The position numbers were made by a program, and so were the translations under genes. Below, in pieces: positions 1 through 64,000 of a stretch of DNA of 64,000 nt. Every line of letters begins with the position of its first letter. Position 1 is the first letter of the stretch. Where the stretch lies: the NCBI GenBank assembly GCA_004144595.1, contig SEEM01000005.1, positions 1 through 64,000 on the forward strand. Direction: 5' to 3'. The DNA comes from Hyphomicrobiales bacterium (GTDB lineage Bacteria; Pseudomonadota; Alphaproteobacteria; Rhizobiales; Beijerinckiaceae). Below the pieces are notes generated by a model, which saw nothing but the letters and a program-made list of their open reading frames with translations, searched no databases and had not been told where the DNA came from.

Positions 1-662
1 TCCGGGCGATGATGAACAACTTCGCCATCGCGGTCTCGCTCGGCCTGCAATACGGCGTGCCGCTGGAGGAGTATGTCGAGGCCTTCACCTTCACCCGCTT
101 CGAGCCCTCGGGCTTCGTGGCCGGCAACCAGTCGATCAAGAACGCGACCTCGATCCTCGACTACGTCTTCCGCGAATTGGCGATCTCCTATCTCGGCCGT
201 CACGACCTCGCCCATGTCGATCCCAGCGAGATCGGCCATGACGTGATGGGCAGCGGCGTGAACCAGGACAAGGCGCCGGACGCGACCACGCCGATCACGA
301 CGACGCCGTTGGCCTCGACGGGTTTCCGCCGCGGCAAGCCGATCTCCTTCCACTCGATCCAGGGCGGCGCGGCGGCTCCGGCCATCGAGACCGTCGCCCG
401 GGGCGGCGCGGCGCTCACCGCGCTTGCCACCATCGGCGCCACCGCTTTGAAGGACGAGCCGCAGGCTTACGGCGAGGCGGAGATGGCCAAGCTCGGCTTC
501 TCGGCTCCGGCCGCCCAGCCGTCGGCTTCGGAACGCCGCGCAGAAGCGATCATGAAGGGCTATGTCGGCGACTCGTGCGGCGAGTGCGGCAACTTCACGC
601 TGGTCCGCAACGGCACCTGCCTGAAGTGCAACACCTGCGGCTCGACGACAGGCTGCTCTTAA
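1..662 (+). CDS. nrdJ: Vitamin B12-dependent ribonucleotide reductase, C-terminal part
   Basis: This is the 3' end of an adenosylcobalamin-dependent class II ribonucleotide reductase, which reduces ribonucleotides to deoxyribonucleotides for DNA synthesis. The open frame enters from the left edge (first whole codon at position 3), so the catalytic barrel is outside the window. What is visible is the last ~220 residues: the end of the barrel domain ([16 protein letters not shown]), a low-complexity Thr/Ala-rich linker, and a Cys-rich tail with CGEC, CLKC and a final TTGCS. In this family such tail cysteines relay electrons to the active site or bind zinc. The stop is at 660-662. Identification is firm from the tail and the [13 protein letters not shown] segment; only the upstream part is missing. 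Confidence 0.93.
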
Positions 663-987
663 GATCGCAAACATCCTGAAATGTGAAATGAGAGGCGAAG
701 TTCCCCGTTTTTGAACTTCGCTCTTCCGCCAAATTCCGTCTCGGTACGGCGTCAGCCAAACTGAGACGGTCTCCAGAAGACCCTTCATACCTCCGCTGGA
801 TCTCCCTCGAATTTCGCCATCTCGGACGATCGAGGCCGGCTTTCAATTGGGCTCGCAGTCATTCGGCGACAACCGGTGGGCGACCGGGTCGCTGCGAAGG
901 TCCGGTGGACCGCGGATGCGGGGCGGAGATCGGTCGCCTGCATCATCCGGGTTGCCCGGCGGGAGAAACGGCAGGCATAACGCCCCG
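663..987. other. Intergenic region between nrdJ and the DNA glycosylase gene
   Basis: About 325 bases with no convincing gene. It contains a stem-loop just after nrdJ (listed separately). The open frame of the following glycosylase extends upstream to about 847, but that translation is Arg/Gly-rich and does not look like protein. I see no clear promoter hexamers, no EcfG-type motif and no RNA gene. Confidence 0.5.
695..721 (+). terminator. Stem-loop downstream of nrdJ
   Basis: A perfect 9-bp inverted repeat (GCGAAGTTC / GAACTTCGC) with a 9-base loop rich in T lies 33 bases after the nrdJ stop. The U-run is in the loop rather than after the stem, so it is not a textbook intrinsic terminator, although its position fits transcript-end formation or 3' protection. 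Confidence 0.45.
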
Positions 988-1560
988 ATGCGGATTTCGG
1001 CTCAGCTGGCGACCTTGAATGCGTTGGCGCTTGCCCATCGCCTGATAGGCATGGAGCTTCTCGTCGAAGGCGTAGGCGGCACGATCGTCGAAACCGAGGC
1101 TTATCTGGCCGACGACCCGGCCTCGCACAGCTTCCGCGGTCCGACCCGGACCAACGCAGCCATGTTCGGCCCGGCCTGGCACGCCTACGTCTACCGCTCC
1201 TATGGCCTGCACTGGTGCTTCAACGTCGTCGCGGCAGACAATGGCGCCGTGCTCATCCGGGCTCTGGATCCACAACGCGGGCTCGGCGAAATGCTGGCCC
1301 GACGCGGAACGATGAAACATCTGTGCAGCGGTCCCGGACGTTTGACGCAGGCGCTCGGCATTTCCGACGCCCATGACGGCCTGGATCTGAAAACGGCTCC
1401 GTTCGCGTTCATTGACCGACCGCACGCGCCAGAAATGATCTGCGGCCCTCGGATTGGGATCACCAAAGCGGCCGAATACCCATGGCGATTTGGGCTCGCG
1501 GGCTCCCGCTTCCTGAGTCTCCCGTTTCCATCGAAAGGAAGTCGCGCCATACCGAGCTAG
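988..1560 (+). CDS. DNA-3-methyladenine glycosylase (AAG/MPG family)
   Basis: Monofunctional base-excision repair enzyme that removes alkylated purines (3-methyladenine, hypoxanthine, ethenoadenine) from DNA. The 190-residue product has the family signatures in order: LAHRLIGMELLVEG near the N-terminus, IVETEAYLADDPASHSFRGPT with the catalytic Glu of the VETEAY motif, then MFGPAWHAYVYRSYGLHWCFNVV, a CSGPGRLTQALGI segment and a C-terminal RIGITKA strand. The start at 988 gives the usual length of about 190 residues. An in-frame ATG at 916 would add 24 residues of low-complexity sequence, and neither start has a good ribosome binding site. It is a single gene, separated by about 180 bases from glgP. 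Confidence 0.88.
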   Translation: MRISAQLATLNALALAHRLIGMELLVEGVGGTIVETEAYLADDPASHSFRGPTRTNAAMFGPAWHAYVYRSYGLHWCFNVVAADNGAVLIRALDPQRGLGEMLARRGTMKHLCSGPGRLTQALGISDAHDGLDLKTAPFAFIDRPHAPEMICGPRIGITKAAEYPWRFGLAGSRFLSLPFPSKGSRAIPS

Positions 1561-1744
1561 GACGCCGACCATCGGGCCCCTGTCAGCCGTGGCGATCCAC
1601 GTCTGATCTCACGAGAGCAGCCCGCGCGGCCGCAGATCACGCCCTTCATAGCCAACGCCTGCACAGGTCGGGCTCGATAAGCCTTGATGTAGCGACCGCA
1701 TTACGAGATCGTAGCCATGCGATTTTCAGCCTAGGACTTTACTT

Positions 1745-4210
1745 TTGTCAGCTCTCTCCAGCGAAGCCTCCATCCATTACGAGCCCGACGAGCAAGTCGA
1801 GCGCATCAAGGCGGAGGTGCTCCGCAAGCTTTCCTATTCGCTCGGGAAGGACCCGGCCGTCGCGCAGGCGCATGACTGGCTGACGGCGGCGATTCTGGCC
1901 GCGCGCGACCATGTCATCGACGTCTGGCAGAAATCGACCAGGGACAGCTATGCGACCGGTCGGAAGCGGGTCTACTACCTCTCCCTGGAATTTCTCATCG
2001 GCCGGTCGCTGGCCGACACGCTGAACAATCTCGGCCTGACCGGCCCCATGGCGCAGGCGCTGCGCGAGCTCGGCGTCGACCTCGCCGATATCGAGAACCT
2101 CGAGCCGGATGCGGCGCTGGGCAATGGCGGCCTGGGCCGGCTCGCCGCCTGCTACATGGAGGCGATGGCCACCACAGGCGTGCCGGCGCTCGGCTACGGC
2201 ATCCGTTACGATCACGGGCTGTTCAAGCAGCGCATCGATGGCGGCCGGCAGATCGAAGTGCCGGAGGATTGGCTGTCCTTCCGCAATCCCTGGGAGTTCG
2301 AACGGCGCGAGAGCGCCTACAAGATCGGCTTTGGCGGCACCGTGACCCCTACCGAAAAGGCTGGGCAGGTGTTCTGGGCACCGGAGGAGACGATCTTTGC
2401 CGTCGCCTACGACACGCCCGTCGTCGGCTGGCAGGGACGCGACGCCAACACGTTGCGGCTGTGGCGGGCGCGGGCGATGCATCCGCTCTCGCTGGATGCC
2501 TTCAACCAGGGAGATCTGGTCGGGGCGGTCGCGGAGCGCAATCGCGCGGAAGCGATTTCGAAGGTGCTCTACCCCAACGATTCCACCCCGGTCGGGCAGG
2601 AACTGCGCCTGCGCCAGGAGTTCTTCTTCACCTCCGCCTCGCTGCAGGACCTGATGCGGCGTCATCACCGCCAGTTCGGCACGCTCGACAACCTGCCCGA
2701 GAAGGTCTCGATCCAGCTGAACGACACCCATCCTTCGCTGGCTGTCGTGGAGCTGATGCGCCAGCTGATCGACGAGCACGGGTTCGAATGGGAACGCGCC
2801 TGGGAGATCACGACGGCGACGATCTCCTACACCAACCACACGCTCCTGCCGGAAGCGCTGGAAACCTGGCCGGTCGCGCTGATGGAGCGGCTCCTGCCGC
2901 GCCATATGCAGATCATTTTCGGCATCAATGCCCATTTCCTCAACGGGGTACGCCGCAACGCGCCCGATTCCGACCTCTCAGAACTCTCTCTGATCGACGA
3001 GCATCACGGAAAGCGGGTGCGTATGGCCCATCTCGCCTTCGTCGGCTCGCACAAGGTCAATGGCGTCTCGGCTTTGCACTCGAACTTGATGAAGGAGACG
3101 GTGTTCGCGCCGCTTCATCGGGTTTTCCCGGACCGGATCACGAATGTCACCAACGGTATCACGCCGCGCCGCTGGCTTCTCAACGCCAATCCGGGCCTGA
3201 CGAATCTCCTCAAGGAAACCTGCGGGGAGAAGGTCGCTGATGATATCGGGCTGGTCCGCCAGTTCGCGACGCATGCCGACGACCCGTCAGTCCATGAACG
3301 GCTGGCCGCGATCCGGCGCGAGAACAAGCTCAAGCTGGCGAGGATCATCCGTCAGGACTGCGGCGTGACCGTCGACCCCGCCGCACTCTTCGACGTGCAG
3401 ATCAAGCGTATCCACGAATACAAGCGCCAACTGCTCAACATCCTCGAGACGATCGCGCTCTACGACGCCATCCGCTCCGAGCCCTATCGGGATTGGGCGC
3501 CGCGCGTGAAGATCTTCGCCGGCAAGGCTGCCTCGAACTATGCCACCGCCAAATCGATCATCAACCTGATCAACGACGTCGCGGCCGTGGTGAATAACGA
3601 CATCAGCACGCGCGACCGGCTCAAGGTGGTGTTCCTGCCGAACTACAATGTCAGCCTCGCCGAGACCATCATCCCGGCCACGGACCTGTCGGAACAGATT
3701 TCGACGGCCGGCATGGAGGCATCCGGCACCGGCAACATGAAGTTCGCCCTGAACGGAGCCATCACGATCGGGACGCTCGACGGCGCCAATATCGAGATCG
3801 GCGAGCGGGTCGGCGCGGACAACATCGCCATCTTCGGCATGACGTCGGAGGAGGTCGAGGCAGCGCGGCGCAATCCACGGCCCACCGCCGAGATCATTCA
3901 TGCCTCGGCTCATCTCGAAGGCGTTCTCGACGCCGTCGCCGGCGGGGCCTACTCGCCCCGCGATCGCGACCGCTATGCCGGCCTGGTCGACGGCCTTCTC
4001 GCCAATGACTGGTTCATGGTGCTCAACGATTTCGAGAGCTACCGCCTCACCCAGCGTCGGATCGACAGCATGTGGGCGGACCAGGCGCAATGGTGGCGCA
4101 TGTCGGTGAACAACACGGCCCATTGCGCCTGGTTCAGCGCAGACCGCGCCATCCGCGAATATGCGCAGCGCATCTGGCACCTGCCGGCCGCGGCACCGGG
4201 AGAAGGCTGA
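1745..4210 (+). CDS. glgP: Glycogen/starch/alpha-glucan phosphorylase
   Basis: Catalyses phosphorolysis of alpha-1,4-glucan ends to glucose-1-phosphate. The 821-residue product is full length for the GT35 family. The pyridoxal-phosphate lysine lies in EASGTGNMKFALNGA (Lys666), and the conserved segments NGGLGRLAACYMEA, NDTHPSLAVVELMR and VTNGITPRRWL are present. The start is a TTG at 1745 with AGGA eight bases upstream; the first residues (SALSSEAS) lead into the normal N-terminal helix. It is followed four bases later by a glgX-type debranching gene, a coupled pair that degrades glycogen completely: phosphorylase shortens the outer chains and the debranching enzyme removes the limit branches. 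No EcfG-type motif was seen upstream, unlike glgA, glgX2 and glgB. Confidence 0.97.
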   Translation: MSALSSEASIHYEPDEQVERIKAEVLRKLSYSLGKDPAVAQAHDWLTAAILAARDHVIDVWQKSTRDSYATGRKRVYYLSLEFLIGRSLADTLNNLGLTGPMAQALRELGVDLADIENLEPDAALGNGGLGRLAACYMEAMATTGVPALGYGIRYDHGLFKQRIDGGRQIEVPEDWLSFRNPWEFERRESAYKIGFGGTVTPTEKAGQVFWAPEETIFAVAYDTPVVGWQGRDANTLRLWRARAMHPLSLDAFNQGDLVGAVAERNRAEAISKVLYPNDSTPVGQELRLRQEFFFTSASLQDLMRRHHRQFGTLDNLPEKVSIQLNDTHPSLAVVELMRQLIDEHGFEWERAWEITTATISYTNHTLLPEALETWPVALMERLLPRHMQIIFGINAHFLNGVRRNAPDSDLSELSLIDEHHGKRVRMAHLAFVGSHKVNGVSALHSNLMKETVFAPLHRVFPDRITNVTNGITPRRWLLNANPGLTNLLKETCGEKVADDIGLVRQFATHADDPSVHERLAAIRRENKLKLARIIRQDCGVTVDPAALFDVQIKRIHEYKRQLLNILETIALYDAIRSEPYRDWAPRVKIFAGKAASNYATAKSIINLINDVAAVVNNDISTRDRLKVVFLPNYNVSLAETIIPATDLSEQISTAGMEASGTGNMKFALNGAITIGTLDGANIEIGERVGADNIAIFGMTSEEVEAARRNPRPTAEIIHASAHLEGVLDAVAGGAYSPRDRDRYAGLVDGLLANDWFMVLNDFESYRLTQRRIDSMWADQAQWWRMSVNNTAHCAWFSADRAIREYAQRIWHLPAAAPGEG

Positions 4211-4214
4211 GCCA

Positions 4215-6188
4215 TTGGCTCCGCTGCAGCGCATCCTCCCCTGCCCGCGCCCGCTGCGCATGGGTGCGTCCCTCGTTGAGGACGGGGTCTGCCTCGCGGT
4301 CTTTTCGCGCCACGGCACCCGCGTCTTCGTCTGCATCTTCGACGAGGCCGGCGAGGCAGAGCTGGCATCGCTGCCGCTGCCCTGCCGTGATGGCGACATC
4401 CATTACGGCTTGCTCGAGGGCGCGAGCGCGGGGATGCGTTACGGCCTGCGCGTCGAGGGGCCATGGCAGCCGGAACTCGGCCATCGGTTCGACCCGGCGA
4501 AGCTGCTCGTCGACCCGTATGCGGCGCTGATCGACCGCCCGTTCCGCTGGGACCCGGAACTCGCCCGTCGTGGCGCGGAGACATCGGCGCTGGTGCCACG
4601 CGGCATCGTGCAGCCACCGCCCGCCTCCTCCCTCCCTCTCGATGAAGCAAGGGCTGCCGCAACCTCACCCAGCTTCATCTATGAACTCGCTGTCAGGGCT
4701 TTCAGCATGCGCCATCCGGCCGTGCCCGAGACGTTGCGCGGAACGCTCGCCGCCCTGCGCGAACCTGCCGTCATCGCCCATCTCCAGGAACTCGGCGTCA
4801 GCCATGTCGAGTTGATGCCTGTCGCCGCCTGGATGGATGAGCGCCACCTGCCCCCGCTCGGCCTCGCCAATGCCTGGGGCTACAACCCCGTCAATTTCTT
4901 CGCGCTCGATCCCCGGCTTGCTCCCGGCGGGCCGGCGGAGCTCTCGGCGCTGTGTGCGGCCTATGCCCGGGTCGGCATCGGCGTCATTCTCGACATCGTC
5001 CTGAACCATACCGCCGAAAGCGACGAGTTCGGCGCCACGATCAGCCTGCGCGGCCTCGACAACGCCGTGTATTACCGCCACGCCGCGGACGATCCGGGCC
5101 GGCTCGTCAACGATACCGGCTGCGGTCATACGCTGGCGCTCGACCGCGCCCCGGTCGTGCGTCTGGCGATGGACTCCCTGCGCCACTGGCTGCGCCTCGG
5201 CGTCAGCGGCTTCCGCTTCGATCTTGGTTCCGTGATGGGTAGTACCGAGACTGGTTTTACGCCCGATGCGCCGCTCTTCGGCGCCCTTCTGCAAGACCCG
5301 GCGCTCTCTCGCGCCATTCTGATCGCCGAGCCCTGGGATATCGGACCGGGAGGCTATCGCCTGGGCGAATTCCCTGCCCCCTTCGCCGAATGGAACGGCC
5401 GCTACCGCGACGATATCCGCCGCTTCTGGCGCGGCGATGCCGGTGCCGCCGGTGCGTTGGCGACGCGGCTTGCCGGTTCCTCCGATCTCTTCGCCGAGGA
5501 CCATCGCGGACCGCGCGCCAGCGTCAATTTCATCACCGCCCATGACGGCTTCACGCTGCGCGACCTCGTTTCCTACGAGCGCAAGCACAACGAGGCGAAT
5601 GGCGAGGACAATCGCGACGGCGACAGCGACAACCACAGCTGGAACGAGGGCAGCGAAGGCCCGACCCGCGACACCGCGATCGAAGCGGCCCGCAGCCGCG
5701 ACATCCGCGCCCTGCTCGCGACCCTCTTCCTCTCGCGCGGCACCCCGATGCTGACCGCCGGCGACGAGTTCGGGCGTACCCAGCACGGCAACAACAACGC
5801 CTATGCGCAGGACAATCCGACGTCCTGGCTGGACTGGGAGCGCGCCGACCACGCGCGTATCGCACTGGTCGCGGCGCTTGCCGCGCTGCGCCGCAAGCAC
5901 CCGCTTCTGACGGCCGACACCTTCCTGACCGGGACAGGAGAGCCCCCGGATGCGACCTGGCTTAAAGCCGACGCAACGGCGATCGCCGACCCTGAATGGG
6001 CCGGCCTCGACGCCTTCTGCCTGCTGCTCGACAGCGGCGCCGAGAGCCTGCTCATCGCCGTCAACCGGCGCCGGACGGCCGCGGCACTGACGCTGCCGCC
6101 TGGCCGATGGGAGCAGGTGTTTACCTCTGACGGCGGAGCGGAGGGCGTCCTGCCCGCCCGCAGCGTCTCACTGTGGCGGAAGACCTGA
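4215..6188 (+). CDS. glgX: Glycogen debranching enzyme GlgX (first copy)
   Basis: GH13 isoamylase-type enzyme that hydrolyses alpha-1,6 branch points of phosphorylase-limit dextrin. From the TTG at 4215 (AGAAGG eight bases upstream) it has 657 residues: an N-terminal CBM48-like beta domain, then the barrel with DIVLNHT, nucleophile Asp336 in GFRFDLG, acid/base Glu372 in IAEPWDIGPGGY and Asp444 in FITAHDGFTL, followed by KHNEANGEDNRDGDSDN, typical of GlgX. It starts four bases after glgP and is presumably co-transcribed. Compared with the second GlgX in this window it has a Pro/Ala-rich insertion around residues 125-150. Its stop abuts, with no gap, the stop of the second glgX on the other strand. 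Confidence 0.94.
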   Translation: MAPLQRILPCPRPLRMGASLVEDGVCLAVFSRHGTRVFVCIFDEAGEAELASLPLPCRDGDIHYGLLEGASAGMRYGLRVEGPWQPELGHRFDPAKLLVDPYAALIDRPFRWDPELARRGAETSALVPRGIVQPPPASSLPLDEARAAATSPSFIYELAVRAFSMRHPAVPETLRGTLAALREPAVIAHLQELGVSHVELMPVAAWMDERHLPPLGLANAWGYNPVNFFALDPRLAPGGPAELSALCAAYARVGIGVILDIVLNHTAESDEFGATISLRGLDNAVYYRHAADDPGRLVNDTGCGHTLALDRAPVVRLAMDSLRHWLRLGVSGFRFDLGSVMGSTETGFTPDAPLFGALLQDPALSRAILIAEPWDIGPGGYRLGEFPAPFAEWNGRYRDDIRRFWRGDAGAAGALATRLAGSSDLFAEDHRGPRASVNFITAHDGFTLRDLVSYERKHNEANGEDNRDGDSDNHSWNEGSEGPTRDTAIEAARSRDIRALLATLFLSRGTPMLTAGDEFGRTQHGNNNAYAQDNPTSWLDWERADHARIALVAALAALRRKHPLLTADTFLTGTGEPPDATWLKADATAIADPEWAGLDAFCLLLDSGAESLLIAVNRRRTAAALTLPPGRWEQVFTSDGGAEGVLPARSVSLWRKT

Positions 6189-8261
6189 TCACATCAGCAC
6201 GATCAGGGAGCGGGGCGAAAGCGAGATCTCCTGATCGGCCTTCAGCCCCTTGCGACCCTCGTCCGAGTTCGGCCCGGTCTCCGTATCCAGCACGACCGAC
6301 CAGGAACCCGTCTTCACCCGCGGCGGAATCTTGAAGACGACCTCTCCATCAAAGGCGTTGAACAGGATCAGGGCCTCGTCGCCGCCTTCCTCGACATCCG
6401 GCATATGCATCAGCAGGCCGATCGCGAGGACGCCGGGGTCATCCCAATGCTCCTCCTGCTGGTCGCCACCGGCCGGGTTGACCCAGCGCAGCACGCATCC
6501 GTCGCGGAAGGAGGCGCGCCGGAAGATCGGATGCTCGGTCCGCAAGGCAATCACGCGCCGCACGAAGCCGGCCAGCGCCTCGTCGCGCTGCGTGATCTCA
6601 TCCCAGCGCATCCAGGCGATCTCGTTGTCCTGCGCATAGACGTTATTGTTGCCGCGATTGGAATGGCCGTGCTCGTCGCCGGAGAGCAGCATCGGCGTAC
6701 CGTGGGACAAAAGCAGCGTCGCCAGGAGATTGCGCTTCTGGCGTTCGCGCACCGCGATGATGCCCTCGTCCTCGGTCGGCCCTTCGACACCGTGATTGAA
6801 GGACAGGTTGTGGCCGTGCCCGTCCTTGTTGTCCTCGCCATTCGCCTCGTTGTGCTTGTCGTTGTAGGACACGACGTCAGCCAGCGTGAAGCCGTCATGG
6901 GCGGTGATGAAGTTCACGCTGGCCCATGGCCGGCGGCCGCGCTGGTCGTAAACGTCGCCCGACCCCGTGATGCGGGCCGCGAGATCGCGGACGATCCCCT
7001 CCTCGCCCTTCCAGTAGCCGCGGATCGTATCGCGGTACTTGTCGTTCCACTCTGCCCAGCCCGGGGGAAAACCACCGACCTGATAGCCGCCGGGACCGAT
7101 ATCCCAGGGTTCGCCCACGAGCTTGACCTTGCGAAGCACAGGATCCTGCCCCATCGCGTCGAAGAACCCGCCGCGCGGATCGAAGCCGTGCGGCTCGCGC
7201 CCGAGGATGGTGCCGAGATCGAAGCGGAAGCCGTCCACCTCCATGACCTCGACCCAGTATCGCAGGGAATCCATCACCATCTGCAGCACGCGGGGGTGCG
7301 AGGTGTTGACCGTGTTTCCGGTCCCGGTGTCGTTGATGTAATAGCGCGGCTCGCCGGGCATCGTGCGATAATAGGAGAAGTTGTCGATCCCCTTGAACGA
7401 CAGCGTCGGGCCGAGTTCATTGCCCTCGGCGGTATGGTTGTAGACGACGTCCATGATGACCTCGAGCCCGGCATCGTGGAAGCGGCGGACCATGTCGCGG
7501 AACGAGGCTAGGCCGGCCTGTCCGAGATAGCGCGGCATCGGCGCAAAGAAGCCGATCGTGTTGTAGCCCCAGTAGTTGGACAGGCCCTTGGCGACGAGAT
7601 GATGGTCGTCGAGATAGGCATGCACCGGCAGGAGCTCGACCGCGGTGACGCCGAGGCTCTTGATGTAGTCGATCACGGCAGGCTCGGCGAGGCCGTCGAA
7701 GGTTCCGCGGCGGCCCTCCGGCACGGCCGGGTGCAGTTTGGTGAAGCCGCGAACATGCGTCTCGTAGAAGACGGTCCGGTCCCAGCCGATCTGAGGAGCG
7801 GGAGTACGCTGCGGATCGGCATTCCAGTCGACCACAACGCATTTCGGCATATAGGGCGCGCTGTCGAGTTCGCTGAAGCTGAGATCGCGATCGTCCTCGA
7901 CGCCGATCTCGTAGCCGTAATGCGCGTCGTTCCAGTCGACCGCGCCGAAAAATTCCCGCGCATAGGGGTCGAGCAGCAGCTTGTTCGGGTTGAAGCGATG
8001 CCCCTCCTCCGGGGCGAAACGGCCATGAACGCGATAGCCGTAGCGCTGCCCTGGCCCGACGCCCGGCAGGTAGCCGTGAAAGACGTCGTCGGTGTATTCC
8101 GGCAGGGTGATGCGGGCGGTCTCGGTCTGCCCGCTGTCGTCGAACAGGCAAAGCTCGACCCGCTCGGCATGAGCGGAGAACAGGGCGAAATTCGTGCCCT
8201 CGCCATCGAACACCGCGCCAAGGTCCGAAGCCCGGCCAGGCTTGAGCTCATAAGCTGTCAT
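6189..8261 (-). CDS. glgX: Glycogen debranching enzyme GlgX (second copy)
   Basis: A second GH13 isoamylase-type debranching enzyme, 690 residues. Domains: CBM48-like N-terminal beta sandwich (about residues 10-95), barrel with DVVYNHT near 271, nucleophile Asp348 in GFRFDLG, acid/base Glu384 in VGEPWDIG, transition-state Asp456 in TAHDGFTL, and a C-terminal beta domain. It keeps all catalytic residues, so both copies should be active. It is closer than the first copy to the canonical GlgX/TreX form. It is transcribed away from glgA; a match to the EcfG promoter consensus faces it at 8352-8376, about 90 bases upstream of the ATG. It could act as TreX, feeding linear maltooligosaccharides to TreY encoded nearby. 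Confidence 0.95.
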   Translation of the reverse strand: MTAYELKPGRASDLGAVFDGEGTNFALFSAHAERVELCLFDDSGQTETARITLPEYTDDVFHGYLPGVGPGQRYGYRVHGRFAPEEGHRFNPNKLLLDPYAREFFGAVDWNDAHYGYEIGVEDDRDLSFSELDSAPYMPKCVVVDWNADPQRTPAPQIGWDRTVFYETHVRGFTKLHPAVPEGRRGTFDGLAEPAVIDYIKSLGVTAVELLPVHAYLDDHHLVAKGLSNYWGYNTIGFFAPMPRYLGQAGLASFRDMVRRFHDAGLEVIMDVVYNHTAEGNELGPTLSFKGIDNFSYYRTMPGEPRYYINDTGTGNTVNTSHPRVLQMVMDSLRYWVEVMEVDGFRFDLGTILGREPHGFDPRGGFFDAMGQDPVLRKVKLVGEPWDIGPGGYQVGGFPPGWAEWNDKYRDTIRGYWKGEEGIVRDLAARITGSGDVYDQRGRRPWASVNFITAHDGFTLADVVSYNDKHNEANGEDNKDGHGHNLSFNHGVEGPTEDEGIIAVRERQKRNLLATLLLSHGTPMLLSGDEHGHSNRGNNNVYAQDNEIAWMRWDEITQRDEALAGFVRRVIALRTEHPIFRRASFRDGCVLRWVNPAGGDQQEEHWDDPGVLAIGLLMHMPDVEEGGDEALILFNAFDGEVVFKIPPRVKTGSWSVVLDTETGPNSDEGRKGLKADQEISLSPRSLIVLM

Positions 8262-8351
8262 ATGTTGCTTTCACCCTGTCACAGCACCTTCGCGTCAAGG
8301 TGCAAAAATAAGAGTCGTCACTCGGTGGCTCGGTCGCCTCGCGATGGCAGC

Positions 8352-8376
8352 AACGTGCTGCGGGAAAAGCAGTTCC
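8352..8376 (-). promoter_or_regulatory. EcfG-type promoter for the second glgX
   Basis: Read on the minus strand: GGAAC at 8376-8372, a 16-base spacer and CGTT at 8355-8352. This matches the alphaproteobacterial EcfG sigma consensus (GGAAC-N16/17-CGTT) exactly. The predicted start of transcription near 8344 leaves a leader of about 80 bases before the ATG at 8261. Confidence 0.75.
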
Positions 8377-8420
8377 GGATTGCTGGCCTCGATCTTGCGT
8401 AAATATTTTGCGGCGACGCA

Positions 8421-8446
8421 GGAACTCGGGTATCGGCAGACCTGTT
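8421..8446 (+). promoter_or_regulatory. EcfG-type promoter for glgA
   Basis: GGAAC at 8421-8425, a 17-base spacer and TGTT at 8443-8446. The GTT core of the -10 is kept and the first base is T rather than C. It lies 30 bases before the glgA ATG at 8476, giving a leader of about 20 bases, and is divergent from the promoter at 8352-8376. Confidence 0.6.
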
Positions 8447-8475
8447 CTGCTTCGCGGGATGCCGAGGGCCTGACG

Positions 8476-10008
8476 ATGACGGACGTACTGAAGCTGGCGG
8501 AGATCGGCGGCTTGCCTGCAACATCTGGCCACGCCTTGCATTACGCGCCGGTCGTCAAGGACGACATCGCCGACCGCCCTTCGCCGATCCCTGCAACCAC
8601 CAAACTGCTGTTCGTCACCTCCGAGATGAGCGAATTCATCAAGGCCGGTGGCCTGGGCGAGGTCTCGACCGCGCTGCCTCGCCAAATGCGCAAGTTCTGC
8701 GATGTACGCGTCCTGCTGCCCGGCTTCCGGCAGGTTCGCAAGGCGAGGCCGGCGATGGATATCGTCAAGCAGATGCCGCGGGTCGCCGGTCTGCCGCCAT
8801 GGTCGCTCGGGCGCTTCACCACCAGCGACGGCCTGATCATCTATACCGTGCTCTGCGACGAGCTTTATGATCGCGACGGCTCGCCCTATGGACCATTCGG
8901 CGGCGGGGATTTCGGTGACAACGATATCCGCTTCGCGCGGCTTTCGCTCGCGGCCGCGGAGATCGCCGCCGGCGAGGCAGACCCGAACTGGAAGCCTGAC
9001 GTCGTCCATGTGAACGACTGGCCGTCTGCTCTCGCGCCCGGGTACATGCGCTGGAAGGGGCTGGAGACGCCCTCTATCCTGACGATCCACAACCTGGCCT
9101 ATCAGGGGTTGTACCATCCGCAGCGCATGCGCCTGCTGGGCATCCCGGATCTCGCCTACAGCATCAACGGCTCCGAATTCCACGGCAAGATCTCGTTTCT
9201 GAAGAGCGGCATCTATTACGGCTCGCACGTTACCACCGTGAGCGAGACCTATGCCAACGAGATCACCACGGCAGAGCACGGCTGCGGCCTCGACGGTCTC
9301 CTCAAGACGCGGATGGGCGAAGGCCGATTGACCGGCATCGTCAACGGCATCGACGATAGCTGGAATGCCCTGATCGAAGGCGGCCGCTCCGGAGACCAGA
9401 TCATCCGGCAGTGGAAGCGCCGTAACGCCGCCGAAATCCGCCGGACCTTCGAGCTGCCGGATTCGCGCGGCCCGCTGTTCTCGATCATCTCGCGCCTCGT
9501 GCACCAGAAGGGCATCGATCTGTCGCTCGAGGCGGCCGAGACCATCGTGGCGCGAGGCGGCCAGCTCGTCGTGACCGGACGCGGCGAGCCGCGCATCGAG
9601 GAAGCCGTCGAGAAACTGGCGCGGCGATATCCGCATGCCGTCGCCGCCCGCATCGGCTTCGACGACAACGAGGCGAGGCGACTGTTCGCGGCCAGCGATT
9701 TCCTGCTGATGCCGTCGCGCTTCGAGCCGTGCGGGCTGAGCCAGATGTATGCGCAGCGCTCGGGCGCCTTGCCGATCGCCTATCGGACGGGCGGGCTCGT
9801 CGACACCATCGAAGACGGGCTCTCGGGCTTCCTGTTCTCCAGCCTCACCGGCGTGGGACTGACGGGGGCGATCACCCGAGCGCTCGATGCCTTCCGCTCT
9901 AAGCGCTCCTTCCGCCTGATGCGGGATCACGCCATGGCCAAGCGCTTCGACTGGCGTCGCCCGAGTTTCCGCTACGCGGATGTCTACGCTCGCGCGCTTA
10001 CTGCCTGA
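8476..10008 (+). CDS. glgA: Glycogen synthase (ADP-glucose type, GT5)
   Basis: Transfers glucose from ADP-glucose to the non-reducing end of glycogen. The 510-residue product has the GT5 features: LLFVTSEMSEFIKAGGLGEVSTALP (the KxGGL nucleotide-sugar motif), VHVNDWPSALAPGYMRW, TVSETYANEITTAEHGCGLDGLL, ISRLVHQKGIDL, and the C-terminal SRFEPCGLSQMYAQRSGALPIAYRTGGLVDTI. The ATG at 8476 is chosen because GAGGG lies seven bases upstream and the EcfG-type promoter ends at 8446, so the in-frame ATG at 8344 would be upstream of that transcript start. There is an N-terminal extension of about 40 residues before the first Rossmann strand compared with the usual enzyme. glgC, which makes the substrate, is not in the window. 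Confidence 0.94.
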   Translation: MTDVLKLAEIGGLPATSGHALHYAPVVKDDIADRPSPIPATTKLLFVTSEMSEFIKAGGLGEVSTALPRQMRKFCDVRVLLPGFRQVRKARPAMDIVKQMPRVAGLPPWSLGRFTTSDGLIIYTVLCDELYDRDGSPYGPFGGGDFGDNDIRFARLSLAAAEIAAGEADPNWKPDVVHVNDWPSALAPGYMRWKGLETPSILTIHNLAYQGLYHPQRMRLLGIPDLAYSINGSEFHGKISFLKSGIYYGSHVTTVSETYANEITTAEHGCGLDGLLKTRMGEGRLTGIVNGIDDSWNALIEGGRSGDQIIRQWKRRNAAEIRRTFELPDSRGPLFSIISRLVHQKGIDLSLEAAETIVARGGQLVVTGRGEPRIEEAVEKLARRYPHAVAARIGFDDNEARRLFAASDFLLMPSRFEPCGLSQMYAQRSGALPIAYRTGGLVDTIEDGLSGFLFSSLTGVGLTGAITRALDAFRSKRSFRLMRDHAMAKRFDWRRPSFRYADVYARALTA

Positions 10009-10097
10009 ATATGGGGCTGGCGGAGCGGTCAGCGATCACAAGCCGCCCGACGCTTGGCCCGGCGGCGATCTCGCTACGTCAGCCGAACGCGGGCGGA

Positions 10098-10379
10098 TCA
10101 GGCTTTCGCTTTAGGCGCGGACTTGCTCGCAGCCGCTTTTTGGGCAGGGGCGGCCTCGGTCGCGGCCTTTTTTGCCGGGGCCGTCACCTTCGGCTTGTCG
10201 CTCGCGGCGGACGACGTCTTCCCCTTGGCGGGCTGGGCCTTCTTGGCCCCTTGGCCGGTGCTGGCAGCGACCCGCTCCTCTGCAAGGCGCCAGTGCTGGG
10301 CGTCGCGGCCCTCGGGCTTTCCCTCGGCCTCCCAGATCGCGTAGGCGGTGTCACGGACGATCTGTTCACGGCTCATCAT
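10098..10379 (-). CDS. Small DUF2934 protein
   Basis: A 93-residue protein. Its first ~45 residues match the DUF2934 pattern (REQIVRDTAYAIWEAEGKPEGRDAQHWRLAEERV); the rest is a basic, Ala/Lys/Pro-rich tail with histone-H1-like low complexity. The function of DUF2934 is unknown; the tail suggests nucleic acid or polyanion binding, which is inference. Two adjacent ATGs begin the gene (10379 and 10376). GGGAGA on the minus strand is better spaced for the second. It is divergent from glgB, and a near-consensus EcfG promoter faces it at 10416-10440, suggesting induction in the general stress response. Confidence 0.75.
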   Translation of the reverse strand: MMSREQIVRDTAYAIWEAEGKPEGRDAQHWRLAEERVAASTGQGAKKAQPAKGKTSSAASDKPKVTAPAKKAATEAAPAQKAAASKSAPKAKA

Positions 10380-10415
10380 CTGTCTCCCTGCACGGCGGCT
10401 GAAACGCTGTGGATG

Positions 10416-10440
10416 AACTGCATCCCGGGTTCTTGGTTCC
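10416..10440 (-). promoter_or_regulatory. EcfG-type promoter for the DUF2934 gene
   Basis: On the minus strand: GGAAC at 10440-10436, a 16-base spacer and AGTT at 10419-10416. The -35 is perfect and the GTT of the -10 is kept. It is about 37 bases upstream of the gene start. Confidence 0.55.
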
Positions 10441-10477
10441 GGTTCTCGTTCCTGCGTTTTTACCATGCTGCGGGAGC

Positions 10478-10503
10478 GGAACGCAGCTCCCTTCTGCTGC
10501 GTT
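10478..10503 (+). promoter_or_regulatory. EcfG-type promoter for glgB-malQ
   Basis: GGAAC at 10478-10482, a 17-base spacer and CGTT at 10500-10503: an exact match to the EcfG consensus. Predicted transcription starts near 10511, about 50 bases before the glgB ATG at 10564. The in-frame upstream ATG at 10465 would lie before this transcript start, which supports the shorter glgB. Confidence 0.75.
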
Positions 10504-10563
10504 GCATCATCACCGATTCCACCTTTCGGGCGGAACACCCTTAGCCTCCGGACAAGCCTCTTT

Positions 10564-12792
10564 ATGCGCCAGTCTGCATTTCCACTGCCCTCCTTGACCC
10601 CGCACGATCTGGTTCTGCTGGAGGAAGGCCGGCATCCCGATCCGTTCGCGGTCCTCGGGCGCCATGCCTTCGAGGGAGGCAGCTTCGTGCGTGCCTTCCT
10701 GCCCGGCTGCAACTATGCCGAACTCGTCACCGGAGAGAACGAGGACCGCAACGCGGTCTCGATGATCACGCAGGGCGACGGCGTCTTCGAGGCAGTCGCA
10801 CCGCCTGACCAACCCTACCGACTGCGTATCTCCTGGCCGGACGGCATCGTCGAGGCGGCCGATCCTTACGCCTTCGGCCTTTCGCTGTCGGAGGACGACG
10901 TCTATCTCTTCGCCGAGGGCCGCCATTTCGATCTCTCGACACGGCTCGGCGCCAATCCGTGGTCCTTCGGAGGCGTAGACGGCGTACTTTTCGCCGTCTG
11001 GGCGCCAAATGCCTCGCATGTCGCCGTCGTCGGCGATTTCAACGGCTGGGATGCCCGCCGTCATCCGATGCGGCGTCGGCTCGGCCCCGGCATCTGGGAG
11101 CTGTTCATTCCCGGCATAGGCCCGGGCGCCGTTTACAAATACGCGATCACCGGACCCGATGGCGAGAAACTGCCTTGGAAGGCCGATCCGCTGGGGCGCC
11201 GGCAGGAACTGCCGCCACGCACCGGCTCGATCGTGGCCGCCGCCCCGGCTTTCGTCTGGAGCGACGAAGAATGGCTGGCGAAGCGCGAGCGCGCGAATCC
11301 GATGGCCGAGCCGCTCGCCGTCTACGAGGTCCATGTCGGCTCCTGGCTAAGGACCGAATGGGGTCAGATGGGCAGTTGGGACGAGGCCACCGAGAGGCTG
11401 ATCCCCTACCTTGAATTCATGGGTTTCAGCCATGTCGAGCTCATGCCGATCACCGAGCACCCGTTCGGCGGCTCATGGGGCTACCAGCCGCTCGGCCTCT
11501 TCGCGCCAACCGCGAGGCTCGGTCCGCCCGAGGCCTTCGCCCGCTTCGTCGACCGCTGCCATGCCGCCGGCATCGGCGTGATCCTGGATTGGGTCCCGGC
11601 CCATTTCCCGTCGGATGAGCACGGTCTCGCGCGCTTCGACGGCACCGCTCTTTATGAGCATGAGGATCCGCGCCAGGGCTTCCACCAGGACTGGAACACG
11701 CTGATCTACAATGTCGGCCGGCGCGAGGTCCGCGGCTTTCTGATCGCCTCGGCGCTGTGGTGGCTGGAGACCTTCCATCTCGACGGCCTGCGCGTCGATG
11801 CTGTCGCCTCCATGCTGTATCGCGACTACAGCCGGCAGCCCGGCGAATGGGTGCCCAACCACCTCGGCGGCCGCGAGAACTTCGAGGCGATCTCCTTCTT
11901 CCAGGAGCTCAACACGCTGGTCGGCGCACGCGGGCGCGGCGCCATCACCATCGCGGAGGAATCCACGGCCTGGCCCGGCGTCACCGCGCCGGTCCATCAT
12001 GGCGGGCTCGGCTTCCATTTCAAATGGAACATGGGCTGGATGCACGACACGCTGCGCTATTTCGCGCGCGATCCGATCCATCGCGGCCACCACGGCGACG
12101 ATGTCACCTTCGGATTGATCTACGCTTTCTCCGAAAACTTCATGCTGCCGATCTCGCATGACGAGGTCGTGCACGGCAAAGGCTCGCTCATCTCCCGCAT
12201 GCCGGGCGACGACTGGCAGCGCTTCGCCAATCTGCGGCTGTGCCTGTCCCTGATGTGGACCCATCCGGGCAAGAAGCTCCTGTTCATGGGCTGCGAGTTC
12301 GGCCAGGAGGAAGAGTGGAACGTCGATGCGCCCTTCCCCTGGCCCGCTGACGATGACGGCCTCCGTCGCGGGACGATGCAACTGGTGCGCGATCTCAATG
12401 CACTCTATCGCGGCACCCCATCCCTGCACCGCCTCGATCACAGCGCCGAAGGTTTCGCCTGGCTGATCGCGGATGACAGCGCCAATGCCGTCTTCGCTTT
12501 CACGCGCTCGGCCGGCGACGGCAGCCCGCCGCTTCTGGTGATCGCGAACATGACGCCGGTGCCGCGCCACGATTACCGCATCGGCGTCGCTGCCGCGGGG
12601 GCATGGGCCGAGCGGCTTGACAGCGATGCGGAAGGCTATGGCGGGGCCGGGCTCGGCAGTGGCGGGCAGGCGACGGCGGAGCCAATACCGTCGCACGGAC
12701 AGGCGCAGTCGCTGGCGCTGACCCTGCCGCCGCTCGCGCTCCTCGTGCTGGAACATGTGGGGTCGGCCGAAACCGGAGGGCCCGCGCGATGA
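10564..12792 (+). CDS. glgB: 1,4-alpha-glucan branching enzyme
   Basis: Introduces alpha-1,6 branches into glycogen. From the ATG at 10564 it has 742 residues: an N-terminal N1 domain (HPDPFAVLGRHA), CBM48 (FAVWAPNASHVAVVGDFNGWD), then the GH13_9 catalytic barrel with ELMPITEHPFGGSWGYQ, DWVPAHFPSDEHGLARFDGT, nucleophile Asp412 in LRVDAVASMLYRDYSR, TIAEESTAWPGV and LPISHDEVVHGKGS. The last ~50 residues before the end are Gly/Ala-rich. It overlaps malQ by four bases (ATGA), so the two are translationally coupled. The leader lies under an exact EcfG-type promoter. Confidence 0.96.
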   Translation: MRQSAFPLPSLTPHDLVLLEEGRHPDPFAVLGRHAFEGGSFVRAFLPGCNYAELVTGENEDRNAVSMITQGDGVFEAVAPPDQPYRLRISWPDGIVEAADPYAFGLSLSEDDVYLFAEGRHFDLSTRLGANPWSFGGVDGVLFAVWAPNASHVAVVGDFNGWDARRHPMRRRLGPGIWELFIPGIGPGAVYKYAITGPDGEKLPWKADPLGRRQELPPRTGSIVAAAPAFVWSDEEWLAKRERANPMAEPLAVYEVHVGSWLRTEWGQMGSWDEATERLIPYLEFMGFSHVELMPITEHPFGGSWGYQPLGLFAPTARLGPPEAFARFVDRCHAAGIGVILDWVPAHFPSDEHGLARFDGTALYEHEDPRQGFHQDWNTLIYNVGRREVRGFLIASALWWLETFHLDGLRVDAVASMLYRDYSRQPGEWVPNHLGGRENFEAISFFQELNTLVGARGRGAITIAEESTAWPGVTAPVHHGGLGFHFKWNMGWMHDTLRYFARDPIHRGHHGDDVTFGLIYAFSENFMLPISHDEVVHGKGSLISRMPGDDWQRFANLRLCLSLMWTHPGKKLLFMGCEFGQEEEWNVDAPFPWPADDDGLRRGTMQLVRDLNALYRGTPSLHRLDHSAEGFAWLIADDSANAVFAFTRSAGDGSPPLLVIANMTPVPRHDYRIGVAAAGAWAERLDSDAEGYGGAGLGSGGQATAEPIPSHGQAQSLALTLPPLALLVLEHVGSAETGGPAR

Positions 12793-14828
12793 CGGACGAG
12801 ATCCTGCGCCAGCTCGCCGCCCGCGCCGGCGTCGCGCCCGAATGGACCGATCAGACCGGCGCGCTGCGTCAGGTCACGCCCGACAGCCTGCGCGCGATCC
12901 TGCACGCGCTCGGCCTGCCCGGCGATACCGACGACGCCTTGCGCAATTCCCTGGCCGCTGTCGAGGCGCTTCCGCTCTCGGGATCGACGCGCTTCCTGAC
13001 CTCCCGGGTCGGGCAGCCGGTCGACCTCCCCATGGCCGGTGATGACGATGTCGATATCGACGTTGTCCTCGAGGATGGTACGCGTCGCGTTCTCAGGGCG
13101 GATAGAGCCGGTGACCGCCTGCTCCTGCCCGCCTTCGATCAACCCGGCTACCACACGGTCCATCTCGGCGCCGAGGCGACCACCGTGGCGGTCGCACCGG
13201 CGCGCTGCGTCACCTTTCCTGATCTGTCCGGTGGGCGAACGGGCTGGGGCCTTGCAGCGCAGATCTATTCCCTGCGCAGCGCCCATGACGGCGGGATCGG
13301 CAATTTCGCCGGCGCGGCTGCGCTGGGACGGGCCGCCGCAGGCCTCGGGGCCGATGCCCTGGCGATCAGCCCGGTCCATGCGCTTTACGGAGCGCTGCCC
13401 GGCCAGTTCAGCCCGTACTCGCCCTCGACCCGGCTGTTCTACAATCCGCTGCACGCCAATCCCGCAGCAGCGTTCCCTGACGCGTTGCTATCGACCATCG
13501 CCGCGCAGGCCGGTGTCAGCGAAGAGATGGAGCGGCTCTCCAGGCTCGACCAGATCGACTGGCTGGCCGCGACGCCGCTCCGGCAACGTTTCCTGCGCGC
13601 GCTCTTCGATCAGCTGGATAAGGCCGGAGAGAGCCGCGCGGCTTTCGAGCGCTATGCCGCGGAAGCCTCGCCGCTGCTGCGATCCCACGCGATCTTCGAG
13701 GTCCTGCATGCCACGGAGCTTGCGCGCGACCCGACCGTGCGGTCCTGGCGCGACTGGCAGCCCGGCTATCGCGACCCGGACGGCCCGCAGGTAGCGGCTT
13801 TCGCCGAAGCCCATGCCGGCGATGTCCGCTATCAGATCTTCCTGCAATGGCTGACGAGCTTGTCCTATGGCGACGCCCAGCGCGCCTGCCGCGAAGCGGG
13901 CATGACGGTCGGGCTCATCGCCGACCTCGCCATCGGCATGGACGGCGCCGGCAGCCATGCCTGGAGCCGGCAGGACGAGGTGCTGCACGGTCTGAGCATC
14001 GGCGCCCCGCCCGACTATTACTCAGCCGATGGCCAGAACTGGGCGCTGACCACCTTCTCGCCGCGGGGGCTTGCGGCAAGCGGCTATGCTCCCTTCATCG
14101 AGACGCTGCGGGCGAGCCTTCGCCATGTCGGCGGCATCCGTATCGACCATGTCATGGGCATGAGCCGGCTCTGGCTCATCCCGGAAGGCGCGGGAGCGCT
14201 CGACGGGGCTTATGTCAGCTTTCCTTCCGAGACCCTGTTCCGCCTGATCGCGCTCGAATCCTGGCGGCATCGCGCCATCGTCATCGGCGAGGACCTCGGC
14301 ACCCTGCCCTATGGCTTCCGTGACTATCTGCGGGATCAGGGGGTGGCGGGCCTGAGAGTGCTGCGCTTCGAGCAGACCCAGCATGGCTATGTCCGGCCCG
14401 CGGATTGGGATCGCGATGCGGTGGCGCTGACCAGCACGCATGACCTCGTGCCGACCGCCGGCTGGTGGGCCGGCTCCGATCTCGCGCCGGATGATACCGG
14501 CGAAGCCGAGGAGGTCCGGGCCTGGGATCGCGGCCTGCTCTGGGGCGCTTTCCGGGATGCCGGCGTGGCGGACGGCGAACGCCCTCTCCCCGAGGATACC
14601 GACCCCGTCGTCGACGCCGCGATCCGCTATGTCGCTGCGACGCCATGCACGTTGAAGATCGTACCGATCGAGGACGCTCTCGGCCTGCGCGTGCAGCCGA
14701 ATGTTCCCGGCACGACCGTCGAGAAGCCGAACTGGCGGCACCGCCTTGACGGCGACGCCGCTGATGCGCTGGACGCCGACAATCTCGATGAACGGTTGGC
14801 GCCGCTGCGTGCCAAACCCTCCCAATGA
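12789..14828 (+). CDS. malQ: 4-alpha-glucanotransferase (amylomaltase)
   Basis: GH77 disproportionating enzyme that transfers alpha-1,4-glucan segments between maltooligosaccharides. It has 679 residues. Visible signatures: the acceptor-site run SPYSPSTRLFYNPLHANP, DLAIGMDGAGSHAW, the nucleophile Asp453 in GGIRIDHVMGMSRLW, acid/base Glu in IGEDLGTLP, and TSTHDLVPTAGWW carrying the third catalytic Asp. The N-terminal ~150 residues form the beta domain typical of the longer bacterial MalQ. It starts inside the last codons of glgB. In this cluster it probably recycles the short oligosaccharides left by phosphorylase and debranching enzymes. Confidence 0.94.
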   Translation: MTDEILRQLAARAGVAPEWTDQTGALRQVTPDSLRAILHALGLPGDTDDALRNSLAAVEALPLSGSTRFLTSRVGQPVDLPMAGDDDVDIDVVLEDGTRRVLRADRAGDRLLLPAFDQPGYHTVHLGAEATTVAVAPARCVTFPDLSGGRTGWGLAAQIYSLRSAHDGGIGNFAGAAALGRAAAGLGADALAISPVHALYGALPGQFSPYSPSTRLFYNPLHANPAAAFPDALLSTIAAQAGVSEEMERLSRLDQIDWLAATPLRQRFLRALFDQLDKAGESRAAFERYAAEASPLLRSHAIFEVLHATELARDPTVRSWRDWQPGYRDPDGPQVAAFAEAHAGDVRYQIFLQWLTSLSYGDAQRACREAGMTVGLIADLAIGMDGAGSHAWSRQDEVLHGLSIGAPPDYYSADGQNWALTTFSPRGLAASGYAPFIETLRASLRHVGGIRIDHVMGMSRLWLIPEGAGALDGAYVSFPSETLFRLIALESWRHRAIVIGEDLGTLPYGFRDYLRDQGVAGLRVLRFEQTQHGYVRPADWDRDAVALTSTHDLVPTAGWWAGSDLAPDDTGEAEEVRAWDRGLLWGAFRDAGVADGERPLPEDTDPVVDAAIRYVAATPCTLKIVPIEDALGLRVQPNVPGTTVEKPNWRHRLDGDAADALDADNLDERLAPLRAKPSQ

Positions 14829-14985
14829 TGTCTCAGGTGCGCGCGGGCCAGCCGCGCCGGGGGATTGCCGGGCTATGTCCGGCGTTTCGGTGACGCAGCG
14901 ATAATGCGCGATGGCGTCGCGCAGCGCAGCGTTCTCGATTGCGTCTGCCGAGCCCGGTCACGTCGGAACGTCAGGTTCCGCTCCA

Positions 14986-15011
14986 GACAGCCGGACTGTC
15001 CAAGCTTTTTT
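14986..15011 (+). terminator. Weak terminator-like hairpin between malQ and treY
   Basis: A 5-bp stem (GACAG / CTGTC, loop CCGGA), five bases, then six T residues at 15006-15011. It lies 160 bases after malQ and about 100 bases before treY. The stem is short and the T-run is not adjacent, so confidence is low; if real, treY would need its own promoter. The rest of the 286-base gap shows no gene. Confidence 0.3.
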
Positions 15012-15114
15012 GCGAAACCGTCGCTGCCGCGGATTTGGAGGCGAACCCAAGGGCTCGATAGCGCGTTGGCAGGATGACGGCGGCAAGGAAGCGGCCGGCG
15101 AAAACGGGGGTATC

Positions 15115-17676
15115 GTGACGCAAGCCTATCCAGTGCGGGCCACTTATCGGCTGCAGTTTCACAAAGACTTTCCCTTTGCCAGCGGGGCAGCCCTTGCAGG
15201 CTACCTCGGTCGGCTCGGGGTGAGCCACGTCTACGCGTCGCCGATCCTTGCCGCCCGCGCCGGCTCTCTGCATGGCTACGACGTGATCAGCTATGACGCC
15301 GTCAACCCCGAGCTTGGCGGGCTCGACGGCTTCCACGACATGGCCCGCGCCTTCCGGGCCGAAGGATTGGGGATCATCCTCGACATCGTGCCCAACCACG
15401 TCGCCGTCGGAGGCGACGACAACGCGATGTGGCTCGACCTGCTCAAGTACGGGCGCGGCAGCCGGTATGCAGGCTGGTTCGACATCGATTTCGAGGAAGC
15501 GGACCCGCTGCTGGACGGGCGCGTCCACGCGCCTTTCCTTGGGGAGCCTTTCGACGAGGCGCTCGCAGCGGGAAAGATCACGCTGGTCGATGACCCGGAG
15601 CGTCATGGCTTCGCCTTGCGCTATAGCGAGCACCTCTTTCCGATCCGGCCGGAGGATGACGCCGGGCTGCGCGATGGCTTACCCGAGACACAGAGGGATC
15701 CCGAAGCCCTGCGCGCTCTGATCGACCGGCAGCATTTTCATCTCGACTACTGGCGCAATGCCGGCGATCGGCTCAACTGGCGCCGCTTCTTCGATATCAC
15801 CCAGCTCGCAGGCATGCGGATGGAGCGGCCGGATGCCTTCGATGCGGCCCATCGCATCGCCTTCGCGCTCTATGAGGAAGGCTGGATCGACGGGCTCAGG
15901 ATCGATCATGTCGATGGGCTGACGGATCCGGCGGGTTACTGCACGAGCCTGCGCGACCGGCTCACGGCGCTGGCGTCGCGGCGCCCCGGCTGGGCTACTC
16001 CTGGCCCGGCCTGGATCGTGGTCGAGAAGATCCTGGCTGCCGGCGAAGCCCTGCCCGCCGAGTGGAAAACCGACGGAACGACCGGCTACGACTTCATGGA
16101 TCAGGCTAGCGCGGTCCTCCATGCCCCAGATGACGAGAACCGGCTCGGCCTGTTCTGGTCGGAGCTCAGCGGGCGGCCCGCAAGCTTCGCCGATGAGGAG
16201 ATAGCGGCACGGCGTGAAGTGCTCGAACAGGCCTTCGACGGGCAACTGGAGGCGATCACGGCGCGCCTTATGGCGCTGGCCCAGGCGACCGGCCGCGAAG
16301 CGGACATTCCGCGGGGCGCAATGAGACGTGCCCTCACGGCCATCGTCTGCAACATGCACTGCTATCGGACCTATCTGACCGGCAAATCCGCTCCGGAAGA
16401 TCCCGGCTCCGGCTTCATCGAGGCTGTCGCGGCGGCGCGGGCTCAGCCTCAGGCCGAACTCATCGCGCTCGACTTCGTGGTGGCCGTCCTGACGGGAACG
16501 GACATCGCCTTGGAACCGCCTGCGAGGCGCGCGGTGATCCGGCGTTTCAACCAGCTCACCTCGCCGCTGGCTGCCCGCAGCGTCGAGGATACGGCGTTCT
16601 ACCGTTTTGGACGCCTGCTCTCCCGTAACGATGTCGGTTTCGATGCGGCGCGTTTCGCGCTGCCGGTCCCGGAATTCCATGGCGCCATGGCCAAGCGCGC
16701 CGATCTCCAGCCTGACGCGATGCTCGCCCTCTCCACTCATGACCACAAGCGCGGCGCCGATGTCCGCGCCCGCCTCGCGACGATCAGCCAGAACCCCCAG
16801 TCGTGGATGGATGCGGTTCAGAGCTGGTTCGAGATCAACGACCCGATCCGGCCGGAGGGTCTGGATCGCGGCGACGAGTACATGCTTTATCAGATGCTGA
16901 TCGGCACCTGGCCGCAGGACGGACTGACCGGCGACTATGCCGATCGTGTCAGTGGCTGGTGGCGCAAGGCTTTGCGCGAGGCAAAGCTGCGCACGGGCTG
17001 GGCCACACCGAACCAGGATTACGAACAGCTGACGCAGGATTTCCTGCATGCCCTGCTCGATCGGAAGGTCAGCTCTCGCTTCCACGAAGAGCTGGAGCGC
17101 CAACTTGCCTGCATCGGCCCGGCGAGCGCACTCAATGGGCTGGGGCAAATGGTGCTCCAGTGCACCGTGCCGGGCGTTCCCGATATCTATCAGGGCTGCG
17201 AGTTCTGGGATTTCAGCATGGTCGATCCCGACAACCGCCGCCCGGTCGATTTCGCGGCGCGCGAGGGCGCGCTGGCGCAACACGAGGCCGAAGATCGCCT
17301 CCGGGCCGGCTGGAAGAGCGGGCGGATCAAGCAGGACATTCTGCAGCGCCTTCTGATGGCGCGACGCGATCATGCCTCGCTGTTCCGGAGCGGTCGCTAT
17401 CGCGCCCTCTCGGCGCACGGGACGCGGGCTGAGAACCTGATCGCATTTTGCCGTGAGACTGAAACGCAGATGCTCGCTGTGATCGTCCCGATCGGCTGTC
17501 CGGCCGGGGTCGACGGCAGCCTCTCCCTGCAAGCGGACTGGTGGGCCGATACGATGGTCCCGCTTCCGTCCATATCCGGAGAGTGGCGGCCGCTGGTGGG
17601 TTCACCGGTCTCGGGCGGACACGTCACGCTTTCGAATGGGAGCCTCGGTTGCCGTGTGCTGCTCGGAGATCGCTGA
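15115..17676 (+). CDS. treY: Maltooligosyltrehalose synthase
   Basis: GH13_26 enzyme that isomerises the reducing-end alpha-1,4 bond of maltooligosaccharides into an alpha,alpha-1,1 bond, the first step of the TreY-TreZ trehalose route. The 853-residue product begins VTQAYPVRATYRLQF, typical for the family. It has YASPILAARAGSLHGYDVISYDAVNPELGG, DIVPNHVAVGGDDNAMW, nucleophile Asp264 in GLRIDHVDGL, Glu304 in WIVVEKIL, TTGYDFMDQASAVL, and LSTHDHKRGADVRARL near the C-terminus. The GTG at 15115 gives the normal N-terminus; upstream in-frame codons translate to Arg/Ser-rich sequence. No treZ is present in the window, so the second step must be encoded elsewhere or another enzyme must use the product. 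Confidence 0.95.
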   Translation: MTQAYPVRATYRLQFHKDFPFASGAALAGYLGRLGVSHVYASPILAARAGSLHGYDVISYDAVNPELGGLDGFHDMARAFRAEGLGIILDIVPNHVAVGGDDNAMWLDLLKYGRGSRYAGWFDIDFEEADPLLDGRVHAPFLGEPFDEALAAGKITLVDDPERHGFALRYSEHLFPIRPEDDAGLRDGLPETQRDPEALRALIDRQHFHLDYWRNAGDRLNWRRFFDITQLAGMRMERPDAFDAAHRIAFALYEEGWIDGLRIDHVDGLTDPAGYCTSLRDRLTALASRRPGWATPGPAWIVVEKILAAGEALPAEWKTDGTTGYDFMDQASAVLHAPDDENRLGLFWSELSGRPASFADEEIAARREVLEQAFDGQLEAITARLMALAQATGREADIPRGAMRRALTAIVCNMHCYRTYLTGKSAPEDPGSGFIEAVAAARAQPQAELIALDFVVAVLTGTDIALEPPARRAVIRRFNQLTSPLAARSVEDTAFYRFGRLLSRNDVGFDAARFALPVPEFHGAMAKRADLQPDAMLALSTHDHKRGADVRARLATISQNPQSWMDAVQSWFEINDPIRPEGLDRGDEYMLYQMLIGTWPQDGLTGDYADRVSGWWRKALREAKLRTGWATPNQDYEQLTQDFLHALLDRKVSSRFHEELERQLACIGPASALNGLGQMVLQCTVPGVPDIYQGCEFWDFSMVDPDNRRPVDFAAREGALAQHEAEDRLRAGWKSGRIKQDILQRLLMARRDHASLFRSGRYRALSAHGTRAENLIAFCRETETQMLAVIVPIGCPAGVDGSLSLQADWWADTMVPLPSISGEWRPLVGSPVSGGHVTLSNGSLGCRVLLGDR

Positions 17677-17786
17677 GCCGGCACGCATTCGACGAGAGAA
17701 AGGACGGAACGACCTCGCGCCGAGCATCAGGGTAGCCGGGCTCGGCTCCGCCTCATCCAGCGTGAAGATCAACCTCGCCTTGGGGC

Positions 17787-19505
17787 TCAGCTCGAACAGC
17801 TGCGGGTCAAAAAATGCTTTGTGACCCTCCGGAGGAATCGTGGCAGGTCGTCGAACCCATATGGCGTGTAAATTCTCTCGAGCCTCTGGTGATATTCGCG
17901 GCCCCATGGCCCGATGTTGACGACCGGAAACTGGAGAGCGTCTGCTTGCGAGCGGTCGATGAGAGTACGCGCTGGCGTGTTGGCCGCCACGAAAGCGCCA
18001 TCGGCGGCGGATGGACGATGCCCGAAGAAGCTCATGTCGGATATTCCGGCAAAGTACTCCCGGTATCGGAGCTTCCTGCCCCCAGAGCCTTCGTGGTCCA
18101 GCCGCGCTGCTTCGAGCGCCTCGGCGAAGGCAAGGTCGGCGGGCGCATCGGTCAGGTGCGTCGCGGGGTAGACGAGGCTGCTCAGGCCGAACACGACGGC
18201 CGGCCCGGTGATGCCGGCTTCGACGACCATCGCGTTGACGATCGTCCGCGTGAGCTCCAACGGATCGTCGCAGTGCCGCAGGTCGCCCTCGACCTGCTGC
18301 AGCCGGGCGACGGCAGCAGCTCCTCCGGAGGCCTCGACCCGTTCGCGCAACGCTGCAATGGAGATGAGCTCGGCATTTGCGACAGAAGCCGATGGGGCGG
18401 CACCGGATAGTGCGGCAAATCTGCCGGCCCGCGCGTTGAACTGCGCGATCGCGCTGGCCGCCGCGGCTTCCAATGTCCGCTCGAACAGCCGGAGAAGGTC
18501 CGCGGCTGTCCAGTGATGCGAAAGCCAGTTGAAGGCGACCCAAGCCCGTTCCGGTGTGGTGACTTCGTAACCCCCACGCAAATCCTTGGCTTCCAGGCAG
18601 ATCGGCGGCGGAGAAAGCTCCCCTGCCCCGCGATCGCAGAGCTCTGGGTTGCCCTCAATCGCCTTGGTGATTTCCGCGGCGATCAACGCTGCGCTGATAC
18701 CGTCGAAAGGATAACTGGCGTGCGAGGAATGGCCGATCGCGAGCGCAAAGGGCAGAGCTTTTCCGATCGTGCCACGGTAGATCGCCTGGCCTTCGCTTCC
18801 GTCGCCTTGATCGCTGGTCGCATCGAGATTGATGCCCGCTTCGATCTGCAGTCCGAGCTCCGCCACCAGCTTCGGCAGCGCGTCGCGCATGCTTCGCATC
18901 CCGCGCGACCCGCGTTCCTCATCGGGCGTCGCAATGAGAATGAGATTGCCCTGTCTGTCGGGGTCGGCAGCAAAAGCCTCGAGAACCGCAATGCCTGCGG
19001 CGATACCGCTCTTCATGTCGAGCAGCCCCCGGCCCGGCAGGAAATCACCGCTCCTGAAATCATCGAGCGCACGCTGCTCGCCGGCATTTAGCTTCCGGCT
19101 TTCCAGATCCGCCGTCAGCGCAGCCAGCAATTCATCCGGCCTGAACGCCAATGCAGCCAGCTCGCGATAATTTTCGATCGAGACGACATCGTAATGCCCG
19201 GCCAAGGCCAGGGTGCGAGCGCCGCTTCCCCGCACGATAGCCACGACATTCTGCCGAGCCGGCTCGCCATGGCTTTCGATCAGATGCACATCCTCCGGCC
19301 GGTCGCGGAAATACGGAATCTCGCGCAACAGACCAGCAAGCTTCGCGCCGAATTCCGCCTCGCCGTCGGACCCGGTCTCGCTGCCCCATCCGACCATACG
19401 GCAGGACAGTTCGCGGACGCGCGCGCCAGGATTCCAGTCATCGTGATCGCACATCTGTAGGTCCGCAACGCTGCATTCAGAGGCAGGTATGGCGGAATCC
19501 TCCAT
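17787..19505 (-). CDS. M20 family peptidase, RocB-like
   Basis: A 572-residue zinc peptidase-fold protein of the M20 family, similar in layout to RocB-type proteins. Metal-site motifs are visible: LALAGHYDVVSI (His and Asp), GRGLLDMKSGIAAGIAVLEAF, ATPDEERGSRGM (EE pair) and LGLQIEAGINLD, followed by the dimerisation domain and a C-terminal PVVNIGPWGREYHQRLERI segment carrying the last metal His. The substrate is unknown; RocB is associated with arginine use, but there are no arginine genes here. The start is uncertain: ATG at 19505, or ATG at 19454 (MCDHDD), with no clear ribosome binding site at either. It is convergent with treY and not in an operon. Confidence 0.8.
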   Translation of the reverse strand: MEDSAIPASECSVADLQMCDHDDWNPGARVRELSCRMVGWGSETGSDGEAEFGAKLAGLLREIPYFRDRPEDVHLIESHGEPARQNVVAIVRGSGARTLALAGHYDVVSIENYRELAALAFRPDELLAALTADLESRKLNAGEQRALDDFRSGDFLPGRGLLDMKSGIAAGIAVLEAFAADPDRQGNLILIATPDEERGSRGMRSMRDALPKLVAELGLQIEAGINLDATSDQGDGSEGQAIYRGTIGKALPFALAIGHSSHASYPFDGISAALIAAEITKAIEGNPELCDRGAGELSPPPICLEAKDLRGGYEVTTPERAWVAFNWLSHHWTAADLLRLFERTLEAAAASAIAQFNARAGRFAALSGAAPSASVANAELISIAALRERVEASGGAAAVARLQQVEGDLRHCDDPLELTRTIVNAMVVEAGITGPAVVFGLSSLVYPATHLTDAPADLAFAEALEAARLDHEGSGGRKLRYREYFAGISDMSFFGHRPSAADGAFVAANTPARTLIDRSQADALQFPVVNIGPWGREYHQRLERIYTPYGFDDLPRFLRRVTKHFLTRSCSS

Positions 19506-19648
19506 GGCGGATCAATAGCGAGGATCGGCAATCCTCGTCCGAGATGGCCGTTGCGGAGCGAACGGTCGGAGGAATAGATCCCCGAGGCACCTTGAGCGCC
19601 CGCGGGGATAAAATGCTTCATGCCGCAGGTGTTCTGAGGGAGATGTTC

Positions 19649-19855
19649 CTAGCGCTGTTCGGAATGTTCGAGCGTCGAGACATCTTGGGTGGTTCGCGCA
19701 GCTTTGCTCATCTCCCGCAATTGCTGCATCAGAGCCGGACCTTCGATCTGGCCAGCATTGTATCCCTCCTCCTGGAGTCTTCGCCGTAGTTCCCGGATTT
19801 TCGGAAAACGACCCGTTCTCGCCAGCTCGAAAGCACGTTCGAGTACCGTTTTCAT
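19649..19855 (-). CDS. Small hypothetical protein (68 residues)
   Basis: A short helical protein: KTVLERAFELARTGRF, then a basic helix (KIRELRRRLQEEGY) and a C-terminal amphipathic part. The motif order 'ELA.SGRF..i.elrr.L..eGY....ieG..l..ql' recurs in small rhizobial proteins of unknown role, from memory. The start at 19855 is chosen because AGGA lies six bases upstream; the in-frame ATG at 19861 directly abuts that AGGA. I do not recognise a function. Confidence 0.6.
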   Translation of the reverse strand: MKTVLERAFELARTGRFPKIRELRRRLQEEGYNAGQIEGPALMQQLREMSKAARTTQDVSTLEHSEQR

Positions 19856-19861
19856 TATCAT

Positions 19862-20231
19862 TCCTGCGTCGTGATACGCAGACCAGGTTATGCTCCAGCC
19901 CTTGGAGCGCATTAACGTATGTTACCTTCCCTGCAGCCGTACTTCGTCGTGGGCCCATGCCGATGCCATGAACTAAAGGGTCCGGGCTCCGACGCATATG
20001 AAATCAATGGAGAGCCCGGCCAGCCGCACCGGACGACGACATGGTCGATACAGGAGGGCCGCCTTCATCGCGGCACCAGTCGGTAAAGAGCGCGCGCTGA
20101 CGGGGATGGTCACCGCGCCTGACAAGGCTCACTCGCGATTGCAACCCTGGCGCGACCTCGCGCAATGCATCGATGACGCCGTTTCGACCCAATGCGTCCC
20201 AGCAAGCTTCACGCGTTGGAAGCACGCACCG
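19862..20231. other. Gene-poor stretch between two small minus-strand genes
   Basis: About 370 bases. A minus-strand open frame with a GTG start (20225-20004, 73 residues) lies directly after the next upstream gene, but it has no ribosome binding site and no recognisable family. A long plus-strand open frame here and through the next gene is antisense. No EcfG-type motif with both boxes was found. Confidence 0.4.
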
Positions 20232-20483
20232 TCATGCAGCGGACGACAGAATGCGCCCGGTCACAGCCAGATATCGATCACTGGAATGCATGACCGCAAC
20301 CATGAGGTCTCTACCGTCCTCGCATTCGACCTTCAGCAAACCAAGCAAGGCGGCGGGGTCGAGGTCGGCGGTGTTGCAAAGCAAATAGCCGCCGCGCGTA
20401 TCGCCGAAATCGTTGCTGAACTGAAAACTGACGGGAAGACTGCGGCCATCGCGCAGGATCAGGGAGCCTTTTCCGCTATGCAT
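20232..20483 (-). CDS. Small hypothetical protein (83 residues)
   Basis: A small beta-rich protein beginning MHSGKGSLILRDGRSLPVSF, then a GGYLLCNTADLDPAAL segment and a VAVMHSSDRYLAVTGRI end. Similar short proteins are common in Rhizobiales genomes, but I know no function. The ATG at 20483 has GGAG seven bases upstream, which is better than the longer in-frame starts at 20507 or 20573. It stands alone among other small genes of this region. Confidence 0.65.
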   Translation of the reverse strand: MHSGKGSLILRDGRSLPVSFQFSNDFGDTRGGYLLCNTADLDPAALLGLLKVECEDGRDLMVAVMHSSDRYLAVTGRILSSAA

Positions 20484-20628
20484 GACAGATCTCCGACCAG
20501 GCAGCATCAATGTACGCCGCCAGCGGTCATCTGCTAGGACTGCTGGAGACAACGCCTGATCATTGATGCGCATTCACAGCCGGACCACACTAACATACGC
20601 TAGCCAAGTCCACATTCCGGCCACAGCG

Positions 20629-20943
20629 CTACGCCGAAGGTTTGCCGAGACCGCTTTCCTGCGGCAATTCCGGGGGTGATTGAGCCGCGATCCGTCCCAC
20701 AATCAGATCGACGAGTTGCCGGACGCTGCCGCAGGCTTTCATCTCGTCATCCGGAACCATGTCGCAATCAAACTCCCGTTCGACCGCGTTGCCGATCAAG
20801 GTGAGGTCGTCCAGCGAGAGCCCGAGATCGCCTTCCAGTGATGCGCCGGGGTCGAGCCGCTCAGGATGGACGAGACCTTCGGTCGCGATGATCTCGACCA
20901 GGCGTTTGACGAGGACAGCTTCGTCTGCGCTGAGGTCACCCAT
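20629..20943 (-). CDS. Acyl carrier protein-like protein
   Basis: A 104-residue protein with the four-helix acyl-carrier fold pattern: LVKRLVEIIATEG, then DPGASLEGDLGLSLDDLTLIGNAVEREFDCDMV, then VRQLVDLIVGRI. The Ser of the usual DSL phosphopantetheine motif is present (GLSLDDL, about residue 43), with Leu in place of the preceding Asp. That suggests it can be modified but belongs to a divergent branch. There is no fatty-acid or polyketide gene beside it, so the partner is unknown. A GGAAC-N17-GGTT promoter faces it at 21113-21138, with a possible 25-codon upstream frame ending one base before its ATG. Confidence 0.7.
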   Translation of the reverse strand: MGDLSADEAVLVKRLVEIIATEGLVHPERLDPGASLEGDLGLSLDDLTLIGNAVEREFDCDMVPDDEMKACGSVRQLVDLIVGRIAAQSPPELPQESGLGKPSA

Positions 20944-20944
20944 G

Positions 20945-21022
20945 TCAGCCTCGGCTTGCCACGACTGGGTGCACGAGGCGAGCGCTGCGCTTGCCTCCCG
21001 CGATAATTGGTTTGATCGTCAT
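20945..21022 (-). CDS. Possible leader peptide upstream of the ACP-like gene
   Basis: A 25-codon frame starting MTIKPIIAGGKRSARL and ending one base before the ACP-like ATG (stop TGA, C, ATG). AGGAA lies about nine bases upstream of its ATG. It sits in the leader of the transcript expected from the EcfG-type promoter at 21113-21138. The arrangement would couple its translation to the ACP-like gene. The short length makes this speculative. Confidence 0.3.
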   Translation of the reverse strand: MTIKPIIAGGKRSARLVHPVVASRG

Positions 21023-21112
21023 TCGGGCATGTTCCTCGTGATGATCGGTAAATCGGGGAGCGCAGCTCCCTGCTCCGCCATCGCCATCTGTCGTGCCGAT
21101 CAATCGGTCGTA

Positions 21113-21138
21113 AACCGCCGACGCGCCTCCGAAGTTCC
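21113..21138 (-). promoter_or_regulatory. EcfG-type promoter upstream of the ACP-like gene
   Basis: On the minus strand: GGAAC at 21138-21134, a 17-base spacer and GGTT at 21116-21113. The nearest genes in this direction are the possible leader peptide (start 21022) and the ACP-like gene (start 20943), so the leader would be 80-160 bases. Confidence 0.5.
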
Positions 21139-21188
21139 GGCTGTTCCTCGTGGTTTGTACGCATGGGCACAATCGGCCCTTGGCAAAG

Positions 21189-21213
21189 GGAACGCCTAGG
21201 GCACCCTCCCGTT
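21189..21213 (+). promoter_or_regulatory. EcfG-type promoter for the DUF892 gene
   Basis: GGAAC at 21189-21193, a 16-base spacer and CGTT at 21210-21213: exact consensus. Transcription would start near 21221, about 30 bases before the ATG at 21250. Confidence 0.78.
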
Positions 21214-21249
21214 TCGAGGGAATACGCAACCTCAAAACGGGAGATGACG

Positions 21250-21753
21250 ATGGGTTGGTTTTCAAAGGACATCGCAACGATGGACGACCTCTTCGTCCAC
21301 ACGCTTCAGGACATTTATTACGCGGAAAACCAGATCAGGAAGTCCCTTCCCGACATGATCGAGAAGGCGACGAGTCCGGAGCTGAAAAGCGGGTTCGAAA
21401 TGCATCTTCGCGAAACCGAAGGGCATATTGACCGGCTGAAACAGGTTTTTCGTCTGCACGGCGCAGAAGAAAAGGGCATCACCTGCCCCGCGATCGACGG
21501 CATCCTCGAAGAGGCCAGCGATATCGCCGGCGATGTGGCCGACAAGCAGGTGCTGGATGCCGCATTGATCGCTGCCGCACAGGCCGTCGAGCACTACGAG
21601 ATCACCCGCTACGGCACCCTCGTCGCCTGGGCCAAGCAGCTCGGCCGCGAGGATTGCGCTGCCCTCCTCCAGCAGACGCTCGACGAGGAGGACGCCACCG
21701 ACAAGAAGCTGTCGAAGCTCGCCCTCAGCGGGGTCAATCGCAAAGCGGCCTGA
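21250..21753 (+). CDS. DUF892 ferritin-like protein (YciF/YciE type)
   Basis: A 167-residue four-helix ferritin-like protein of the DUF892 family. It shows the typical start (DLFVHTLQDIYYAENQIRKSLPDMIEKA), a second helix with LRETEGHIDRLKQVF, and a third with AAAQAVEHYEITRYGTLVAWA; the Glu and His residues in these helices match the presumed di-metal positions. YciF-like proteins are stress-associated, although their reaction is not established. The ATG at 21250 has GGGAG seven bases upstream; an in-frame ATG at 21244 directly abuts that site. An exact EcfG-type promoter sits 37 bases upstream. Confidence 0.85.
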   Translation: MGWFSKDIATMDDLFVHTLQDIYYAENQIRKSLPDMIEKATSPELKSGFEMHLRETEGHIDRLKQVFRLHGAEEKGITCPAIDGILEEASDIAGDVADKQVLDAALIAAAQAVEHYEITRYGTLVAWAKQLGREDCAALLQQTLDEEDATDKKLSKLALSGVNRKAA

Positions 21754-21773
21754 AAACCCCGACAACGTAACAG

Positions 21774-21801
21774 CGCCACTGTACGGCTTCGTACAGTGGC
21801 G
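21774..21801. terminator. Strong bidirectional hairpin between convergent genes
   Basis: A perfect 12-bp inverted repeat (CGCCACTGTACG / CGTACAGTGGCG) with a GCTT loop lies 20 bases after the DUF892 stop and 27 bases after the stop of the convergent small gene. No U-run follows on either strand, but position and stability fit a shared transcript end. Confidence 0.6.
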
Positions 21802-21828
21802 TGACGGGTGAGTTGTAGCAAAGCGCCT

Positions 21829-22056
21829 TTATCCGGATTTCGGTCCCTTGGTATCGCGGTCACGCCCATGACCTTCGCCTTGGGTCGCGTCGCCCGATCC
21901 TGAGAGCACGACCGGATTGGCGCTGACCAGGCCGCCCTCATTCGGGTCGGCTTCGGTCGGAGCGAACTGGCCTTTCGCATCGCGCTGCGCGGCCGTTCCG
22001 GTCCTTGCCTGCTGGTCCAGCTTCTCGTCCAGTTTGTTCTTCCCGCGTGTGGGCAT
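21829..22056 (-). CDS. Small hydrophilic hypothetical protein (75 residues)
   Basis: A highly charged, probably disordered protein: MPTRGKNKLDEKLDQQART, then a Gly/Asp/Thr-rich remainder without hydrophobic core. GAGGA lies six bases before the ATG, which supports expression. The composition resembles small hydrophilic stress proteins, but I do not recognise a family. The sequence upstream has only a poor EcfG-like match (GAAAC-N16-GGTT), which I do not count. Confidence 0.6.
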   Translation of the reverse strand: MPTRGKNKLDEKLDQQARTGTAAQRDAKGQFAPTEADPNEGGLVSANPVVLSGSGDATQGEGHGRDRDTKGPKSG

Positions 22057-22216
22057 TGGATGTCCTCATTCTGTGAGGCGGCTCGCCACCACCAACCCGC
22101 CACCTCTTCAACCCGGTGGCCGACCGATGGTTTCCCATCCACCGCTCGGTCATCGGAAAGCGTGCGGCACCGCACCTTCGGAAGCTGAACGTTGGCGCCG
22201 TCATCTGCTTCTTTTG

Positions 22217-22242
22217 GGAACTGGCCGCTGGGCCGGCGAGTT
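22217..22242 (+). promoter_or_regulatory. EcfG-type promoter for the ClpP-like gene
   Basis: GGAAC at 22217-22221, a 17-base spacer and AGTT at 22239-22242. It is 34 bases before the ATG at 22276, so the leader would be about 25 bases. Confidence 0.58.
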
Positions 22243-22275
22243 TGGGCGCCAAATCAACAGACTGATGGAATGAGA

Positions 22276-22887
22276 ATGAGCCTGCCACCATCCGCCGGGC
22301 CAGATGATGCCCCGTCCGACCTCTTCCGCCCGTTGCAAGCGCGGGATTTCCTGAACCCGCCGATCCTCTTGGCCGGGGTCGTCGATAACGTGATGTACGC
22401 TTTCTTCCGGGATCGCCTGATGACGGCCCCGCGGGAAGGCGTTGTCGTCATCGAGCTCAGCACGCTGGGAGGCGACCCCGAGGTCGCACGGATGATGGGA
22501 GAGGACATCCGGTTCCACAGCGAGCAGGAGCCGAACCGGCGCTTGGTCCTTCTCGGCAAGACGGCGATCTACTCGGCCGGCGCGACCTTCATGAGTTTCT
22601 TCGCCCGCCCGAACCGTTACCTGTCGCGCGGCACGCGGCTCATGATCCACGAGCGGAAGCTGCAGGCCACCGTGACGCTCGATGGCCCGCTGACCATGTG
22701 CATCGCCAACCTCAAGGCCAAGCTCAACGAAATCGAGCATTCGATCCAGATCCAGAATGAAGGGTTCCAGAACCTCATCGCCGGCTCGTCGATAACCATG
22801 GAACAGGTCCTCAGGCTGGCACCGGAGAACTGGTACATCGAGGCCAATGAAGCGATGAATCTTGGTCTCATCGAAGGCGTTATCTGA
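22276..22887 (+). CDS. Solo ClpP-like serine peptidase
   Basis: A 203-residue member of the ClpP/crotonase fold. It has an N-terminal segment before the first strand, then VVVIELSTLGGDPEVARMMGEDI, GKTAIYSAGATFMSFF with a Ser (about residue 100) at the ClpP nucleophile position, and LSRGTRLMIHERKLQ with His (about 125) matching the catalytic MIH of ClpP. It ends EANEAMNLGLIEGVI. True ClpP has a longer handle helix and is next to clpX; here there is no ATPase partner nearby. Such divergent ClpP-like proteins may be ATPase-independent or act with a distant partner, which is inference. GGA is six bases before the chosen ATG at 22276, and an EcfG-type promoter lies just upstream. Confidence 0.8.
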   Translation: MSLPPSAGPDDAPSDLFRPLQARDFLNPPILLAGVVDNVMYAFFRDRLMTAPREGVVVIELSTLGGDPEVARMMGEDIRFHSEQEPNRRLVLLGKTAIYSAGATFMSFFARPNRYLSRGTRLMIHERKLQATVTLDGPLTMCIANLKAKLNEIEHSIQIQNEGFQNLIAGSSITMEQVLRLAPENWYIEANEAMNLGLIEGVI

Positions 22888-23295
22888 GAAGCAGGGGCCG
22901 CGCGCAGGCGCTCGCAGGGTTTCAGCCCGCCTGACGCATCCGAGTTCGATCAGCTCGCGCCCATCCGGGTTGAAACGGTAGCGCATGGGGTGTGTTCGTC
23001 ATCACGCACCGCCTCGCTCGAAGACCGCCCCGCACTCTACGAGACGTTCCGCGCCAGTCAGGGCGGTTGCATCAGGGCCATCATGCCCTTCTGACCGTAG
23101 CGTTTCATGGAACAGGCAACGCCCACGACCCGGCTCGCCGTGACCACCAGAGTTCCAGTCGAACAACCGATGACCGGCCTGTCCGCGGGAACCGGTTAAC
23201 CTGGATGGTGTTCATAAGGCCGCCGGCCCGTTGGGTTGGTCATAGCCTTCGAGAACGAACCGACACATCGTGATACCCCTACCCTTCAAGCCGGC
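22888..23295. other. Intergenic region before the phospholipase D gene
   Basis: About 400 bases. The only element I can support is the EcfG-type promoter at 23188-23212. A minus-strand open frame starts at 22986 (MRYRFNPDGRELIEL) and continues antisense through the ClpP-like gene; its first part reads like protein, but it has no ribosome binding site. A second GGAAC at 23109-23113 has no GTT at the right distance. Confidence 0.45.
23188..23212 (+). promoter_or_regulatory. EcfG-type promoter for the phospholipase D-like gene
   Basis: GGAAC at 23188-23192, a 16-base spacer and TGTT at 23209-23212. The expected start of transcription near 23220 leaves a leader of about 75 bases before the ATG at 23296. 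Confidence 0.55.
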
Positions 23296-24582
23296 ATGCA
23301 CATGACGTTCCGACGGCACCCCCTGGTCATCGCGCTCATCTCGGCCATTCTGGGTGTCGCGGGCTGCATCATCGTGGGCAACCTGCTGCCGGAGCCACGG
23401 GAGCTGAAGCAACCGCTTCCACATCACCTCGCCTCGTCGGATCGCCAGCTCAAGACGTCCATGGGCGCCCTGTTCGGGTCTAGCTATGTTCCCGGCAACA
23501 AGGTGGAGACGCTGGTCAACGGCATCAGAATCTTCCCCGCGATGCTGAGCGCCATTCGCGAGGCGCGGCAGACGATCAGCTTCGAGACCTATATCTATTG
23601 GCGTGGCGCCATCGCCGAGGAGTTTGCCGATGCTCTCGCGGCAAAGGCCCGGGAAGGGCTGAGCGTGAAGGTGCTGCTCGACTGGGTCGGCAGCTTGCCG
23701 ATGGACGATCAGCTCATCAAGCGGATGCAGGATGCGGGCGTCGAGGTCGTCCGCTTCCGCCCCGTCACCTGGTACACGCTCGACCGGTTGAACAACCGCA
23801 CTCACCGAAAACTGCTGGTCGTCGATGGGCGCGTTGGTTTCACCGGCGGCGTCGGCATCGCCGATGAATGGAACGGGGATGCGCGCACGCCGAACGAATG
23901 GCGCGATACGCACTATCGGATCGAAGGACCCGCTGCGGCAGAATTCCAGGCCGCTTTCGCCGAGCACTGGATCGAGGCAACCGGAGAGCTGCTCCTGGGC
24001 GACCGCTTCTTTCCGGAGATTGCTCCGGTAGGCGACCACGCCGCGCAGGTCGTCGTCAGTTCGACCCATCAGCGCAATACCATGCATCTCATGCTGATGA
24101 CTGCGCTTGCCGCCGCGCAGAAGAGCATCCGCATCGCGACGCCCTATTTCGTGCCCGACGAACTGACACGTCAGCAGCTTCTCGAGGCCCGCAAGCGGGG
24201 CGTCGAGATCGAGATCATCGTGCCGGGGCCCCGCACGGATGCGCGCATCGTCAGGAAGGCGTCGCGTCACCTGTGGGGCGATCTGCTCGAGGCCGGTGTG
24301 AAGATCAGCGAGTATCAGCCGACCTTCTTTCACTGCAAGCTCGTGATCGTCGATGATGTCTGGGCGTCCGTCGGCTCGACGAATATCGACGACCGCGCCC
24401 TGAGGCTGAACGACGAAGCCAACATCAATCTGTTCGATCGGGAATTCGCAAAAACCCAAACGGCCTTGTTCGACAAGGATGCCGCAGCCTCCCGCCCCTA
24501 CACCTTCTCGGACTGGCAAAACCGCTCATCCAGTGAGAAGTTCTCGGACTGGCTGTCCAGCCTGGCTCGATCGCAGATCTGA
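23296..24582 (+). CDS. Phospholipase D-family protein (cardiolipin synthase-like)
   Basis: A 428-residue membrane-anchored enzyme. An N-terminal segment (PLVIALISAILGVAGCIIVGNLL) is a membrane anchor or signal. Two HKD motifs follow: HRKLLVVDGRVGFTGG (His about 170) and HCKLVIVDDVWASVGSTN (His about 346), the paired catalytic half-sites of the PLD superfamily. The arrangement, with NTMHLMLMTALAAAQKSIRIATPYFVPD between them, is that of bacterial cardiolipin synthases, which join phosphatidyl groups at the inner membrane. It has only one membrane segment where ClsA has two, so a broader PLD-type function is possible. Starts at 23296 or 23302 are equally plausible. It is downstream of an EcfG-type promoter. 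Confidence 0.85.
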   Translation: MHMTFRRHPLVIALISAILGVAGCIIVGNLLPEPRELKQPLPHHLASSDRQLKTSMGALFGSSYVPGNKVETLVNGIRIFPAMLSAIREARQTISFETYIYWRGAIAEEFADALAAKAREGLSVKVLLDWVGSLPMDDQLIKRMQDAGVEVVRFRPVTWYTLDRLNNRTHRKLLVVDGRVGFTGGVGIADEWNGDARTPNEWRDTHYRIEGPAAAEFQAAFAEHWIEATGELLLGDRFFPEIAPVGDHAAQVVVSSTHQRNTMHLMLMTALAAAQKSIRIATPYFVPDELTRQQLLEARKRGVEIEIIVPGPRTDARIVRKASRHLWGDLLEAGVKISEYQPTFFHCKLVIVDDVWASVGSTNIDDRALRLNDEANINLFDREFAKTQTALFDKDAAASRPYTFSDWQNRSSSEKFSDWLSSLARSQI

Positions 24583-24796
24583 CCACGCACGAGGCCGTTT
24601 GCTGAACGGTGCTGGCAAGGTACAACCCGGCCATCGACCGCGACACCGTGCCAACGGCCGGCATCCCCACCGAACGATCAGACCGAAATCGGAGTCGAGG
24701 CGCTTTCATAACGCTCCGGCTCCTATAGCATTTGATGCAGCGCGAGACGGCACGATCTCATATCTGCGAGACGTAATCCGGCGTGGCAGGAAACGA

Positions 24797-25546
24797 ATGG
24801 ACAAGCAGCACTATCTTGAACGCCTCGTTCTCAAGCTCGAGACCCATGTTCCACTGCCCCCTTCCGAGCGGGAGAAATTGCTGCGACTGCCGCTCACGCT
24901 GAAGCGCCTGGAAGCCAATCAGGACATCATCCGCGAAGGAGAGCTGACGAAGCAGTGTTGTCTCGTCGCCGAAGGACTGGTCTGTCGCTACAAGATCGTC
25001 GGCGACGGCGCGCGACAGATATTGTCGCTCCACCTGCCCGGCGACATCCCGGATATCCATTCCCTCCTGATCGAGCGCATGGACCATTGCCTGGGCACCC
25101 TGACACCGGGTGTGGTCGGGCTCATCCCGCACGATGCGGTCAGGTCGCTCACGCGGGAGTCGTATCGGATATCTGAGGCATTCTGGCGCGAAACGCTCAT
25201 CGAAGCCTCGATATATCGTGAATGGATGGTCGGCATCGGACGCCGTCCGGCTCCGAACAGGATCGCCCACTTGTTGTGCGAGTTCATCACCAAGATGACG
25301 GCGATCGGGTTGTCCGACGGCGTGACCTGCGAGCTGCCTTTGACGCAGCCGGAAATCGCTGATGCGCTCGGTCTCTCGACGGTTCACATGAACAAGAAGC
25401 TTCGTGAAATCCGCGAAGCCAAGCTTGTTCGGATCAGGGCCAATCGCTTGACTGTCCTGGACTGGAAAGGCCTCTGCAGCTTGGCTGAATTCGATCCGGA
25501 CTACCTGCATCTCCAGTCCGGTGCCGCCAAAATCAAGGGCGATTGA
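24797..25546 (+). CDS. Crp/Fnr-family transcriptional regulator
   Basis: A 249-residue regulator: cyclic-nucleotide-binding-like beta barrel (residues ~25-130, with ANQDIIREGELTKQCCLVAEGLVCRYKIVGDGARQILSLHLPGDI), a long dimerisation helix, and a winged HTH (LTQPEIADALGLSTVHMNKKLREIREAKLV). There is no N-terminal Cys cluster, so it is not an FNR-type oxygen sensor. The pattern fits the many Crp-like regulators of Rhizobiales with unknown ligand. AGGA lies five bases before the ATG at 24797; longer upstream frames are not protein-like. The 214 bases upstream hold no recognisable promoter or FixK box. Confidence 0.88.
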   Translation: MDKQHYLERLVLKLETHVPLPPSEREKLLRLPLTLKRLEANQDIIREGELTKQCCLVAEGLVCRYKIVGDGARQILSLHLPGDIPDIHSLLIERMDHCLGTLTPGVVGLIPHDAVRSLTRESYRISEAFWRETLIEASIYREWMVGIGRRPAPNRIAHLLCEFITKMTAIGLSDGVTCELPLTQPEIADALGLSTVHMNKKLREIREAKLVRIRANRLTVLDWKGLCSLAEFDPDYLHLQSGAAKIKGD

Positions 25547-25579
25547 GGAACCGGTGTGCCTTGGCTGCATTAGGCAGAC

Positions 25580-25855
25580 ATGCCCAGCTACTTCTTTCAC
25601 ACGCGCGATGGACAGAAGCTCGAAATCGACGAGGAGGGTACGGATCTACCCGACGATCAAAGCGCGCGAAATGCCGCGAAGGAATTGCTGTCGGCCCTGA
25701 ATCGCGAGAAGCTTCCCAATGGTGACCACATGTCCCTCTCTGTTACCGTGCAGAACGCCGAGGGCGTGGACATCTACGTCGCAAACCTGCGGTTTGACGC
25801 CGGTTCTACCGGGATTCCACCTGGTCCGAAGATCCGGAAGCTGGATGGCGAATGA
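25580..25855 (+). CDS. DUF6894 family small protein
   Basis: A 91-residue protein starting MPSYFFHTRDGQKLEIDEEGTDLPDDQSAR, the typical N-terminus of the DUF6894 family widespread in Rhizobiales. It continues with AAKELLSAL and a C-terminal beta region. Function unknown. It starts 33 bases after the Crp/Fnr gene and may share its transcript. A GGAAC at 25547-25551 lacks the GTT of an EcfG -10 at the right spacing. Confidence 0.72.
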   Translation: MPSYFFHTRDGQKLEIDEEGTDLPDDQSARNAAKELLSALNREKLPNGDHMSLSVTVQNAEGVDIYVANLRFDAGSTGIPPGPKIRKLDGE

Positions 25856-26016
25856 GGTAAGCCGGCGGCGGCTTCCATGCTGATGTCTCATTGCGGGAAT
25901 CGACGGCACCACAAGCGGGGCAATGCACAGGCACGATTGGCGCACAATATCATTTGTTGTTGATCCGGAAGCTGTGATTGCGCAGAGGGGTGTACTTCCT
26001 CTAGCTGGTCCCTTGC

Positions 26017-27513
26017 ATGCCCATCTCCCAGGCGTTCTTCCGACGCTCGAACGCCCTGCTTCTGGCCATCGGAATCGCAGTGCTGGTCGCCATCGTCGCG
26101 ACGTCGCTGTGGCTGACGAGCGCAAGCGAACGCTATTTCGGCGAGGTTACGGCTGCCCGCGCGGTCCGGAGTGCCAGCGCTGACCTGTTGTCGCTCGTGC
26201 AGGACGCCGAGACCGGCCAACGCGGCTTCCTGCTCACCCGGGACGAAACCTATCTGGAGCCCTATAACGTCGCGGTATCCAAGCTGGCAGACCAGCGCAC
26301 GAAGCTGGAGCAAGCTGCCGCCAACCTACGCGAGGTCGGACCGCTGCTTCAGCGTGTGCAGGGCGAACTCGAACGAAAGATGGCGGAACTTGCCTTGACG
26401 GTCGAGGCGACGCGCAGAGGTGACATCGAGACGGCGATGCGCCTGGTCCAGGGCGGAACCGGCAAGCAGCTCATGGACGATCTGAGAGCCGATCTGAACG
26501 CCATCCTGAGCAATTCCGAGGCGGAACTCAGGGAAGCGATCAATGCGCAGGTGACCGCATCGACGCAGTTGCGCTGGACGACGATCATCGGCGCCATCCT
26601 GATCCTGGCAATGGCGGGCGCGGCAAGCTGGACGATCGTCAGCTACACGCGCGAGATCGTCGAAACCCGGCACGAGGTCGAGATGCTCAATGTCGGCCTG
26701 GAGGGGCGGGTGCGCGAGCGCACCGATGCGCTCATCAAGGCGAACGAGGAGGTCCAGCGCTTCGCTTATATCGTGACGCACGATCTGCGCGCCCCGCTGG
26801 TGAACATCATGGGCTTCACCAGCGAGCTGGAAGCGATGTTCAAGCCGATCGAGGCCTATGTCGGCGCCGGACCCACAGCCACCCCGGAGCAGAAGGCCGC
26901 CGCTGAGGAGGCGCTGCGCGTCGATGTCGCCGAGGCGATCGGCTTCATCCGCTCGTCGACACGCAAGATGGACGGGCTCATCAACGCGATCCTCAAGATC
27001 TCCCGCGAGGGGCGGCGCGAGTTGCGGGCCGAGAGCGTCGATCTTACGGCGTTGATCGAGGCCGCGGCAAAGGCCGTCCACCATCAGGCCAGCGCGGACG
27101 AGGGCGGCGGGATCGAGATCGACTCGCAGGTTCCCCGTATCGTCAGCGATCGCCTTTCGCTCGATCAGGCCCTCGGCAACCTCCTGGACAATGCTATCAA
27201 ATACCGGTCTCCGGATCGCCCGATTCGGATATCCGTGCGGACGCGGCGGGAGAGCCGTGGCAGCGTGAAGATCGAGATCGAGGATAATGGCCGCGGCATC
27301 GCGGCAACCGACCATGAGCGCATCTTCGAGCTGTTCCGGCGCTCGGGCGCGCAGAACACGGCAGGCGAAGGCATCGGCCTCGCCCATGTCCGCACGATGC
27401 TGCGCAATCTCGGCGGCGACATCGCCGTGCGCTCAGAACTTGGCAAGGGCTCCACTTTTATCGTGACCCTGCCGCCCGACCTCGCGGCCTACAGACGGAG
27501 TGCCGAAGCGTGA
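26017..27513 (+). CDS. CHASE3-domain sensor histidine kinase
   Basis: A 498-residue membrane sensor kinase. Order: first membrane helix (residues ~13-34), a periplasmic CHASE3 domain (~35-180, with DAETGQRGFLLTRDETYLEPY), second membrane helix (~190-212), a short coiled coil, a HisKA domain with phospho-acceptor His255 in YIVTHDLRAPLVNIMGF, and an HATPase domain with NLLDNAIKYRS, EIEDNGRGI and GEGIGLAHVRTML. The insertion between the HisKA helices (AGPTATPEQKAAAEEAL) is notable. Its stop overlaps the GTG of the response regulator behind it, so they are a coupled pair. Confidence 0.92.
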   Translation: MPISQAFFRRSNALLLAIGIAVLVAIVATSLWLTSASERYFGEVTAARAVRSASADLLSLVQDAETGQRGFLLTRDETYLEPYNVAVSKLADQRTKLEQAAANLREVGPLLQRVQGELERKMAELALTVEATRRGDIETAMRLVQGGTGKQLMDDLRADLNAILSNSEAELREAINAQVTASTQLRWTTIIGAILILAMAGAASWTIVSYTREIVETRHEVEMLNVGLEGRVRERTDALIKANEEVQRFAYIVTHDLRAPLVNIMGFTSELEAMFKPIEAYVGAGPTATPEQKAAAEEALRVDVAEAIGFIRSSTRKMDGLINAILKISREGRRELRAESVDLTALIEAAAKAVHHQASADEGGGIEIDSQVPRIVSDRLSLDQALGNLLDNAIKYRSPDRPIRISVRTRRESRGSVKIEIEDNGRGIAATDHERIFELFRRSGAQNTAGEGIGLAHVRTMLRNLGGDIAVRSELGKGSTFIVTLPPDLAAYRRSAEA

Positions 27514-27953
27514 CCAATGGAAATCCTGTCTCCATCATCATGATCGAGGACGATGAAGGCCATGCCCGCCTCATCGAGAAGAACATCCGCCGCGCCGGCG
27601 TCAGCAACGAGATCATCCCCTTCGCCAACGGCACGGATGCGCTGAATTACCTGTTTGGCCCCGATGGGTCCGGCACAGTCAGCGCCGGCCGCCAGCTGCT
27701 GATCCTGCTCGACTTGAACCTGCCGGACATGGGCGGCGTTGACATCCTGGAGAAGGTGAAGGCGAACACGCACACCAAGCGTTCGCCGGTCGTCGTGCTC
27801 ACCACGACCGACGACAGCCGCGAGATTCAGCGCTGCTACGATCTCGGCGCCAATGTCTACATCACCAAGCCCGTGGATTATGACGGCTTCGCCAATGCGA
27901 TCCGCCAGCTGGGCCTGTTCTTCGCCGTAATCCAGGTTCCGGAAACGCCATGA
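27510..27953 (+). CDS. Single-domain response regulator
   Basis: A 147-residue stand-alone receiver domain with no output domain. Acidic pocket MIEDDEGHARL, phospho-acceptor Asp68 in LLDLNLPDMGG, Thr in VVLTTTDD and Lys in YITKPVDYDGF are all present. It belongs to the Rcp1-like branch often placed next to phytochrome or CHASE3 kinases. The GTG start overlaps the kinase stop (GTGA). It likely takes phosphate from the upstream kinase and passes it on or acts by protein contact; the next gene, a REC-HisKA_2 protein, is a candidate partner. Confidence 0.92.
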   Translation: MTNGNPVSIIMIEDDEGHARLIEKNIRRAGVSNEIIPFANGTDALNYLFGPDGSGTVSAGRQLLILLDLNLPDMGGVDILEKVKANTHTKRSPVVVLTTTDDSREIQRCYDLGANVYITKPVDYDGFANAIRQLGLFFAVIQVPETP

Positions 27954-27975
27954 CCGGCTTGCGTGGCGTCCGCTG

Positions 27976-29043
27976 ATGCCGAACCGGCCGATCAAAGTCC
28001 TCTATATCGACGACGACGCCACCTTGGGGCGCCTCGTGCAGCGCATGCTCGCGCGCCACAACTATGTCGTGGAGCATGTCGAAACCGCCGAGGCGGGGCT
28101 CGCGCGCGCAGAGGCGGGCGGGATCGACGTCATCATCCTCGACCATGATCTGGGCACGGCGTCAGGGCTCGATGTTCTCTCGGCCTTGTCCACCGACGCA
28201 TCATCTCCCGCGGTCATCTATGTGACCGCATCATCGGAGCTGTCGATCGCCGTGACCGCCCTGAAGGCCGGCGCGATCGACTATGTCGTGAAGACGATCG
28301 GCGAGGATTTCGAGGTCCTGCTGCGGGCGGCTCTGGAGCATGCCGTGGTGAAGACGCGGCTGACCCGCGCCCGCGAGCAGGCGGAGAAGGACGTGCGGGC
28401 CGCGCGCGACCACGCCATGACGCTGCTGGCCGAGGTCAATCACCGCGTCGCCAACAGCCTGTCGCTGGTCGGCTCGCTCGTGCGCATGCAGGCCAATTCT
28501 GTCGAAGACCCCGGCGCCAAGGCGGCGCTTGCCGAGACGCAGGCGCGTATCACGGCGATTGGCAACCTGCATCGCAGCCTCTATACCTCCGACGATGTCC
28601 GCGCTGTCGACCTCGCGGGCTATCTTCGTTTGCTGCTGGAGGAGTTCGCGCACTCGCTCGCCGGCTCCGGCCAGATGCCGTCCATCCGCTTCGAGGCGGA
28701 GCCCGTGCTGGCGAAAACCGACAAGGCGATCTCGATCGGCCTGATCGCAACGGAATTGGTGACCAACGCGCTGAAATACGCCTACCCCGACGGCCAGGGC
28801 GAGGTCCGGGTCAGCCTCTTCTGCGAGGGCGATACGGTCACGCTCAAGGTCGCCGATGACGGTATCGGCTGGTCAGGAACCGGCACAATCCGCGGAACCG
28901 GCCTCGGCAGCAAGATCGTGCGGGCGATGGCGAAGGGCCTCGCAACCGAATTGCGCTATGTCGATACCGGCGGACGCGGCACGCAAGCCGTCATGGAGCT
29001 TTCGCTGGCCGGCCTGGCACCGCCGACATCCGAAGCGGCCTGA
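27976..29043 (+). CDS. Receiver-HisKA_2 histidine kinase
   Basis: A 355-residue soluble protein with an N-terminal receiver domain (YIDDDATLGRLVQRML; phospho-acceptor Asp56 in IILDHDLG; YVVKTIG), a linker helix and a HisKA_2-type kinase with His156 in EVNHRVANSLSLVGSLVRMQ, then an HATPase (TELVTNALKYAYPDG, DDGIGW, GTGLGSKIVRAMAKGL). A receiver in front of the kinase suggests it is switched by phosphotransfer from an upstream kinase. It is 22 bases behind the response regulator, completing a kinase/regulator/kinase set. HisKA_2/HWE kinases commonly feed the PhyR-EcfG stress pathway in alphaproteobacteria; a link here is inference. Confidence 0.9.
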   Translation: MPNRPIKVLYIDDDATLGRLVQRMLARHNYVVEHVETAEAGLARAEAGGIDVIILDHDLGTASGLDVLSALSTDASSPAVIYVTASSELSIAVTALKAGAIDYVVKTIGEDFEVLLRAALEHAVVKTRLTRAREQAEKDVRAARDHAMTLLAEVNHRVANSLSLVGSLVRMQANSVEDPGAKAALAETQARITAIGNLHRSLYTSDDVRAVDLAGYLRLLLEEFAHSLAGSGQMPSIRFEAEPVLAKTDKAISIGLIATELVTNALKYAYPDGQGEVRVSLFCEGDTVTLKVADDGIGWSGTGTIRGTGLGSKIVRAMAKGLATELRYVDTGGRGTQAVMELSLAGLAPPTSEAA

Positions 29044-29127
29044 ACCGCTTCGGACGCTGGCGAGCCGGAGTGCGTTGATCTGCATCGGCTTTTACTGAAA
29101 GCCGCGGGCGACTTCCGGGCCGATGCT

Positions 29128-31662
29128 CTAGCCCGCGCCCGGAATCTTGCGGAGCGCGGCTTCGAGCGAGCCGAGATTGTAAGGCTTGCGCAGCGTCGTC
29201 GCCTCGGCGACTCCCAGGATCGCGAGATCGTCGTAACCCGTCGCGAAGAGGAAGGGTACGCCGAGCTCGCGCAGGCGATTGCCGATCGGCTCCGAGGTTT
29301 CCGAGCCGAGATTGACGTCGAGAATTGCGAGATCCGGCGCCGTCCGGCCCAGGAACGACAGAGCTTCCGAGACGTTTGCGCAGACTTCGACCTGGCTCGC
29401 CCCCAGCGTCGTCAGCATGTCCTCGCAATCCATGGCGATGATGAACTGATCCTCGACCAGCAGCACGCGCTTGCCTTCGAGAGGCCGGCCAGGTTTGCCC
29501 TTGACCGGAACGGGAGCGTCCTCGGGCGGTGCTACATCCTCGGTCCAGCGAACGAACTTGGCGGGAATGCAGAGTTTCGCCGTGATGCCTTCGGGCTCGA
29601 ACGACAGGTCGCTCCGCCCGCCGAGATCGTAGGGGATGCTGCGGCCGATCAGGATGCTGCCGAAACCCTGACGGGACGGCGGCTTGACCGGCGGGCCGCC
29701 CCGCTCCTGCCAGACGATATCGCAATCACCCACCGCATTGGCGGACCACGTCACGGTGAGTTCGCCGGTCTTGACGGATAAAGCTCCGTATTTGGCGGCA
29801 TTGGTGATGAGCTCATGGATCACCAGAGCGACGACCGAGAAGGCGCGGGCGTCGAGCGATACGGCCGGGCCGCGCACCGTGATCGCGCCGCCGCTGGTCC
29901 GGTAGGGCGAGGCTTCCGCATTGACGAGGTCGAGCAGGAAACCGCCGCCGCTTGCCCGCATCGCCTGGTCATGCGCGATGGCGAGCGCTTCGATCCGCCC
30001 CTTGAGCGACATGACATAGGCCTCGATCGTCGCACCTTCCGCGAGCGGATGGGCGACGATCGACTTGATCAGGGCGAGGATGTTCTTGACCCGGTGGTTG
30101 AGCTCCTGATTGAGCATCTTCTGGCGGATATCGGCCTTGTTGCGCTCGTCGGCGAGGAGCTCGCTCTGTCGCAGAACGACCTCGATCAGGGTCCGGCGTG
30201 CCGATTCGGCTAGCTCGCGCTCCACCGGCGTCCAGATACTGGAATGGCCGGCCACGGTCTCCTTCCAGACGGCGAAGCTCTGCCGTGGCGTGAGACGGTC
30301 GCCATGCGGGCCGCTCGTATAGGTCTTGTGGGGGTCGCCACCCCATTCGATCGTGTGGACCAGCTCGCGACGGAAGAAGAAGAGATAGTCGCGCGGGATC
30401 TGCGACAACGGGATTGCAAGCATCCCGGCGAACTGCTCGGCATGAGCCCGCGCGGCAGGAAGCGCCTCGGCGAGCGCCGTCGTCGCCCAGATCCGCCCGT
30501 CGCAAACCGATCCGGCAAACGCAGCCAGCTCCTCCGCGAACTCGGCCGGTGGGGCGCTGCCCTCGCTCCGCCACGCGCCATTGACCCAGACGCCGACGCC
30601 GTCGCTTTCGACGAGATTGCGGAACTCGGCGAGGTGCTGACCGAGGAAGCCCGAGGCATCGGTCACGTAGGCGGCGGACGAAAGCAGGCCGTTGAGGAAA
30701 TCCCGCGCCCTTTCGGCGGCGAGCAGCATCTGCTTCTGTGTGAGAGCGCCAAGCTGAAGCGCGAAGAATTCGCCGAAGATCTCCGCTGCGATCCGGCGAT
30801 TCATCGAAAGCGAGTGCGGCCTGTAGTGGTGGCAGGCGATCAGCCCCCAGAGCGCGCCGTCGACGATGATCGAGACAGACATCGAGGCCGAGACGCCCAT
30901 ATTGCGCAGGTATTCGCAATGGATCGGCGAGACACTGCGCAGATGGGCATAAGACAGATCGAGCGGCTCGCCGGCCGCGTCCAGCACGGGCATGATCGGG
31001 AAGCGCTCCCCGCTCGAATCCGAAACCACGCGGATCGGATTGAGCAGATAAAGCTGCCGCGCCTGCTGGGGGATGTCGCTTGCGGGAAAATGCTGCCCGA
31101 GGAAGCTTTCGAGATCGGGCCGCTTGGCCTCGCTGACGACCTTGCCGGAACCGTCGGGTGCGAACTGATAAATCATCACCCGGTCGTACTGCAGCACGGC
31201 GCGGAGCAGGCGCGCCGCCTTCTTGATGAGCTGCGCCGGTGTCGTGACATCCGAAAGCCGGCCGACCAGCGTCCGCGCGAATTCGAGCGGCGAGGTCGGC
31301 CCGGCCGCGACGCTCTCCTCGAACTCGATGATGGCGTTGCCTTTGAAGGCATGGATCGAGATGTCGAACTCCCGATCCATTGCGGAGACCCGATACCGCG
31401 GCATCAACCCGGCCCGCGACGGCGCGCCTGAACGAGCGAGCGCATTGCGCATCTCATGCACGACCGGCCCGCCGAGAATCTCTTCGAGCCTGCGACCGAC
31501 AAGCTCGAACTCTTTCAGGCCGAGGAAGGCGCTGGCGTTCGACGAGTGGCGCCTGATCGTCACGGCCTCGGCATCGCACACGATCATGCAGCCATGCGGC
31601 TGGACGCTGCCGGGGATATGGATCGGCTCGCGATCGCAGTTCGTCAGATCAACGGTGGTCAT
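29128..31662 (-). CDS. bphP: Bacteriophytochrome HWE-type histidine kinase with receiver domain
   Basis: A red/far-red light sensor of 844 residues. Domains: PAS with the biliverdin-attaching Cys9 in LTNCDREPIHIPGSVQPHG; GAF with FPASDIPQQARQLY and SPIHCEYLRNMGVSASMSVSI; PHY with the tongue motif PRQSF (in RLTPRQSFAVWKE); an HWE-type kinase (QELNHRVKNILALIKSIV, then VIHELITNAAKYGALS); and a C-terminal receiver (LLVEDQFIIAMDCEDML, AILDVNLG, LRKPYNL). All chromophore-pocket motifs are intact. The ATG at 31662 overlaps the stop of the heme oxygenase gene (ATGA) and places Cys9 at the expected distance; the longer frame lacks support. The kinase-receiver fusion could shuttle phosphate internally. 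Confidence 0.95.
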   Translation of the reverse strand: MTTVDLTNCDREPIHIPGSVQPHGCMIVCDAEAVTIRRHSSNASAFLGLKEFELVGRRLEEILGGPVVHEMRNALARSGAPSRAGLMPRYRVSAMDREFDISIHAFKGNAIIEFEESVAAGPTSPLEFARTLVGRLSDVTTPAQLIKKAARLLRAVLQYDRVMIYQFAPDGSGKVVSEAKRPDLESFLGQHFPASDIPQQARQLYLLNPIRVVSDSSGERFPIMPVLDAAGEPLDLSYAHLRSVSPIHCEYLRNMGVSASMSVSIIVDGALWGLIACHHYRPHSLSMNRRIAAEIFGEFFALQLGALTQKQMLLAAERARDFLNGLLSSAAYVTDASGFLGQHLAEFRNLVESDGVGVWVNGAWRSEGSAPPAEFAEELAAFAGSVCDGRIWATTALAEALPAARAHAEQFAGMLAIPLSQIPRDYLFFFRRELVHTIEWGGDPHKTYTSGPHGDRLTPRQSFAVWKETVAGHSSIWTPVERELAESARRTLIEVVLRQSELLADERNKADIRQKMLNQELNHRVKNILALIKSIVAHPLAEGATIEAYVMSLKGRIEALAIAHDQAMRASGGGFLLDLVNAEASPYRTSGGAITVRGPAVSLDARAFSVVALVIHELITNAAKYGALSVKTGELTVTWSANAVGDCDIVWQERGGPPVKPPSRQGFGSILIGRSIPYDLGGRSDLSFEPEGITAKLCIPAKFVRWTEDVAPPEDAPVPVKGKPGRPLEGKRVLLVEDQFIIAMDCEDMLTTLGASQVEVCANVSEALSFLGRTAPDLAILDVNLGSETSEPIGNRLRELGVPFLFATGYDDLAILGVAEATTLRKPYNLGSLEAALRKIPGAG

Positions 31663-32225
31663 GCAGGAGAGAATTCCTCCGATGTGAAGGCCTGGATGGC
31701 GTGGCGGAAAACGGACTTGGCCGACTGCGCCGCGGCATCCCACGCTGGCCGGTCGAGCCCTTCGAGTGCGACCAGGACCGCGCGCCAGCGATCGAGCGAC
31801 CCTGCCTGCGCCGAAAGATATCGCGCGCCGAAATCCGGACCGAAGCCGAGATGCTCCACTCCTTTTACCAGCACGCGAGCCCCGAGAGCCGAACCTTCCA
31901 GAACGTAGGCGGCTCCGAGCAGCGCAGCGATGTCATTTGACAGATGGAACGGGTCGGCCGCCGGAAGCGGCAGCGCCAGATCGGCAAGGTCCGCTGTCAG
32001 TTCCGGCAGGAGCTTGCGCGACCGCCAGGGTGAAGTCTCCACCGCGGCATCGCGCAAGGCAGCCTCGACCGGCGCCCGATGCCGATAGGTGCCCTTGAGG
32101 AAGCTGGCATATTCGGCGCGGCTCGAAAACACTCCGACGATGGCGTCCAGCTCGCGATGCAGCTCGTTGGTCTCGTCGCGCAGGAAAGTTCTGATTTCAA
32201 TCATTCCGTCGGGACCTGGAATCAT
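31659..32225 (-). CDS. bphO: Biliverdin-producing heme oxygenase
   Basis: Opens heme to biliverdin, the chromophore of the bacteriophytochrome encoded directly downstream. The 188-residue product has the heme-oxygenase fold signatures: the proximal His in RDETNELHRELDAIVG, the distal helix GAAYVLEGSALGARVL with its Gly-rich kink, and a FxHLSNDIAALLG region. The start is either ATG 32225, with GAGG four bases upstream, or ATG 32204, which would leave MIEIRTFLRDETNE. The four-base overlap with bphP indicates tight co-expression of apoprotein and chromophore supply. It is divergent from the radical SAM gene across 160 bases with no recognised regulatory motif. Confidence 0.9.
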   Translation of the reverse strand: MIPGPDGMIEIRTFLRDETNELHRELDAIVGVFSSRAEYASFLKGTYRHRAPVEAALRDAAVETSPWRSRKLLPELTADLADLALPLPAADPFHLSNDIAALLGAAYVLEGSALGARVLVKGVEHLGFGPDFGARYLSAQAGSLDRWRAVLVALEGLDRPAWDAAAQSAKSVFRHAIQAFTSEEFSPA

Positions 32226-32385
32226 TCCGCCTCGGCATCGCTATACCCCGATATCTGCGAAATCCGCGCTGTTTTGATCGCGGATTCGATCTCGTTTCGA
32301 CCCGCCCGGAATCCTTGCCAGACGGATCAGCTTGAATTCGGCAAGGCGCTGCGATAAGAACATAAAGAGAACAAAAGGAAAGTCG

Positions 32386-33618
32386 ATGGCACAGCTCACG
32401 GTCCTGGAGAAGCTCGAAATCCTCAGCGACGCCGCGAAATACGACGCCTCCTGCGCATCGAGCAGCACGACCAAACGAGATTCGCGCGACGGGAAAGGTC
32501 TGGGCTCGACGACAGGTTCCGGCATCTGCCATTCCTACGCGCCTGACGGCCGGTGCATCTCGCTCCTGAAGATCCTGCTGACGAATTTCTGCAGCTTCGA
32601 TTGCGTCTTCTGCATCAACCGCTCATCGAGCAACGTTCGCCGCGCCCGATTCTCGGTCGAGGAAGTCGTCGCGCTGACCCTGAATTTCTACCGCCGCAAC
32701 TATATCGAAGGCCTCTTTCTGTCCTCCGGCATCATCCGCTCGGCCGATTATACGATGGCGGAATTGGTCCGAGTGGCCGAAACGCTGCGCCGGCAGCACG
32801 GGTTCCGCGGCTATATCCATCTCAAGCTGATCCCGGGCGCGAGCCGCGATTTGATCGAGCGCGCAGGGCTTTTTGCTGACCGGGTGTCGATCAACGTCGA
32901 ATTGCCGAGCGAGGCGGCGCTCGCGCGCTTCGCCCCGGAAAAGCAGGCTGGCGAGATCAAGAGTGCGATGGGCGGCCTCAAGCTGAAGATCGACGCATCG
33001 CGCGAGGAGCGCGACAAGAGCAGGAAGGCTCCTGCCTTCTCGCCCGCGGGGCAGAGCACGCAGATGATCGTCGGCGCCGATGACGCAAGCGATTCCGCCA
33101 TCCTGAAGCGCAGTGCCTGGCTCTATGGCAGCTTCGGGCTGAAACGCGTCTATTACTCTGCCTTCAGCCCGATTCCGGACGCCTCAAGCCAGCTGCCGCT
33201 CCAGCCGCCGCCGCTGATGCGCGAGCACCGGCTTTATCAGGCCGACTGGCTGACGCGCTTCTACGGGTTCGAGACCGAGGAAATCCTGGGGCGCAACGAG
33301 ATGCTCGATCTCGATATCGACCCCAAGCTCGCCTGGGCATTGCGCGAGCGCGGGCGCTTCCCCGTCGACGTGAACCGGGCTGATCGCGAAGCCCTCCTGC
33401 GGGTGCCGGGTCTGGGCACGCGCAGTGTCGATCGCATCCTGGCCTCGCGGCGGTTCCGCCGGCTCAGGCTGGAAGATGTCGGCCGGCTGACGCGATCGCT
33501 GGCAACGATCCGGCATTTCATCATGGCGGAGGGCTGGCGTCCGGGCAGCGGGCTCGACGCGCAGAACCTGCGGGCCCGGCTGATGCCGCAACCGCGACAA
33601 TTATCGCTTTTCCCGTGA
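32386..33618 (+). CDS. Putative DNA modification/repair radical SAM protein
   Basis: A 410-residue radical SAM enzyme of the family annotated as 'putative DNA modification/repair radical SAM protein'. The 4Fe-4S motif is Cys69-x3-Cys73-x2-Cys76 (NFCSFDCVFCINR), preceded by CHSYAPDGRCISLLKILLTN. The C-terminal part (VNRADREALLRVPGLGTRSVDRILASRRFRRLRLEDVGRL) is a helix-hairpin-helix region suited to DNA binding. The ATG at 32386 has AGGAA six bases upstream. It overlaps by four bases the UdgX-type gene behind it; the two form a conserved pair. The exact reaction is not known. Confidence 0.9.
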   Translation: MAQLTVLEKLEILSDAAKYDASCASSSTTKRDSRDGKGLGSTTGSGICHSYAPDGRCISLLKILLTNFCSFDCVFCINRSSSNVRRARFSVEEVVALTLNFYRRNYIEGLFLSSGIIRSADYTMAELVRVAETLRRQHGFRGYIHLKLIPGASRDLIERAGLFADRVSINVELPSEAALARFAPEKQAGEIKSAMGGLKLKIDASREERDKSRKAPAFSPAGQSTQMIVGADDASDSAILKRSAWLYGSFGLKRVYYSAFSPIPDASSQLPLQPPPLMREHRLYQADWLTRFYGFETEEILGRNEMLDLDIDPKLAWALRERGRFPVDVNRADREALLRVPGLGTRSVDRILASRRFRRLRLEDVGRLTRSLATIRHFIMAEGWRPGSGLDAQNLRARLMPQPRQLSLFP

Positions 33619-35063
33619 TAGCGGCCCGGCTGAACGGCCCCGCGGATTTTGCCGGCTGGCGCCGCGAAGCCCGGCGGCTGGCGCTGGCCGGCATTCAGCC
33701 CGAGGCCGTCGCTTGGCTGACGAGCGAGGACGATGCCGGATTGTTCGCGATGGAGAGCGTAGCCCCGGTCGAGGACGGAAGCGCCACGCTAACCGTGTCA
33801 CGCCGTTTTATCGAGCTTGCCGAGAACGTCGTCTGTCATCGGGATGTCGGCCGCTTCGTCTTGCTGCACCGCCTGCTGCTGCGTTTGCAGGACGAGCCGC
33901 GCCTGCTCGAAAATGCAGCCGATCCCGACATCGCTCGCGCCGAGGCGATGGCCCGCTCGGTACGGCGCGATCTGCACAAGATGACGGCCTTCGTCCGGTT
34001 CCGGGCCGTGTCGGGCGCGAGCGATGACGGCCCTTTCATCGCCTGGTTCGAGCCGGAGCACTTCATTCTCGAACGGGCCGCGAGCTTCTTCACGGGGCGC
34101 TTCGCCGGGATGATCTGGTCGATCATGACGCCGCAGGGATCGATGCACTGGGATGGCGGCACCCTGCAGTTCGGCCCCGCCGCCAGCAAGGCCGACGCGC
34201 CGGACGGCGATGCCATGGAAGCGTATTGGCTCACCTACTACGCCAACATCTTCAATCCGGCCCGGTTGAAGCCGAAGGCGATGAAGAGCGAGATGCCGGT
34301 GAAATACTGGCGGAACCTGCCCGAAGCGGAATTGATTGTGCCGCTGATCGCAGGCGCCGCCCGGCGAGCAGAGGAAATGGTGATGCGCGCGCCGACGCAG
34401 CCACCCGAACGCCATATAAGGCAGCTCCAGCACCGTCCCGAGATGCCTCATGCACCCGGAATCGCGTCCTGGCAGGATGCCGCGGCTGCGGCGCAACGCT
34501 GCACCCGCTGCGACCTTCATTGCCACGCCACGCAAACGGTGTTTGGAGAGGGCCCGCTGGACGCGCCCGTTCTGTTCGTCGGCGAACAGCCTGGAGATCA
34601 GGAGGACCTTGCCGGCCGGCCGTTCGTCGGGCCTGCAGGACAGGTTTTCGATCGGGCGATGCAGGAAGCCGGCCTCGATCGTGCGCGCGCCTATGTCACC
34701 AACGCGGTGAAGCATTTCAAATTCCAGCTGCGCGGCAAGCGGCGCATCCACGACAAGCCGAATGTCGGGGAGATCAAGGCCTGCCGCTTCTGGCTCGACC
34801 TTGAACTGCAGTTCGTGAAACCCCGGCTTGTCGTCGCCCTCGGCGCCAGTGCACTGCGATCGCTGACGGGGCATGCCGGCTCGCTGGCCAGCGCACGCGA
34901 CCGCGAGCTTGCGCTCGAAGACGGCACGCCGCTGCTGGCCACCGTCCATCCTTCATTCCTGCTGCGCCTGCCGGATGAAAAGGCTCGTTCTCGCGAATAT
35001 GCCCGGTTCGTCGCAGATCTCACCCAGGCGCAGCGACGGATATCCCGGCATCAGGCAAAATAG
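33615..35063 (+). CDS. DUF4130 - UdgX-type uracil-DNA glycosylase fusion
   Basis: A 482-residue two-domain protein. Residues ~1-245 are the DUF4130 domain (partner of the radical SAM protein). Residues ~280-482 are a family-4-like uracil-DNA glycosylase with a Cys pair (Cys296/Cys299, CTRCDLHCHATQ) for a 4Fe-4S cluster, motif GEQPGDQEDLAGRPFVGPAG at ~323 and HPSFLLRLPDEKAR near the end. The insert FQLRGKRRIHDKPNVGE carries KRRIH with His379. This is the signature of UdgX, in which that His binds covalently to the abasic sugar after uracil is released. The GTG at 33615 overlaps the stop of the radical SAM gene. The pair probably forms a DNA damage-handling module. Confidence 0.92.
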   Translation: MIAARLNGPADFAGWRREARRLALAGIQPEAVAWLTSEDDAGLFAMESVAPVEDGSATLTVSRRFIELAENVVCHRDVGRFVLLHRLLLRLQDEPRLLENAADPDIARAEAMARSVRRDLHKMTAFVRFRAVSGASDDGPFIAWFEPEHFILERAASFFTGRFAGMIWSIMTPQGSMHWDGGTLQFGPAASKADAPDGDAMEAYWLTYYANIFNPARLKPKAMKSEMPVKYWRNLPEAELIVPLIAGAARRAEEMVMRAPTQPPERHIRQLQHRPEMPHAPGIASWQDAAAAAQRCTRCDLHCHATQTVFGEGPLDAPVLFVGEQPGDQEDLAGRPFVGPAGQVFDRAMQEAGLDRARAYVTNAVKHFKFQLRGKRRIHDKPNVGEIKACRFWLDLELQFVKPRLVVALGASALRSLTGHAGSLASARDRELALEDGTPLLATVHPSFLLRLPDEKARSREYARFVADLTQAQRRISRHQAK

Positions 35064-35141
35064 GGAAGCGCGAACGGCTTTTCCGCCGCCCGTAGATGCC
35101 GTACGAACCGATCCATCGCTCTGCTTCTCAGGAAAACGTCC

Positions 35142-37547
35142 TTGCCCGCCAGCGACGTCAATATCGCCTCGCTCCTCTCCGAGATGTTCGATCAGGCGCC
35201 CACTTTCATGGCGCTGCTGCAAGGGCCGGAGCATCGCTTCCAGCTCGCGAATTCCAGCTATCTGAAACTGGTGGATGGTCGCGACGTTATCGGCAAGACG
35301 GTCTCCGAAGCGCTTCCGGAAGCGGATGCGCAAGGCTTTGTCCAGATTCTCGACGAAGTTTATCGGTCCGGAAAAGCCTATACGGCTTTGGGCGCACGGT
35401 TTGCTACGCAGGCCGAGCCGAGGGGGCCGGTCTCGGAGCGTTACCTGGATTTCGTCTACCAGCCGCTCGTCGGTCCGCAGGGCAGCGTGACCGGCATCTT
35501 CGTGCAGGGAAGCGATACGACCGAGCGCAGCCGGGCAGAGCGCAGGCTGTCCGATAGCACCGCTCTCTACAAGGGTCTGTTCGACGCGATCGACGAAGGC
35601 TTCTGCATCATCGAATTCTTCGACGGACCGCATGGGCCGGACAGCGACTACATCCATATCGAGGCCAATGCGGCCTACGCCCGACACGCCGGAATTCCGA
35701 ACGTCGTCGGGCAGAAGCTGCGCGAGATGGTCGGCGCGGAAGCCGATTCGTGGGTCGAGCGCTATGGCGCTGTCCTGCGCACCGGCACGCCCATTCGCTT
35801 TCAGCAGGAGCTCGTCGCGACCGGCCGCTTTCTGGAACTGGCTGCGATCCGGATCGAGCCGCCGAGCAAGCGGCAGGTCGCGGTCCTGTTTCAGGATATT
35901 ACGGCGCGGCGTCAGGCCGAGCTGGCTCTGGCCAAGCTGAACGAGACGCTTGAGCAGATGGTGGCCGAGCGGACGCAGAAGCTGCTCGCTGCCGAAGAAG
36001 CGCTGCGCCACAGCCAGAAGATGGAGGCCATCGGCCAGTTGACCGGCGGAGTCGCGCATGACTTCAACAACCTGCTGCAGGTGATCTCGGGCAATCTGCA
36101 GCTCCTGGCCAAGGATGTCGCAGGCGACGAGAAGGCAGAGCGCCGCATCGCCAATGCCATGACGGGCGTGGCCCGCGGTTCCAAGCTTGCGTCGCAATTG
36201 CTTGCTTTCGGCCGGCGACAGCCCCTGGAGCCGAAGGTCGTCAATCTCGGCCGCCTGGTTCGCGACATGGACGATATGCTGAGCCGCACGCTCGGCGAGG
36301 GAATCGAGATCGAAACCGTCGTGGGCGGTGGGCTCTGGAATTCCATGATCGACCCGACGCAGGTCGAGAATGCCCTTCTCAACCTGGCGATCAATGCGCG
36401 CGACGCCATGGGCGGCTCGGGAAAACTGACGATCGACCTGGCTAACGCCCATCTCGACGACAGCTACGCCGCCAGGCACAGCGATGTCGCGGCGGGGCAG
36501 TATGTCATGCTAGCGGTCAGCGATACCGGCTCGGGAATGTCGCCGGAGGTGCTGGCGAAGGCCTTTGATCCGTTCTTCTCGACGAAGCCCGAAGGAAAAG
36601 GCACGGGTCTTGGACTGTCGATGGTCTATGGCTTCGTCAAGCAGTCCGGCGGCCACGTCAAAATCTACTCGGAGCTCGATCACGGGACCACCGTGAGGCT
36701 CTACCTGCCCCGCTCCTTCCAGAAGGAAGCCTTCGAAACGGTTGTCGACAACAGCCCGATCGCAGGGGGTACCGAGACGATCCTGGTGGTCGAGGACGAC
36801 GAGCAGGTTCGCGGCACGGTGATCGAGCTGCTGACCGACCTTGGTTATCGCGTTCTGCGGGCCGGCGATGCGACCAGCGCGCTTCACGTCATCGAAAGCG
36901 GCGTCCCCATCGATCTGCTGTTCACCGACGTGGTGATGCCCGGACAGCTGAAGAGTCCCGAGCTTGCCCGGCTGGCGCGTCAGCGCCTGCCCCATCTCGC
37001 CGTGCTCTTTACCTCAGGCTACACGGAGAATTCCATCGTCCACGGCGGCCGTCTGGATGCCGGTGTAGAGCTCCTGTCCAAGCCTTATACGCGAGAGGCT
37101 TTGGCGCGGAAAATCCGGCTCGTACTTGCCGCACAGAAGGCACGCGCTCCCCAGAGGGTGGACCAGGCGCCGGCAGACGATCGCGCGATGCCGAGCCCGG
37201 CAAAACCCGCAACCGTCCTGATCGTCGAGGACGACGCCCTGATCCGCATGAACACCTGCGATATCCTGGAGGATGCCGGCTTCGCGATCCTTGAGGCGAG
37301 CAGTGCCGAGGAGGCGCTGCCGATCCTGCGAGACCACGCCGTCGATGTGCTGGTGACCGACGTCAAGCTGCCAGGCGCGTCCGGCATCGAACTCGCTCGA
37401 CAGGCCAGAGAACTCACCACCTTGCTCAGCGTCGTTTTCGCCACCGGCGATATTTCGGAGATCGACATGAACGCCGAGGTCGTGGTGTCCAAGCCTTACA
37501 GCCCGTCGGCGATCGTCAATGCGATCGCAAGAGCGCGGAAAGGTTAG
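35142..37547 (+). CDS. PAS hybrid histidine kinase with two receiver domains
   Basis: An 801-residue cytoplasmic hybrid kinase. Two PAS domains (~10-130 and ~145-270), a coiled coil, then HisKA with His306 in GQLTGGVAHDFNNLLQVISGNL, HATPase (NLAINARDAMGG, DTGSGMSPEVLAKAFDPFFSTKPEGKGTGLGLSMVYGF), receiver 1 with Asp596 (LLFTDVVMPG) and receiver 2 with Asp740 (VLVTDVKLPG), separated by a Pro/Ala-rich linker. No membrane segment. The start is TTG at 35142 with AGGAAA eight bases upstream. It stands 78 bases behind the UdgX gene. Target unknown; no DNA-binding regulator is adjacent. Confidence 0.92.
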   Translation: MPASDVNIASLLSEMFDQAPTFMALLQGPEHRFQLANSSYLKLVDGRDVIGKTVSEALPEADAQGFVQILDEVYRSGKAYTALGARFATQAEPRGPVSERYLDFVYQPLVGPQGSVTGIFVQGSDTTERSRAERRLSDSTALYKGLFDAIDEGFCIIEFFDGPHGPDSDYIHIEANAAYARHAGIPNVVGQKLREMVGAEADSWVERYGAVLRTGTPIRFQQELVATGRFLELAAIRIEPPSKRQVAVLFQDITARRQAELALAKLNETLEQMVAERTQKLLAAEEALRHSQKMEAIGQLTGGVAHDFNNLLQVISGNLQLLAKDVAGDEKAERRIANAMTGVARGSKLASQLLAFGRRQPLEPKVVNLGRLVRDMDDMLSRTLGEGIEIETVVGGGLWNSMIDPTQVENALLNLAINARDAMGGSGKLTIDLANAHLDDSYAARHSDVAAGQYVMLAVSDTGSGMSPEVLAKAFDPFFSTKPEGKGTGLGLSMVYGFVKQSGGHVKIYSELDHGTTVRLYLPRSFQKEAFETVVDNSPIAGGTETILVVEDDEQVRGTVIELLTDLGYRVLRAGDATSALHVIESGVPIDLLFTDVVMPGQLKSPELARLARQRLPHLAVLFTSGYTENSIVHGGRLDAGVELLSKPYTREALARKIRLVLAAQKARAPQRVDQAPADDRAMPSPAKPATVLIVEDDALIRMNTCDILEDAGFAILEASSAEEALPILRDHAVDVLVTDVKLPGASGIELARQARELTTLLSVVFATGDISEIDMNAEVVVSKPYSPSAIVNAIARARKG

Positions 37548-37656
37548 TTTTACGCGATGATCGACCAAGCGCCGTAAAAAAGGGCGCCAGAAATCGCGGG
37601 GGTTTGCGGAGCTGGGCGGGCACCACACTTTCCGCCTGGCATCAACAACATGTGGC

Positions 37657-37682
37657 GGAACAATGGCGAGGTTGAAGCGGTT
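37657..37682 (+). promoter_or_regulatory. EcfG-type promoter for a 25-residue peptide gene
   Basis: GGAAC at 37657-37661, a 17-base spacer and GGTT at 37679-37682. It is 28 bases before the ATG at 37711, so the leader would be about 20 bases and would consist of little more than the ribosome binding site. Confidence 0.6.
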
Positions 37683-37710
37683 GCTTGCTCAATATCAGGA
37701 GGAGGCAATC

Positions 37711-37788
37711 ATGGGCTTGCTTGAGATCAGCGTCATTCTGGCTTGCGCGTCGGCTTTCGGCTTCTACATCGCCGATCCGCTGGAATAA
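37711..37788 (+). CDS. 25-residue membrane peptide
   Basis: A very short gene that is still well supported. It has a strong Shine-Dalgarno (AGGAGGAGG, ending six bases before ATG 37711), an EcfG-type promoter right in front, and a product that is a single hydrophobic helix (LLEISVILACASAFGFYIA) followed by DPLE and TAA. It looks like a one-pass inner-membrane micropeptide. No gene overlaps it on the same strand and nothing else in the 300-base gap explains the promoter. I do not recognise a family; it is not KdpF-like in its residues. Function unknown, probably stress-induced. Confidence 0.6.
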   Translation: MGLLEISVILACASAFGFYIADPLE

Positions 37789-37951
37789 GGTCGCAGACCG
37801 GGCCTCTGAGCGCGTCTTGTCGCCGCATCAATCGAGCGAGAGTGATGGCAGCGCCGGCGTGTCTATTCGGAGCTGCAGCGAGCCTCCCACGCGCGCGCAA
37901 TACGTGGCCGAAAGCTCGGACTTGCGTCTCTGTTTGGCCTTAGTCCACATC

Positions 37952-38260
37952 CTACGAAGATGGATCGAACTGGTCCGCTACCGCGTCCTTCTGCTGCCGC
38001 GGTAGCAGCGTCATCAACAGGATGAAAGCGGACAGAACGAAGCAGATGCTGTTCGTGACGATTAGAGGCCACGCGCCCAAGCCTAAGCCGTAGGCGGTCC
38101 AGAGAGCGAAACCGGTGACGGTGAAGCTGTAGGTCACTGGAGAGATCGCCTGCGTATCGCGCGTTTTGACGATCCGCCAGGCTTGAGGAACGAAGCTGAG
38201 CGTCGAGCACAGCGCCGCGAACGTGCCAACGACTGCGATCCAGTTCATCGCATTGGTCAT
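37952..38260 (-). CDS. SemiSWEET / PQ-loop membrane protein
   Basis: A 102-residue protein with three membrane helices and the PQ motif (TLSFVPQAWRIVKTRDTQAISPVTYSF). This is the triple-helix unit of SemiSWEET sugar transporters, which dimerise to pass small sugars. It ends with a short charged tail (RQQKDAVADQ). It is last in a four-gene leftward set and overlaps the preceding gene by four bases (ATGA at 38257-38260), which fixes the start; a second in-frame ATG at 38248 is possible. Substrate unknown. Placement under the EcfG-type promoter at 39022-39047 suggests a stress-induced small-solute or sugar exporter, which is inference. Confidence 0.82.
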   Translation of the reverse strand: MTNAMNWIAVVGTFAALCSTLSFVPQAWRIVKTRDTQAISPVTYSFTVTGFALWTAYGLGLGAWPLIVTNSICFVLSAFILLMTLLPRQQKDAVADQFDPSS

Positions 38261-38502
38261 CGGGACAGGCGACGAGCGTTCGCCCGCACCTTGCGCCGAT
38301 ACCCTCGAACAATACCGATCGGCGCCGTTCCCGTTGCGACCTTTAAAACGGCCTGCTGACCCGCCGTGGCCTTTTCGCTGACCATGCGCGCGGCCTCTCG
38401 CTGAGTGGTCGCACCACCCTTCGCGAGCTCGATGCCGCGCAGCCAAATGACTTGCTGCGCTTCGAATGCAAGCTTCGACATCTCCCAGAACAACCTATGC
38501 AT
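38257..38502 (-). CDS. Small phasin-like hypothetical protein (81 residues)
   Basis: An 81-residue helical protein: FWEMSKLAFEAQQVIWLRGIELAKGG, then REAARMVSEKATAGQQAVLKVA and a basic tail (RGYRRKVRANARRLSR). The spacing of the aliphatic and aromatic residues and the EAQ.Vi..R...la.GG....EA.rMVsEK pattern resemble small phasin-like proteins common in Rhizobiales; binding to polyhydroxyalkanoate granules is not shown. It starts within the end of the upstream gene (8-base overlap) and ends in the ATGA overlap with the SemiSWEET gene. Confidence 0.65.
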   Translation of the reverse strand: MHRLFWEMSKLAFEAQQVIWLRGIELAKGGATTQREAARMVSEKATAGQQAVLKVATGTAPIGIVRGYRRKVRANARRLSR

Positions 38503-38803
38503 CCGCGGCCTCCTTTTCGGCAGGCTTGCGTGAAGTTTCGCGCTTGCGACGCGGTCGAGCGCTCCCACTGCGCGCGCCCTCTTTCGAGCTGACCTTCGGC
38601 GAAATATCCTTTGGGTGCCGAGCCTGGGCTTCCTGATTGAGTCGATACAAGCCGTATCCGACTGCTCCGGCGAGGATCACCGGCGTAGGCAATCTCGTTG
38701 CGAGCAGCGTCAAAGGAAGAGCAAATCGCTCGGGGATGTCGCCTCGCTCGACATTCCGAGCGATCCAGGCGCCGGCGAGACTGGAGAATGCGGCCCGGAT
38801 CAT
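38495..38803 (-). CDS. Small membrane-associated hypothetical protein (102 residues)
   Basis: A 102-residue protein with an N-terminal hydrophobic region (RLPTPVILAGAVGYGLYRL, around residues 38-56) that may span or dip into the membrane, followed by a very basic, probably disordered tail (RPRRKRETSRKPAEKE). It overlaps the gene before it by four bases (ATGA at 38800-38803) and the one after by eight, so all four are a single translationally coupled operon. No function known. Confidence 0.65.
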   Translation of the reverse strand: MIRAAFSSLAGAWIARNVERGDIPERFALPLTLLATRLPTPVILAGAVGYGLYRLNQEAQARHPKDISPKVSSKEGARSGSARPRRKRETSRKPAEKEAADA

Positions 38804-38985
38804 TTCTTTTCCTCTGCAGCGCCGGGCGTGATCGGAACCTGCTCTGCAACAGGGTCACTCGCCGGGAAAGTATCCTTGAGCGCCTTCTCCAGCTTCTGAT
38901 CGGGGGTCAGCTCTCGCTCTTCCCGACGCTGAGATTTCTGTTCACGGCGTAGGCTGTCGACCGCAGGATTGTGCTCGTTCTGCAT
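38800..38985 (-). CDS. Small hydrophilic TFPASDPV-motif protein (61 residues)
   Basis: A 61-residue, highly charged protein with the motif LEKALKDTFPASDPVAEQ near its middle. That short motif recurs in many small stress-associated proteins of Rhizobiales, always of unknown function. The N-terminal half is Arg/Glu/Gln-rich and probably disordered. AGGAG lies six bases before the ATG at 38985. It is the first gene of the four-gene set and has an exact EcfG-type promoter 37 bases upstream. Confidence 0.72.
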   Translation of the reverse strand: MQNEHNPAVDSLRREQKSQRREERELTPDQKLEKALKDTFPASDPVAEQVPITPGAAEEKK

Positions 38986-39021
38986 GGATGGCTCCTTGAG
39001 CGTTTGACGAACTAAAGGCTG

Positions 39022-39047
39022 AACGCTGCGGCCCCGCCCCTCGTTCC
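39022..39047 (-). promoter_or_regulatory. EcfG-type promoter for the small-protein/SemiSWEET operon
   Basis: On the minus strand: GGAAC at 39047-39043, a 17-base spacer and CGTT at 39025-39022, an exact consensus match. Transcription would start near 39014 and enter the 61-residue gene after about 30 bases. Confidence 0.75.
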
Positions 39048-39195
39048 AGTAGAGTTCGACGATCTCCACGTCAGCCGGCCCCCTCGCCCTTTCAGAAGCC
39101 GATCGTCCAGCCGGCCTCTCCGCCAGTCGGCAAGCAACTTGCGCTAGCATCCGCGGCTGTCTCGGAATGGCGAATGGCCAGGGCGTGCCAACGAC

Positions 39196-39221
39196 GGAAC
39201 GTCCGCTGGCACGCCGGAGTT
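39196..39221 (+). promoter_or_regulatory. EcfG-type promoter for the cupin gene
   Basis: GGAAC at 39196-39200, a 17-base spacer and AGTT at 39218-39221. It lies 26 bases before the cupin ATG at 39248, with GGAGA in between. It is divergent from the promoter at 39022-39047. Confidence 0.58.
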
Positions 39222-39247
39222 CAGCAAGCTTCTCTGGAGATGCTGCC

Positions 39248-39772
39248 ATGACCCGAGTGACGGTAACCGCCTTGCGTTTCGAGCCGCGGGGCTTCGTTCC
39301 CAATAATCTCAGGTTGCCGGCCCTGGTCTACGAAAAGGCGTTCGATCCTGCGGCGACCGCCGACCTCGCCACGCTCATGGAGAAGCGCTTTCAAGACAAC
39401 GGCTGGCCGCCACAGTGGCGCGATGGGATCTACGATTTCGACCACTACCACGCACAGGGTCACGAGGTTCTCGGCATAGCTGGCGGATCGGCCGAGCTGG
39501 TGCTCGGCGGAGATGGCGGCCGCGAGATCCGGGTGGAAGCTGGCGATGTCCTGGTGCTGCCTGCGGGGACCGGTCATCGGTGCCTCCGGCAGTTCGGGGA
39601 ATTCGTCGTGGTCGGTGCCTATCCGCCAGGCCAGGCCGGAGACATCGTTCGCGAGGAGGCATCGCCTGCGATGAAACAGAGGATCGCCCTCTTGAGCTTT
39701 CCACCGAAGGATCCGGTGCTGGGTGGAGACGGACCCATGCTCCGACTCTGGGCGAACGCGAGCGTTCCTTGA
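39248..39772 (+). CDS. Cupin-domain protein
   Basis: A 174-residue single-cupin protein. The first cupin motif is recognisable around DFDHYHAQGHEVLGIAGGSAELVLGG and the second around VEAGDVLVLPAGTGHRCL; His residues in both could bind a metal. There is no catalytic signature that narrows the reaction. GGAGA lies seven bases before ATG 39248. A longer in-frame start at 39167 lies before the predicted transcript start of the EcfG-type promoter, so the shorter form is preferred. Confidence 0.78.
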   Translation: MTRVTVTALRFEPRGFVPNNLRLPALVYEKAFDPAATADLATLMEKRFQDNGWPPQWRDGIYDFDHYHAQGHEVLGIAGGSAELVLGGDGGREIRVEAGDVLVLPAGTGHRCLRQFGEFVVVGAYPPGQAGDIVREEASPAMKQRIALLSFPPKDPVLGGDGPMLRLWANASVP

Positions 39773-39817
39773 TGCTCGCAAATAGCGGTCTTGGGCCTCC
39801 AGCCGCACAAGCCCTCT

Positions 39818-41524
39818 TCAGCGAACGAAGCGGGCGCGAATTCCATCGGCAATCTTCTCGGCCAGCATGATCGTCGGGATGTTGAGGTTCGCGCGCGGGA
39901 TCGTCGGCATGATCGAGGCGTCGACCACGCGCAGGCCCTCGACGCCATGAACCGAGGCGTCGCGGGGGTCGGTCACGGCGTCGCGGTCATCGGGTGCGCC
40001 CATGCGGCAGGTTCCGCTCGGGTGCCACTGGCCGAAGGCTTTCGCGACCAGATAGGCGTCGAGCTCGGCTCTGTTCTGGACGAGGGCTTCCAGGGATTGA
40101 CTGCCGCCGATCATCCGGCGGGCGAACGGGCTGCGCAGGAAAGGCAAGGTATCGAGCAGCACGCTGGCGCCGGCGGTCAGCGCATAGTTCCTGATACTGC
40201 GATGCCCCAGCCGCTTGGCCCAGCCTCCATAACTCGACGGCACCGGCACCGTAAGCTGCGCGGCCAGGGGCGCGGTCCCGACGAGCCGGGCCATCAACCG
40301 CACCGCACCGGCAAGGCGTGCCCGGTCCGAGGCTGCGGCGAGGAAGTCGAAATTCGCGATGGGGATGAGGCCGCCGGCCTGCCGCTCCAGCATGACGCGT
40401 CCGCGCGATTCCGGCTTGTTGATCCAGGCGATGAAGGTCGCGATGCGTTCCCCCAGCGGATGCCAGGCGGATTTGGCAGCCGCCATCATGAACATGTCGG
40501 ACGCGAGCGGCCCTACGCCGGACGAGTAACGCAAACCTAGGTGGATGTGGCGCCGCGTAGTGCCTTTCAGCCGGGCGGCCGGGTTCAACATGGCGGAAAC
40601 CGAGATGCCGGGGTGTTCTTGCAGATTCCGTCCGACGCCCGGCAGGTTGTGGCGTGGTTCGATTCCGAGCGCGCGCAAGTCGGCCGCATCCCCAATGCCT
40701 TCCCGCAGCAGCAAGGCGGGAGTTTGCAACGCCCCGGCGCTCAGGATGACCTGCCGCGCAGTCATATCCAGCGCCTCCGAGCCGTGTCGCAGCCGCAAGC
40801 CGCTGACTGCATTTGCGCTCCAGCGCAGGCCGGTGACTTCGGTCTCTACCATGATCGTAAGGTTGGATCGGCGGCGCACCTCCGCCGTGAGATAGCCGCG
40901 CGCCGAAGACACCCGATGCTTGCCATCATTCGAAAGCGTCATCGGAAAGACGCCGTCGCCGAACTCGCCGTTCTGGTCGCTCAGGCGGGAATAGCCGAGC
41001 GCCAGCATCGCCTGTTCCGTCGCGCTCGAGAAACCCGGCCAGAGTGCGCGCGGAATCCGGTGGATCGGGATCGGGCCGTCCGTGCCGTGCAAGGGGCCCG
41101 AACAGTCGAGATCGCGTTCGAGCTTGCGGAAATAGGGAAGGACATCGTTCCAGCCCCAGCCTGCGGCGCCCAACGCCTCCCATTCGTCGTAATCCTCGGG
41201 CGTGCCGCGATTGGCGACCTGCCCGTTGATGCTCGACCCGCCGCCCATGATCCGGGCCTGCTCGTAGATGCGGGGTGCCCCCCAAGGCTCCGGGCCATTA
41301 TGGGCGACGGGATGGGTACGGGCCATCAACGCCGGCCAGTGATTGCGCGGATCGAAGGCGGCGAGCCCCGGATACATGTCGAGGATCGCCGCCGGCTCTC
41401 GGCCCGGCTCCACGTCCCGGCCGGCTTCGACGAGCAGGACCTTCGTTCCCGGATCCTCCGAGAGGCGGCTTGCCAGGACGCATCCCGCGCTGCCGGCACC
41501 GACGATCGCGAAGTCGAAGCTCAT
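39818..41524 (-). CDS. GMC family oxidoreductase
   Basis: A 568-residue FAD-dependent alcohol oxidoreductase of the glucose-methanol-choline family. FAD-binding GxGxxG is in FAIVGAGSAGCVLASRLSEDPGTKVLLVEAG; the GMC signature 1 is GGGSSINGQVANRGTPEDYDEWE; signature 2 is ILSAGALQTPALLLREGIGD. The catalytic His lies in FGQWHPSGTCRMG. It resembles choline-dehydrogenase-like enzymes, but the substrate cannot be told; neighbours suggest an alcohol or sugar-derived substrate. The start ATG 41524 overlaps the stop of the GlcG-like gene (ATGA), so it is the last gene of the leftward catabolic set. Confidence 0.9.
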   Translation of the reverse strand: MSFDFAIVGAGSAGCVLASRLSEDPGTKVLLVEAGRDVEPGREPAAILDMYPGLAAFDPRNHWPALMARTHPVAHNGPEPWGAPRIYEQARIMGGGSSINGQVANRGTPEDYDEWEALGAAGWGWNDVLPYFRKLERDLDCSGPLHGTDGPIPIHRIPRALWPGFSSATEQAMLALGYSRLSDQNGEFGDGVFPMTLSNDGKHRVSSARGYLTAEVRRRSNLTIMVETEVTGLRWSANAVSGLRLRHGSEALDMTARQVILSAGALQTPALLLREGIGDAADLRALGIEPRHNLPGVGRNLQEHPGISVSAMLNPAARLKGTTRRHIHLGLRYSSGVGPLASDMFMMAAAKSAWHPLGERIATFIAWINKPESRGRVMLERQAGGLIPIANFDFLAAASDRARLAGAVRLMARLVGTAPLAAQLTVPVPSSYGGWAKRLGHRSIRNYALTAGASVLLDTLPFLRSPFARRMIGGSQSLEALVQNRAELDAYLVAKAFGQWHPSGTCRMGAPDDRDAVTDPRDASVHGVEGLRVVDASIMPTIPRANLNIPTIMLAEKIADGIRARFVR

Positions 41525-41967
41525 TGCTTGGCTGTTCCCGCGATATGCTCCAGAAAAGCAGTAAGACCAGCCTCGGCGACCGCCGCATCCTGCGCCGTCG
41601 AGCCGGAGCTGACGCCGATCGCGCCGACCACATCTCCACTGTCCGGCAAGGCGAGCGGCAATCCACCGGCAAGGATGGTCACCCGGCCCTGATGCTGTGT
41701 ATTGACGCCGAAGCCGGGCGCGCCGGGCTGCGCGGCTTCCCATAGCGCCGCGGTCGGGCGGCGAGCGCCTGCCGCGGTGAAGGCCTTGTTGATCGCGATC
41801 TCGATCGCCATGAACTTGGCGCCGTCCATGCGCCGGAAGGCGACGAGGTGACCGGCGCCATCCACCACCGCGATATTCTGCGGCACACCGATCGCCTCGG
41901 CTTCGGCAGCCGCGGCCTCGATCAGGATATCTGCCTCGGCTGCGCCGATATGTCGGGTCAGGAGCAT
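41521..41967 (-). CDS. GlcG/HbpS family protein
   Basis: A 148-residue protein of the GlcG/HbpS (DUF336) fold: an AIGVPQNIAVVDGAGHLVAFRRMDGA strand-turn with the conserved Asp-Gly, KAFTAAGARRPT, and a LPLALPDSGDVVGAIGVSSGSTAQDAAVAEAGL end. Members bind heme or sit beside oxidoreductases, but a defined reaction is not established. It is one base behind the SDR gene and overlaps the GMC gene by four bases, so it probably works with that oxidoreductase. The ATG at 41967 has GCTGAC upstream and no good ribosome site, consistent with coupling. Confidence 0.82.
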   Translation of the reverse strand: MLLTRHIGAAEADILIEAAAAEAEAIGVPQNIAVVDGAGHLVAFRRMDGAKFMAIEIAINKAFTAAGARRPTAALWEAAQPGAPGFGVNTQHQGRVTILAGGLPLALPDSGDVVGAIGVSSGSTAQDAAVAEAGLTAFLEHIAGTAKQ

Positions 41968-41968
41968 G

Positions 41969-42730
41969 TCAGCCGATCCAGAAGCCGCCATTGACGTCGA
42001 GGGTCGCCCCGGTGAGGTAGGACGCGTCGTCCGAGACCAGGAAGGCGACGACACCGCCGATCTCGGCGGGGTCGGCCAGCCGTCCCATCGGGATCGCCTG
42101 CGTCACCTTCTCGCGCATCTCCGGCTTCATATGCGTGCGGATGAGATCGGTATCGACGACGCCGGGCGCGATCGCATTCACGGTGACTCCGGTCTTCGCC
42201 ATCTGCCGGGCGAGCGTGCGTGCGAAGCCGAGCATGCCGGCCTTGGTGGTGGCGTAATGGATGCCCCCGTTCATCGCGCCCTGATGGGCGACGATCGACG
42301 ACATGCAGACGATGCGGCCATGGCCGCGCTCGATCATGCCCGGCAGCACCGCCTTCGAGAACAGAAAGGCGCTCTTCAGGTTCACAGCCATGAAGCGGTC
42401 CCACTCCTCTTCCTCGAGCTCGAGGATCGGGACGGCGCGGTCCTGCCCGGCATTGTTGACGAGGATGTCGATCCGCCCGAAGGCGGCGATGCCCGCTTCG
42501 ACGACGCGGCGCACATCGGCCGCGGAGGATGCATCGCCCGGCGCGGCGAGCGCGCGCTCCCCCAGCGCCGCAGCGCGCTGCCGGGCGAGCGTCTCGTCGA
42601 TGTCGTTGACGATGACAGAGGCGCCCCGCGCGGCCAGCGCATCGGCGATGGCACCGCCGATCCCGCGCCCGGCGCCGGTGACGAGGGCGACGCGCCCGGC
42701 GAGCGGGCTCGCGATCGATGGTTCCGGCAT
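41969..42730 (-). CDS. Short-chain dehydrogenase/reductase
   Basis: A 253-residue classical SDR: TGAGRGIGGAIADAL (cofactor Gly-rich loop), DIDETLA acidic residue suggesting NAD, NNAGQD, catalytic Ser in CMSSIVAHQGAMNGGIHYATTKAG with Tyr-x3-Lys, and the C-terminal GATLDVNGGFWIG. Family resembles 3-oxoacyl-ACP reductase/sugar dehydrogenases; with the adjacent ABC importer and GMC enzyme a sugar- or polyol-dehydrogenase role is likely but unproven. The start at 42730 is the first ATG giving a normal SDR N-terminus; it is five bases from the permease gene. Confidence 0.88.
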   Translation of the reverse strand: MPEPSIASPLAGRVALVTGAGRGIGGAIADALAARGASVIVNDIDETLARQRAAALGERALAAPGDASSAADVRRVVEAGIAAFGRIDILVNNAGQDRAVPILELEEEEWDRFMAVNLKSAFLFSKAVLPGMIERGHGRIVCMSSIVAHQGAMNGGIHYATTKAGMLGFARTLARQMAKTGVTVNAIAPGVVDTDLIRTHMKPEMREKVTQAIPMGRLADPAEIGGVVAFLVSDDASYLTGATLDVNGGFWIG

Positions 42731-42735
42731 GCGGC

Positions 42736-43626
42736 TCAGCCTTTCACGGAGCCCTTGGTCAAGCCGGAGACGATCAAGCGGCCGAGCAGGGCGAAGACGA
42801 CGAGGATGGGAATGATGGCGAGGGTGGCGGCGGCCGTAAGCGGCCCCCATTCGCGGCCGAAGAAGCCGATGAAGCCGTAGATCAGGGGTTGGATCGGCCT
42901 GAGCCAGGGCGCGTCGACCATCACGGAGCCCGCGACGAACTCGTTCCAGGAGCCGACGAAGGCGAGCGTGCCCGCCGCGCCCAAAGCCGGCCGGGCCAGC
43001 GGCAGCATGACATGATGCAGGATGCCGAATCGGCTGGCACCGTCGATCACGGCGGCCTCGTCCAGCTCGCGCGGGATCCCCTCGATCGTGCCCTTTACCA
43101 CCCAGATGGCCATGGGCAATTGATGGGCGGCATAGATCAGCGGCAAGGCGAAGGGCGTGTTCACCAACCCGAGGCGGACGAAATAGACGTAGTTCGGGAT
43201 CAGCAGAGCGGCGGCGCCGAGCGAAAGCGGAATACTCGCGACGATGAGCAAAAACAGGCTCTGCCGGAATGGAAATTCAAAGCGGTCGAAGGCATAGGCG
43301 GCCGGCAGCGCAAGCGTGAGCGCCAGCGCCACCGCGGCGCCGGAATAGGCCAGGCTGATCGTGAAACTCTGGACGAAGCCGGCGGCGAAGACGCGTTCGT
43401 AATGCGCGTTGGTCGGCGTGAACCCGGCGAATTGTGGCGGCGTCGCGAAGATGACGGCCTCCGGCTTGATCGAGGTCAGCACGCCCCAGACCAGTGGCAG
43501 CAGGTTGACCAGCATCAGCGCCGCGACGGGCAGCAGCACCAGCAGTGCCCAGAGCCGGTCTATCGGCGGCCGGCCCGGCGCTGCGCGCCCTCGCCTTGCT
43601 GCGGTGGGAAAGGCGAGCGCGCTCAT
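42736..43626 (-). CDS. Carbohydrate ABC transporter permease (MalG type)
   Basis: A 296-residue inner-membrane permease with six predicted helices. The EAA loop is EGIPRELDEAAVIDGASRFGILHHVMLPLARP, where the ATPase docks. The N-terminal cytoplasmic segment and TSIKPEAVIF..P are typical of the MalG/CUT1 group, importing oligosaccharides or polyols. ATG at 43626 shares one base with the stop of the partner permease gene. No ATP-binding protein gene is in this set. Confidence 0.92.
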   Translation of the reverse strand: MSALAFPTAARRGRAAPGRPPIDRLWALLVLLPVAALMLVNLLPLVWGVLTSIKPEAVIFATPPQFAGFTPTNAHYERVFAAGFVQSFTISLAYSGAAVALALTLALPAAYAFDRFEFPFRQSLFLLIVASIPLSLGAAALLIPNYVYFVRLGLVNTPFALPLIYAAHQLPMAIWVVKGTIEGIPRELDEAAVIDGASRFGILHHVMLPLARPALGAAGTLAFVGSWNEFVAGSVMVDAPWLRPIQPLIYGFIGFFGREWGPLTAAATLAIIPILVVFALLGRLIVSGLTKGSVKG

Positions 43627-44483
43627 CAGGCCTTCCACTTGGTGAAGCGGACATAGGCGATGACGAGCGCGATATTGCCGGCGAACATCAGCAGAGCGAG
43701 AGCGGTGGCGCCGCCCAGGTCGAAATTGACGAAGGCGCGCTCATAGACCTCGATCGCCAGCACGCGCGTCGCATCTCCCGGCCCGCCGCCGGTGGTGACG
43801 AGCGGCGTCTCGACCGTGTTGATGTTGGACAGCGTCAGCACAATCGCGACGAGGAGCAACGGCGTCTTCAAGAGCGGCAGCGTGATGCTGCGGAAGATCT
43901 GCCAGCCATTGGCGCCGTCGATGCGGGCGGCCTCGGTATAGTCGTCCGGGATGCCCTTCAGGCCAGCGAGCAGGATGATGACGGCGTAGCCGATGCGCTT
44001 CCAGACCGAGATCGCGACCAGCAGCGCCATGGCACCGGTCGGCGTGGTCAGGGGCTGGAACTCGGTGACGCCGACAGCCTTCAGCGCCCAGGCGGCGAGC
44101 CCGATGTCGTTGAGGAAGACCCAGCGAAAGAGCAGCGCGGCAACCACCGTCGAGATGATCCAGGGCACGATCACGATCATCTGCGCGACGAAGGCGAAGC
44201 GCGGCGCGAGCCGGTTGATCCAGACCGAGAGCGCCAGCGCGATCACGATCGTGACGACGACCGATGCGCCGGTATGGATGAAGGTGCGGCCGAGCGTGGC
44301 CAGCAGTTCCGGCTCGTCGAAGAGCTTCGCGTAGTTGTCGAAGCCGGAAAAGCCTGTCGGCGCGCCGTACTGGATGCGCTGCAGGCTGAACCAGCCGCCA
44401 TAGAACACCGGCGCGAACAGGACGAGGCCGAGCAGCGCGAAGGCCGGCGCGATATAGCCATAGCTGTTGAGGGAACTGCGCAT
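43626..44483 (-). CDS. Carbohydrate ABC transporter permease (MalF type)
   Basis: A 285-residue permease of the CUT1 family, partner of the MalG-type protein that follows. It has six membrane helices and the EAA loop KGIPDDYTEAARIDGANGWQIFRSITLPLLK. VETPLVTTGGGPGDATRVLAIEVYERAF is the usual MalF-type C-terminal region. It begins about 60 bases after the binding-protein gene, with an intercistronic hairpin between them. Confidence 0.92.
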   Translation of the reverse strand: MRSSLNSYGYIAPAFALLGLVLFAPVFYGGWFSLQRIQYGAPTGFSGFDNYAKLFDEPELLATLGRTFIHTGASVVVTIVIALALSVWINRLAPRFAFVAQMIVIVPWIISTVVAALLFRWVFLNDIGLAAWALKAVGVTEFQPLTTPTGAMALLVAISVWKRIGYAVIILLAGLKGIPDDYTEAARIDGANGWQIFRSITLPLLKTPLLLVAIVLTLSNINTVETPLVTTGGGPGDATRVLAIEVYERAFVNFDLGGATALALLMFAGNIALVIAYVRFTKWKA

Positions 44484-44512
44484 CTCGCCCCGGTCGGTTG
44501 ATACGGGCCTGC

Positions 44513-44536
44513 GGGAGCGGCGACTGCGCCGCCCCC
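44513..44536 (-). other. Intercistronic hairpin after the binding-protein gene
   Basis: A GC stem (GCGGCG / CGCCGC, loop ACTG) extended by three more pairs after one mismatch, between the binding-protein stop (44547) and the permease start (44483). Such stem-loops often protect the upstream binding-protein mRNA so that more of it is made than of the permeases. It is not followed by a T-run on the minus strand. Confidence 0.55.
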
Positions 44537-44546
44537 GGGTAGCCGG

Positions 44547-45854
44547 CTAGCGGCCGTTGCGGCGGTTGAAGTCGCGCTCGGCGCGCTCCAGAGCGGCCTG
44601 GGGCGTGGCGCCGTTGGTCACGACCTCCTGCGCCGCCTTGTTCAGCGCCTGTCGATAGCCGCCTACTCCGAAATCGATCGGCGCCAGCCAGCCTGCGCTC
44701 GCGGAGCCCTTGCCGGCGATGGCGAGATACTCGTTGGCCGGATCGGCGAAGAAGCTCGCGAGCGCCTTCGGCGTCGAGGCCAGCGCCGGCGTCTGGCCGC
44801 CCTTCTCGACCCAGAGCTTGTCGGCCTGCGGCCCGTTCATGAAATCCATGAACTTGCCGGCCAGGTCGAGATTCTTGCCCTTCGACCAGGCGCCGACCGC
44901 CCAGCCGGCCATCACGGCGGGCGAATGCGGCTTGCCGTCGATGCCGGGGACCAGCATGAAGCCGATCTTGTCGGCGCCCAGGCGGGCTTGAAGCGTCGAG
45001 AAGCGGACGCTCGCCCCGGTGATCATCGCGGCCCGGCCAGCGCTGAACTGTTCGTAGACGTCGTCGCTGGTCCAGGTCGTCGCCTGCTTCGACGAGACCT
45101 CGTGCTTCGTCACCAGCTCGGTCTGGATCGTCAGCCCCTCGACGCCGGCAGGTGTGGCGAAACGGGCGCGCCCCTTCTCGTCGAAAAGCGTCCCCTGCTT
45201 GGCCAGCAGGTACGAGGTGACGATCTGCGGATCGGGCTGGCTCTCGCTCCAGCCCTGGCCGAAGCCGTAGCGGGTCACCGCGCCGCCTGCATCCTTGACG
45301 GTCAGCTTCTTGGCAGCCTCGGTGAAGGCCGGCCATGTCGTCAGGCTGGTGGCGTCGATGCCGGCTTCCTTGAACAGGTCGCGACGATAGAACAGTCCGA
45401 TATAATTGCGCGAGGTGAAGAGGCAGTACTGCTTGCCGCCGACATTGCAGAGGTCCCAATAGGGTCCGGCATTGTCCTTGAGCTGGTCGGGCGACCATTT
45501 GTCGACGAAGACCGGCTTGAGATCGGCGAGCGCGCCGGACTTGATCGCCTCGCCGAGCAGGTCGGTGATAACCCAGACGATGTCGGGGGCCGTGCCCTGC
45601 TGGGCTGCGGCCATGAATTTTGGCGTCATCTGGTCCCAGACCTGCGTCTCGACCACGACCTTGGCGCCGGGATTGGCGGCTTCGAACGCCGTGATGATCT
45701 CGGCCAGTGCCTTTTCGCGGGGCGCATTGCCGGTGGGATTCAGGAAGGTCCACATCCGGATCGTCTGCGCCTGCGCGCCTGCGGCTCCTGCGGTAAGCGA
45801 AGCCAGCGCAAGGCCTGCGAGCAGCGTCATGCGCCTCGTCCAACGGCGTCCCAT
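44547..45854 (-). CDS. Carbohydrate ABC transporter substrate-binding protein
   Basis: A 435-residue periplasmic binding protein (solute-binding family 1). Signal peptide MGRRWTRRMTLLAGLALASLTAGAAGAQA, then IRMWTFLNPTGNAPREKALAEIITAFEAANPG, the start typical of sugar-binding proteins, and TAPDIVWV. It delivers the sugar to the two permeases downstream. Ribosome site GGGGAGAA lies seven bases upstream. It is 22 bases behind the GntR regulator gene on the same strand, so the regulator and importer may be one transcript. The ligand is unknown; the enolase-superfamily gene upstream suggests a sugar acid or related compound. Confidence 0.92.
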   Translation of the reverse strand: MGRRWTRRMTLLAGLALASLTAGAAGAQAQTIRMWTFLNPTGNAPREKALAEIITAFEAANPGAKVVVETQVWDQMTPKFMAAAQQGTAPDIVWVITDLLGEAIKSGALADLKPVFVDKWSPDQLKDNAGPYWDLCNVGGKQYCLFTSRNYIGLFYRRDLFKEAGIDATSLTTWPAFTEAAKKLTVKDAGGAVTRYGFGQGWSESQPDPQIVTSYLLAKQGTLFDEKGRARFATPAGVEGLTIQTELVTKHEVSSKQATTWTSDDVYEQFSAGRAAMITGASVRFSTLQARLGADKIGFMLVPGIDGKPHSPAVMAGWAVGAWSKGKNLDLAGKFMDFMNGPQADKLWVEKGGQTPALASTPKALASFFADPANEYLAIAGKGSASAGWLAPIDFGVGGYRQALNKAAQEVVTNGATPQAALERAERDFNRRNGR

Positions 45855-45876
45855 GGTCGTTCTCCCCTGTTGGTTC

Positions 45877-46611
45877 TTATGCTCTGTCGGCGTTCGCGAC
45901 CGCTTCGCCCTGGGCGGCGATATCGCGCAGCGCCCCCTCCAGCGAGCGGCCGAGATGGAGCCTGATCGCGGTGGCGAGCGCGGTGGCGTCGCGCCCGATC
46001 AGGGCGTTGATGATGGCGGTATGCTCGGCGCTTTCGCTGGCGAGGCGGGCCCGCCAGCCATCGAGGCCGCGCTGCACCCAGGCACCGAGAAGCTGCATCT
46101 GGATGCCGTGATAGATCGTTGCCAGCAGGCGGTTGCCCGATGCCTCGACCAGCGTCTGGTGAAACAGGGCGTTGAGCTCGATATGGCGTCGATGCGTCAG
46201 GTCGCCCGGCGCATCGAGGGCGCGCTGGATCTGCTCGAGCCGGCGCAGGAACGGGCCGCCCTCGCCGCGCATCATTGCCGCGATGGCAAGCTCCCCCGCG
46301 TTGAGTTCGAGTCCGAGCCGCACCTGCCACAGCTCGGCGACATGCCGCGGCGAAGGCGTGCGGATGCGATAGCCGCGCCGGGGCGTCGCCTCGATGAACC
46401 CCTCGGCGGCGAGCCGCTGCAGGGCCTCGCGCACCGGCGTCAGGCTGACCTCGAAGCGATCGGCGAGTTCCTGCAGGATCAACCGGCGGCTGGCGGCGAG
46501 ATCGCCGAACAGGATGGCTTCGATCAGGCGCCGGTAGATGCCGTCAGCGACGGTTTCGCCCGCACCTTCCGGCGGATCGACGAGGAAGATGCCGCTGTCA
46601 CTCGGCTGCAT
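45877..46611 (-). CDS. GntR family regulator, FCD domain
   Basis: A 244-residue GntR-type repressor: winged HTH (LIEAILFGDLAASRRLILQELADRFEVSLTPVREALQRLAAEGFIEATPRRGYRI) and an all-helical FCD ligand domain with HIELNALFHQTLVEASGN and HTAIINALIGRDATALATAIRLHL, carrying the His residues that usually bind a metal and a sugar acid. ATG 46611 has GGGGAG seven bases upstream and overlaps the end of the enolase-superfamily gene by 14 bases. It probably represses its own set; a candidate site is the AT-rich palindrome at 47803-47814. Confidence 0.9.
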   Translation of the reverse strand: MQPSDSGIFLVDPPEGAGETVADGIYRRLIEAILFGDLAASRRLILQELADRFEVSLTPVREALQRLAAEGFIEATPRRGYRIRTPSPRHVAELWQVRLGLELNAGELAIAAMMRGEGGPFLRRLEQIQRALDAPGDLTHRRHIELNALFHQTLVEASGNRLLATIYHGIQMQLLGAWVQRGLDGWRARLASESAEHTAIINALIGRDATALATAIRLHLGRSLEGALRDIAAQGEAVANADRA

Positions 46612-47782
46612 GTCGCGCTCCCCTTGCCGTGGGGTCGAGCGCATAGGCTTCGAGCTGGTCGGGTTTCGGCACGGCGCCGTGGCCGGGGAGATCCTGCGCA
46701 GCGAAGACGCCGTCCGCATAGCGCAGCGGCTCCTGCGTAAGCTCGTCCCGCAGCGGGTTCAGCAGACGGTTCGCCTCATAACGCGTGAAGCTTCTGGCGG
46801 CGCGACAGGCGTGCAAAGCCGCCGAGACGCCGATGGCGGAACCGACGCCATGCGGCGCCAGCGCCAACCCGTGCTTCGTGCACAGCGCATCGACGGCCAG
46901 CATGCCGGTGATCCCTCCGGCCCGCGTGATATTGGGCTGTACGATGTCGAGCGCGCCGGCTTCGACGAAGCGGGTGAACTGGCTGATATCGAACTCGTTC
47001 TCGCCGGCCGCGATCGGCACCGGCGACGCCTTGCGTACCTTGGCCAGCGCATGCGGGTCATCGGGCGCGATCGGCTCCTCGAGCCAGGCGATGCCGTGCG
47101 GTGCGACCGCGCGCGCCACTTCGATGGCTTCGTCGATACCATAGGCCGCGTTCGCGTCGAGCATGATCGGCATGTCGCCTCCGAGCACCTGCCGGAGCGC
47201 GGCGACATGCGCCGCATCGGCCTGGGCGCCCCGGCCGACCTTGAGCTTGATGCCGTCGAAGCCCTGCTCGGCGAAGGCCACCGCCCGCTCGGCGGATTCC
47301 CCCGGGGTCGGCAGGAAGGGCACCGAGCCGACATAGGCCGTGACCGGACCGGGCTCGGCCCCGAGCAGGCGGCACAGGGGTTGGCCGGCGATGCGCGCCT
47401 TCAAATCCCAGAGCGCGATATCGACCCCGCTCAACGCTTCCATGGCGGGGCCGCGCGTCTGGCCGAGCGCGAAGAAATAGGTCTTGAGGTCCCGCAGCGC
47501 GGCAGCCGGTTCGTCGAACTCGATGCCGGCAAGCGCCGGCGCGATCACCGCCTCGATCAGCGAAGACGCCATGCCGGGATGTGGTAGACCGAAGGCCTCT
47601 CCCCAGCCGCTTTCGCCGTTCTCGCCGATCGCCTCGATCAGCGTCGAGTACTGGCCGCTGCGTTCGATACGCTGAAAATGGGCGGCCGGCCGCCGCAGGC
47701 TCGGCGGTACGCGCTCGATCCCGCCATAGATGGCGGCGAACGACGCGTGCAGAACGTGAACACGAAGGCCTGCCAGTCTCAT
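46598..47782 (-). CDS. Enolase-superfamily dehydratase (mandelate racemase/muconate lactonizing type)
   Basis: A 394-residue protein. Catalytic-barrel motifs are visible: GIKLKVG (Lys-x-Lys base), the metal ligands in MLDANAAYG, IAWLEEPI and AAGENEF, and a C-terminal LAPHGVGSAIGVSAALH carrying His. The N-terminal capping domain precedes. This pattern fits acid-sugar dehydratases and racemases; the exact substrate is not readable. GAGGAA lies seven bases before the ATG. It is the first gene of the leftward set (dehydratase, GntR, binding protein, permeases, SDR, GlcG, GMC), which suggests import and dehydration of an acid sugar. Confidence 0.9.
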   Translation of the reverse strand: MRLAGLRVHVLHASFAAIYGGIERVPPSLRRPAAHFQRIERSGQYSTLIEAIGENGESGWGEAFGLPHPGMASSLIEAVIAPALAGIEFDEPAAALRDLKTYFFALGQTRGPAMEALSGVDIALWDLKARIAGQPLCRLLGAEPGPVTAYVGSVPFLPTPGESAERAVAFAEQGFDGIKLKVGRGAQADAAHVAALRQVLGGDMPIMLDANAAYGIDEAIEVARAVAPHGIAWLEEPIAPDDPHALAKVRKASPVPIAAGENEFDISQFTRFVEAGALDIVQPNITRAGGITGMLAVDALCTKHGLALAPHGVGSAIGVSAALHACRAARSFTRYEANRLLNPLRDELTQEPLRYADGVFAAQDLPGHGAVPKPDQLEAYALDPTARGARHAAE

Positions 47783-47802
47783 CGCGAATTCCTCAATTTA
47801 AT

Positions 47803-47814
47803 ATTTTATAAAAT
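47803..47814. promoter_or_regulatory. AT-rich palindrome, candidate GntR operator/promoter
   Basis: ATTTTATAAAAT is a perfect 12-base palindrome; an overlapping inverted repeat CAATTT (47794-47799) / AAATTG (47811-47816) surrounds it. It stands 20 bases upstream of the dehydratase ATG in an otherwise GC-rich window, so it could be the -10 region and/or the binding site of the GntR protein of this operon. No direct evidence links the protein to it. Confidence 0.4.
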
Positions 47815-48025
47815 TGCGATTGCGGTTCTGTCAATGTGCATGGGGCCGTCATGGCTCTGAGGTTCGAAAAGCCAATCCTGCGCCTAGCTGAAATCCGCGC
47901 CGGGAACAGCCCATCGGCCCAATCGAAGCCGTCCAGGCACCGGAAGCCGCCGACATATCAGCGATCCGCGGATTGTTGGATCAGCAGCACTCTCGTCCGA
48001 AGCACACTTGTCTTGCGCAAATCAG

Positions 48026-48060
48026 CCTGTTAAACGTTTTTCTGTAAAACGTTTAACAGG
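48026..48060. promoter_or_regulatory. LacI-type operator upstream of the lacI-family gene
   Basis: A perfect 15-bp inverted repeat: CCTGTTAAACGTTTT at 48026-48040 and its reverse complement at 48046-48060, spacer TCTGT. Each arm contains the palindromic core AAACGTTT typical of LacI-family sites. It ends eight bases before the ATG of the LacI-type gene, so the protein bound here would block its own transcription or translation start. The same protein may control the ABC/polyol genes behind it. Confidence 0.8.
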
Positions 48061-48068
48061 CCTCCTCC

Positions 48069-49163
48069 ATGGACAATGGACGCGTCACGATCCGGGATGT
48101 CGCCGCCCGTGCAGGCGTGTCTACCGCCACGGTCTCGAACGTGTTCAGCGGCAACAAGCCGGTGAATGCCGACCTGCGGACGCGCGTGCTCAAGGCCGCC
48201 GACGAGCTGGCCTATCAGGTCGACCGCGCCGCATCGCAACTGCGCTCGGGCCAGGCCCGCGTCGTCGGCGTCCTCGTTCCCGATCTAGACGACGTGTTTT
48301 TCACCTCGCTGGTGTCTCAGCTCGAAGTCCTCGCCCAGAAGGACGGCTACGACATCCTCGTCGCCAGCTCCCGCGACGACCGCGGGCTGGAGCAGTCGCG
48401 GCTGCGCACCTTGCTGGCGTGGCGCCCGTCCGGGTTGATCGCCGTGCCCTGCTCCGACGCTGTTCCGGACGCGCTGCGCAACGAGATCGGCCGCCTGCCG
48501 ATCGTCTTCGCTGACCGCGTGCCGCCCGAGGGCTCGCTGGTGGACACCATTGCGATCGACAACCGAGAGGCCGGCGAGATCGCGGCCCGTCACCTGCTCG
48601 CCAAGGGCCATCGCGACATCCTCGTCGCAGCCTCCAGCCTCGCGATCTCCCCGATCCGCGAGCGCGTCCGCGGTGCCTGCGACTTGATCCGGAGCACGCT
48701 CGACCGCGAGCCGACCGTGATCGAACTCGGCTCGAATGCAGATCGCGGCGCGGCGGCTTTCCTGCACTGGCTCGAGCGGCACGCGCCGCCGAGCGCCGTG
48801 ATCGCGCTCACCAACGTCACCACGCTGAGCACGCTCTCGGCGCTCGCCCGGATGCGGATGGACATCCCCGATCCGGTCTCGGTCGTCGGCTTCGACGATT
48901 ACCCCTGGATGAGCGCCCGCAAGACCGGCCTGACCGCGATCCGCCAGCCGATTGCCGAGATCGCAGAGGCAGCCTGGACGCGCCTGCGCGCCCGCATGTC
49001 CGGAGACCAGACGCCGCCGACCCATTCCGTACTGCAAACCAGCCTGCAGGCGCGCGATTCCGTGCGGGACCTCGCAGCCGCGGCTGAACGCGGCGTCGAC
49101 CGCAATCCCGATCCGCTCCCGAGTCCGGAAAGGCCGAACGGCTCCGCCAAGGCGGTGCACTGA
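48069..49163 (+). CDS. LacI family transcriptional regulator
   Basis: A 364-residue repressor. The HTH and hinge are VTIRDVAARAGVSTATVSNVFSGNKPVNADLRTRVLKAADELAYQVDRAASQLRSGQ, followed by the periplasmic-binding-protein-like ligand domain (VVGVLVPDLDDVFFTSLVSQLE, IAIDNREAGEIAARHLLAKGH, VVGFDDYPWMSARKTGLTAIRQP). The C-terminal ~30 residues are an unusual Pro/Ala-rich extension. The inducer should be the sugar or polyol handled by the following genes, which run in the same direction. Autoregulation is suggested by the perfect operator immediately upstream. Confidence 0.93.
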   Translation: MDNGRVTIRDVAARAGVSTATVSNVFSGNKPVNADLRTRVLKAADELAYQVDRAASQLRSGQARVVGVLVPDLDDVFFTSLVSQLEVLAQKDGYDILVASSRDDRGLEQSRLRTLLAWRPSGLIAVPCSDAVPDALRNEIGRLPIVFADRVPPEGSLVDTIAIDNREAGEIAARHLLAKGHRDILVAASSLAISPIRERVRGACDLIRSTLDREPTVIELGSNADRGAAAFLHWLERHAPPSAVIALTNVTTLSTLSALARMRMDIPDPVSVVGFDDYPWMSARKTGLTAIRQPIAEIAEAAWTRLRARMSGDQTPPTHSVLQTSLQARDSVRDLAAAAERGVDRNPDPLPSPERPNGSAKAVH

Positions 49164-49176
49164 CGAAAACCGACGA

Positions 49177-49194
49177 CGGACGCTCAAGCGTCCG
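49177..49194 (+). other. Hairpin between the lacI-family gene and the permease gene
   Basis: CGGACGC / GCGTCCG with loop TCAA, followed within 30 bases by a second small stem (CCGGGC / GCCCGG). No T-run. It may separate expression of the regulator from the transporter genes; a weak attenuator or processing site is possible. Confidence 0.35.
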
Positions 49195-49244
49195 CGCCAC
49201 CGGGCCGATAGAGCCCGGAGCAAAAGGAATTTTGGAGGAAACGC

Positions 49245-50120
49245 GTGCAACTTCAACGAACGGCACGGTTATTGCCGCTGCTCGCGCCGGTGCATCTGCT
49301 CATCTTGAGCGTGATCGTGCTGCCGTCGCTCTATGTCGTCTGGCTGAGCCTGAACACGTCGAGCTTCGGCCAGGCGCCGCGCTTCGTCGGCCTGCAGAAC
49401 TATTGGCGCGTCCTCGCAGATCCCGCCTTCCACAGCGCGCTCTGGAACACCGTCGTCCTTGTCGTCGTCGCCGTGCATCTGGAACTCGCCGTCGGCCTCG
49501 GCATGGCCCTGCTCTTCGCCAGCGGCCTGCCCTTCCGGCGCTTCCTGCTCGTCGCGGTGCTCGCGCCCTATGCGGTGAGCGAAGTCACGGCCGTGGTGAT
49601 GTGGCGGTTCCTGTTCGATCCCGATGCAGGGCCGATCACGCTCGCCCTGCACGCGCTCGGCCTGCCTTCCCTGGACTGGTCCTTCGAGCCCTCGCACGCG
49701 ATGATCCTGATCGGCCTTTTGACGATCTGGCTGCACCTGCCCTTCACCTTTGTGATTGTCTATGCGGCGCGCCTCGCCATCCCTGCCGAACTCTACGAGG
49801 CATCGCGGATCGACGGCGCGACGCGCTGGCAGGCCTTTCGGCAGGTGACGCTGCCGTTGCTGGCACCAGCCATGCTGATCGCCCTGCTCTTCCGCTACAT
49901 CTTCGCCTTCCGCCTGTTCTCGGAGGCCTGGCTGCTGACGAAGGGGGGCCCTGCCCGCTCGACCGAGGTCGTGGCGATCTACCTGTATCAGGAGGCCTTC
50001 AGCTTCAACGCCTTCGGCCCGGCCGCCGCCACCGCCTGGATCATGGTGCTGGCCTCGTTGCTGCTCGCCGGCGCTTATGTATTCCTGCTCAAGCGCGGGG
50101 GCGTCGGCCATGCGCACTGA
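49245..50120 (+). CDS. Sugar/polyol ABC transporter permease 1
   Basis: A 291-residue CUT1-family permease with six predicted helices and EAA loop LAIPAELYEASRIDGATRWQAFRQVTLPLLA. GTG start at 49245 with GGAGGAA five bases upstream, a strong initiation site. It overlaps the second permease gene by 11 bases. With the other permease and the binding protein it makes one importer; the ATPase gene is not nearby. Confidence 0.92.
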   Translation: MQLQRTARLLPLLAPVHLLILSVIVLPSLYVVWLSLNTSSFGQAPRFVGLQNYWRVLADPAFHSALWNTVVLVVVAVHLELAVGLGMALLFASGLPFRRFLLVAVLAPYAVSEVTAVVMWRFLFDPDAGPITLALHALGLPSLDWSFEPSHAMILIGLLTIWLHLPFTFVIVYAARLAIPAELYEASRIDGATRWQAFRQVTLPLLAPAMLIALLFRYIFAFRLFSEAWLLTKGGPARSTEVVAIYLYQEAFSFNAFGPAAATAWIMVLASLLLAGAYVFLLKRGGVGHAH

Positions 50121-50943
50121 GCGGCTTCTGATCGGGCTGGGCAAGGCTCTCGCCGTCGCGGCCATCCTGTTCTGGTCGCTGTTCCCGATCCTGTTCATCG
50201 CGATCTCTTCGCTGAAGCCCGGCCAGGACATCTTCGCGGTGCCGCCGAGATGGCTGTTCACCCCGACATTCAAGCACTACGCCGAGCTCTGGCGCTCCTG
50301 GGGCGTCTTCTTCGAGGGTCTGTTCAACAGCCTGCTGATCACGGTGGGCGCGACGCTGCTCGCGATCGTCGCAAGCGCCTGCGCCGGCTATGTCTACTCG
50401 CGCAATTCCGGCCGCTGGCTCGGCGCGAGCCTGCTCGGCCTCATCATCGTCAGGCTGATCCCGCCGATCGTGGTGACGCTGCCGCTCTTCCCGATCGTGA
50501 ACTGGCTCGGCCTCAGCGACACCCATCTCGTGCTGATCCTGCTCTACGCGACCTTCTTCGTCTCGCTCGGCACGGTGCTGATGCGCACCTTCATGGACCA
50601 GATTCCGCGCGAACTGGACGAGGCTGCCGCGATCGACGGCGCCAGCCGCCTGACGATCCTGCGCAAGGTCATCGCGCCGCTCGCGATGCCGGGCGTGCTC
50701 GCGGTCGCGGTCTTCGTGATCGTGTTCTCGTGGAACGAGTTCCTCTTCGCCTTCATCTTCACCGCGACGAAGGCCAAGACCGCACCGCTCGTGATCTCCG
50801 AGATGATCGGCTCCATCGACGGTGTCGACTGGGGCATCCTCTTCGCCGCGGCGACGGTGCAGCTCGTGCCCGTCCTGCTCTTCGTCGTCTTCATGAACCG
50901 CTACCTCGTGGCCGGCCTCACCGCCGGTTCGACGAAGGGGTAG
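50110..50943 (+). CDS. Sugar/polyol ABC transporter permease 2
   Basis: A 277-residue permease, the MalG-like partner, with the EAA loop QIPRELDEAAAIDGASRLTILRKVIAPLAMPG and the C-terminal YLVAGLTAGSTKG typical of the group. The ATG at 50110 lies inside the end of permease 1, so translation is coupled. The binding-protein gene follows after a 27-base gap. Confidence 0.92.
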   Translation: MRTERLLIGLGKALAVAAILFWSLFPILFIAISSLKPGQDIFAVPPRWLFTPTFKHYAELWRSWGVFFEGLFNSLLITVGATLLAIVASACAGYVYSRNSGRWLGASLLGLIIVRLIPPIVVTLPLFPIVNWLGLSDTHLVLILLYATFFVSLGTVLMRTFMDQIPRELDEAAAIDGASRLTILRKVIAPLAMPGVLAVAVFVIVFSWNEFLFAFIFTATKAKTAPLVISEMIGSIDGVDWGILFAAATVQLVPVLLFVVFMNRYLVAGLTAGSTKG

Positions 50944-50970
50944 CAAACCAAAAAAGAGAGGGAGGAAGAA

Positions 50971-52266
50971 ATGTCGAACAAGCCTGAAACCAAGCTCACC
51001 CGCCGCGCCTTCGTCGCGGGCACTGCCGGCACAGCCGCCGCGCTCGCCATCAATCCCGCATTCGCCGCCGGCAAAACGCTGAACGTGCTCAGCCACAAGG
51101 TTCACCAGACCGTGCTCGGCAGCGGCGACGGCGACCTGATGGCCGCCTGGTGTAAGGCCAACGATGCCGAGATATCCTTCACCACCTTCGACTCGAACCC
51201 GCTGCAGGACCGGCTCTTCCGCGAGGCCAGCCTGAAGGAGACCGAGTACGGCGTCGGCTATCTCATCGACAACCGGCCGACATCGCAGATCGCCGCGCTG
51301 TTCGAACCGCTCGGCTCCTATCAGGACAAGGACGCGATAGAGGATTTCGGCGATATCGCACCCGGCCTCGTTCAGGGCATGACCGTCGACGGCAAGTTGA
51401 TCGGCATCCCGGTGCGCCACGCGACGCAAGGCCTGTTCTACAACGAGGCGCTGCTGGAAGAGGCAGGCATCTCCTCCCCGCCGACGACGCTGGAAGAGCT
51501 GATCGAGCAGGCGAAGAAGACGACCTTCACCTCCAAGGCCGGCACGCCGGTGACCGGCATGGTGCTGGCGAGCGACCTGGCCGTCTTCCCGGTCATGTTC
51601 GCCCGCGCCTATGGCGGCGACTTCATCGGCCCCGACCTCAAGCTGGTGCCGCACCGCGAGGCGCTGGAGCAGGGGCTCGGCGCCCTCCGTGGCATGTTCG
51701 AGGCCGGCAGCCTGCCGCGCAGCTACGCCACGACCAAGAACGACGATCAGGTCACCTGGCTCCAGCAGGGCCGCGCCGCCTTCACCGTGCTGCCCTTCGC
51801 GCGGGGCGCGCAGCTCAACAATGCCGAACAGAGCAAGTTCCCCGGCAAGATCAAGGCCGTGCCCTTCCCCGGCTCCAACGCGATCCAAGGCAAGATGCCG
51901 ATGGCCTCTGTCGTCGAGGCCTGGGCGATGTCGATCCCGAAGAACGCCAAGGACAAGGCGCTTGCCTGGAGCTTCATCAAGGAAGTCTCCAGCAAGCGCG
52001 TGACGCTGGGCATGGCGATCAACGGCAACGGCCCGGTCCGCGTGTCCTCCTACGCCGACGCGGGCTTGAAGGTGAAGAACCCGCTCGCCGCCATTGAGGC
52101 CAAGGTGCTGGCGACGGCGCGGGGCGCCTTCCCGCCCTTCCCCGAGGCCGCCCGCGCGCAGGCGACCTTCCTCGAGGAGGTCCAGCTCGCCGTGCTCGGC
52201 CGCAAGCCGGTCAGGGACGCCGTCTCCGCCATCATCGAGCGCGTCAAGCCGATGATGCCGGCCTGA
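50971..52266 (+). CDS. Sugar/polyol ABC transporter substrate-binding protein
   Basis: A 431-residue periplasmic binding protein. The N-terminus carries a twin-arginine signal (TRRAFVAGTAGTAAALAINPAFA), unusual among sugar-binding proteins, which mostly use the Sec route. The mature part begins GKTLNVLSHKVHQTVLGSGDGDL. Signatures such as GIPVRHATQGLFYNEALLEEAGI fit solute-binding family 1. GAGGAAG precedes the ATG. The gene order permease-permease-binding protein is the reverse of the other two importers here. A strong hairpin follows the gene. Ligand probably a pentitol, from the downstream ribitol-type genes (inference). Confidence 0.9.
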   Translation: MSNKPETKLTRRAFVAGTAGTAAALAINPAFAAGKTLNVLSHKVHQTVLGSGDGDLMAAWCKANDAEISFTTFDSNPLQDRLFREASLKETEYGVGYLIDNRPTSQIAALFEPLGSYQDKDAIEDFGDIAPGLVQGMTVDGKLIGIPVRHATQGLFYNEALLEEAGISSPPTTLEELIEQAKKTTFTSKAGTPVTGMVLASDLAVFPVMFARAYGGDFIGPDLKLVPHREALEQGLGALRGMFEAGSLPRSYATTKNDDQVTWLQQGRAAFTVLPFARGAQLNNAEQSKFPGKIKAVPFPGSNAIQGKMPMASVVEAWAMSIPKNAKDKALAWSFIKEVSSKRVTLGMAINGNGPVRVSSYADAGLKVKNPLAAIEAKVLATARGAFPPFPEAARAQATFLEEVQLAVLGRKPVRDAVSAIIERVKPMMPA

Positions 52267-52277
52267 TCACCCTCTCC

Positions 52278-52304
52278 GCCTGTGGGGGGCTCCGCCCCGC
52301 AGGC
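52278..52304 (+). other. Intercistronic hairpin after the binding-protein gene
   Basis: A 10-bp stem (GCCTGTGGGG / CCCCGCAGGC, one G-U pair) with a 7-base loop, 12 bases after the stop of the binding-protein gene and before the oxidoreductase gene. No T-run follows. Its position fits 3' stabilisation of the binding-protein mRNA or partial termination. Confidence 0.6.
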
Positions 52305-52341
52305 GCTCGCCCCAATCGTGACACCCTGAAGGATCTCCGCC

Positions 52342-53781
52342 ATGTCGACCGCCGCGCCACGCTTCATCGAGGAGCCGGCCCGCTCCCTTCCCGTCACTGC
52401 CGAATATGACGTGCTCGTCGTCGGAGGGGGCCCTTCGGGCCTCACCGCTGCGCTGGCCGCCTCCGAGGACGGGCTGCGCGTCGGGCTGATCGAGAGCCGC
52501 AGCTTCGTCGGCGGCAACATGACGATCGGCCTGCCGGTGCTCGGCTTCCTCGGCCAGAAGGGCAACCAGATCATCGACGGCCTGCCCGAGAAATTCATCG
52601 AGCGCCTGCGCCGCGAGCGCCAGGGCGCGAGCGAGCACCGGCCCTGCCCGCTGCACATGGGGATCACGCTGGTCGAGCCCGAGGCGGTGAAGACGGTTGC
52701 GCTCGAAATGCTGACCGAGGCCGGCGTCGACGTCCTGTTCTACACCTTCTTCGCCGGCGCCCTGGTCGAGAACGACACGATCCGCGGCGTCATCACCGAG
52801 AGCAAGAGCGGCCGCACCGCGATCCTCGCCAAAGTCGTGATCGATTGCAGCGGCGATGCCGACGTCGCCTACAGCGCAGGCGTGCCGACCGAGAAGGGCA
52901 ACGAGCATGGCGGCATGCAGCCGCCGACATTGATGTTCTGCCTCGCCGGCGTCGACACCGATGCGCTCAGGCTCTCCATCGCCAATGCGCCGCCGGCGGC
53001 ACGGACCTATCTCACCGACTTCATTCCGGCCGAGTATTTCGGCCAGAACCACCAGTTCATCGTCGTGGGCATGCGCGAACTCATGGCCAAGGCCAAGGCC
53101 GAGCGCAATCTGCAGATCCCGAACGAGCGCACCATCATCATCACTGGCCTGAAAAAGGGCGAGGTCTGGATCAACATGACCCGCGTCAAGGGCACGGATG
53201 GCACCGACGCCCGCAGCCTGACCAAGGGCGAGATCGAGGGCCGCGCCCAGATCGACGACATCGTCGCCTACCTCATCGGCTATGTACCGGGCTTCGAGAA
53301 GGCCTATTTCACCAAGACTGCCCCCTTCCTCGGCATCCGCGAGACCCGCCGCATCCGCGGCCAATACGTGATGACGCAGGAGGACGTTCTCGCCTGCACG
53401 CATTTCGACGATGCGATCGCGGTCGCGAGCTATCCGATCGACATCCACCGCCCGGCCGACGACGGCTGCACGCTGATCTGGTGCGGCGACTGCTACGACA
53501 TCCCCTATCGCTCGCTGGTGCCGCAGAAGATCGGCAACCTGCTCGTCGCCGGCCGCAGCATTTCCGCCACCCATGAGGCGATGGGCGCGATCCGCGTGAT
53601 GGCGACCTGCATGGCGATGGGCGAAGCGGCCGGCCGCGCCGCCAAGATCTCGGTGCGTGGAAACCGGCCTCCCGCGGATATCGATGTGGGCGAACTGCGC
53701 CGCCAGCAGCTCGAGCACGGCGTCTATCTGCGCAATCCAGACGGCACCCGCGCCGGGCCGCCGAACCGCGCCGCCGCCTGA
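52342..53781 (+). CDS. FAD-dependent oxidoreductase (FAD_oxidored type)
   Basis: A 479-residue flavoprotein. The Rossmann FAD motif is YDVLVVGGGPSGLTAALAASEDGLRVGLIESRSFVGGN; the second conserved region is VVIDCSGDADVAYSAGVPTEKG and the third NLLVAGRSISATHEAMGAIRVMATCMAMGEAAGRAA. It belongs to the FAD_oxidored group often found with sugar or polyol genes, reaction not defined. AAGGA is eight bases upstream of ATG 52342. The pentulose kinase gene begins two bases after its stop, so it is part of the polyol operon; oxidation of a polyol or sugar is likely. Confidence 0.85.
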   Translation: MSTAAPRFIEEPARSLPVTAEYDVLVVGGGPSGLTAALAASEDGLRVGLIESRSFVGGNMTIGLPVLGFLGQKGNQIIDGLPEKFIERLRRERQGASEHRPCPLHMGITLVEPEAVKTVALEMLTEAGVDVLFYTFFAGALVENDTIRGVITESKSGRTAILAKVVIDCSGDADVAYSAGVPTEKGNEHGGMQPPTLMFCLAGVDTDALRLSIANAPPAARTYLTDFIPAEYFGQNHQFIVVGMRELMAKAKAERNLQIPNERTIIITGLKKGEVWINMTRVKGTDGTDARSLTKGEIEGRAQIDDIVAYLIGYVPGFEKAYFTKTAPFLGIRETRRIRGQYVMTQEDVLACTHFDDAIAVASYPIDIHRPADDGCTLIWCGDCYDIPYRSLVPQKIGNLLVAGRSISATHEAMGAIRVMATCMAMGEAAGRAAKISVRGNRPPADIDVGELRRQQLEHGVYLRNPDGTRAGPPNRAAA

Positions 53782-53782
53782 C

Positions 53783-55438
53783 ATGGCCGGCCACTTCATC
53801 GGCATCGATGTCGGCACCGGCAGCGCCCGGGCCGGCATCTTCGATCGCACCGGGCGGATGCTCGCAACGGCGAAGCGCGACATCGCGCTCTACCGCGACG
53901 GGCCTGGTATCGCCGAGCAGTCGAGCGCGGATATCTGGCGTGCGGTCTGCGCCAGTGTGCGCGAGGCAATGGGCCAGGCTGGGCTCGGGCCGGGCGACAT
54001 CGCAGGCCTCGGCTTCGACGCGACCTGTTCGCTCGTCGTGCTCGGGGCGGGCGGCAAGCCCCTCCCCATCGGGCCGCATGGCGACACCGCCCGCGACATC
54101 ATCGTCTGGATGGACCATCGCGCGCTCGACCAGACGGAGCGGATCAACGCTACCAGGCATCCGGTCCTCGCCTATGTCGGCGGCACGATTTCGCCGGAGA
54201 TGCAGACGCCGAAGCTGCTCTGGCTCAAGGAGAACCTGCCGACGAGCTACGATGCCGCCTGGCAGTTCTTCGACCTGCCGGATTTCCTGACCTGGCGCGC
54301 GACCGGCTCGCTCGCGCGCTCGACCTGCACGGTCACCTGCAAATGGACCTATCTCGCCCATGAAGGGCGCTGGGACGCGAGCTATTTCCGCGAGGTCGGC
54401 CTTGGCGATCTGGCGGAGGAGAGCTTCATCCGCATCGGCACCGATATCGTTCCGGGCGGCACGGCACTCGGCAACGGGCTTACCGAACAGGCCGCTGCCG
54501 AGCTTGGCCTGAAGCCCGGCACCGCCGTGGCGGCCGCGCTGATCGATGCCCATGCCGGCGGTGTCGGCTCGGTCGGGGTGCGCTCGCCCCACGGTACGGC
54601 GCTGACCCGCATGGCCTATATCTTCGGCACCTCGGCCTGCACCATGGCGACCAGTGCCGCGCCGATCTTTATCCCCGGCATCTGGGGACCCTATTTTTCG
54701 GCGATGACGCCCGGTCTCTGGCTCAGCGAAGGCGGCCAATCCGGCGCCGGCGCCGCCATCGAGCAGCTCATCGGCTTCCACCAGGCGGCGCCCGAGGCGC
54801 AGCGCATTGCCGAGGCCGAAGGGGCCTCCCTGCCCGACTGGCTCGCCGCACGCGCGGCCAACCATGCCGACACGCTCTCGGAAGCCGTACTTCTCGCCGG
54901 CGATCTGATCGTCGTCCCCGATTTCCTCGGCAATCGCTCGCCCCATGCCGATCCACAGGCGCGGGCCGTCATCGCGGGCCTCGGCATGGAACGAGACCTC
55001 GATAGTCTCGTCGCGCTCTATGTCGCCGGCCTTACCGGCATCGGTTGCGGCCTGCGCCAGATCATCGAGGCCAGCCGCGCCAGGGGCGCGACGATCGAGG
55101 CGGTCGTGCTCAGCGGCGGCGCCGGTCGCCATCCGCTGATCCGGCAACTGCTGGCGGATTGCTCCGGGTTGCCGTTGCTGGCGCCCGATGATGTCGACCC
55201 GGTCCTGCTCGGCTCCGCCATGCTCGCCGCAACGGCTGCGAATGCCTTCCCCGGTCTCAGCGAGGCCATGACCGGAATGGCACCGGGCGCCGCGGTCTTC
55301 ACCCCGGCCGTCGGCACCATCGCCGACCTGCACGCCCGCCGCCTCGCCGCTTTCGAAACATTGCAGGCCGCGGCACGCGAAGCACGAGACCTCATGCGGC
55401 CCGCGCGCCATCAAGCTCTATCGGAGACCTCGACGTGA
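53783..55438 (+). CDS. FGGY pentulose kinase (D-ribulokinase type)
   Basis: A 551-residue sugar kinase of the FGGY family. N-terminal phosphate motif [23 protein letters not shown] and [17 protein letters not shown] place it with the pentulose kinases (YDR109C/FGGY branch) that phosphorylate D-ribulose. The C-terminal ATPase domain has [20 protein letters not shown]. Next to the ribitol-2-dehydrogenase-like SDR this gives a route ribitol to D-ribulose to D-ribulose-5-phosphate. Its stop overlaps the GTG of that SDR (GTGA). Confidence 0.88.
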
Positions 55439-56163
55439 CCCAGGACCTGACCGGAAAGACCGCCGCGATCACCGGCGCGGCCTCGGGGATCGGCCTTGCC
55501 TGCGCCAAGCGCCTGCTTGCCGCTGGCGCGCGCGTCGTCCTGGTCGACCGCGACGGCGAAGCGCTCGCGAAGGCCTGCGCTCCGCTCGGCGCCGAGGCTG
55601 TCCCGCTCGTCGTCGACCTCACCGATCCGGCATCCGTCGCCGGCATGCTGCCCGCGATTCTCGAAAGGGCCGGTCCGCTCGACATTTTCCATGCCAATGC
55701 CGGTTGCTATGTCGGCGGCCCGGTGAGCGAAGGCGATCCCGATGCCTGGGACCGCATGCTCAACCTCAACGTCAACGCGGTCTTCCGCAGCATCCACGCC
55801 GTGCTGCCGCATATGATCAACAGGAAGACCGGCGACATCCTCGTGACCAGTTCGGTGGCCGGCGTCGTTCCCGTTATCTGGGAGCCGGTCTACACCGCCT
55901 CGAAGCATGCCGTTCAGGCCTTCGTCCACACGCTCCGCCGCCAGGTCATTCCGCATGGCTTGCGCGTCGGCGCCGTCCTGCCCGGCCCGGTGGTGACCGC
56001 CCTGATCGCCGACTGGCCGCAGGAAAAACTCGATGCCGAGCGCGCCCGTGGCGGCCTGATCGAGGCCGAAGAGGTGGCGGAAGCCGTGCATTTCATGCTG
56101 ACCCGGCCCCGCAATGTCACCATCCGAGACCTCGTGATCCTGCCGCAAAGCACGGATCTCTAG
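55435..56163 (+). CDS. SDR, probable ribitol 2-dehydrogenase
   Basis: A 242-residue [34 protein letters not shown] binds NAD (Asp at the end of strand 2), [32 protein letters not shown] and [25 protein letters not shown] carry the catalytic Ser, Tyr and Lys. The region [11 protein letters not shown] and the ending [20 protein letters not shown] match, from memory, ribitol 2-dehydrogenases, which oxidise ribitol to D-ribulose. The GTG at 55435 overlaps the kinase stop. The substrate assignment rests on that resemblance and on the adjacent pentulose kinase. Confidence 0.85.
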
Positions 56164-56252
56164 CCGCGCTGCTTCGAGAACGCCAAGATACGTCAAATTC
56201 GGCGACAGACAGGTCTGCCAGCGCCCTGTTCGCCAGAGGAGTTTCGATCGTC

Positions 56253-57293
56253 ATGTCCCGAGCCGTGTTCCTTCACGCCGCTGGCGATGCGCGCGTCGCG
56301 CCGTTCAATCTTCGCGAGGGCGCGCCGGGCGAGACCCTGCTCGATGTCGCCGCCGTCGGGCTCTGCGGCAGCGACCTGCATTATTACAAGGATGGCGGCA
56401 TCGGCTCTGCCGTGATCGCGACACCTTTCGTGCCAGGTCACGAGTTCAGCGGCTGGCTGACCGAGGACCTGCCGGATCTCGGCCTCACGCGCGGTTCGCT
56501 CGTCGCAGTCGATCCCAACCAGGCCTGCGGCCACTGCGAGCATTGCCGGAGCGGCCATCCCAATCTCTGCCCCGACGTCGTCTTCATCGGGGCTCCCCCC
56601 CATGACGGGGCGATGACGGAACGGATCTGGGTGCCGCAATCCCAGATCGTCGCGGTGCCCGAGACCTTCTCGCCGAGCGAAGCGGTAATGCTCGAGCCGC
56701 TCGGCGTCGCGATCCACGCGGTGGACCTCGCCAAGCCGCGCCTGCTTGAGCGCGTGGCGCTGATCGGCTGCGGGCCGATCGGCCTGCTGATCCTTCAGGT
56801 GCTGCGCGCCGCCGGCGTCGGCGAAATCCTCGCCTGCGATCCACAGCCGCATCGGCGCGCACTCGCGCTCAAGCTCGGCGCAAGCCAGGCCGGCACCAGC
56901 GTCGCCGACATCGCCGAGTGGACCAAGGGCGAGGGCCTGCCATTGGTCATCGAGGCGACCAACGCTCCGGAGGGATTCAGGGACGCCATCCGCGCCGCCC
57001 GCATCGGCGGCCGCATCGTGCTCGTCGGCATACCCGACGGCGACACCTATGTGATCCCCGCAGCGGAAGCGCGCCGGCGGGGACTGAACATCAAGTTCTC
57101 GCGCCGCATGGGCCATGTCTATCCGCGCGCGATCGAGCTGGTGGCGCTCGGCAAGGTCGATGTCGAGGCGGTCGTGAGCCATCGCTTCCCGCTCGCTGAC
57201 GGACCCGCCGCCTTCCGCCGCCACGCCGGCAACGAAGACGGCATGGTCAAGAGCATGATCTATCCGGGCGGTGTACCCCAGGACTATCGCTGA
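56253..57293 (+). CDS. Zinc-dependent polyol dehydrogenase (sorbitol/xylitol dehydrogenase-like)
   Basis: A 346-residue medium-chain dehydrogenase. Catalytic zinc ligands: Cys in GLCGSDLHYYKDG and His-Glu in VPGHEFSG; the structural zinc lobe is CGHCEHCRSGHPNLC. The coenzyme fold has ALIGCGPIGLLILQVLRAAGVGEILACD. It resembles sorbitol, xylitol and L-idonate dehydrogenases; xylitol to D-xylulose would feed the xylulokinase encoded next. ATG 56253 with AGAGGAG about 11 bases upstream. It is 90 bases after the SDR and 22 bases before the xylulokinase gene. Confidence 0.9.
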   Translation: MSRAVFLHAAGDARVAPFNLREGAPGETLLDVAAVGLCGSDLHYYKDGGIGSAVIATPFVPGHEFSGWLTEDLPDLGLTRGSLVAVDPNQACGHCEHCRSGHPNLCPDVVFIGAPPHDGAMTERIWVPQSQIVAVPETFSPSEAVMLEPLGVAIHAVDLAKPRLLERVALIGCGPIGLLILQVLRAAGVGEILACDPQPHRRALALKLGASQAGTSVADIAEWTKGEGLPLVIEATNAPEGFRDAIRAARIGGRIVLVGIPDGDTYVIPAAEARRRGLNIKFSRRMGHVYPRAIELVALGKVDVEAVVSHRFPLADGPAAFRRHAGNEDGMVKSMIYPGGVPQDYR

Positions 57294-57314
57294 ACCCGCA
57301 CCAAGGGCCCTGAT

Positions 57315-58775
57315 GTGAGCTTCATCGGCATCGATCTCGGGACGTCGTCGGTCAAGGCCGTGCTCGTCGATGACGAGCAGCGGGTGCTCGCCACTGCGGC
57401 GCGCGAGTTGACCGTCGCTCGCCCGTTCCCGCTCTGGTCGGAGCAGAACCCGGCCGACTGGATCACCGCCACGCTGGAGGCGCTGGACAGCCTGAAGAAC
57501 GCAGTCCCCGAGGCCTTCCGCCGCTGTGCCGGCATCGGCCTTTCCGGGCAGATGCATGGTGCGGTGCTGCTGGACGCGCGCGACGAACCGCTGCGCCCCT
57601 GCATCCTCTGGAACGATGGACGTGCCGCGGCCGAATGCGCGGAGATCGAATCAAGCGAGCCGGATTCCCGCAGGATCACCGGCAATATCGCCATGCCCGG
57701 CTTCACCGCGCCGAAGGTTCTCTGGGTTCGCCGGCACGAACCCGATATCTTCCGGCGCACCCGCAAGGTGCTGCTGCCGAAGGCCTATCTGCGGCTCGTC
57801 CTGACCGGCGAAGCCATAGAGGATATGTCAGACGCCTCCGGGACGCTCTGGCTCGATACCGGCCACCGCGACTGGTCCGACCGGATGCTCGCCGTAACCG
57901 GGCTGGATCGCCGGCACATGCCCGCCCTCGTCGAAGGCTCGCAGCCGGCCGGCCGGATGCGCGCCGATCTTGCCCGCGAACTCGGCTTCGACGCCCCGCC
58001 ACTCTTTGCCGGTGGCGCGGGCGACAATGCCGCCGGAGCGGTCGGGCTGGGCGCCGTCGCGCCCGGCAGCAGCTTCCTGTCGCTCGGCACCTCCGGCGTG
58101 CTGTGGCGAACGACCGCCGGCTTCGAACCGCGCGCCGGCAGCGCCGTCCATGCCTTTTGCCACGCCTTGCCGGGGCGCTGGCACCAGATGTCGGTCCATC
58201 TCTCGGCCGCGGCGAGCCTGAGCTGGTGGGCATCGATCTCCGGGCAGACCGAGGCCGCGCTTCTGGGCGAGCTCGTCCAGCCCGTCCCGTGCCCGTCACC
58301 GGTGCTCTTTACGCCTTACCTGTCCGGAGAGCGCACCCCGCATAACGATCCGCAGATGCGCGCCGGCTTCATCGGGCTCGCCCATGAGACCGATCGCCGG
58401 GCCATGACCCAGGCCGTGCTGGAAGGGGTCGCCTTTGCGTTCCGCGACGGCAAGCAAGCCTTGGAGGCAGGCTCCTTGCCGATCAAGGAGGCTGTGGTGA
58501 TCGGCGGTGGCGCACGTTCCGACGCGTGGCTCTCGATCCTCGCCGATGTGCTGAACATGCCGCTCAGACGCTATCGCCAGGTCGAGGCCGGCGCAGCCTT
58601 CGGTGCCGCTCGCCTCGCTCGCTTGGGCTGCAGCGGCGAGGAACCGGACGCCGTCTGCACGCCACCCTCGGGCGAGGCCGATATCTTCGCGCCGCACCCT
58701 GCCAGGGCAGCGGCCTATGCCGAGCGCCATGCCGTCTGGCGCCGCGCCGCGGAGGTCGGCCGCACGTTGCGCTGA
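57315..58775 (+). CDS. xylB: Xylulokinase
   Basis: A 486-residue FGGY kinase that phosphorylates D-xylulose to D-xylulose-5-phosphate for the pentose phosphate pathway. Motifs: FIGIDLGTSSVKAVLVDDEQRVLATAAREL, IGLSGQMHGAVLLDARDEPLRPCILWNDGRAAAEC, GNIAMPGFTAPKVLWVRRHEPDIF, SLGTSGVLWRTT and VVIGGGARSDAWLSILADVLNMPL. The GTG at 57315 with AGGG upstream gives the normal N-terminus. It directly follows the polyol dehydrogenase, which would supply xylulose. Confidence 0.93.
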   Translation: MSFIGIDLGTSSVKAVLVDDEQRVLATAARELTVARPFPLWSEQNPADWITATLEALDSLKNAVPEAFRRCAGIGLSGQMHGAVLLDARDEPLRPCILWNDGRAAAECAEIESSEPDSRRITGNIAMPGFTAPKVLWVRRHEPDIFRRTRKVLLPKAYLRLVLTGEAIEDMSDASGTLWLDTGHRDWSDRMLAVTGLDRRHMPALVEGSQPAGRMRADLARELGFDAPPLFAGGAGDNAAGAVGLGAVAPGSSFLSLGTSGVLWRTTAGFEPRAGSAVHAFCHALPGRWHQMSVHLSAAASLSWWASISGQTEAALLGELVQPVPCPSPVLFTPYLSGERTPHNDPQMRAGFIGLAHETDRRAMTQAVLEGVAFAFRDGKQALEAGSLPIKEAVVIGGGARSDAWLSILADVLNMPLRRYRQVEAGAAFGAARLARLGCSGEEPDAVCTPPSGEADIFAPHPARAAAYAERHAVWRRAAEVGRTLR

Positions 58776-58847
58776 CCGGCCCGCGTTTGACAGGAAGTCG
58801 GGCGAATGCTCTTCATGTGAGCATCCGTTCAAACTGACTGTTGCCTG

Positions 58848-59525
58848 ATGTCTCACGCGCCACCCTCTTTCGACCTCGTTATCCTGGATTGCGACGGCGT
58901 GCTCGTCGACAGTGAAACCATCAGTTGCCGGACCCTGGTCGATATCCTCTCGCCTTTCGAGCCGAGCTATGATCTGGAGACGGTGATGCGCCGCTATCTC
59001 GGCCGGCCGGCCAGCGCAGTCATCGAGGATTACGAGAGAATGACCGGCCGCCCGGCCTCAGCCGATTTCACGCAATCCTGGCGGGCACGGCTCTTCGCGG
59101 CATTCCGGAGCGATCTCCAGCCGGTCGAAGGCGTCCGCGATGCCGTCGCGACCTTCGGCGGCGATTATTGCGTGGCTTCGTCGAGCGACGAGGAGCGCAT
59201 CGAAATCTGCCTGCGCAAGACCGAACTCTGGGATCTCTTTGAGAGCCGGATCTTCAGCACGACCCGCGTCAAGCGCGGCAAGCCGGCGCCCGATCTCTTC
59301 CTGCTGGCGGCGCGCGAGCGCGGCGTGGCGCCCGAGCGCTGCCTTGTGATCGAGGACAGCGTCAGCGGCGTGACGGCGGCGAAGGCGGCCGGCATGACGG
59401 CCTATGGCCTCGCCGCCGGCAGCCATTTCACGGTCCTGGACCAGCGGCAGGCGTTGCTGGCGGCCGGAGCCGATCGTCTCTTCGAATCCTGGCGAGAGCT
59501 CGCGCTCGCGCCTGCGCCTCACTGA
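58848..59525 (+). CDS. HAD family sugar-phosphate phosphatase/phosphoglucomutase-like protein
   Basis: A 225-residue HAD hydrolase. The nucleophile motif is LVILDCDGVLVDSE (Asp-x-Asp), motif II is VASSSDEERIE, and motifs III/IV are KRGKPAPDLFLLAARERGVAPERCLVIEDSVSGVTAAKAAGM. A helical cap follows motif I. It belongs to the beta-phosphoglucomutase/phosphatase group and often accompanies polyol operons, where it may dephosphorylate unwanted sugar phosphates. It starts 72 bases after xylB and ends seven bases before the SorC-type regulator gene. Confidence 0.88.
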   Translation: MSHAPPSFDLVILDCDGVLVDSETISCRTLVDILSPFEPSYDLETVMRRYLGRPASAVIEDYERMTGRPASADFTQSWRARLFAAFRSDLQPVEGVRDAVATFGGDYCVASSSDEERIEICLRKTELWDLFESRIFSTTRVKRGKPAPDLFLLAARERGVAPERCLVIEDSVSGVTAAKAAGMTAYGLAAGSHFTVLDQRQALLAAGADRLFESWRELALAPAPH

Positions 59526-59532
59526 GCACGCG

Positions 59533-60480
59533 ATGGCCGAGAACGACAGCACCCGCCTCGACGACGCCGCCCGCGCCGGCTGGCTCTACTACATCGCCGG
59601 CCGCACCCAGGACGATATCGCCCAGATCCTGAACATCTCCCGCCCGGCAGCGCAGCGCCTTGTCTCGCTGTGCCGCAGCGAGGGCCTGATCAGCTTCCGG
59701 ATGAACCATCCGATCAGCACCTGCATGGATCTCGCCGCCAGGCTGCGCGACCGTTTCGAGCTGATGCATTGCGACGTCGCCCCGTCCGACGGCTCGGCGG
59801 AAACCGGCGCGGCCGGCATCGCGGCACTCGGCGGGGTGCTGATCGAACGCTGGCTGCGTTCGCGCAAATCGCTGGTCATGGCGCTCGGCACCGGCCGCTC
59901 GATGCGCGCCAGCATCGAGCGGGTGCCCTCGATGTCCTGTCCGCTGCACCGGCTGGTTTCGCTGGTCGGAACCATCTCGCCGGACGGCTCGGCCAGCCCC
60001 TTCGACACGCTGGTCAAGCTCGCCGAGATCACCAAGGCGCAGCATTTCCCGATGCCGCTGCCGCTTTACGTCTCGAGCCCCGAGGAGCGCGCCCAACTCG
60101 TCGAAATCGAGTCGATCCGGCGCATCCGCACCATCGCCGGAGAGGCCGACCTCTGGATGATGGGCATCAGTCAGATCGGCGAAGACGCCGTGCTCTACCG
60201 CGACGGCTTCATGACCCGCAGCGAATTGCTCGACATGGTTCGCCACGGCGCCGTCGGCGAGGTCACCGGCTGGGTCTTCGATGCCGAAGGACGCTTCCTC
60301 GATCGCGGCACCAACCTGCGCGTCACCAGCGTGCCGCCGGAGCCCGGCAGCGCCCGTCTGCGCATCTGCATCGGCCAGGGCGCAGCCAAGGTCCTGCCGC
60401 TGCGCGCCGCCCTGACCGGCAAGATCGTCAACGGGCTCGTGACGGACGAGGACACCGCCCGCGCCCTGCTGGCCGGCTGA
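59533..60480 (+). CDS. SorC/DeoR-type sugar-binding transcriptional regulator
   Basis: A 315-residue regulator. The N-terminal HTH is AARAGWLYYIAGRTQDDIAQILNISRPAAQRLVSLCRSEGLI, characteristic of the SorC family. The C-terminal effector domain has LVMALGTGRSMRASIERV and WMMGISQIGEDAVLYRDGF, the phosphosugar-binding-like fold. Its likely inducers are polyol phosphates or related sugars. It is eight bases behind the HAD gene and just upstream of ugpB. A perfect 16-bp inverted repeat at 60567-60607 lies in the gap and is the natural candidate for its binding site. Confidence 0.9.
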   Translation: MAENDSTRLDDAARAGWLYYIAGRTQDDIAQILNISRPAAQRLVSLCRSEGLISFRMNHPISTCMDLAARLRDRFELMHCDVAPSDGSAETGAAGIAALGGVLIERWLRSRKSLVMALGTGRSMRASIERVPSMSCPLHRLVSLVGTISPDGSASPFDTLVKLAEITKAQHFPMPLPLYVSSPEERAQLVEIESIRRIRTIAGEADLWMMGISQIGEDAVLYRDGFMTRSELLDMVRHGAVGEVTGWVFDAEGRFLDRGTNLRVTSVPPEPGSARLRICIGQGAAKVLPLRAALTGKIVNGLVTDEDTARALLAG

Positions 60481-60549
60481 CACCGCCACCCTCTTGATCT
60501 GCCGCGCCGGAGTGACGGCGCGCGGCTGTCATGCGCCCGTCACCAACGG

Positions 60550-60607
60550 TTGACATAACAAGCCAGTATGCGAGCATATGCTTCAACAAAGAGCATATGC
60601 TCGCATA
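60550..60607 (+). promoter_or_regulatory. Promoter and SorC-type operator before ugpB
   Basis: A consensus -35 hexamer TTGACA is at 60550-60555. A perfect 16-bp inverted repeat follows: TATGCGAGCATATGCT at 60567-60582 and its reverse complement at 60592-60607, nine bases apart. Each arm contains the 10-base palindrome AGCATATGCT. The left arm covers the expected -10 region, so a bound regulator would block or recruit RNA polymerase. The site ends 23 bases before ATG 60631. The SorC-type protein encoded directly upstream is the likely ligand. Confidence 0.8.
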
Positions 60608-60630
60608 AGATCAATCAGGGAGGCTTTAGC

Positions 60631-61944
60631 ATGCGACCTTTCTATGGTGCTTTGGCGGGCGCAGGCGCCCTGCTGCTGACGGGGATTTCCGCCGTACAGG
60701 CGGCGACCGAGATCGAACTCTGGCACGCGATGAGCGGCGCACTCGGCGAGCGCGTCGACGAGGTCGTCAAGAAATTCAACGACTCGCAGAAGGACTACGT
60801 CGTCAAGGCGATCGCGAAGGGCACCTATGACGAGGTGCTGAACGGCACGATCGCCGCCTATCGCGCCAAGCGCCAGCCCGAAATCGTGCAGTCCAACGAG
60901 CGCTCCTTCCTGACCATGGTCAATTCCGGCGCGATCGTGCCGACGAACGAACTGATGGCCGAGCAGGGCACGCCGCTCGACACCTCGAAATTCATCGCAC
61001 CGGTGGTCAGCTACTTCGCCATCAACGGCAAGCTGCAGGCGATGCCGTTCAACTCCTCGACGCCGATCCTGTTCTACAACCGCGACCACTTCAAAGCCGC
61101 CGGCTTCGACAAGCCCGGCGCGACCTGGCAGGAGCTCGAGCCGCAGCTCGACGCGATCAAGGCCAAGGGCGTGTCGAAATGCGCGATGGTGCTCCCCGGC
61201 GACTATGAGTGGAGCTTCCTCGAGAACTACAGCGCCGTGAACGACATCCCGTATGCGACCAAGCGTAACGGTATGGACGGACTCGACACCAGCTTCGTCT
61301 TCAACAAGGGCAAGCTGGTCGGCCAGGTCGAGCGCATGAAGCGGCTGGTCTCATCCGGCGTGATGCAGCTCGCCGGCCAGGGCATCATCCCGATCCAGCT
61401 CTTCACCTCCGGCGAGTGCTCGACGATCATCGCCTCGACCGCCTCGCATGCTGCGGTCGTCGCCGCCGCGAAATTCGACTGGAGCGCGGCCGAGCTGCCC
61501 TATGAACAGGGCGTCACGCCCCGGAACAGCGTCATCGGCGGCGCCGCGCTCTGGACCCTGAAGGGCCATAGCCCGGAGAAGTACAAGGCGGTCGCTGCCT
61601 TCTACGACTTCCTCGCCAAGACCGACACGCAGGTCTGGTGGCACCAGGCCACGGGCTATGTCCCGGTCACGACCGCGGCTTACGAGGCGGCCAAGGCGCA
61701 GGGCTACTACCAGAAGAACCCGACCCGCGAGATCGCCGTGCTGCAGTTGATGCGCGGCACGCCCAGCGACAACTCGCTCGGATTCCGCATCGGCAACAGC
61801 AACCAGATCAATGTCGGGATCATGGAAGAGGTCTCGGCCGCCTTCCTCGGCAAGAAGCCCGTGCAGCAGGCGCTCGACGATGCGGTCACCCGCGGCAACG
61901 AGGTGCTGCGCCGCTACGAGCAGCTCAATGCCGGCAAGAAATAA
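60631..61944 (+). CDS. ugpB: sn-Glycerol-3-phosphate ABC transporter, binding protein
   Basis: A 437-residue periplasmic binding protein closely resembling UgpB. After the signal peptide (RPFYGALAGAGALLLTGISAVQA) it starts TEIELWHAMSGALGERVDEVVKKFN. Segments YDEVLNGTIAAYRAKRQPEIVQ, LQAMPFNSSTPILFYNRDHFKAAGF, IGGAALWTLKGHSPEKYKAVAAFYDFLAK and WHQATGYVPVTTAAYEAAKAQGYYQKNPT follow the UgpB order. It binds glycerol-3-phosphate or glycerophosphodiesters. AGGGAGG lies seven bases before the ATG. It is the first gene behind the SorC-type operator; no Pho box was recognised upstream. A hairpin follows its stop. Confidence 0.93.
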   Translation: MRPFYGALAGAGALLLTGISAVQAATEIELWHAMSGALGERVDEVVKKFNDSQKDYVVKAIAKGTYDEVLNGTIAAYRAKRQPEIVQSNERSFLTMVNSGAIVPTNELMAEQGTPLDTSKFIAPVVSYFAINGKLQAMPFNSSTPILFYNRDHFKAAGFDKPGATWQELEPQLDAIKAKGVSKCAMVLPGDYEWSFLENYSAVNDIPYATKRNGMDGLDTSFVFNKGKLVGQVERMKRLVSSGVMQLAGQGIIPIQLFTSGECSTIIASTASHAAVVAAAKFDWSAAELPYEQGVTPRNSVIGGAALWTLKGHSPEKYKAVAAFYDFLAKTDTQVWWHQATGYVPVTTAAYEAAKAQGYYQKNPTREIAVLQLMRGTPSDNSLGFRIGNSNQINVGIMEEVSAAFLGKKPVQQALDDAVTRGNEVLRRYEQLNAGKK

Positions 61945-62932
61945 TACGACTGGCCTTCCCGTGGCGGCTGGCGGAGGCTCGCGTCTCCGCTGGCCGTTCC
62001 GGCGACTGCTCCTGAAAGGTGCCGGCGATGGTCAGGCCGAAAGCGGACTGAAGCGCGCGCATTTCAAGGAGTGGCGTCTGCCCTTCTGGCTGCTCGCGCC
62101 GCAGCTCTTCATCCTGCTGCTGTTCTTCTTCATCCCCTCGATCAGGGCCTTGATCCAGGCTTTCCAGCTTACCGACCCGTTCGGCGCCACCACCCAATGG
62201 GTCGGCTTCCAGAACTTCGAGCGCCTGTTCCGCAGCGGGGTCTACTGGTCCTCGGCGCAGGTGACGTTGGTCTTCACCATCGCCCAGAATGTACTGACAC
62301 TGTCCGTCGCGCTGCTGCTCGCCTTTGCTTCCAATCACATCCTGCGCGGTCGCGGTGCCTATCGCACGGTGCTGCTGCTGCCCTATGCCATCGCGCCCGC
62401 GATCGCGGGCATCATGCTTGCCTTCCTGTTCAATCCCCGCGTCGGCCCCGTCGCGCAGATGCTCCAGGGGATCGGCTTCGATTGGGACCCGAACCGCAAT
62501 TCCTGGCACGCGCTCGCGCTGGTGGTCATGGCCTCCTCGTGGAAGCACATCTGCTACAACTACATCTTCCTCGTCGCGGCGCTGATGTCGGTGCCCCAGT
62601 CGATCCTCGAATCCGCTTATCTGGATGGCGCGGGGCCGATCCAGCGCTTCCTGCGCATCTCGCTGCCGATGATCACGCCGACGCTGTTCTTCCTGATCGT
62701 CATCAACTTCGTCTACGGGCTGTTCGAGACCTTCGCCATCGTCGACGCGACCACGCGCGGCGGCCCGGCCGGGGCCACCTCGATCCTGGTCTACAAGGTC
62801 TATCAGGACGGCTTCGTCACGCTCGACCTCGGCTCCTCGGCCGCGCAATCCGTCGTGCTGATGGCGCTGGCGCTCTTCCTGACCTTCGCGCAGTTCCGCT
62901 TCGTGGAGCGCCGCGTGAACTACAGCGTCTAG
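61931..62932 (+). CDS. ugpA: sn-Glycerol-3-phosphate ABC transporter permease
   Basis: A CUT1-type permease with six membrane helices beginning WRLPFWLLAPQLFILLLFFFIPSIRALIQAFQLTDPFGATTQWVGFQNFERLF, matching UgpA; the EAA loop is MSVPQSILESAYLDGAGPIQRFLRISLPMITP. The start is unsettled: ATG 61931 overlaps ugpB by 14 bases, GTG 61961 follows the ugpB stop, and neither has a good ribosome site. Both give a ~30-45 residue N-terminal extension that is not typical and contains a strong hairpin at 61966-61995. The listed start is the longer one. Confidence 0.88.
   Translation, partial: PARNNTTGLPVAAGGGSRLRWPFRRLLLKGAGDGQAESGLKRAHFKEWRLPFWLLAPQLFILLLFFFIPSIRALIQAFQLTDPFGATTQWVGFQNFERLFRSGVYWSSAQVTLVFTIAQNVLTLSVALLLAFASNHILRGRGAYRTVLLLPYAIAPAIAGIMLAFLFNPRVGPVAQMLQGIGFDWDPNRNSWHALALVVMASSWKHICYNYIFLVAALMSVPQSILESAYLDGAGPIQRFLRISLPMITPTLFFLIVINFVYGLFETFAIVDATTRGGPAGATSILVYKVYQDGFVTLDLGSSAAQSVVLMALALFLTFAQFRFVERRVNYSV
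61966..61995 (+). other. Hairpin after ugpB within the ugpA start region
   Basis: An 11-bp stem (GGCTGGCGGAG / CTCCGCTGGCC, two G-U pairs) with an 8-base loop, 22 bases after the ugpB stop. It parallels the hairpins behind the other two binding-protein genes in this window. It lies inside the ugpA reading frame if either listed start is right. Confidence 0.5.
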
Positions 62933-62939
62933 GCCAGCG

Positions 62940-63830
62940 ATGAACGAGCGCACCCCCGTCATCGACGCTCTCTGCCACCTGATTCTGCTGGTCGGCGCGG
63001 GGCTCGTCTGCCTGCCGATCTATTTCGTCTTCGTCACCGGGTCGCTCTCGCAAGCCGAGATCATGCGCGTACCGATGTCCTGGCTGCCCGGCGACCAGTT
63101 CTTCACGAACATGCAGACCGTTCTGAGCACCGCCAATTTCGGCCGGCTGCTGCTGAACTCCTTCATCATCGCCACCGGCATCACCATCGGGAAGCTCTCG
63201 GTCTCGGTGATCGCGGCCTTTGCGGTCACCTATTTCCGCTTCCCTTTCCGGATGACGGCCTTCTGGCTCATCTTCATGTCGCTGATGCTGCCGATCGAGG
63301 TGCGCATCGTGCCGACCTACGAATCCGCCGCGAATGTCGCGCTGCCGCTGAACATCCTCGGCTCGTGGTTCGGCATCCAGGCGCTGGTCGATCTCGACTG
63401 GAACCTGGTCAACACCTATTCGGGACTGATCCTGCCGCTGATCGCCTCGGCGACCGCGACCTTCCTGTTCCGCCAGTTCTTCCTGACCATCCCCGACGAA
63501 CTCTGCGAGGCCGCGCGCATCGATGGCGCGACGCCCTGGCAGTTCTTCCGCCTGATCCTGCTGCCGCTCTCGCGCTCAAACATCGTTGCGCTGGCGATCA
63601 TCCTCTTCCTGATGGGCTGGAACCAGTATCTCTGGCCGCTGCTGCTCACCACCGAGCCCGCCATGGCCAATGCGGTGATCGGCCTGAAGAAGCTGATGCC
63701 GCAGAGCGACTCGCTGCCGACCTGGCATCTCCTGATGAACGCGGCCTTCCTGACGATGTTGCCGCCGACCCTCGTCATCCTCGTCCTCCAGCGCTGGTTC
63801 GTGAAGGGGCTGGTGGATAGCGGCAAATAA
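62940..63830 (+). CDS. ugpE: sn-Glycerol-3-phosphate ABC transporter permease
   Basis: A 296-residue permease, partner of UgpA. Six helices, the PMSWLPGDQFFTNMQTVL external segment of UgpE, and the EAA loop TIPDELCEAARIDGATPWQFFRLILLPLSRSN. The C-terminal PTLVILVLQRWFVKGLVDSGK fits the family. It starts eight bases after the ugpA stop. In the common order ugpC (ATPase) follows; here the next gene is ugpQ, so ugpC is either beyond the right edge or elsewhere. Confidence 0.93.
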   Translation: MNERTPVIDALCHLILLVGAGLVCLPIYFVFVTGSLSQAEIMRVPMSWLPGDQFFTNMQTVLSTANFGRLLLNSFIIATGITIGKLSVSVIAAFAVTYFRFPFRMTAFWLIFMSLMLPIEVRIVPTYESAANVALPLNILGSWFGIQALVDLDWNLVNTYSGLILPLIASATATFLFRQFFLTIPDELCEAARIDGATPWQFFRLILLPLSRSNIVALAIILFLMGWNQYLWPLLLTTEPAMANAVIGLKKLMPQSDSLPTWHLLMNAAFLTMLPPTLVILVLQRWFVKGLVDSGK

Positions 63831-63860
63831 CCGGCTAACCGGCAAGCAAGGCTCATCGAC

Positions 63861-64000
63861 ATGCGGATCATCGGTCATCGCGGCGCGCGCAACATCTGGG
63901 CGGAGAACAGCCTGAGCGGCTTTCGCAACGTCTGCGGTCTCGGCGTCGACGCCGTCGAGCTCGACGTGCATCTCTCCAGCGACGGCGAGATCATGGTGAT
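63861..64000 (+). CDS. ugpQ: Glycerophosphodiester phosphodiesterase, N-terminal part
   Basis: Only the first 46 codons are inside the window. MRIIGHRGARNIWAENSLSGF has the catalytic HRG and AEN-S motifs, followed by DAVELDVHLSSDGEIMV with the metal-binding Glu-x-Asp. It hydrolyses glycerophosphodiesters to glycerol-3-phosphate and an alcohol, matching the importer upstream. It begins 30 bases after ugpE. Confidence 0.85.
   Translation, partial: MRIIGHRGARNIWAENSLSGFRNVCGLGVDAVELDVHLSSDGEIMV

Follow-up and report, generated by a model that had tools for sequence, protein, structure and literature searches.

Predicted EcfG-type promoters at glycogen and putative stress genes in a Bosea genome

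Genes and Motif Sites of the Window

The window analyzed here is a 64-kb stretch of DNA from the genome of a soil bacterium that is, judged by its nearest named relatives, a Bosea. It carries glycogen- and trehalose-related genes, genes for several small or poorly known proteins and a bacteriophytochrome (Table 1). The glgB and malQ genes probably form an operon because they overlap by 4 nt, and treZ sits on another contig (C251). No match among NCBIfam models was found for the acyl-carrier-like (ACP-like) and ClpP-like proteins. One relative has a 96% identical copy of the 25-aa protein, with mostly synonymous changes.

Table 1. Genes of the window and EcfG-type promoters predicted in it from pattern and placement (−10 box and spacer length in nt are given for promoters).
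Feature	Position	Strand	Basis or remarks
glgP, glycogen phosphorylase	1745..4210	+	TIGR02093 over cut-off
second glgX-type debranching gene	4215..6188	+	TIGR02100, 751 bits
glgX, glycogen debranching enzyme	6189..8261	-	TIGR02100, 1009 bits
glgX promoter	8352..8376	-	CGTT, 16
glgA promoter	8421..8446	+	TGTT, 17
glgA, glycogen synthase	8476..10008	+	NF001901 over cut-off
DUF2934 protein	10098..10379	-	PF11154 over cut-off (read from 10376)
DUF2934-gene promoter	10416..10440	-	AGTT, 16
glgB promoter, probably with malQ and treY	10478..10503	+	CGTT, 17
glgB, branching enzyme	10564..12792	+	NF003811 over cut-off (read from 10594); start inferred at ATG 10564, frame checked
malQ, 4-alpha-glucanotransferase	12789..14828	+	TIGR00217 over cut-off
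treY, malto-oligosyltrehalose synthase	14911..17676	+	TIGR02401, 881 bits
ACP-like protein, 104 aa	20629..20943	-	PF00550 just over cut-off
ACP-like-gene promoter	21113..21138	-	GGTT, 17
DUF892-gene promoter	21189..21213	+	CGTT, 16
DUF892 protein	21280..21753	+	PF05974, E 8e-62
ClpP-like-gene promoter	22217..22242	+	AGTT, 17
ClpP-like peptidase	22276..22887	+	weak PF00574, under cut-off; start inferred at ATG 22276, frame checked
PLD-gene promoter	23188..23212	+	TGTT, 16
PLD-domain protein, cardiolipin-synthase-like	23296..24582	+	PF13091 (read from 23236); TIGR04265 just under cut-off
bacteriophytochrome	29128-31662		HWE/HisKA_2 kinase PF07536, E 3e-18; receiver with PFLFATGY (FAT GUY)
25-aa-protein-gene promoter	37657..37682	+	GGTT, 17
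25-aa small protein MGLLEISVILACASAFGFYIADPLE	37711..37788	+	start read from sequence after AGGAGG
61-aa protein with FPASDP stretch	38800..38985	-	82-90% identical in relatives
61-aa-protein-gene promoter	39022..39047	-	CGTT, 17
cupin-gene promoter	39196..39221	+	AGTT, 17
cupin-domain protein	39248..39772	+	PF07883, slightly under cut-off

A pattern search of the 64 kb recovers every one of the 11 GGAAC-N16/17-NGTT sites listed in an initial annotation of this DNA, at the same coordinates. In total, 14 places fit the strict pattern, versus 1.59 expected from dinucleotide shuffles (largest value 5 among 100), and 11 of the 14 are intergenic and at most 300 nt upstream of a same-strand gene, as defined with a codon-based gene model. 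All 11 sites point at the next gene, as the annotation had described. The remaining matches (29352+, 32781- and 51817-) lie within genes and are set aside as probable chance. The match in a radical-SAM gene at 32781- recurs at the same place in relatives, which coding conservation can explain. Beyond 40 kb, 51817- is the sole strict match; the annotation had noted none comparable upstream of the carbohydrate genes there.

Controls with permuted box letters (n = 89) give a mean of 0.26 upstream hits, in agreement with the approximately 0.3 chance sites estimated previously, versus 11 for the true motif. The control maximum of 4 comes from GAACG-NGTT, and all four of its hits overlap true sites. 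When the spacer is varied from 8 to 26 nt, upstream hits concentrate at 16 nt (4) and 17 nt (7), with one hit each at 8, 15, and 26 nt. Start codons lie 26–90 nt from GTT at 10 of the 11 sites, close to the 25–90 bases first given for most of them, and the ACP-like gene has its start 169 nt away; in-frame ATG codons further upstream, at 10564 (glgB) and 22276 (clpP-like), would shorten two of these distances. The −10 box reads CGTT at the four sites originally singled out (8352, 10478, 21189, and 39022), AGTT at three, GGTT at two and TGTT at two, that is, with C or G as first base in 6/11 and A or T in 5/11; the Methylobacterium EcfG consensus, in a passage of PMC4814048, names C/GGTT. Loosening the motif (GGAAY with spacers of 15–18 nt, or one free box position) yields three new intergenic locations (714-, 20592-, and 38308-), the remaining intergenic matches overlapping known sites. 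With so few additions, the site set is nearly all-or-none. Upstream of glgP, a strict motif was sought within the window and none was found.

Conservation of the Sites in Related Genomes

Among same-genus loci, the motif is found upstream of glgX and glgB in 26/26 cases each, always with CGTT at −10, and upstream of the DUF2934 gene in 27/28 and the clpP-like gene in 14/18. For glgA, it is present in 29/29 loci (TGTT in 22/29), a count that omits six further genomes with 40–42% identical GlgA; in other genera of the order, 5/10 glgA loci have an upstream site. Mean spacer identity between the orthologs of these five genes is 31–61%. Moreover, the site of the 61-aa gene occurs in 4/4 genomes and, in a second count, in 7/7 loci, three of which overlap the first four. 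The DUF892 site is present in 50 of 80 alphaproteobacterial loci, including all 11 named Bosea loci, and missing in 30. As many sites are kept in related species, they are very probably a real part of the stress response and not a product of chance.

Comparative support is thinner for the cupin, PLD, ACP-like, and 25-aa genes than for the other genes of the window. The cupin site is kept in 13/28 loci and missing in 15/28, the PLD gene has a site within 300 nt upstream in one of three relatives, and the ACP-like gene has a motif 279 nt upstream in both relatives examined. For the 25-aa gene, promoter and protein are both kept in the single relative found. Genes beside the sites that have no motif themselves are nearly always without one in relatives too: the 75-aa gene has a site in 0/11 and 1/14 loci (two counts), the PQ-loop gene in 0/4 and the CRP-type gene in 0/5.

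In the footprinting, the means of the permuted controls are 0.4–1.6, and the highest controls reach 24/80 for DUF892, 26/26 for glgB, 21/28 for DUF2934, and 14/26 for glgX. These high values are presumably register-shifted copies of the true motif, an overlap demonstrated only for the window.

Regulators and Genome-Wide Distribution

The genome has the regulators of a PhyR-NepR-EcfG response, with phyR and nepR accompanied by a neighboring ECF sigma gene and a kinase of the HWE/HisKA_2 type. The nepR gene is present in a single copy, phyR lies near it with a profile match over the cut-off, and the PhyK-like HWE/HisKA_2 kinase gene, also nearby, scores under the PhyK cut-off. The closest other relative in the genome of the sigma factor encoded beside nepR is 34–35% identical. 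An EcfG-named model is absent among the best 25 models for this gene, which we take as ecfG from its position beside nepR and phyR. A strict motif points at nepR from about 130 nt before its ATG (stretch L112, 7644-7668, minus strand); this site was scored as not upstream in the placement count, since nepR is absent from the gene model. The 232 nt that separate nepR from phyR contain no match pointing at phyR, whether the motif is strict or loosened. According to a passage of PMC4814048, an EcfG-type promoter before phyR is usual in many species and is absent for the ecfG genes of M. extorquens.

A genome-wide comparison of hit density, suggested earlier as a check and made here with the strict pattern, singles out the site-bearing 31 kb of the window: it holds 13 of 196 matches, the most in any 31-kb stretch of the contigs. 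The 196 matches in 4.95 Mb, in which some sites matching on both strands are counted twice, exceed a reversed-motif control (174) only slightly, so that matches not located upstream of a gene carry little weight. Other motif clusters are present in the genome, some of them less often upstream (C397 2/7, C142 3/6, C76 2/5 and 3/4). The first 40 kb, proposed earlier as a regulon, are one cluster among others and not the whole regulon. Five compared stretches (L127-L131; one in-gene motif, none upstream) were picked mostly for lack of hits and most others for having hits, so they are no random background; the unbiased rate is the genome-wide one.

Interpretation of the Sites

In the PhyR-NepR-EcfG pathway, phosphorylated PhyR takes NepR off EcfG (group ECF15), and the freed sigma factor transcribes from GGAAC-N16/17-NGTT. 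We interpret the 11 motifs as predicted promoters for RNA polymerase carrying the EcfG of this Bosea genome (probability about 0.93). This reading, already put forward in the initial annotation, is backed by the regulators in the genome, the motif before nepR and the retention of several sites despite spacer drift. A chance pattern is unlikely, and the sites very probably belong to the known alphaproteobacterial general stress response. EcfG binding, induction and a physiological role at these sites are presumed.

Under stress, HWE/HisKA_2 kinases would phosphorylate PhyR, which would sequester NepR and release EcfG, and free EcfG would initiate transcription at the sites of the window. Elevated GlgA, GlgB, and GlgX would increase glycogen synthesis and debranching, and MalQ and TreY, expressed with glgB, might together with TreZ from elsewhere in the genome convert glycogen to trehalose. 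In addition, small or poorly known stress proteins would be induced, namely the DUF2934, DUF892, ACP-like, ClpP-like, PLD, cupin, 25-aa, and 61-aa proteins.

GGAAC-type −35 boxes are common to several ECF groups, and the sites might accordingly serve a different ECF sigma factor whose −35 box is similar. We consider this improbable, since the identical motif precedes nepR and the neighboring sigma gene, and since NGTT with spacers of 16/17 nt is the EcfG form in passages of PMC4814048 (GAAC-N16,17-C/GGTT) and PMC3892343 (GGAAC-N16-CGTT), as the initial annotation had held. It is still less probable that the sites are transcription-factor operators: although four site pairs occupy shared divergent intergenic regions, the two fixed spacers and the mostly short distances to the start codon fit promoters, and a continuation into an inverted repeat (GGAAC..GTTCC) was found in the flanks of none of the 11 sites, so inverted-repeat operators were rejected. 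That GC-rich intergenic DNA fits such a short, gapped motif by accident, which the small genome-wide excess over the reversed motif would favor, is the least credible explanation and was rejected in view of the permuted controls, the two adjacent spacers and the conservation at orthologs of glgX, glgA, DUF2934, glgB, DUF892, and the clpP-like and 61-aa genes. EcfG promoters thus are the preferred reading.

The Neighboring Bacteriophytochrome

The kinase of the bacteriophytochrome has an HRxxN box like that of the Sphingomonas melonis Pak kinases, and its receiver fits the S. melonis SdrG motif PFXFATG[G/Y]. For a Brucella kinase, LOV-HK, PhyR is the presumed route of action (passage in PMC8092228); this kinase has a LOV domain, whereas the input here would be red/far-red light, and the link to PhyR is putative. 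A constant linkage of bacteriophytochrome and EcfG-associated genes was not borne out; the genes are linked only in near relatives. Thirteen bacteriophytochrome neighborhoods contain 33 motifs in 254 kb versus a permuted mean of 10.3, with two of 89 controls above 33 (42 and 35) and 17 of the 33 motifs contributed by three neighborhoods (L224-L226) fetched earlier for EcfG-linked genes. The four most distant neighborhoods hold 0, 0, 0, and 1 motifs. In two neighborhoods (L246 and L248), the heme-oxygenase-like gene adjoining the phytochrome has a site just in front of it.

It is conceivable, if rather doubtful, that Bosea has part of its general stress response in reshuffling blocks of self-contained EcfG units, among them the glycogen-to-trehalose pathway, and that an embedded red-light bacteriophytochrome feeds PhyR. 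If true, light, carbon storage, and stress resistance would be coupled in one island.

Comparison With Known Systems

This kind of regulon is already known, and rhizobial glycogen genes are likewise known to be salt-induced. Probably newer are the full predicted EcfG sites of the glycogen synthase and branching enzyme genes, the putative block-wise reshuffling and the nearby general-stress-type red-light kinase. By titles or passages, no report of EcfG control of glycogen synthase, of red-light input to PhyR or of EcfG islands was found in the open-access literature; one study naming both Bosea and EcfG concerns, by its title, a duckweed microbiome. For Bosea, the analysis provides predicted EcfG targets that have been compared across relatives, in which glycogen synthase is under predicted direct general-stress control at every same-genus locus counted, and the DUF2934, DUF892, 25-aa, and 61-aa proteins are flagged as likely stress genes. 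The idea of stress channeling carbon to glycogen and on to trehalose thereby becomes directly testable.

The sigma-EcfG regulons of Methylobacterium extorquens, Rhizobium etli, and Bradyrhizobium diazoefficiens share promoter form and regulators with the system described here (passages in PMC4814048 and PMC3892343). The targets predicted here include glycogen synthase and branching enzyme, which the passages on those three regulons do not report. EcfG targets in B. diazoefficiens include trehalose genes (passages in PMC8092242), but its protective trehalose comes from OtsA/OtsB and not TreY/TreZ, whereas the window has treY. Salt shock raises glgX and a treY-type gene in R. etli, and high expression of glgA2, glgB2, and glgX is cited for S. 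meliloti with regard to osmotic shock; these are the same kinds of genes as in the window, with no EcfG tie stated in the passages concerned (PMC4167512). A parallel in gene content comes from S. melonis Fr1, in which passages of PMC6599016 describe an EcfG-dependent cluster of treY-, malQ-, treZ-, and glgX-type genes, the dependence of glgX being backed by reporter fusions. There, the site of glgX scored low and the gene was regarded as a putative indirect target, whereas in Bosea a full predicted site precedes each of glgX, glgA, and glgB.

Clustering of EcfG-Type Sites in the Window and Genome

The strict EcfG-type promoter pattern GGAAC-N16/17-NGTT occurs 14 times in the 64-kb window, compared with 1.59 matches expected. 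All 11 promoter sites claimed by the initial annotation are among these matches, and their coordinates were confirmed. According to a codon-based gene model trained on the window and on further stretches of the same genome, 11 of the 14 matches are intergenic and are followed within 300 nt by the start of a co-oriented gene; the remaining three fall within genes (see table). Permuted control motifs (n = 89) gave a mean of 0.26 upstream matches in the window and a maximum of 4, and all four upstream matches of the highest-scoring control overlap true sites. When spacers of 8–26 nt were scanned, upstream matches were found at 16 nt (four) and 17 nt (seven), with one each at 8, 15, and 26 nt. Four divergent pairs lie between glgX/glgA, DUF2934/glgB, ACP/DUF892, and 61-aa/cupin, and the three other sites are single.

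Across the whole genome (4.95 Mb, 431 contigs), the strict motif has 196 matches and the reversed pattern 174. With 13 strict matches, the segment spanning 8352–39196 has the highest count among all 31-kb stretches, followed by 9 on contig C207 and 7 in each of three further stretches. A uniform Poisson model predicts 1.2 matches per 31 kb; we rely on the rank rather than on a P value because the existence of other clusters speaks against an even spread of sites. Within the stretches fetched, upstream sites make up 7/9 strict matches on C207, 4/5 on C224, and 5/5 on C29, and the share is lower on C397 (2/7) and C142 (3/6). Since upstream sites are present in other clusters too, the window represents the densest of several EcfG clusters and not the entire regulon. 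The cluster is well supported as real and is of a known kind; its clustering and conservation merit recording, with moderate surprise.

Coordinates of features in the window and, where a contig is named, elsewhere in the same genome
Feature	Position	Strand	Remarks
Strict match	29352	+	within a gene
Strict match	32781	-	within a gene
Strict match	51817	-	within a gene
Strict site upstream of glgA	8421-8446	+	
Receiver-HisKA_2 kinase	27976-29043	+	kinase part PhyK-like (125 bits, below the family cut-off of 750)
Bacteriophytochrome	29128-31662	-	HWE kinase and receiver with PFLFATGY (FAT GUY motif of SdrG); adjoins a heme-oxygenase-like gene
Radical-SAM gene and DUF4130/uracil-DNA-glycosylase gene	32386-35063	+	paired next to the phytochrome in several near relatives
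25-aa membrane-like protein gene	37711-37788	+	directly follows an EcfG site
Strict EcfG site pair	C251:22236-33142		near a second glgB-like gene

Conservation of the Sites in Relatives

Conservation was scanned in the 300 nt upstream of each orthologue in same-genus genomes. Excluded from the sets were loci of the own genome, genes whose start is cut off, and any locus with an upstream region shorter than 150 nt. For GlgA, 60 other genomes were surveyed; the 29 with a close GlgA were examined and six with a 40–42% identical protein were left out. The strict motif is found upstream of glgX and glgB in 26/26 loci each, of glgA in 29/29, and of the DUF2934 gene in 27/28. It precedes the ClpP-like gene in 14 of 18 loci, the four misses being two remote homologues (26–31% identity) and, in one relative (G024), a pair of overlapping loci from a split second copy. 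For the cupin gene, 13/28 loci carry the motif, and for the 61-aa gene all four examined in relatives do; smaller ortholog sets gave 2/2 (ACP), 1/3 (PLD), and 1/1 (25-aa). Permuted controls averaged 0.1–0.8 in these sets. The highest single values (26 for glgB, 21 for DUF2934, 14 for glgX, and 11 for glgA) probably come from register shifts of the motif. Neighboring genes at the same loci served as negative controls: the motif was found upstream of none of 11 loci of a 75-aa gene (1/14 in a larger, partly overlapping set), 0/4 of a PQ-loop gene, and 0/5 of a CRP-type gene.

Orthologous sites that share the most frequent spacer length are on average 31–61% identical in pairwise comparisons of the spacer and 28–57% identical in the 20 nt preceding the -35 box. 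The first base of the -10 box is C in 26/26 glgX and 26/26 glgB loci, keeping CGTT, and T in 22/29 glgA loci, keeping TGTT. Such gene-specific retention may reflect tuned promoter strength.

The motif lies upstream of DUF892 in 50 of 80 alphaproteobacterial loci (permuted control mean 1.6, maximum 24). It is present in all 11 named Bosea loci and absent from the 15 Sphingomonas loci, from the five Acetobacteraceae-type loci (one Falsiroseomonas, two Belnapia, and two that carry the family name), and from 10 more, some of them Methylobacterium. GlgA of the window type occurs at E < 1e-100 in 10 of 120 other genomes of the order, and the site precedes glgA in 5/10 fetched loci (4/9 genera) outside the genus.

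Gene Order and Neighboring Genes

Two relatives, G012 and G018, retain the glg block, DUF892, ClpP-like, PLD, and kinase block in the order of the window, with one difference, the placement of ACP and an 83-aa gene ahead of glgP; motif density in this arrangement reaches 11 per 20 kb. G060 has its kinase block and ClpP-like gene at a distance from the glg-DUF892-PLD part, G022 has its glg, cupin/61-aa, and ClpP-like genes distributed over separate contigs or widely spaced, and G021 retains the kinase-phytochrome-61-aa-cupin part. These differing arrangements indicate that units move as blocks, several with their own promoters. In G012 (contig C1), the bacteriophytochrome is represented by partial copies only, at five chromosomal places, two of which adjoin the two halves of the block. 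This suggests either that the window order is older and was broken in G012 or that the assembly is faulty.

The bacteriophytochrome lies beside EcfG genes in near relatives, and distant relatives lack such linkage. The block of the receiver-HisKA_2 kinase also holds a CHASE3 kinase, a response regulator, a CRP-type regulator, and a DUF6894 gene. Changes in the 25-aa gene are mostly synonymous in one relative.

Regulator Locus and Predicted Output

The four closest named DUF892 loci are all from Bosea (the top one 93% identical), and the next are Bosea mixed with Methylobacterium and others. The genome has a single nepR, on contig C69. An ECF sigma gene overlaps its end and is named ecfG by position; the next matches to it within the genome are 34–35% identical. 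Next comes a gene for an HWE/HisKA_2 kinase whose closest resemblance is to PhyK (112 bits vs. a cut-off of 750), and a phyR that exceeds its cut-off is divergent at the locus. One strict motif is directed at nepR, ~130 nt before its ATG; neither a strict nor a loosened match at this locus is directed at phyR.

NCBIfam assigns glgP, two glgX, glgA, glgB, malQ, and treY in the window, while treZ is located on contig C251, ~9 kb from the pair of strict sites there, a stretch that is perhaps a second carbohydrate stress cluster. From these named genes, the predicted output is glycogen turnover, trehalose via TreY/TreZ, and small stress proteins. In searches of an open-access library, we found no report of EcfG control of glycogen synthase. 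Salt shock in R. etli raises glgX and a treY-type gene (PMC4167512), and R. etli EcfG has been assayed with gusA reporter fusions (PMC3892343). A comparable treY-malQ-treZ-glgX cluster in S. melonis is described as EcfG-dependent (PMC6599016). The protective output in B. diazoefficiens is trehalose made through OtsA/OtsB (PMC8092242).
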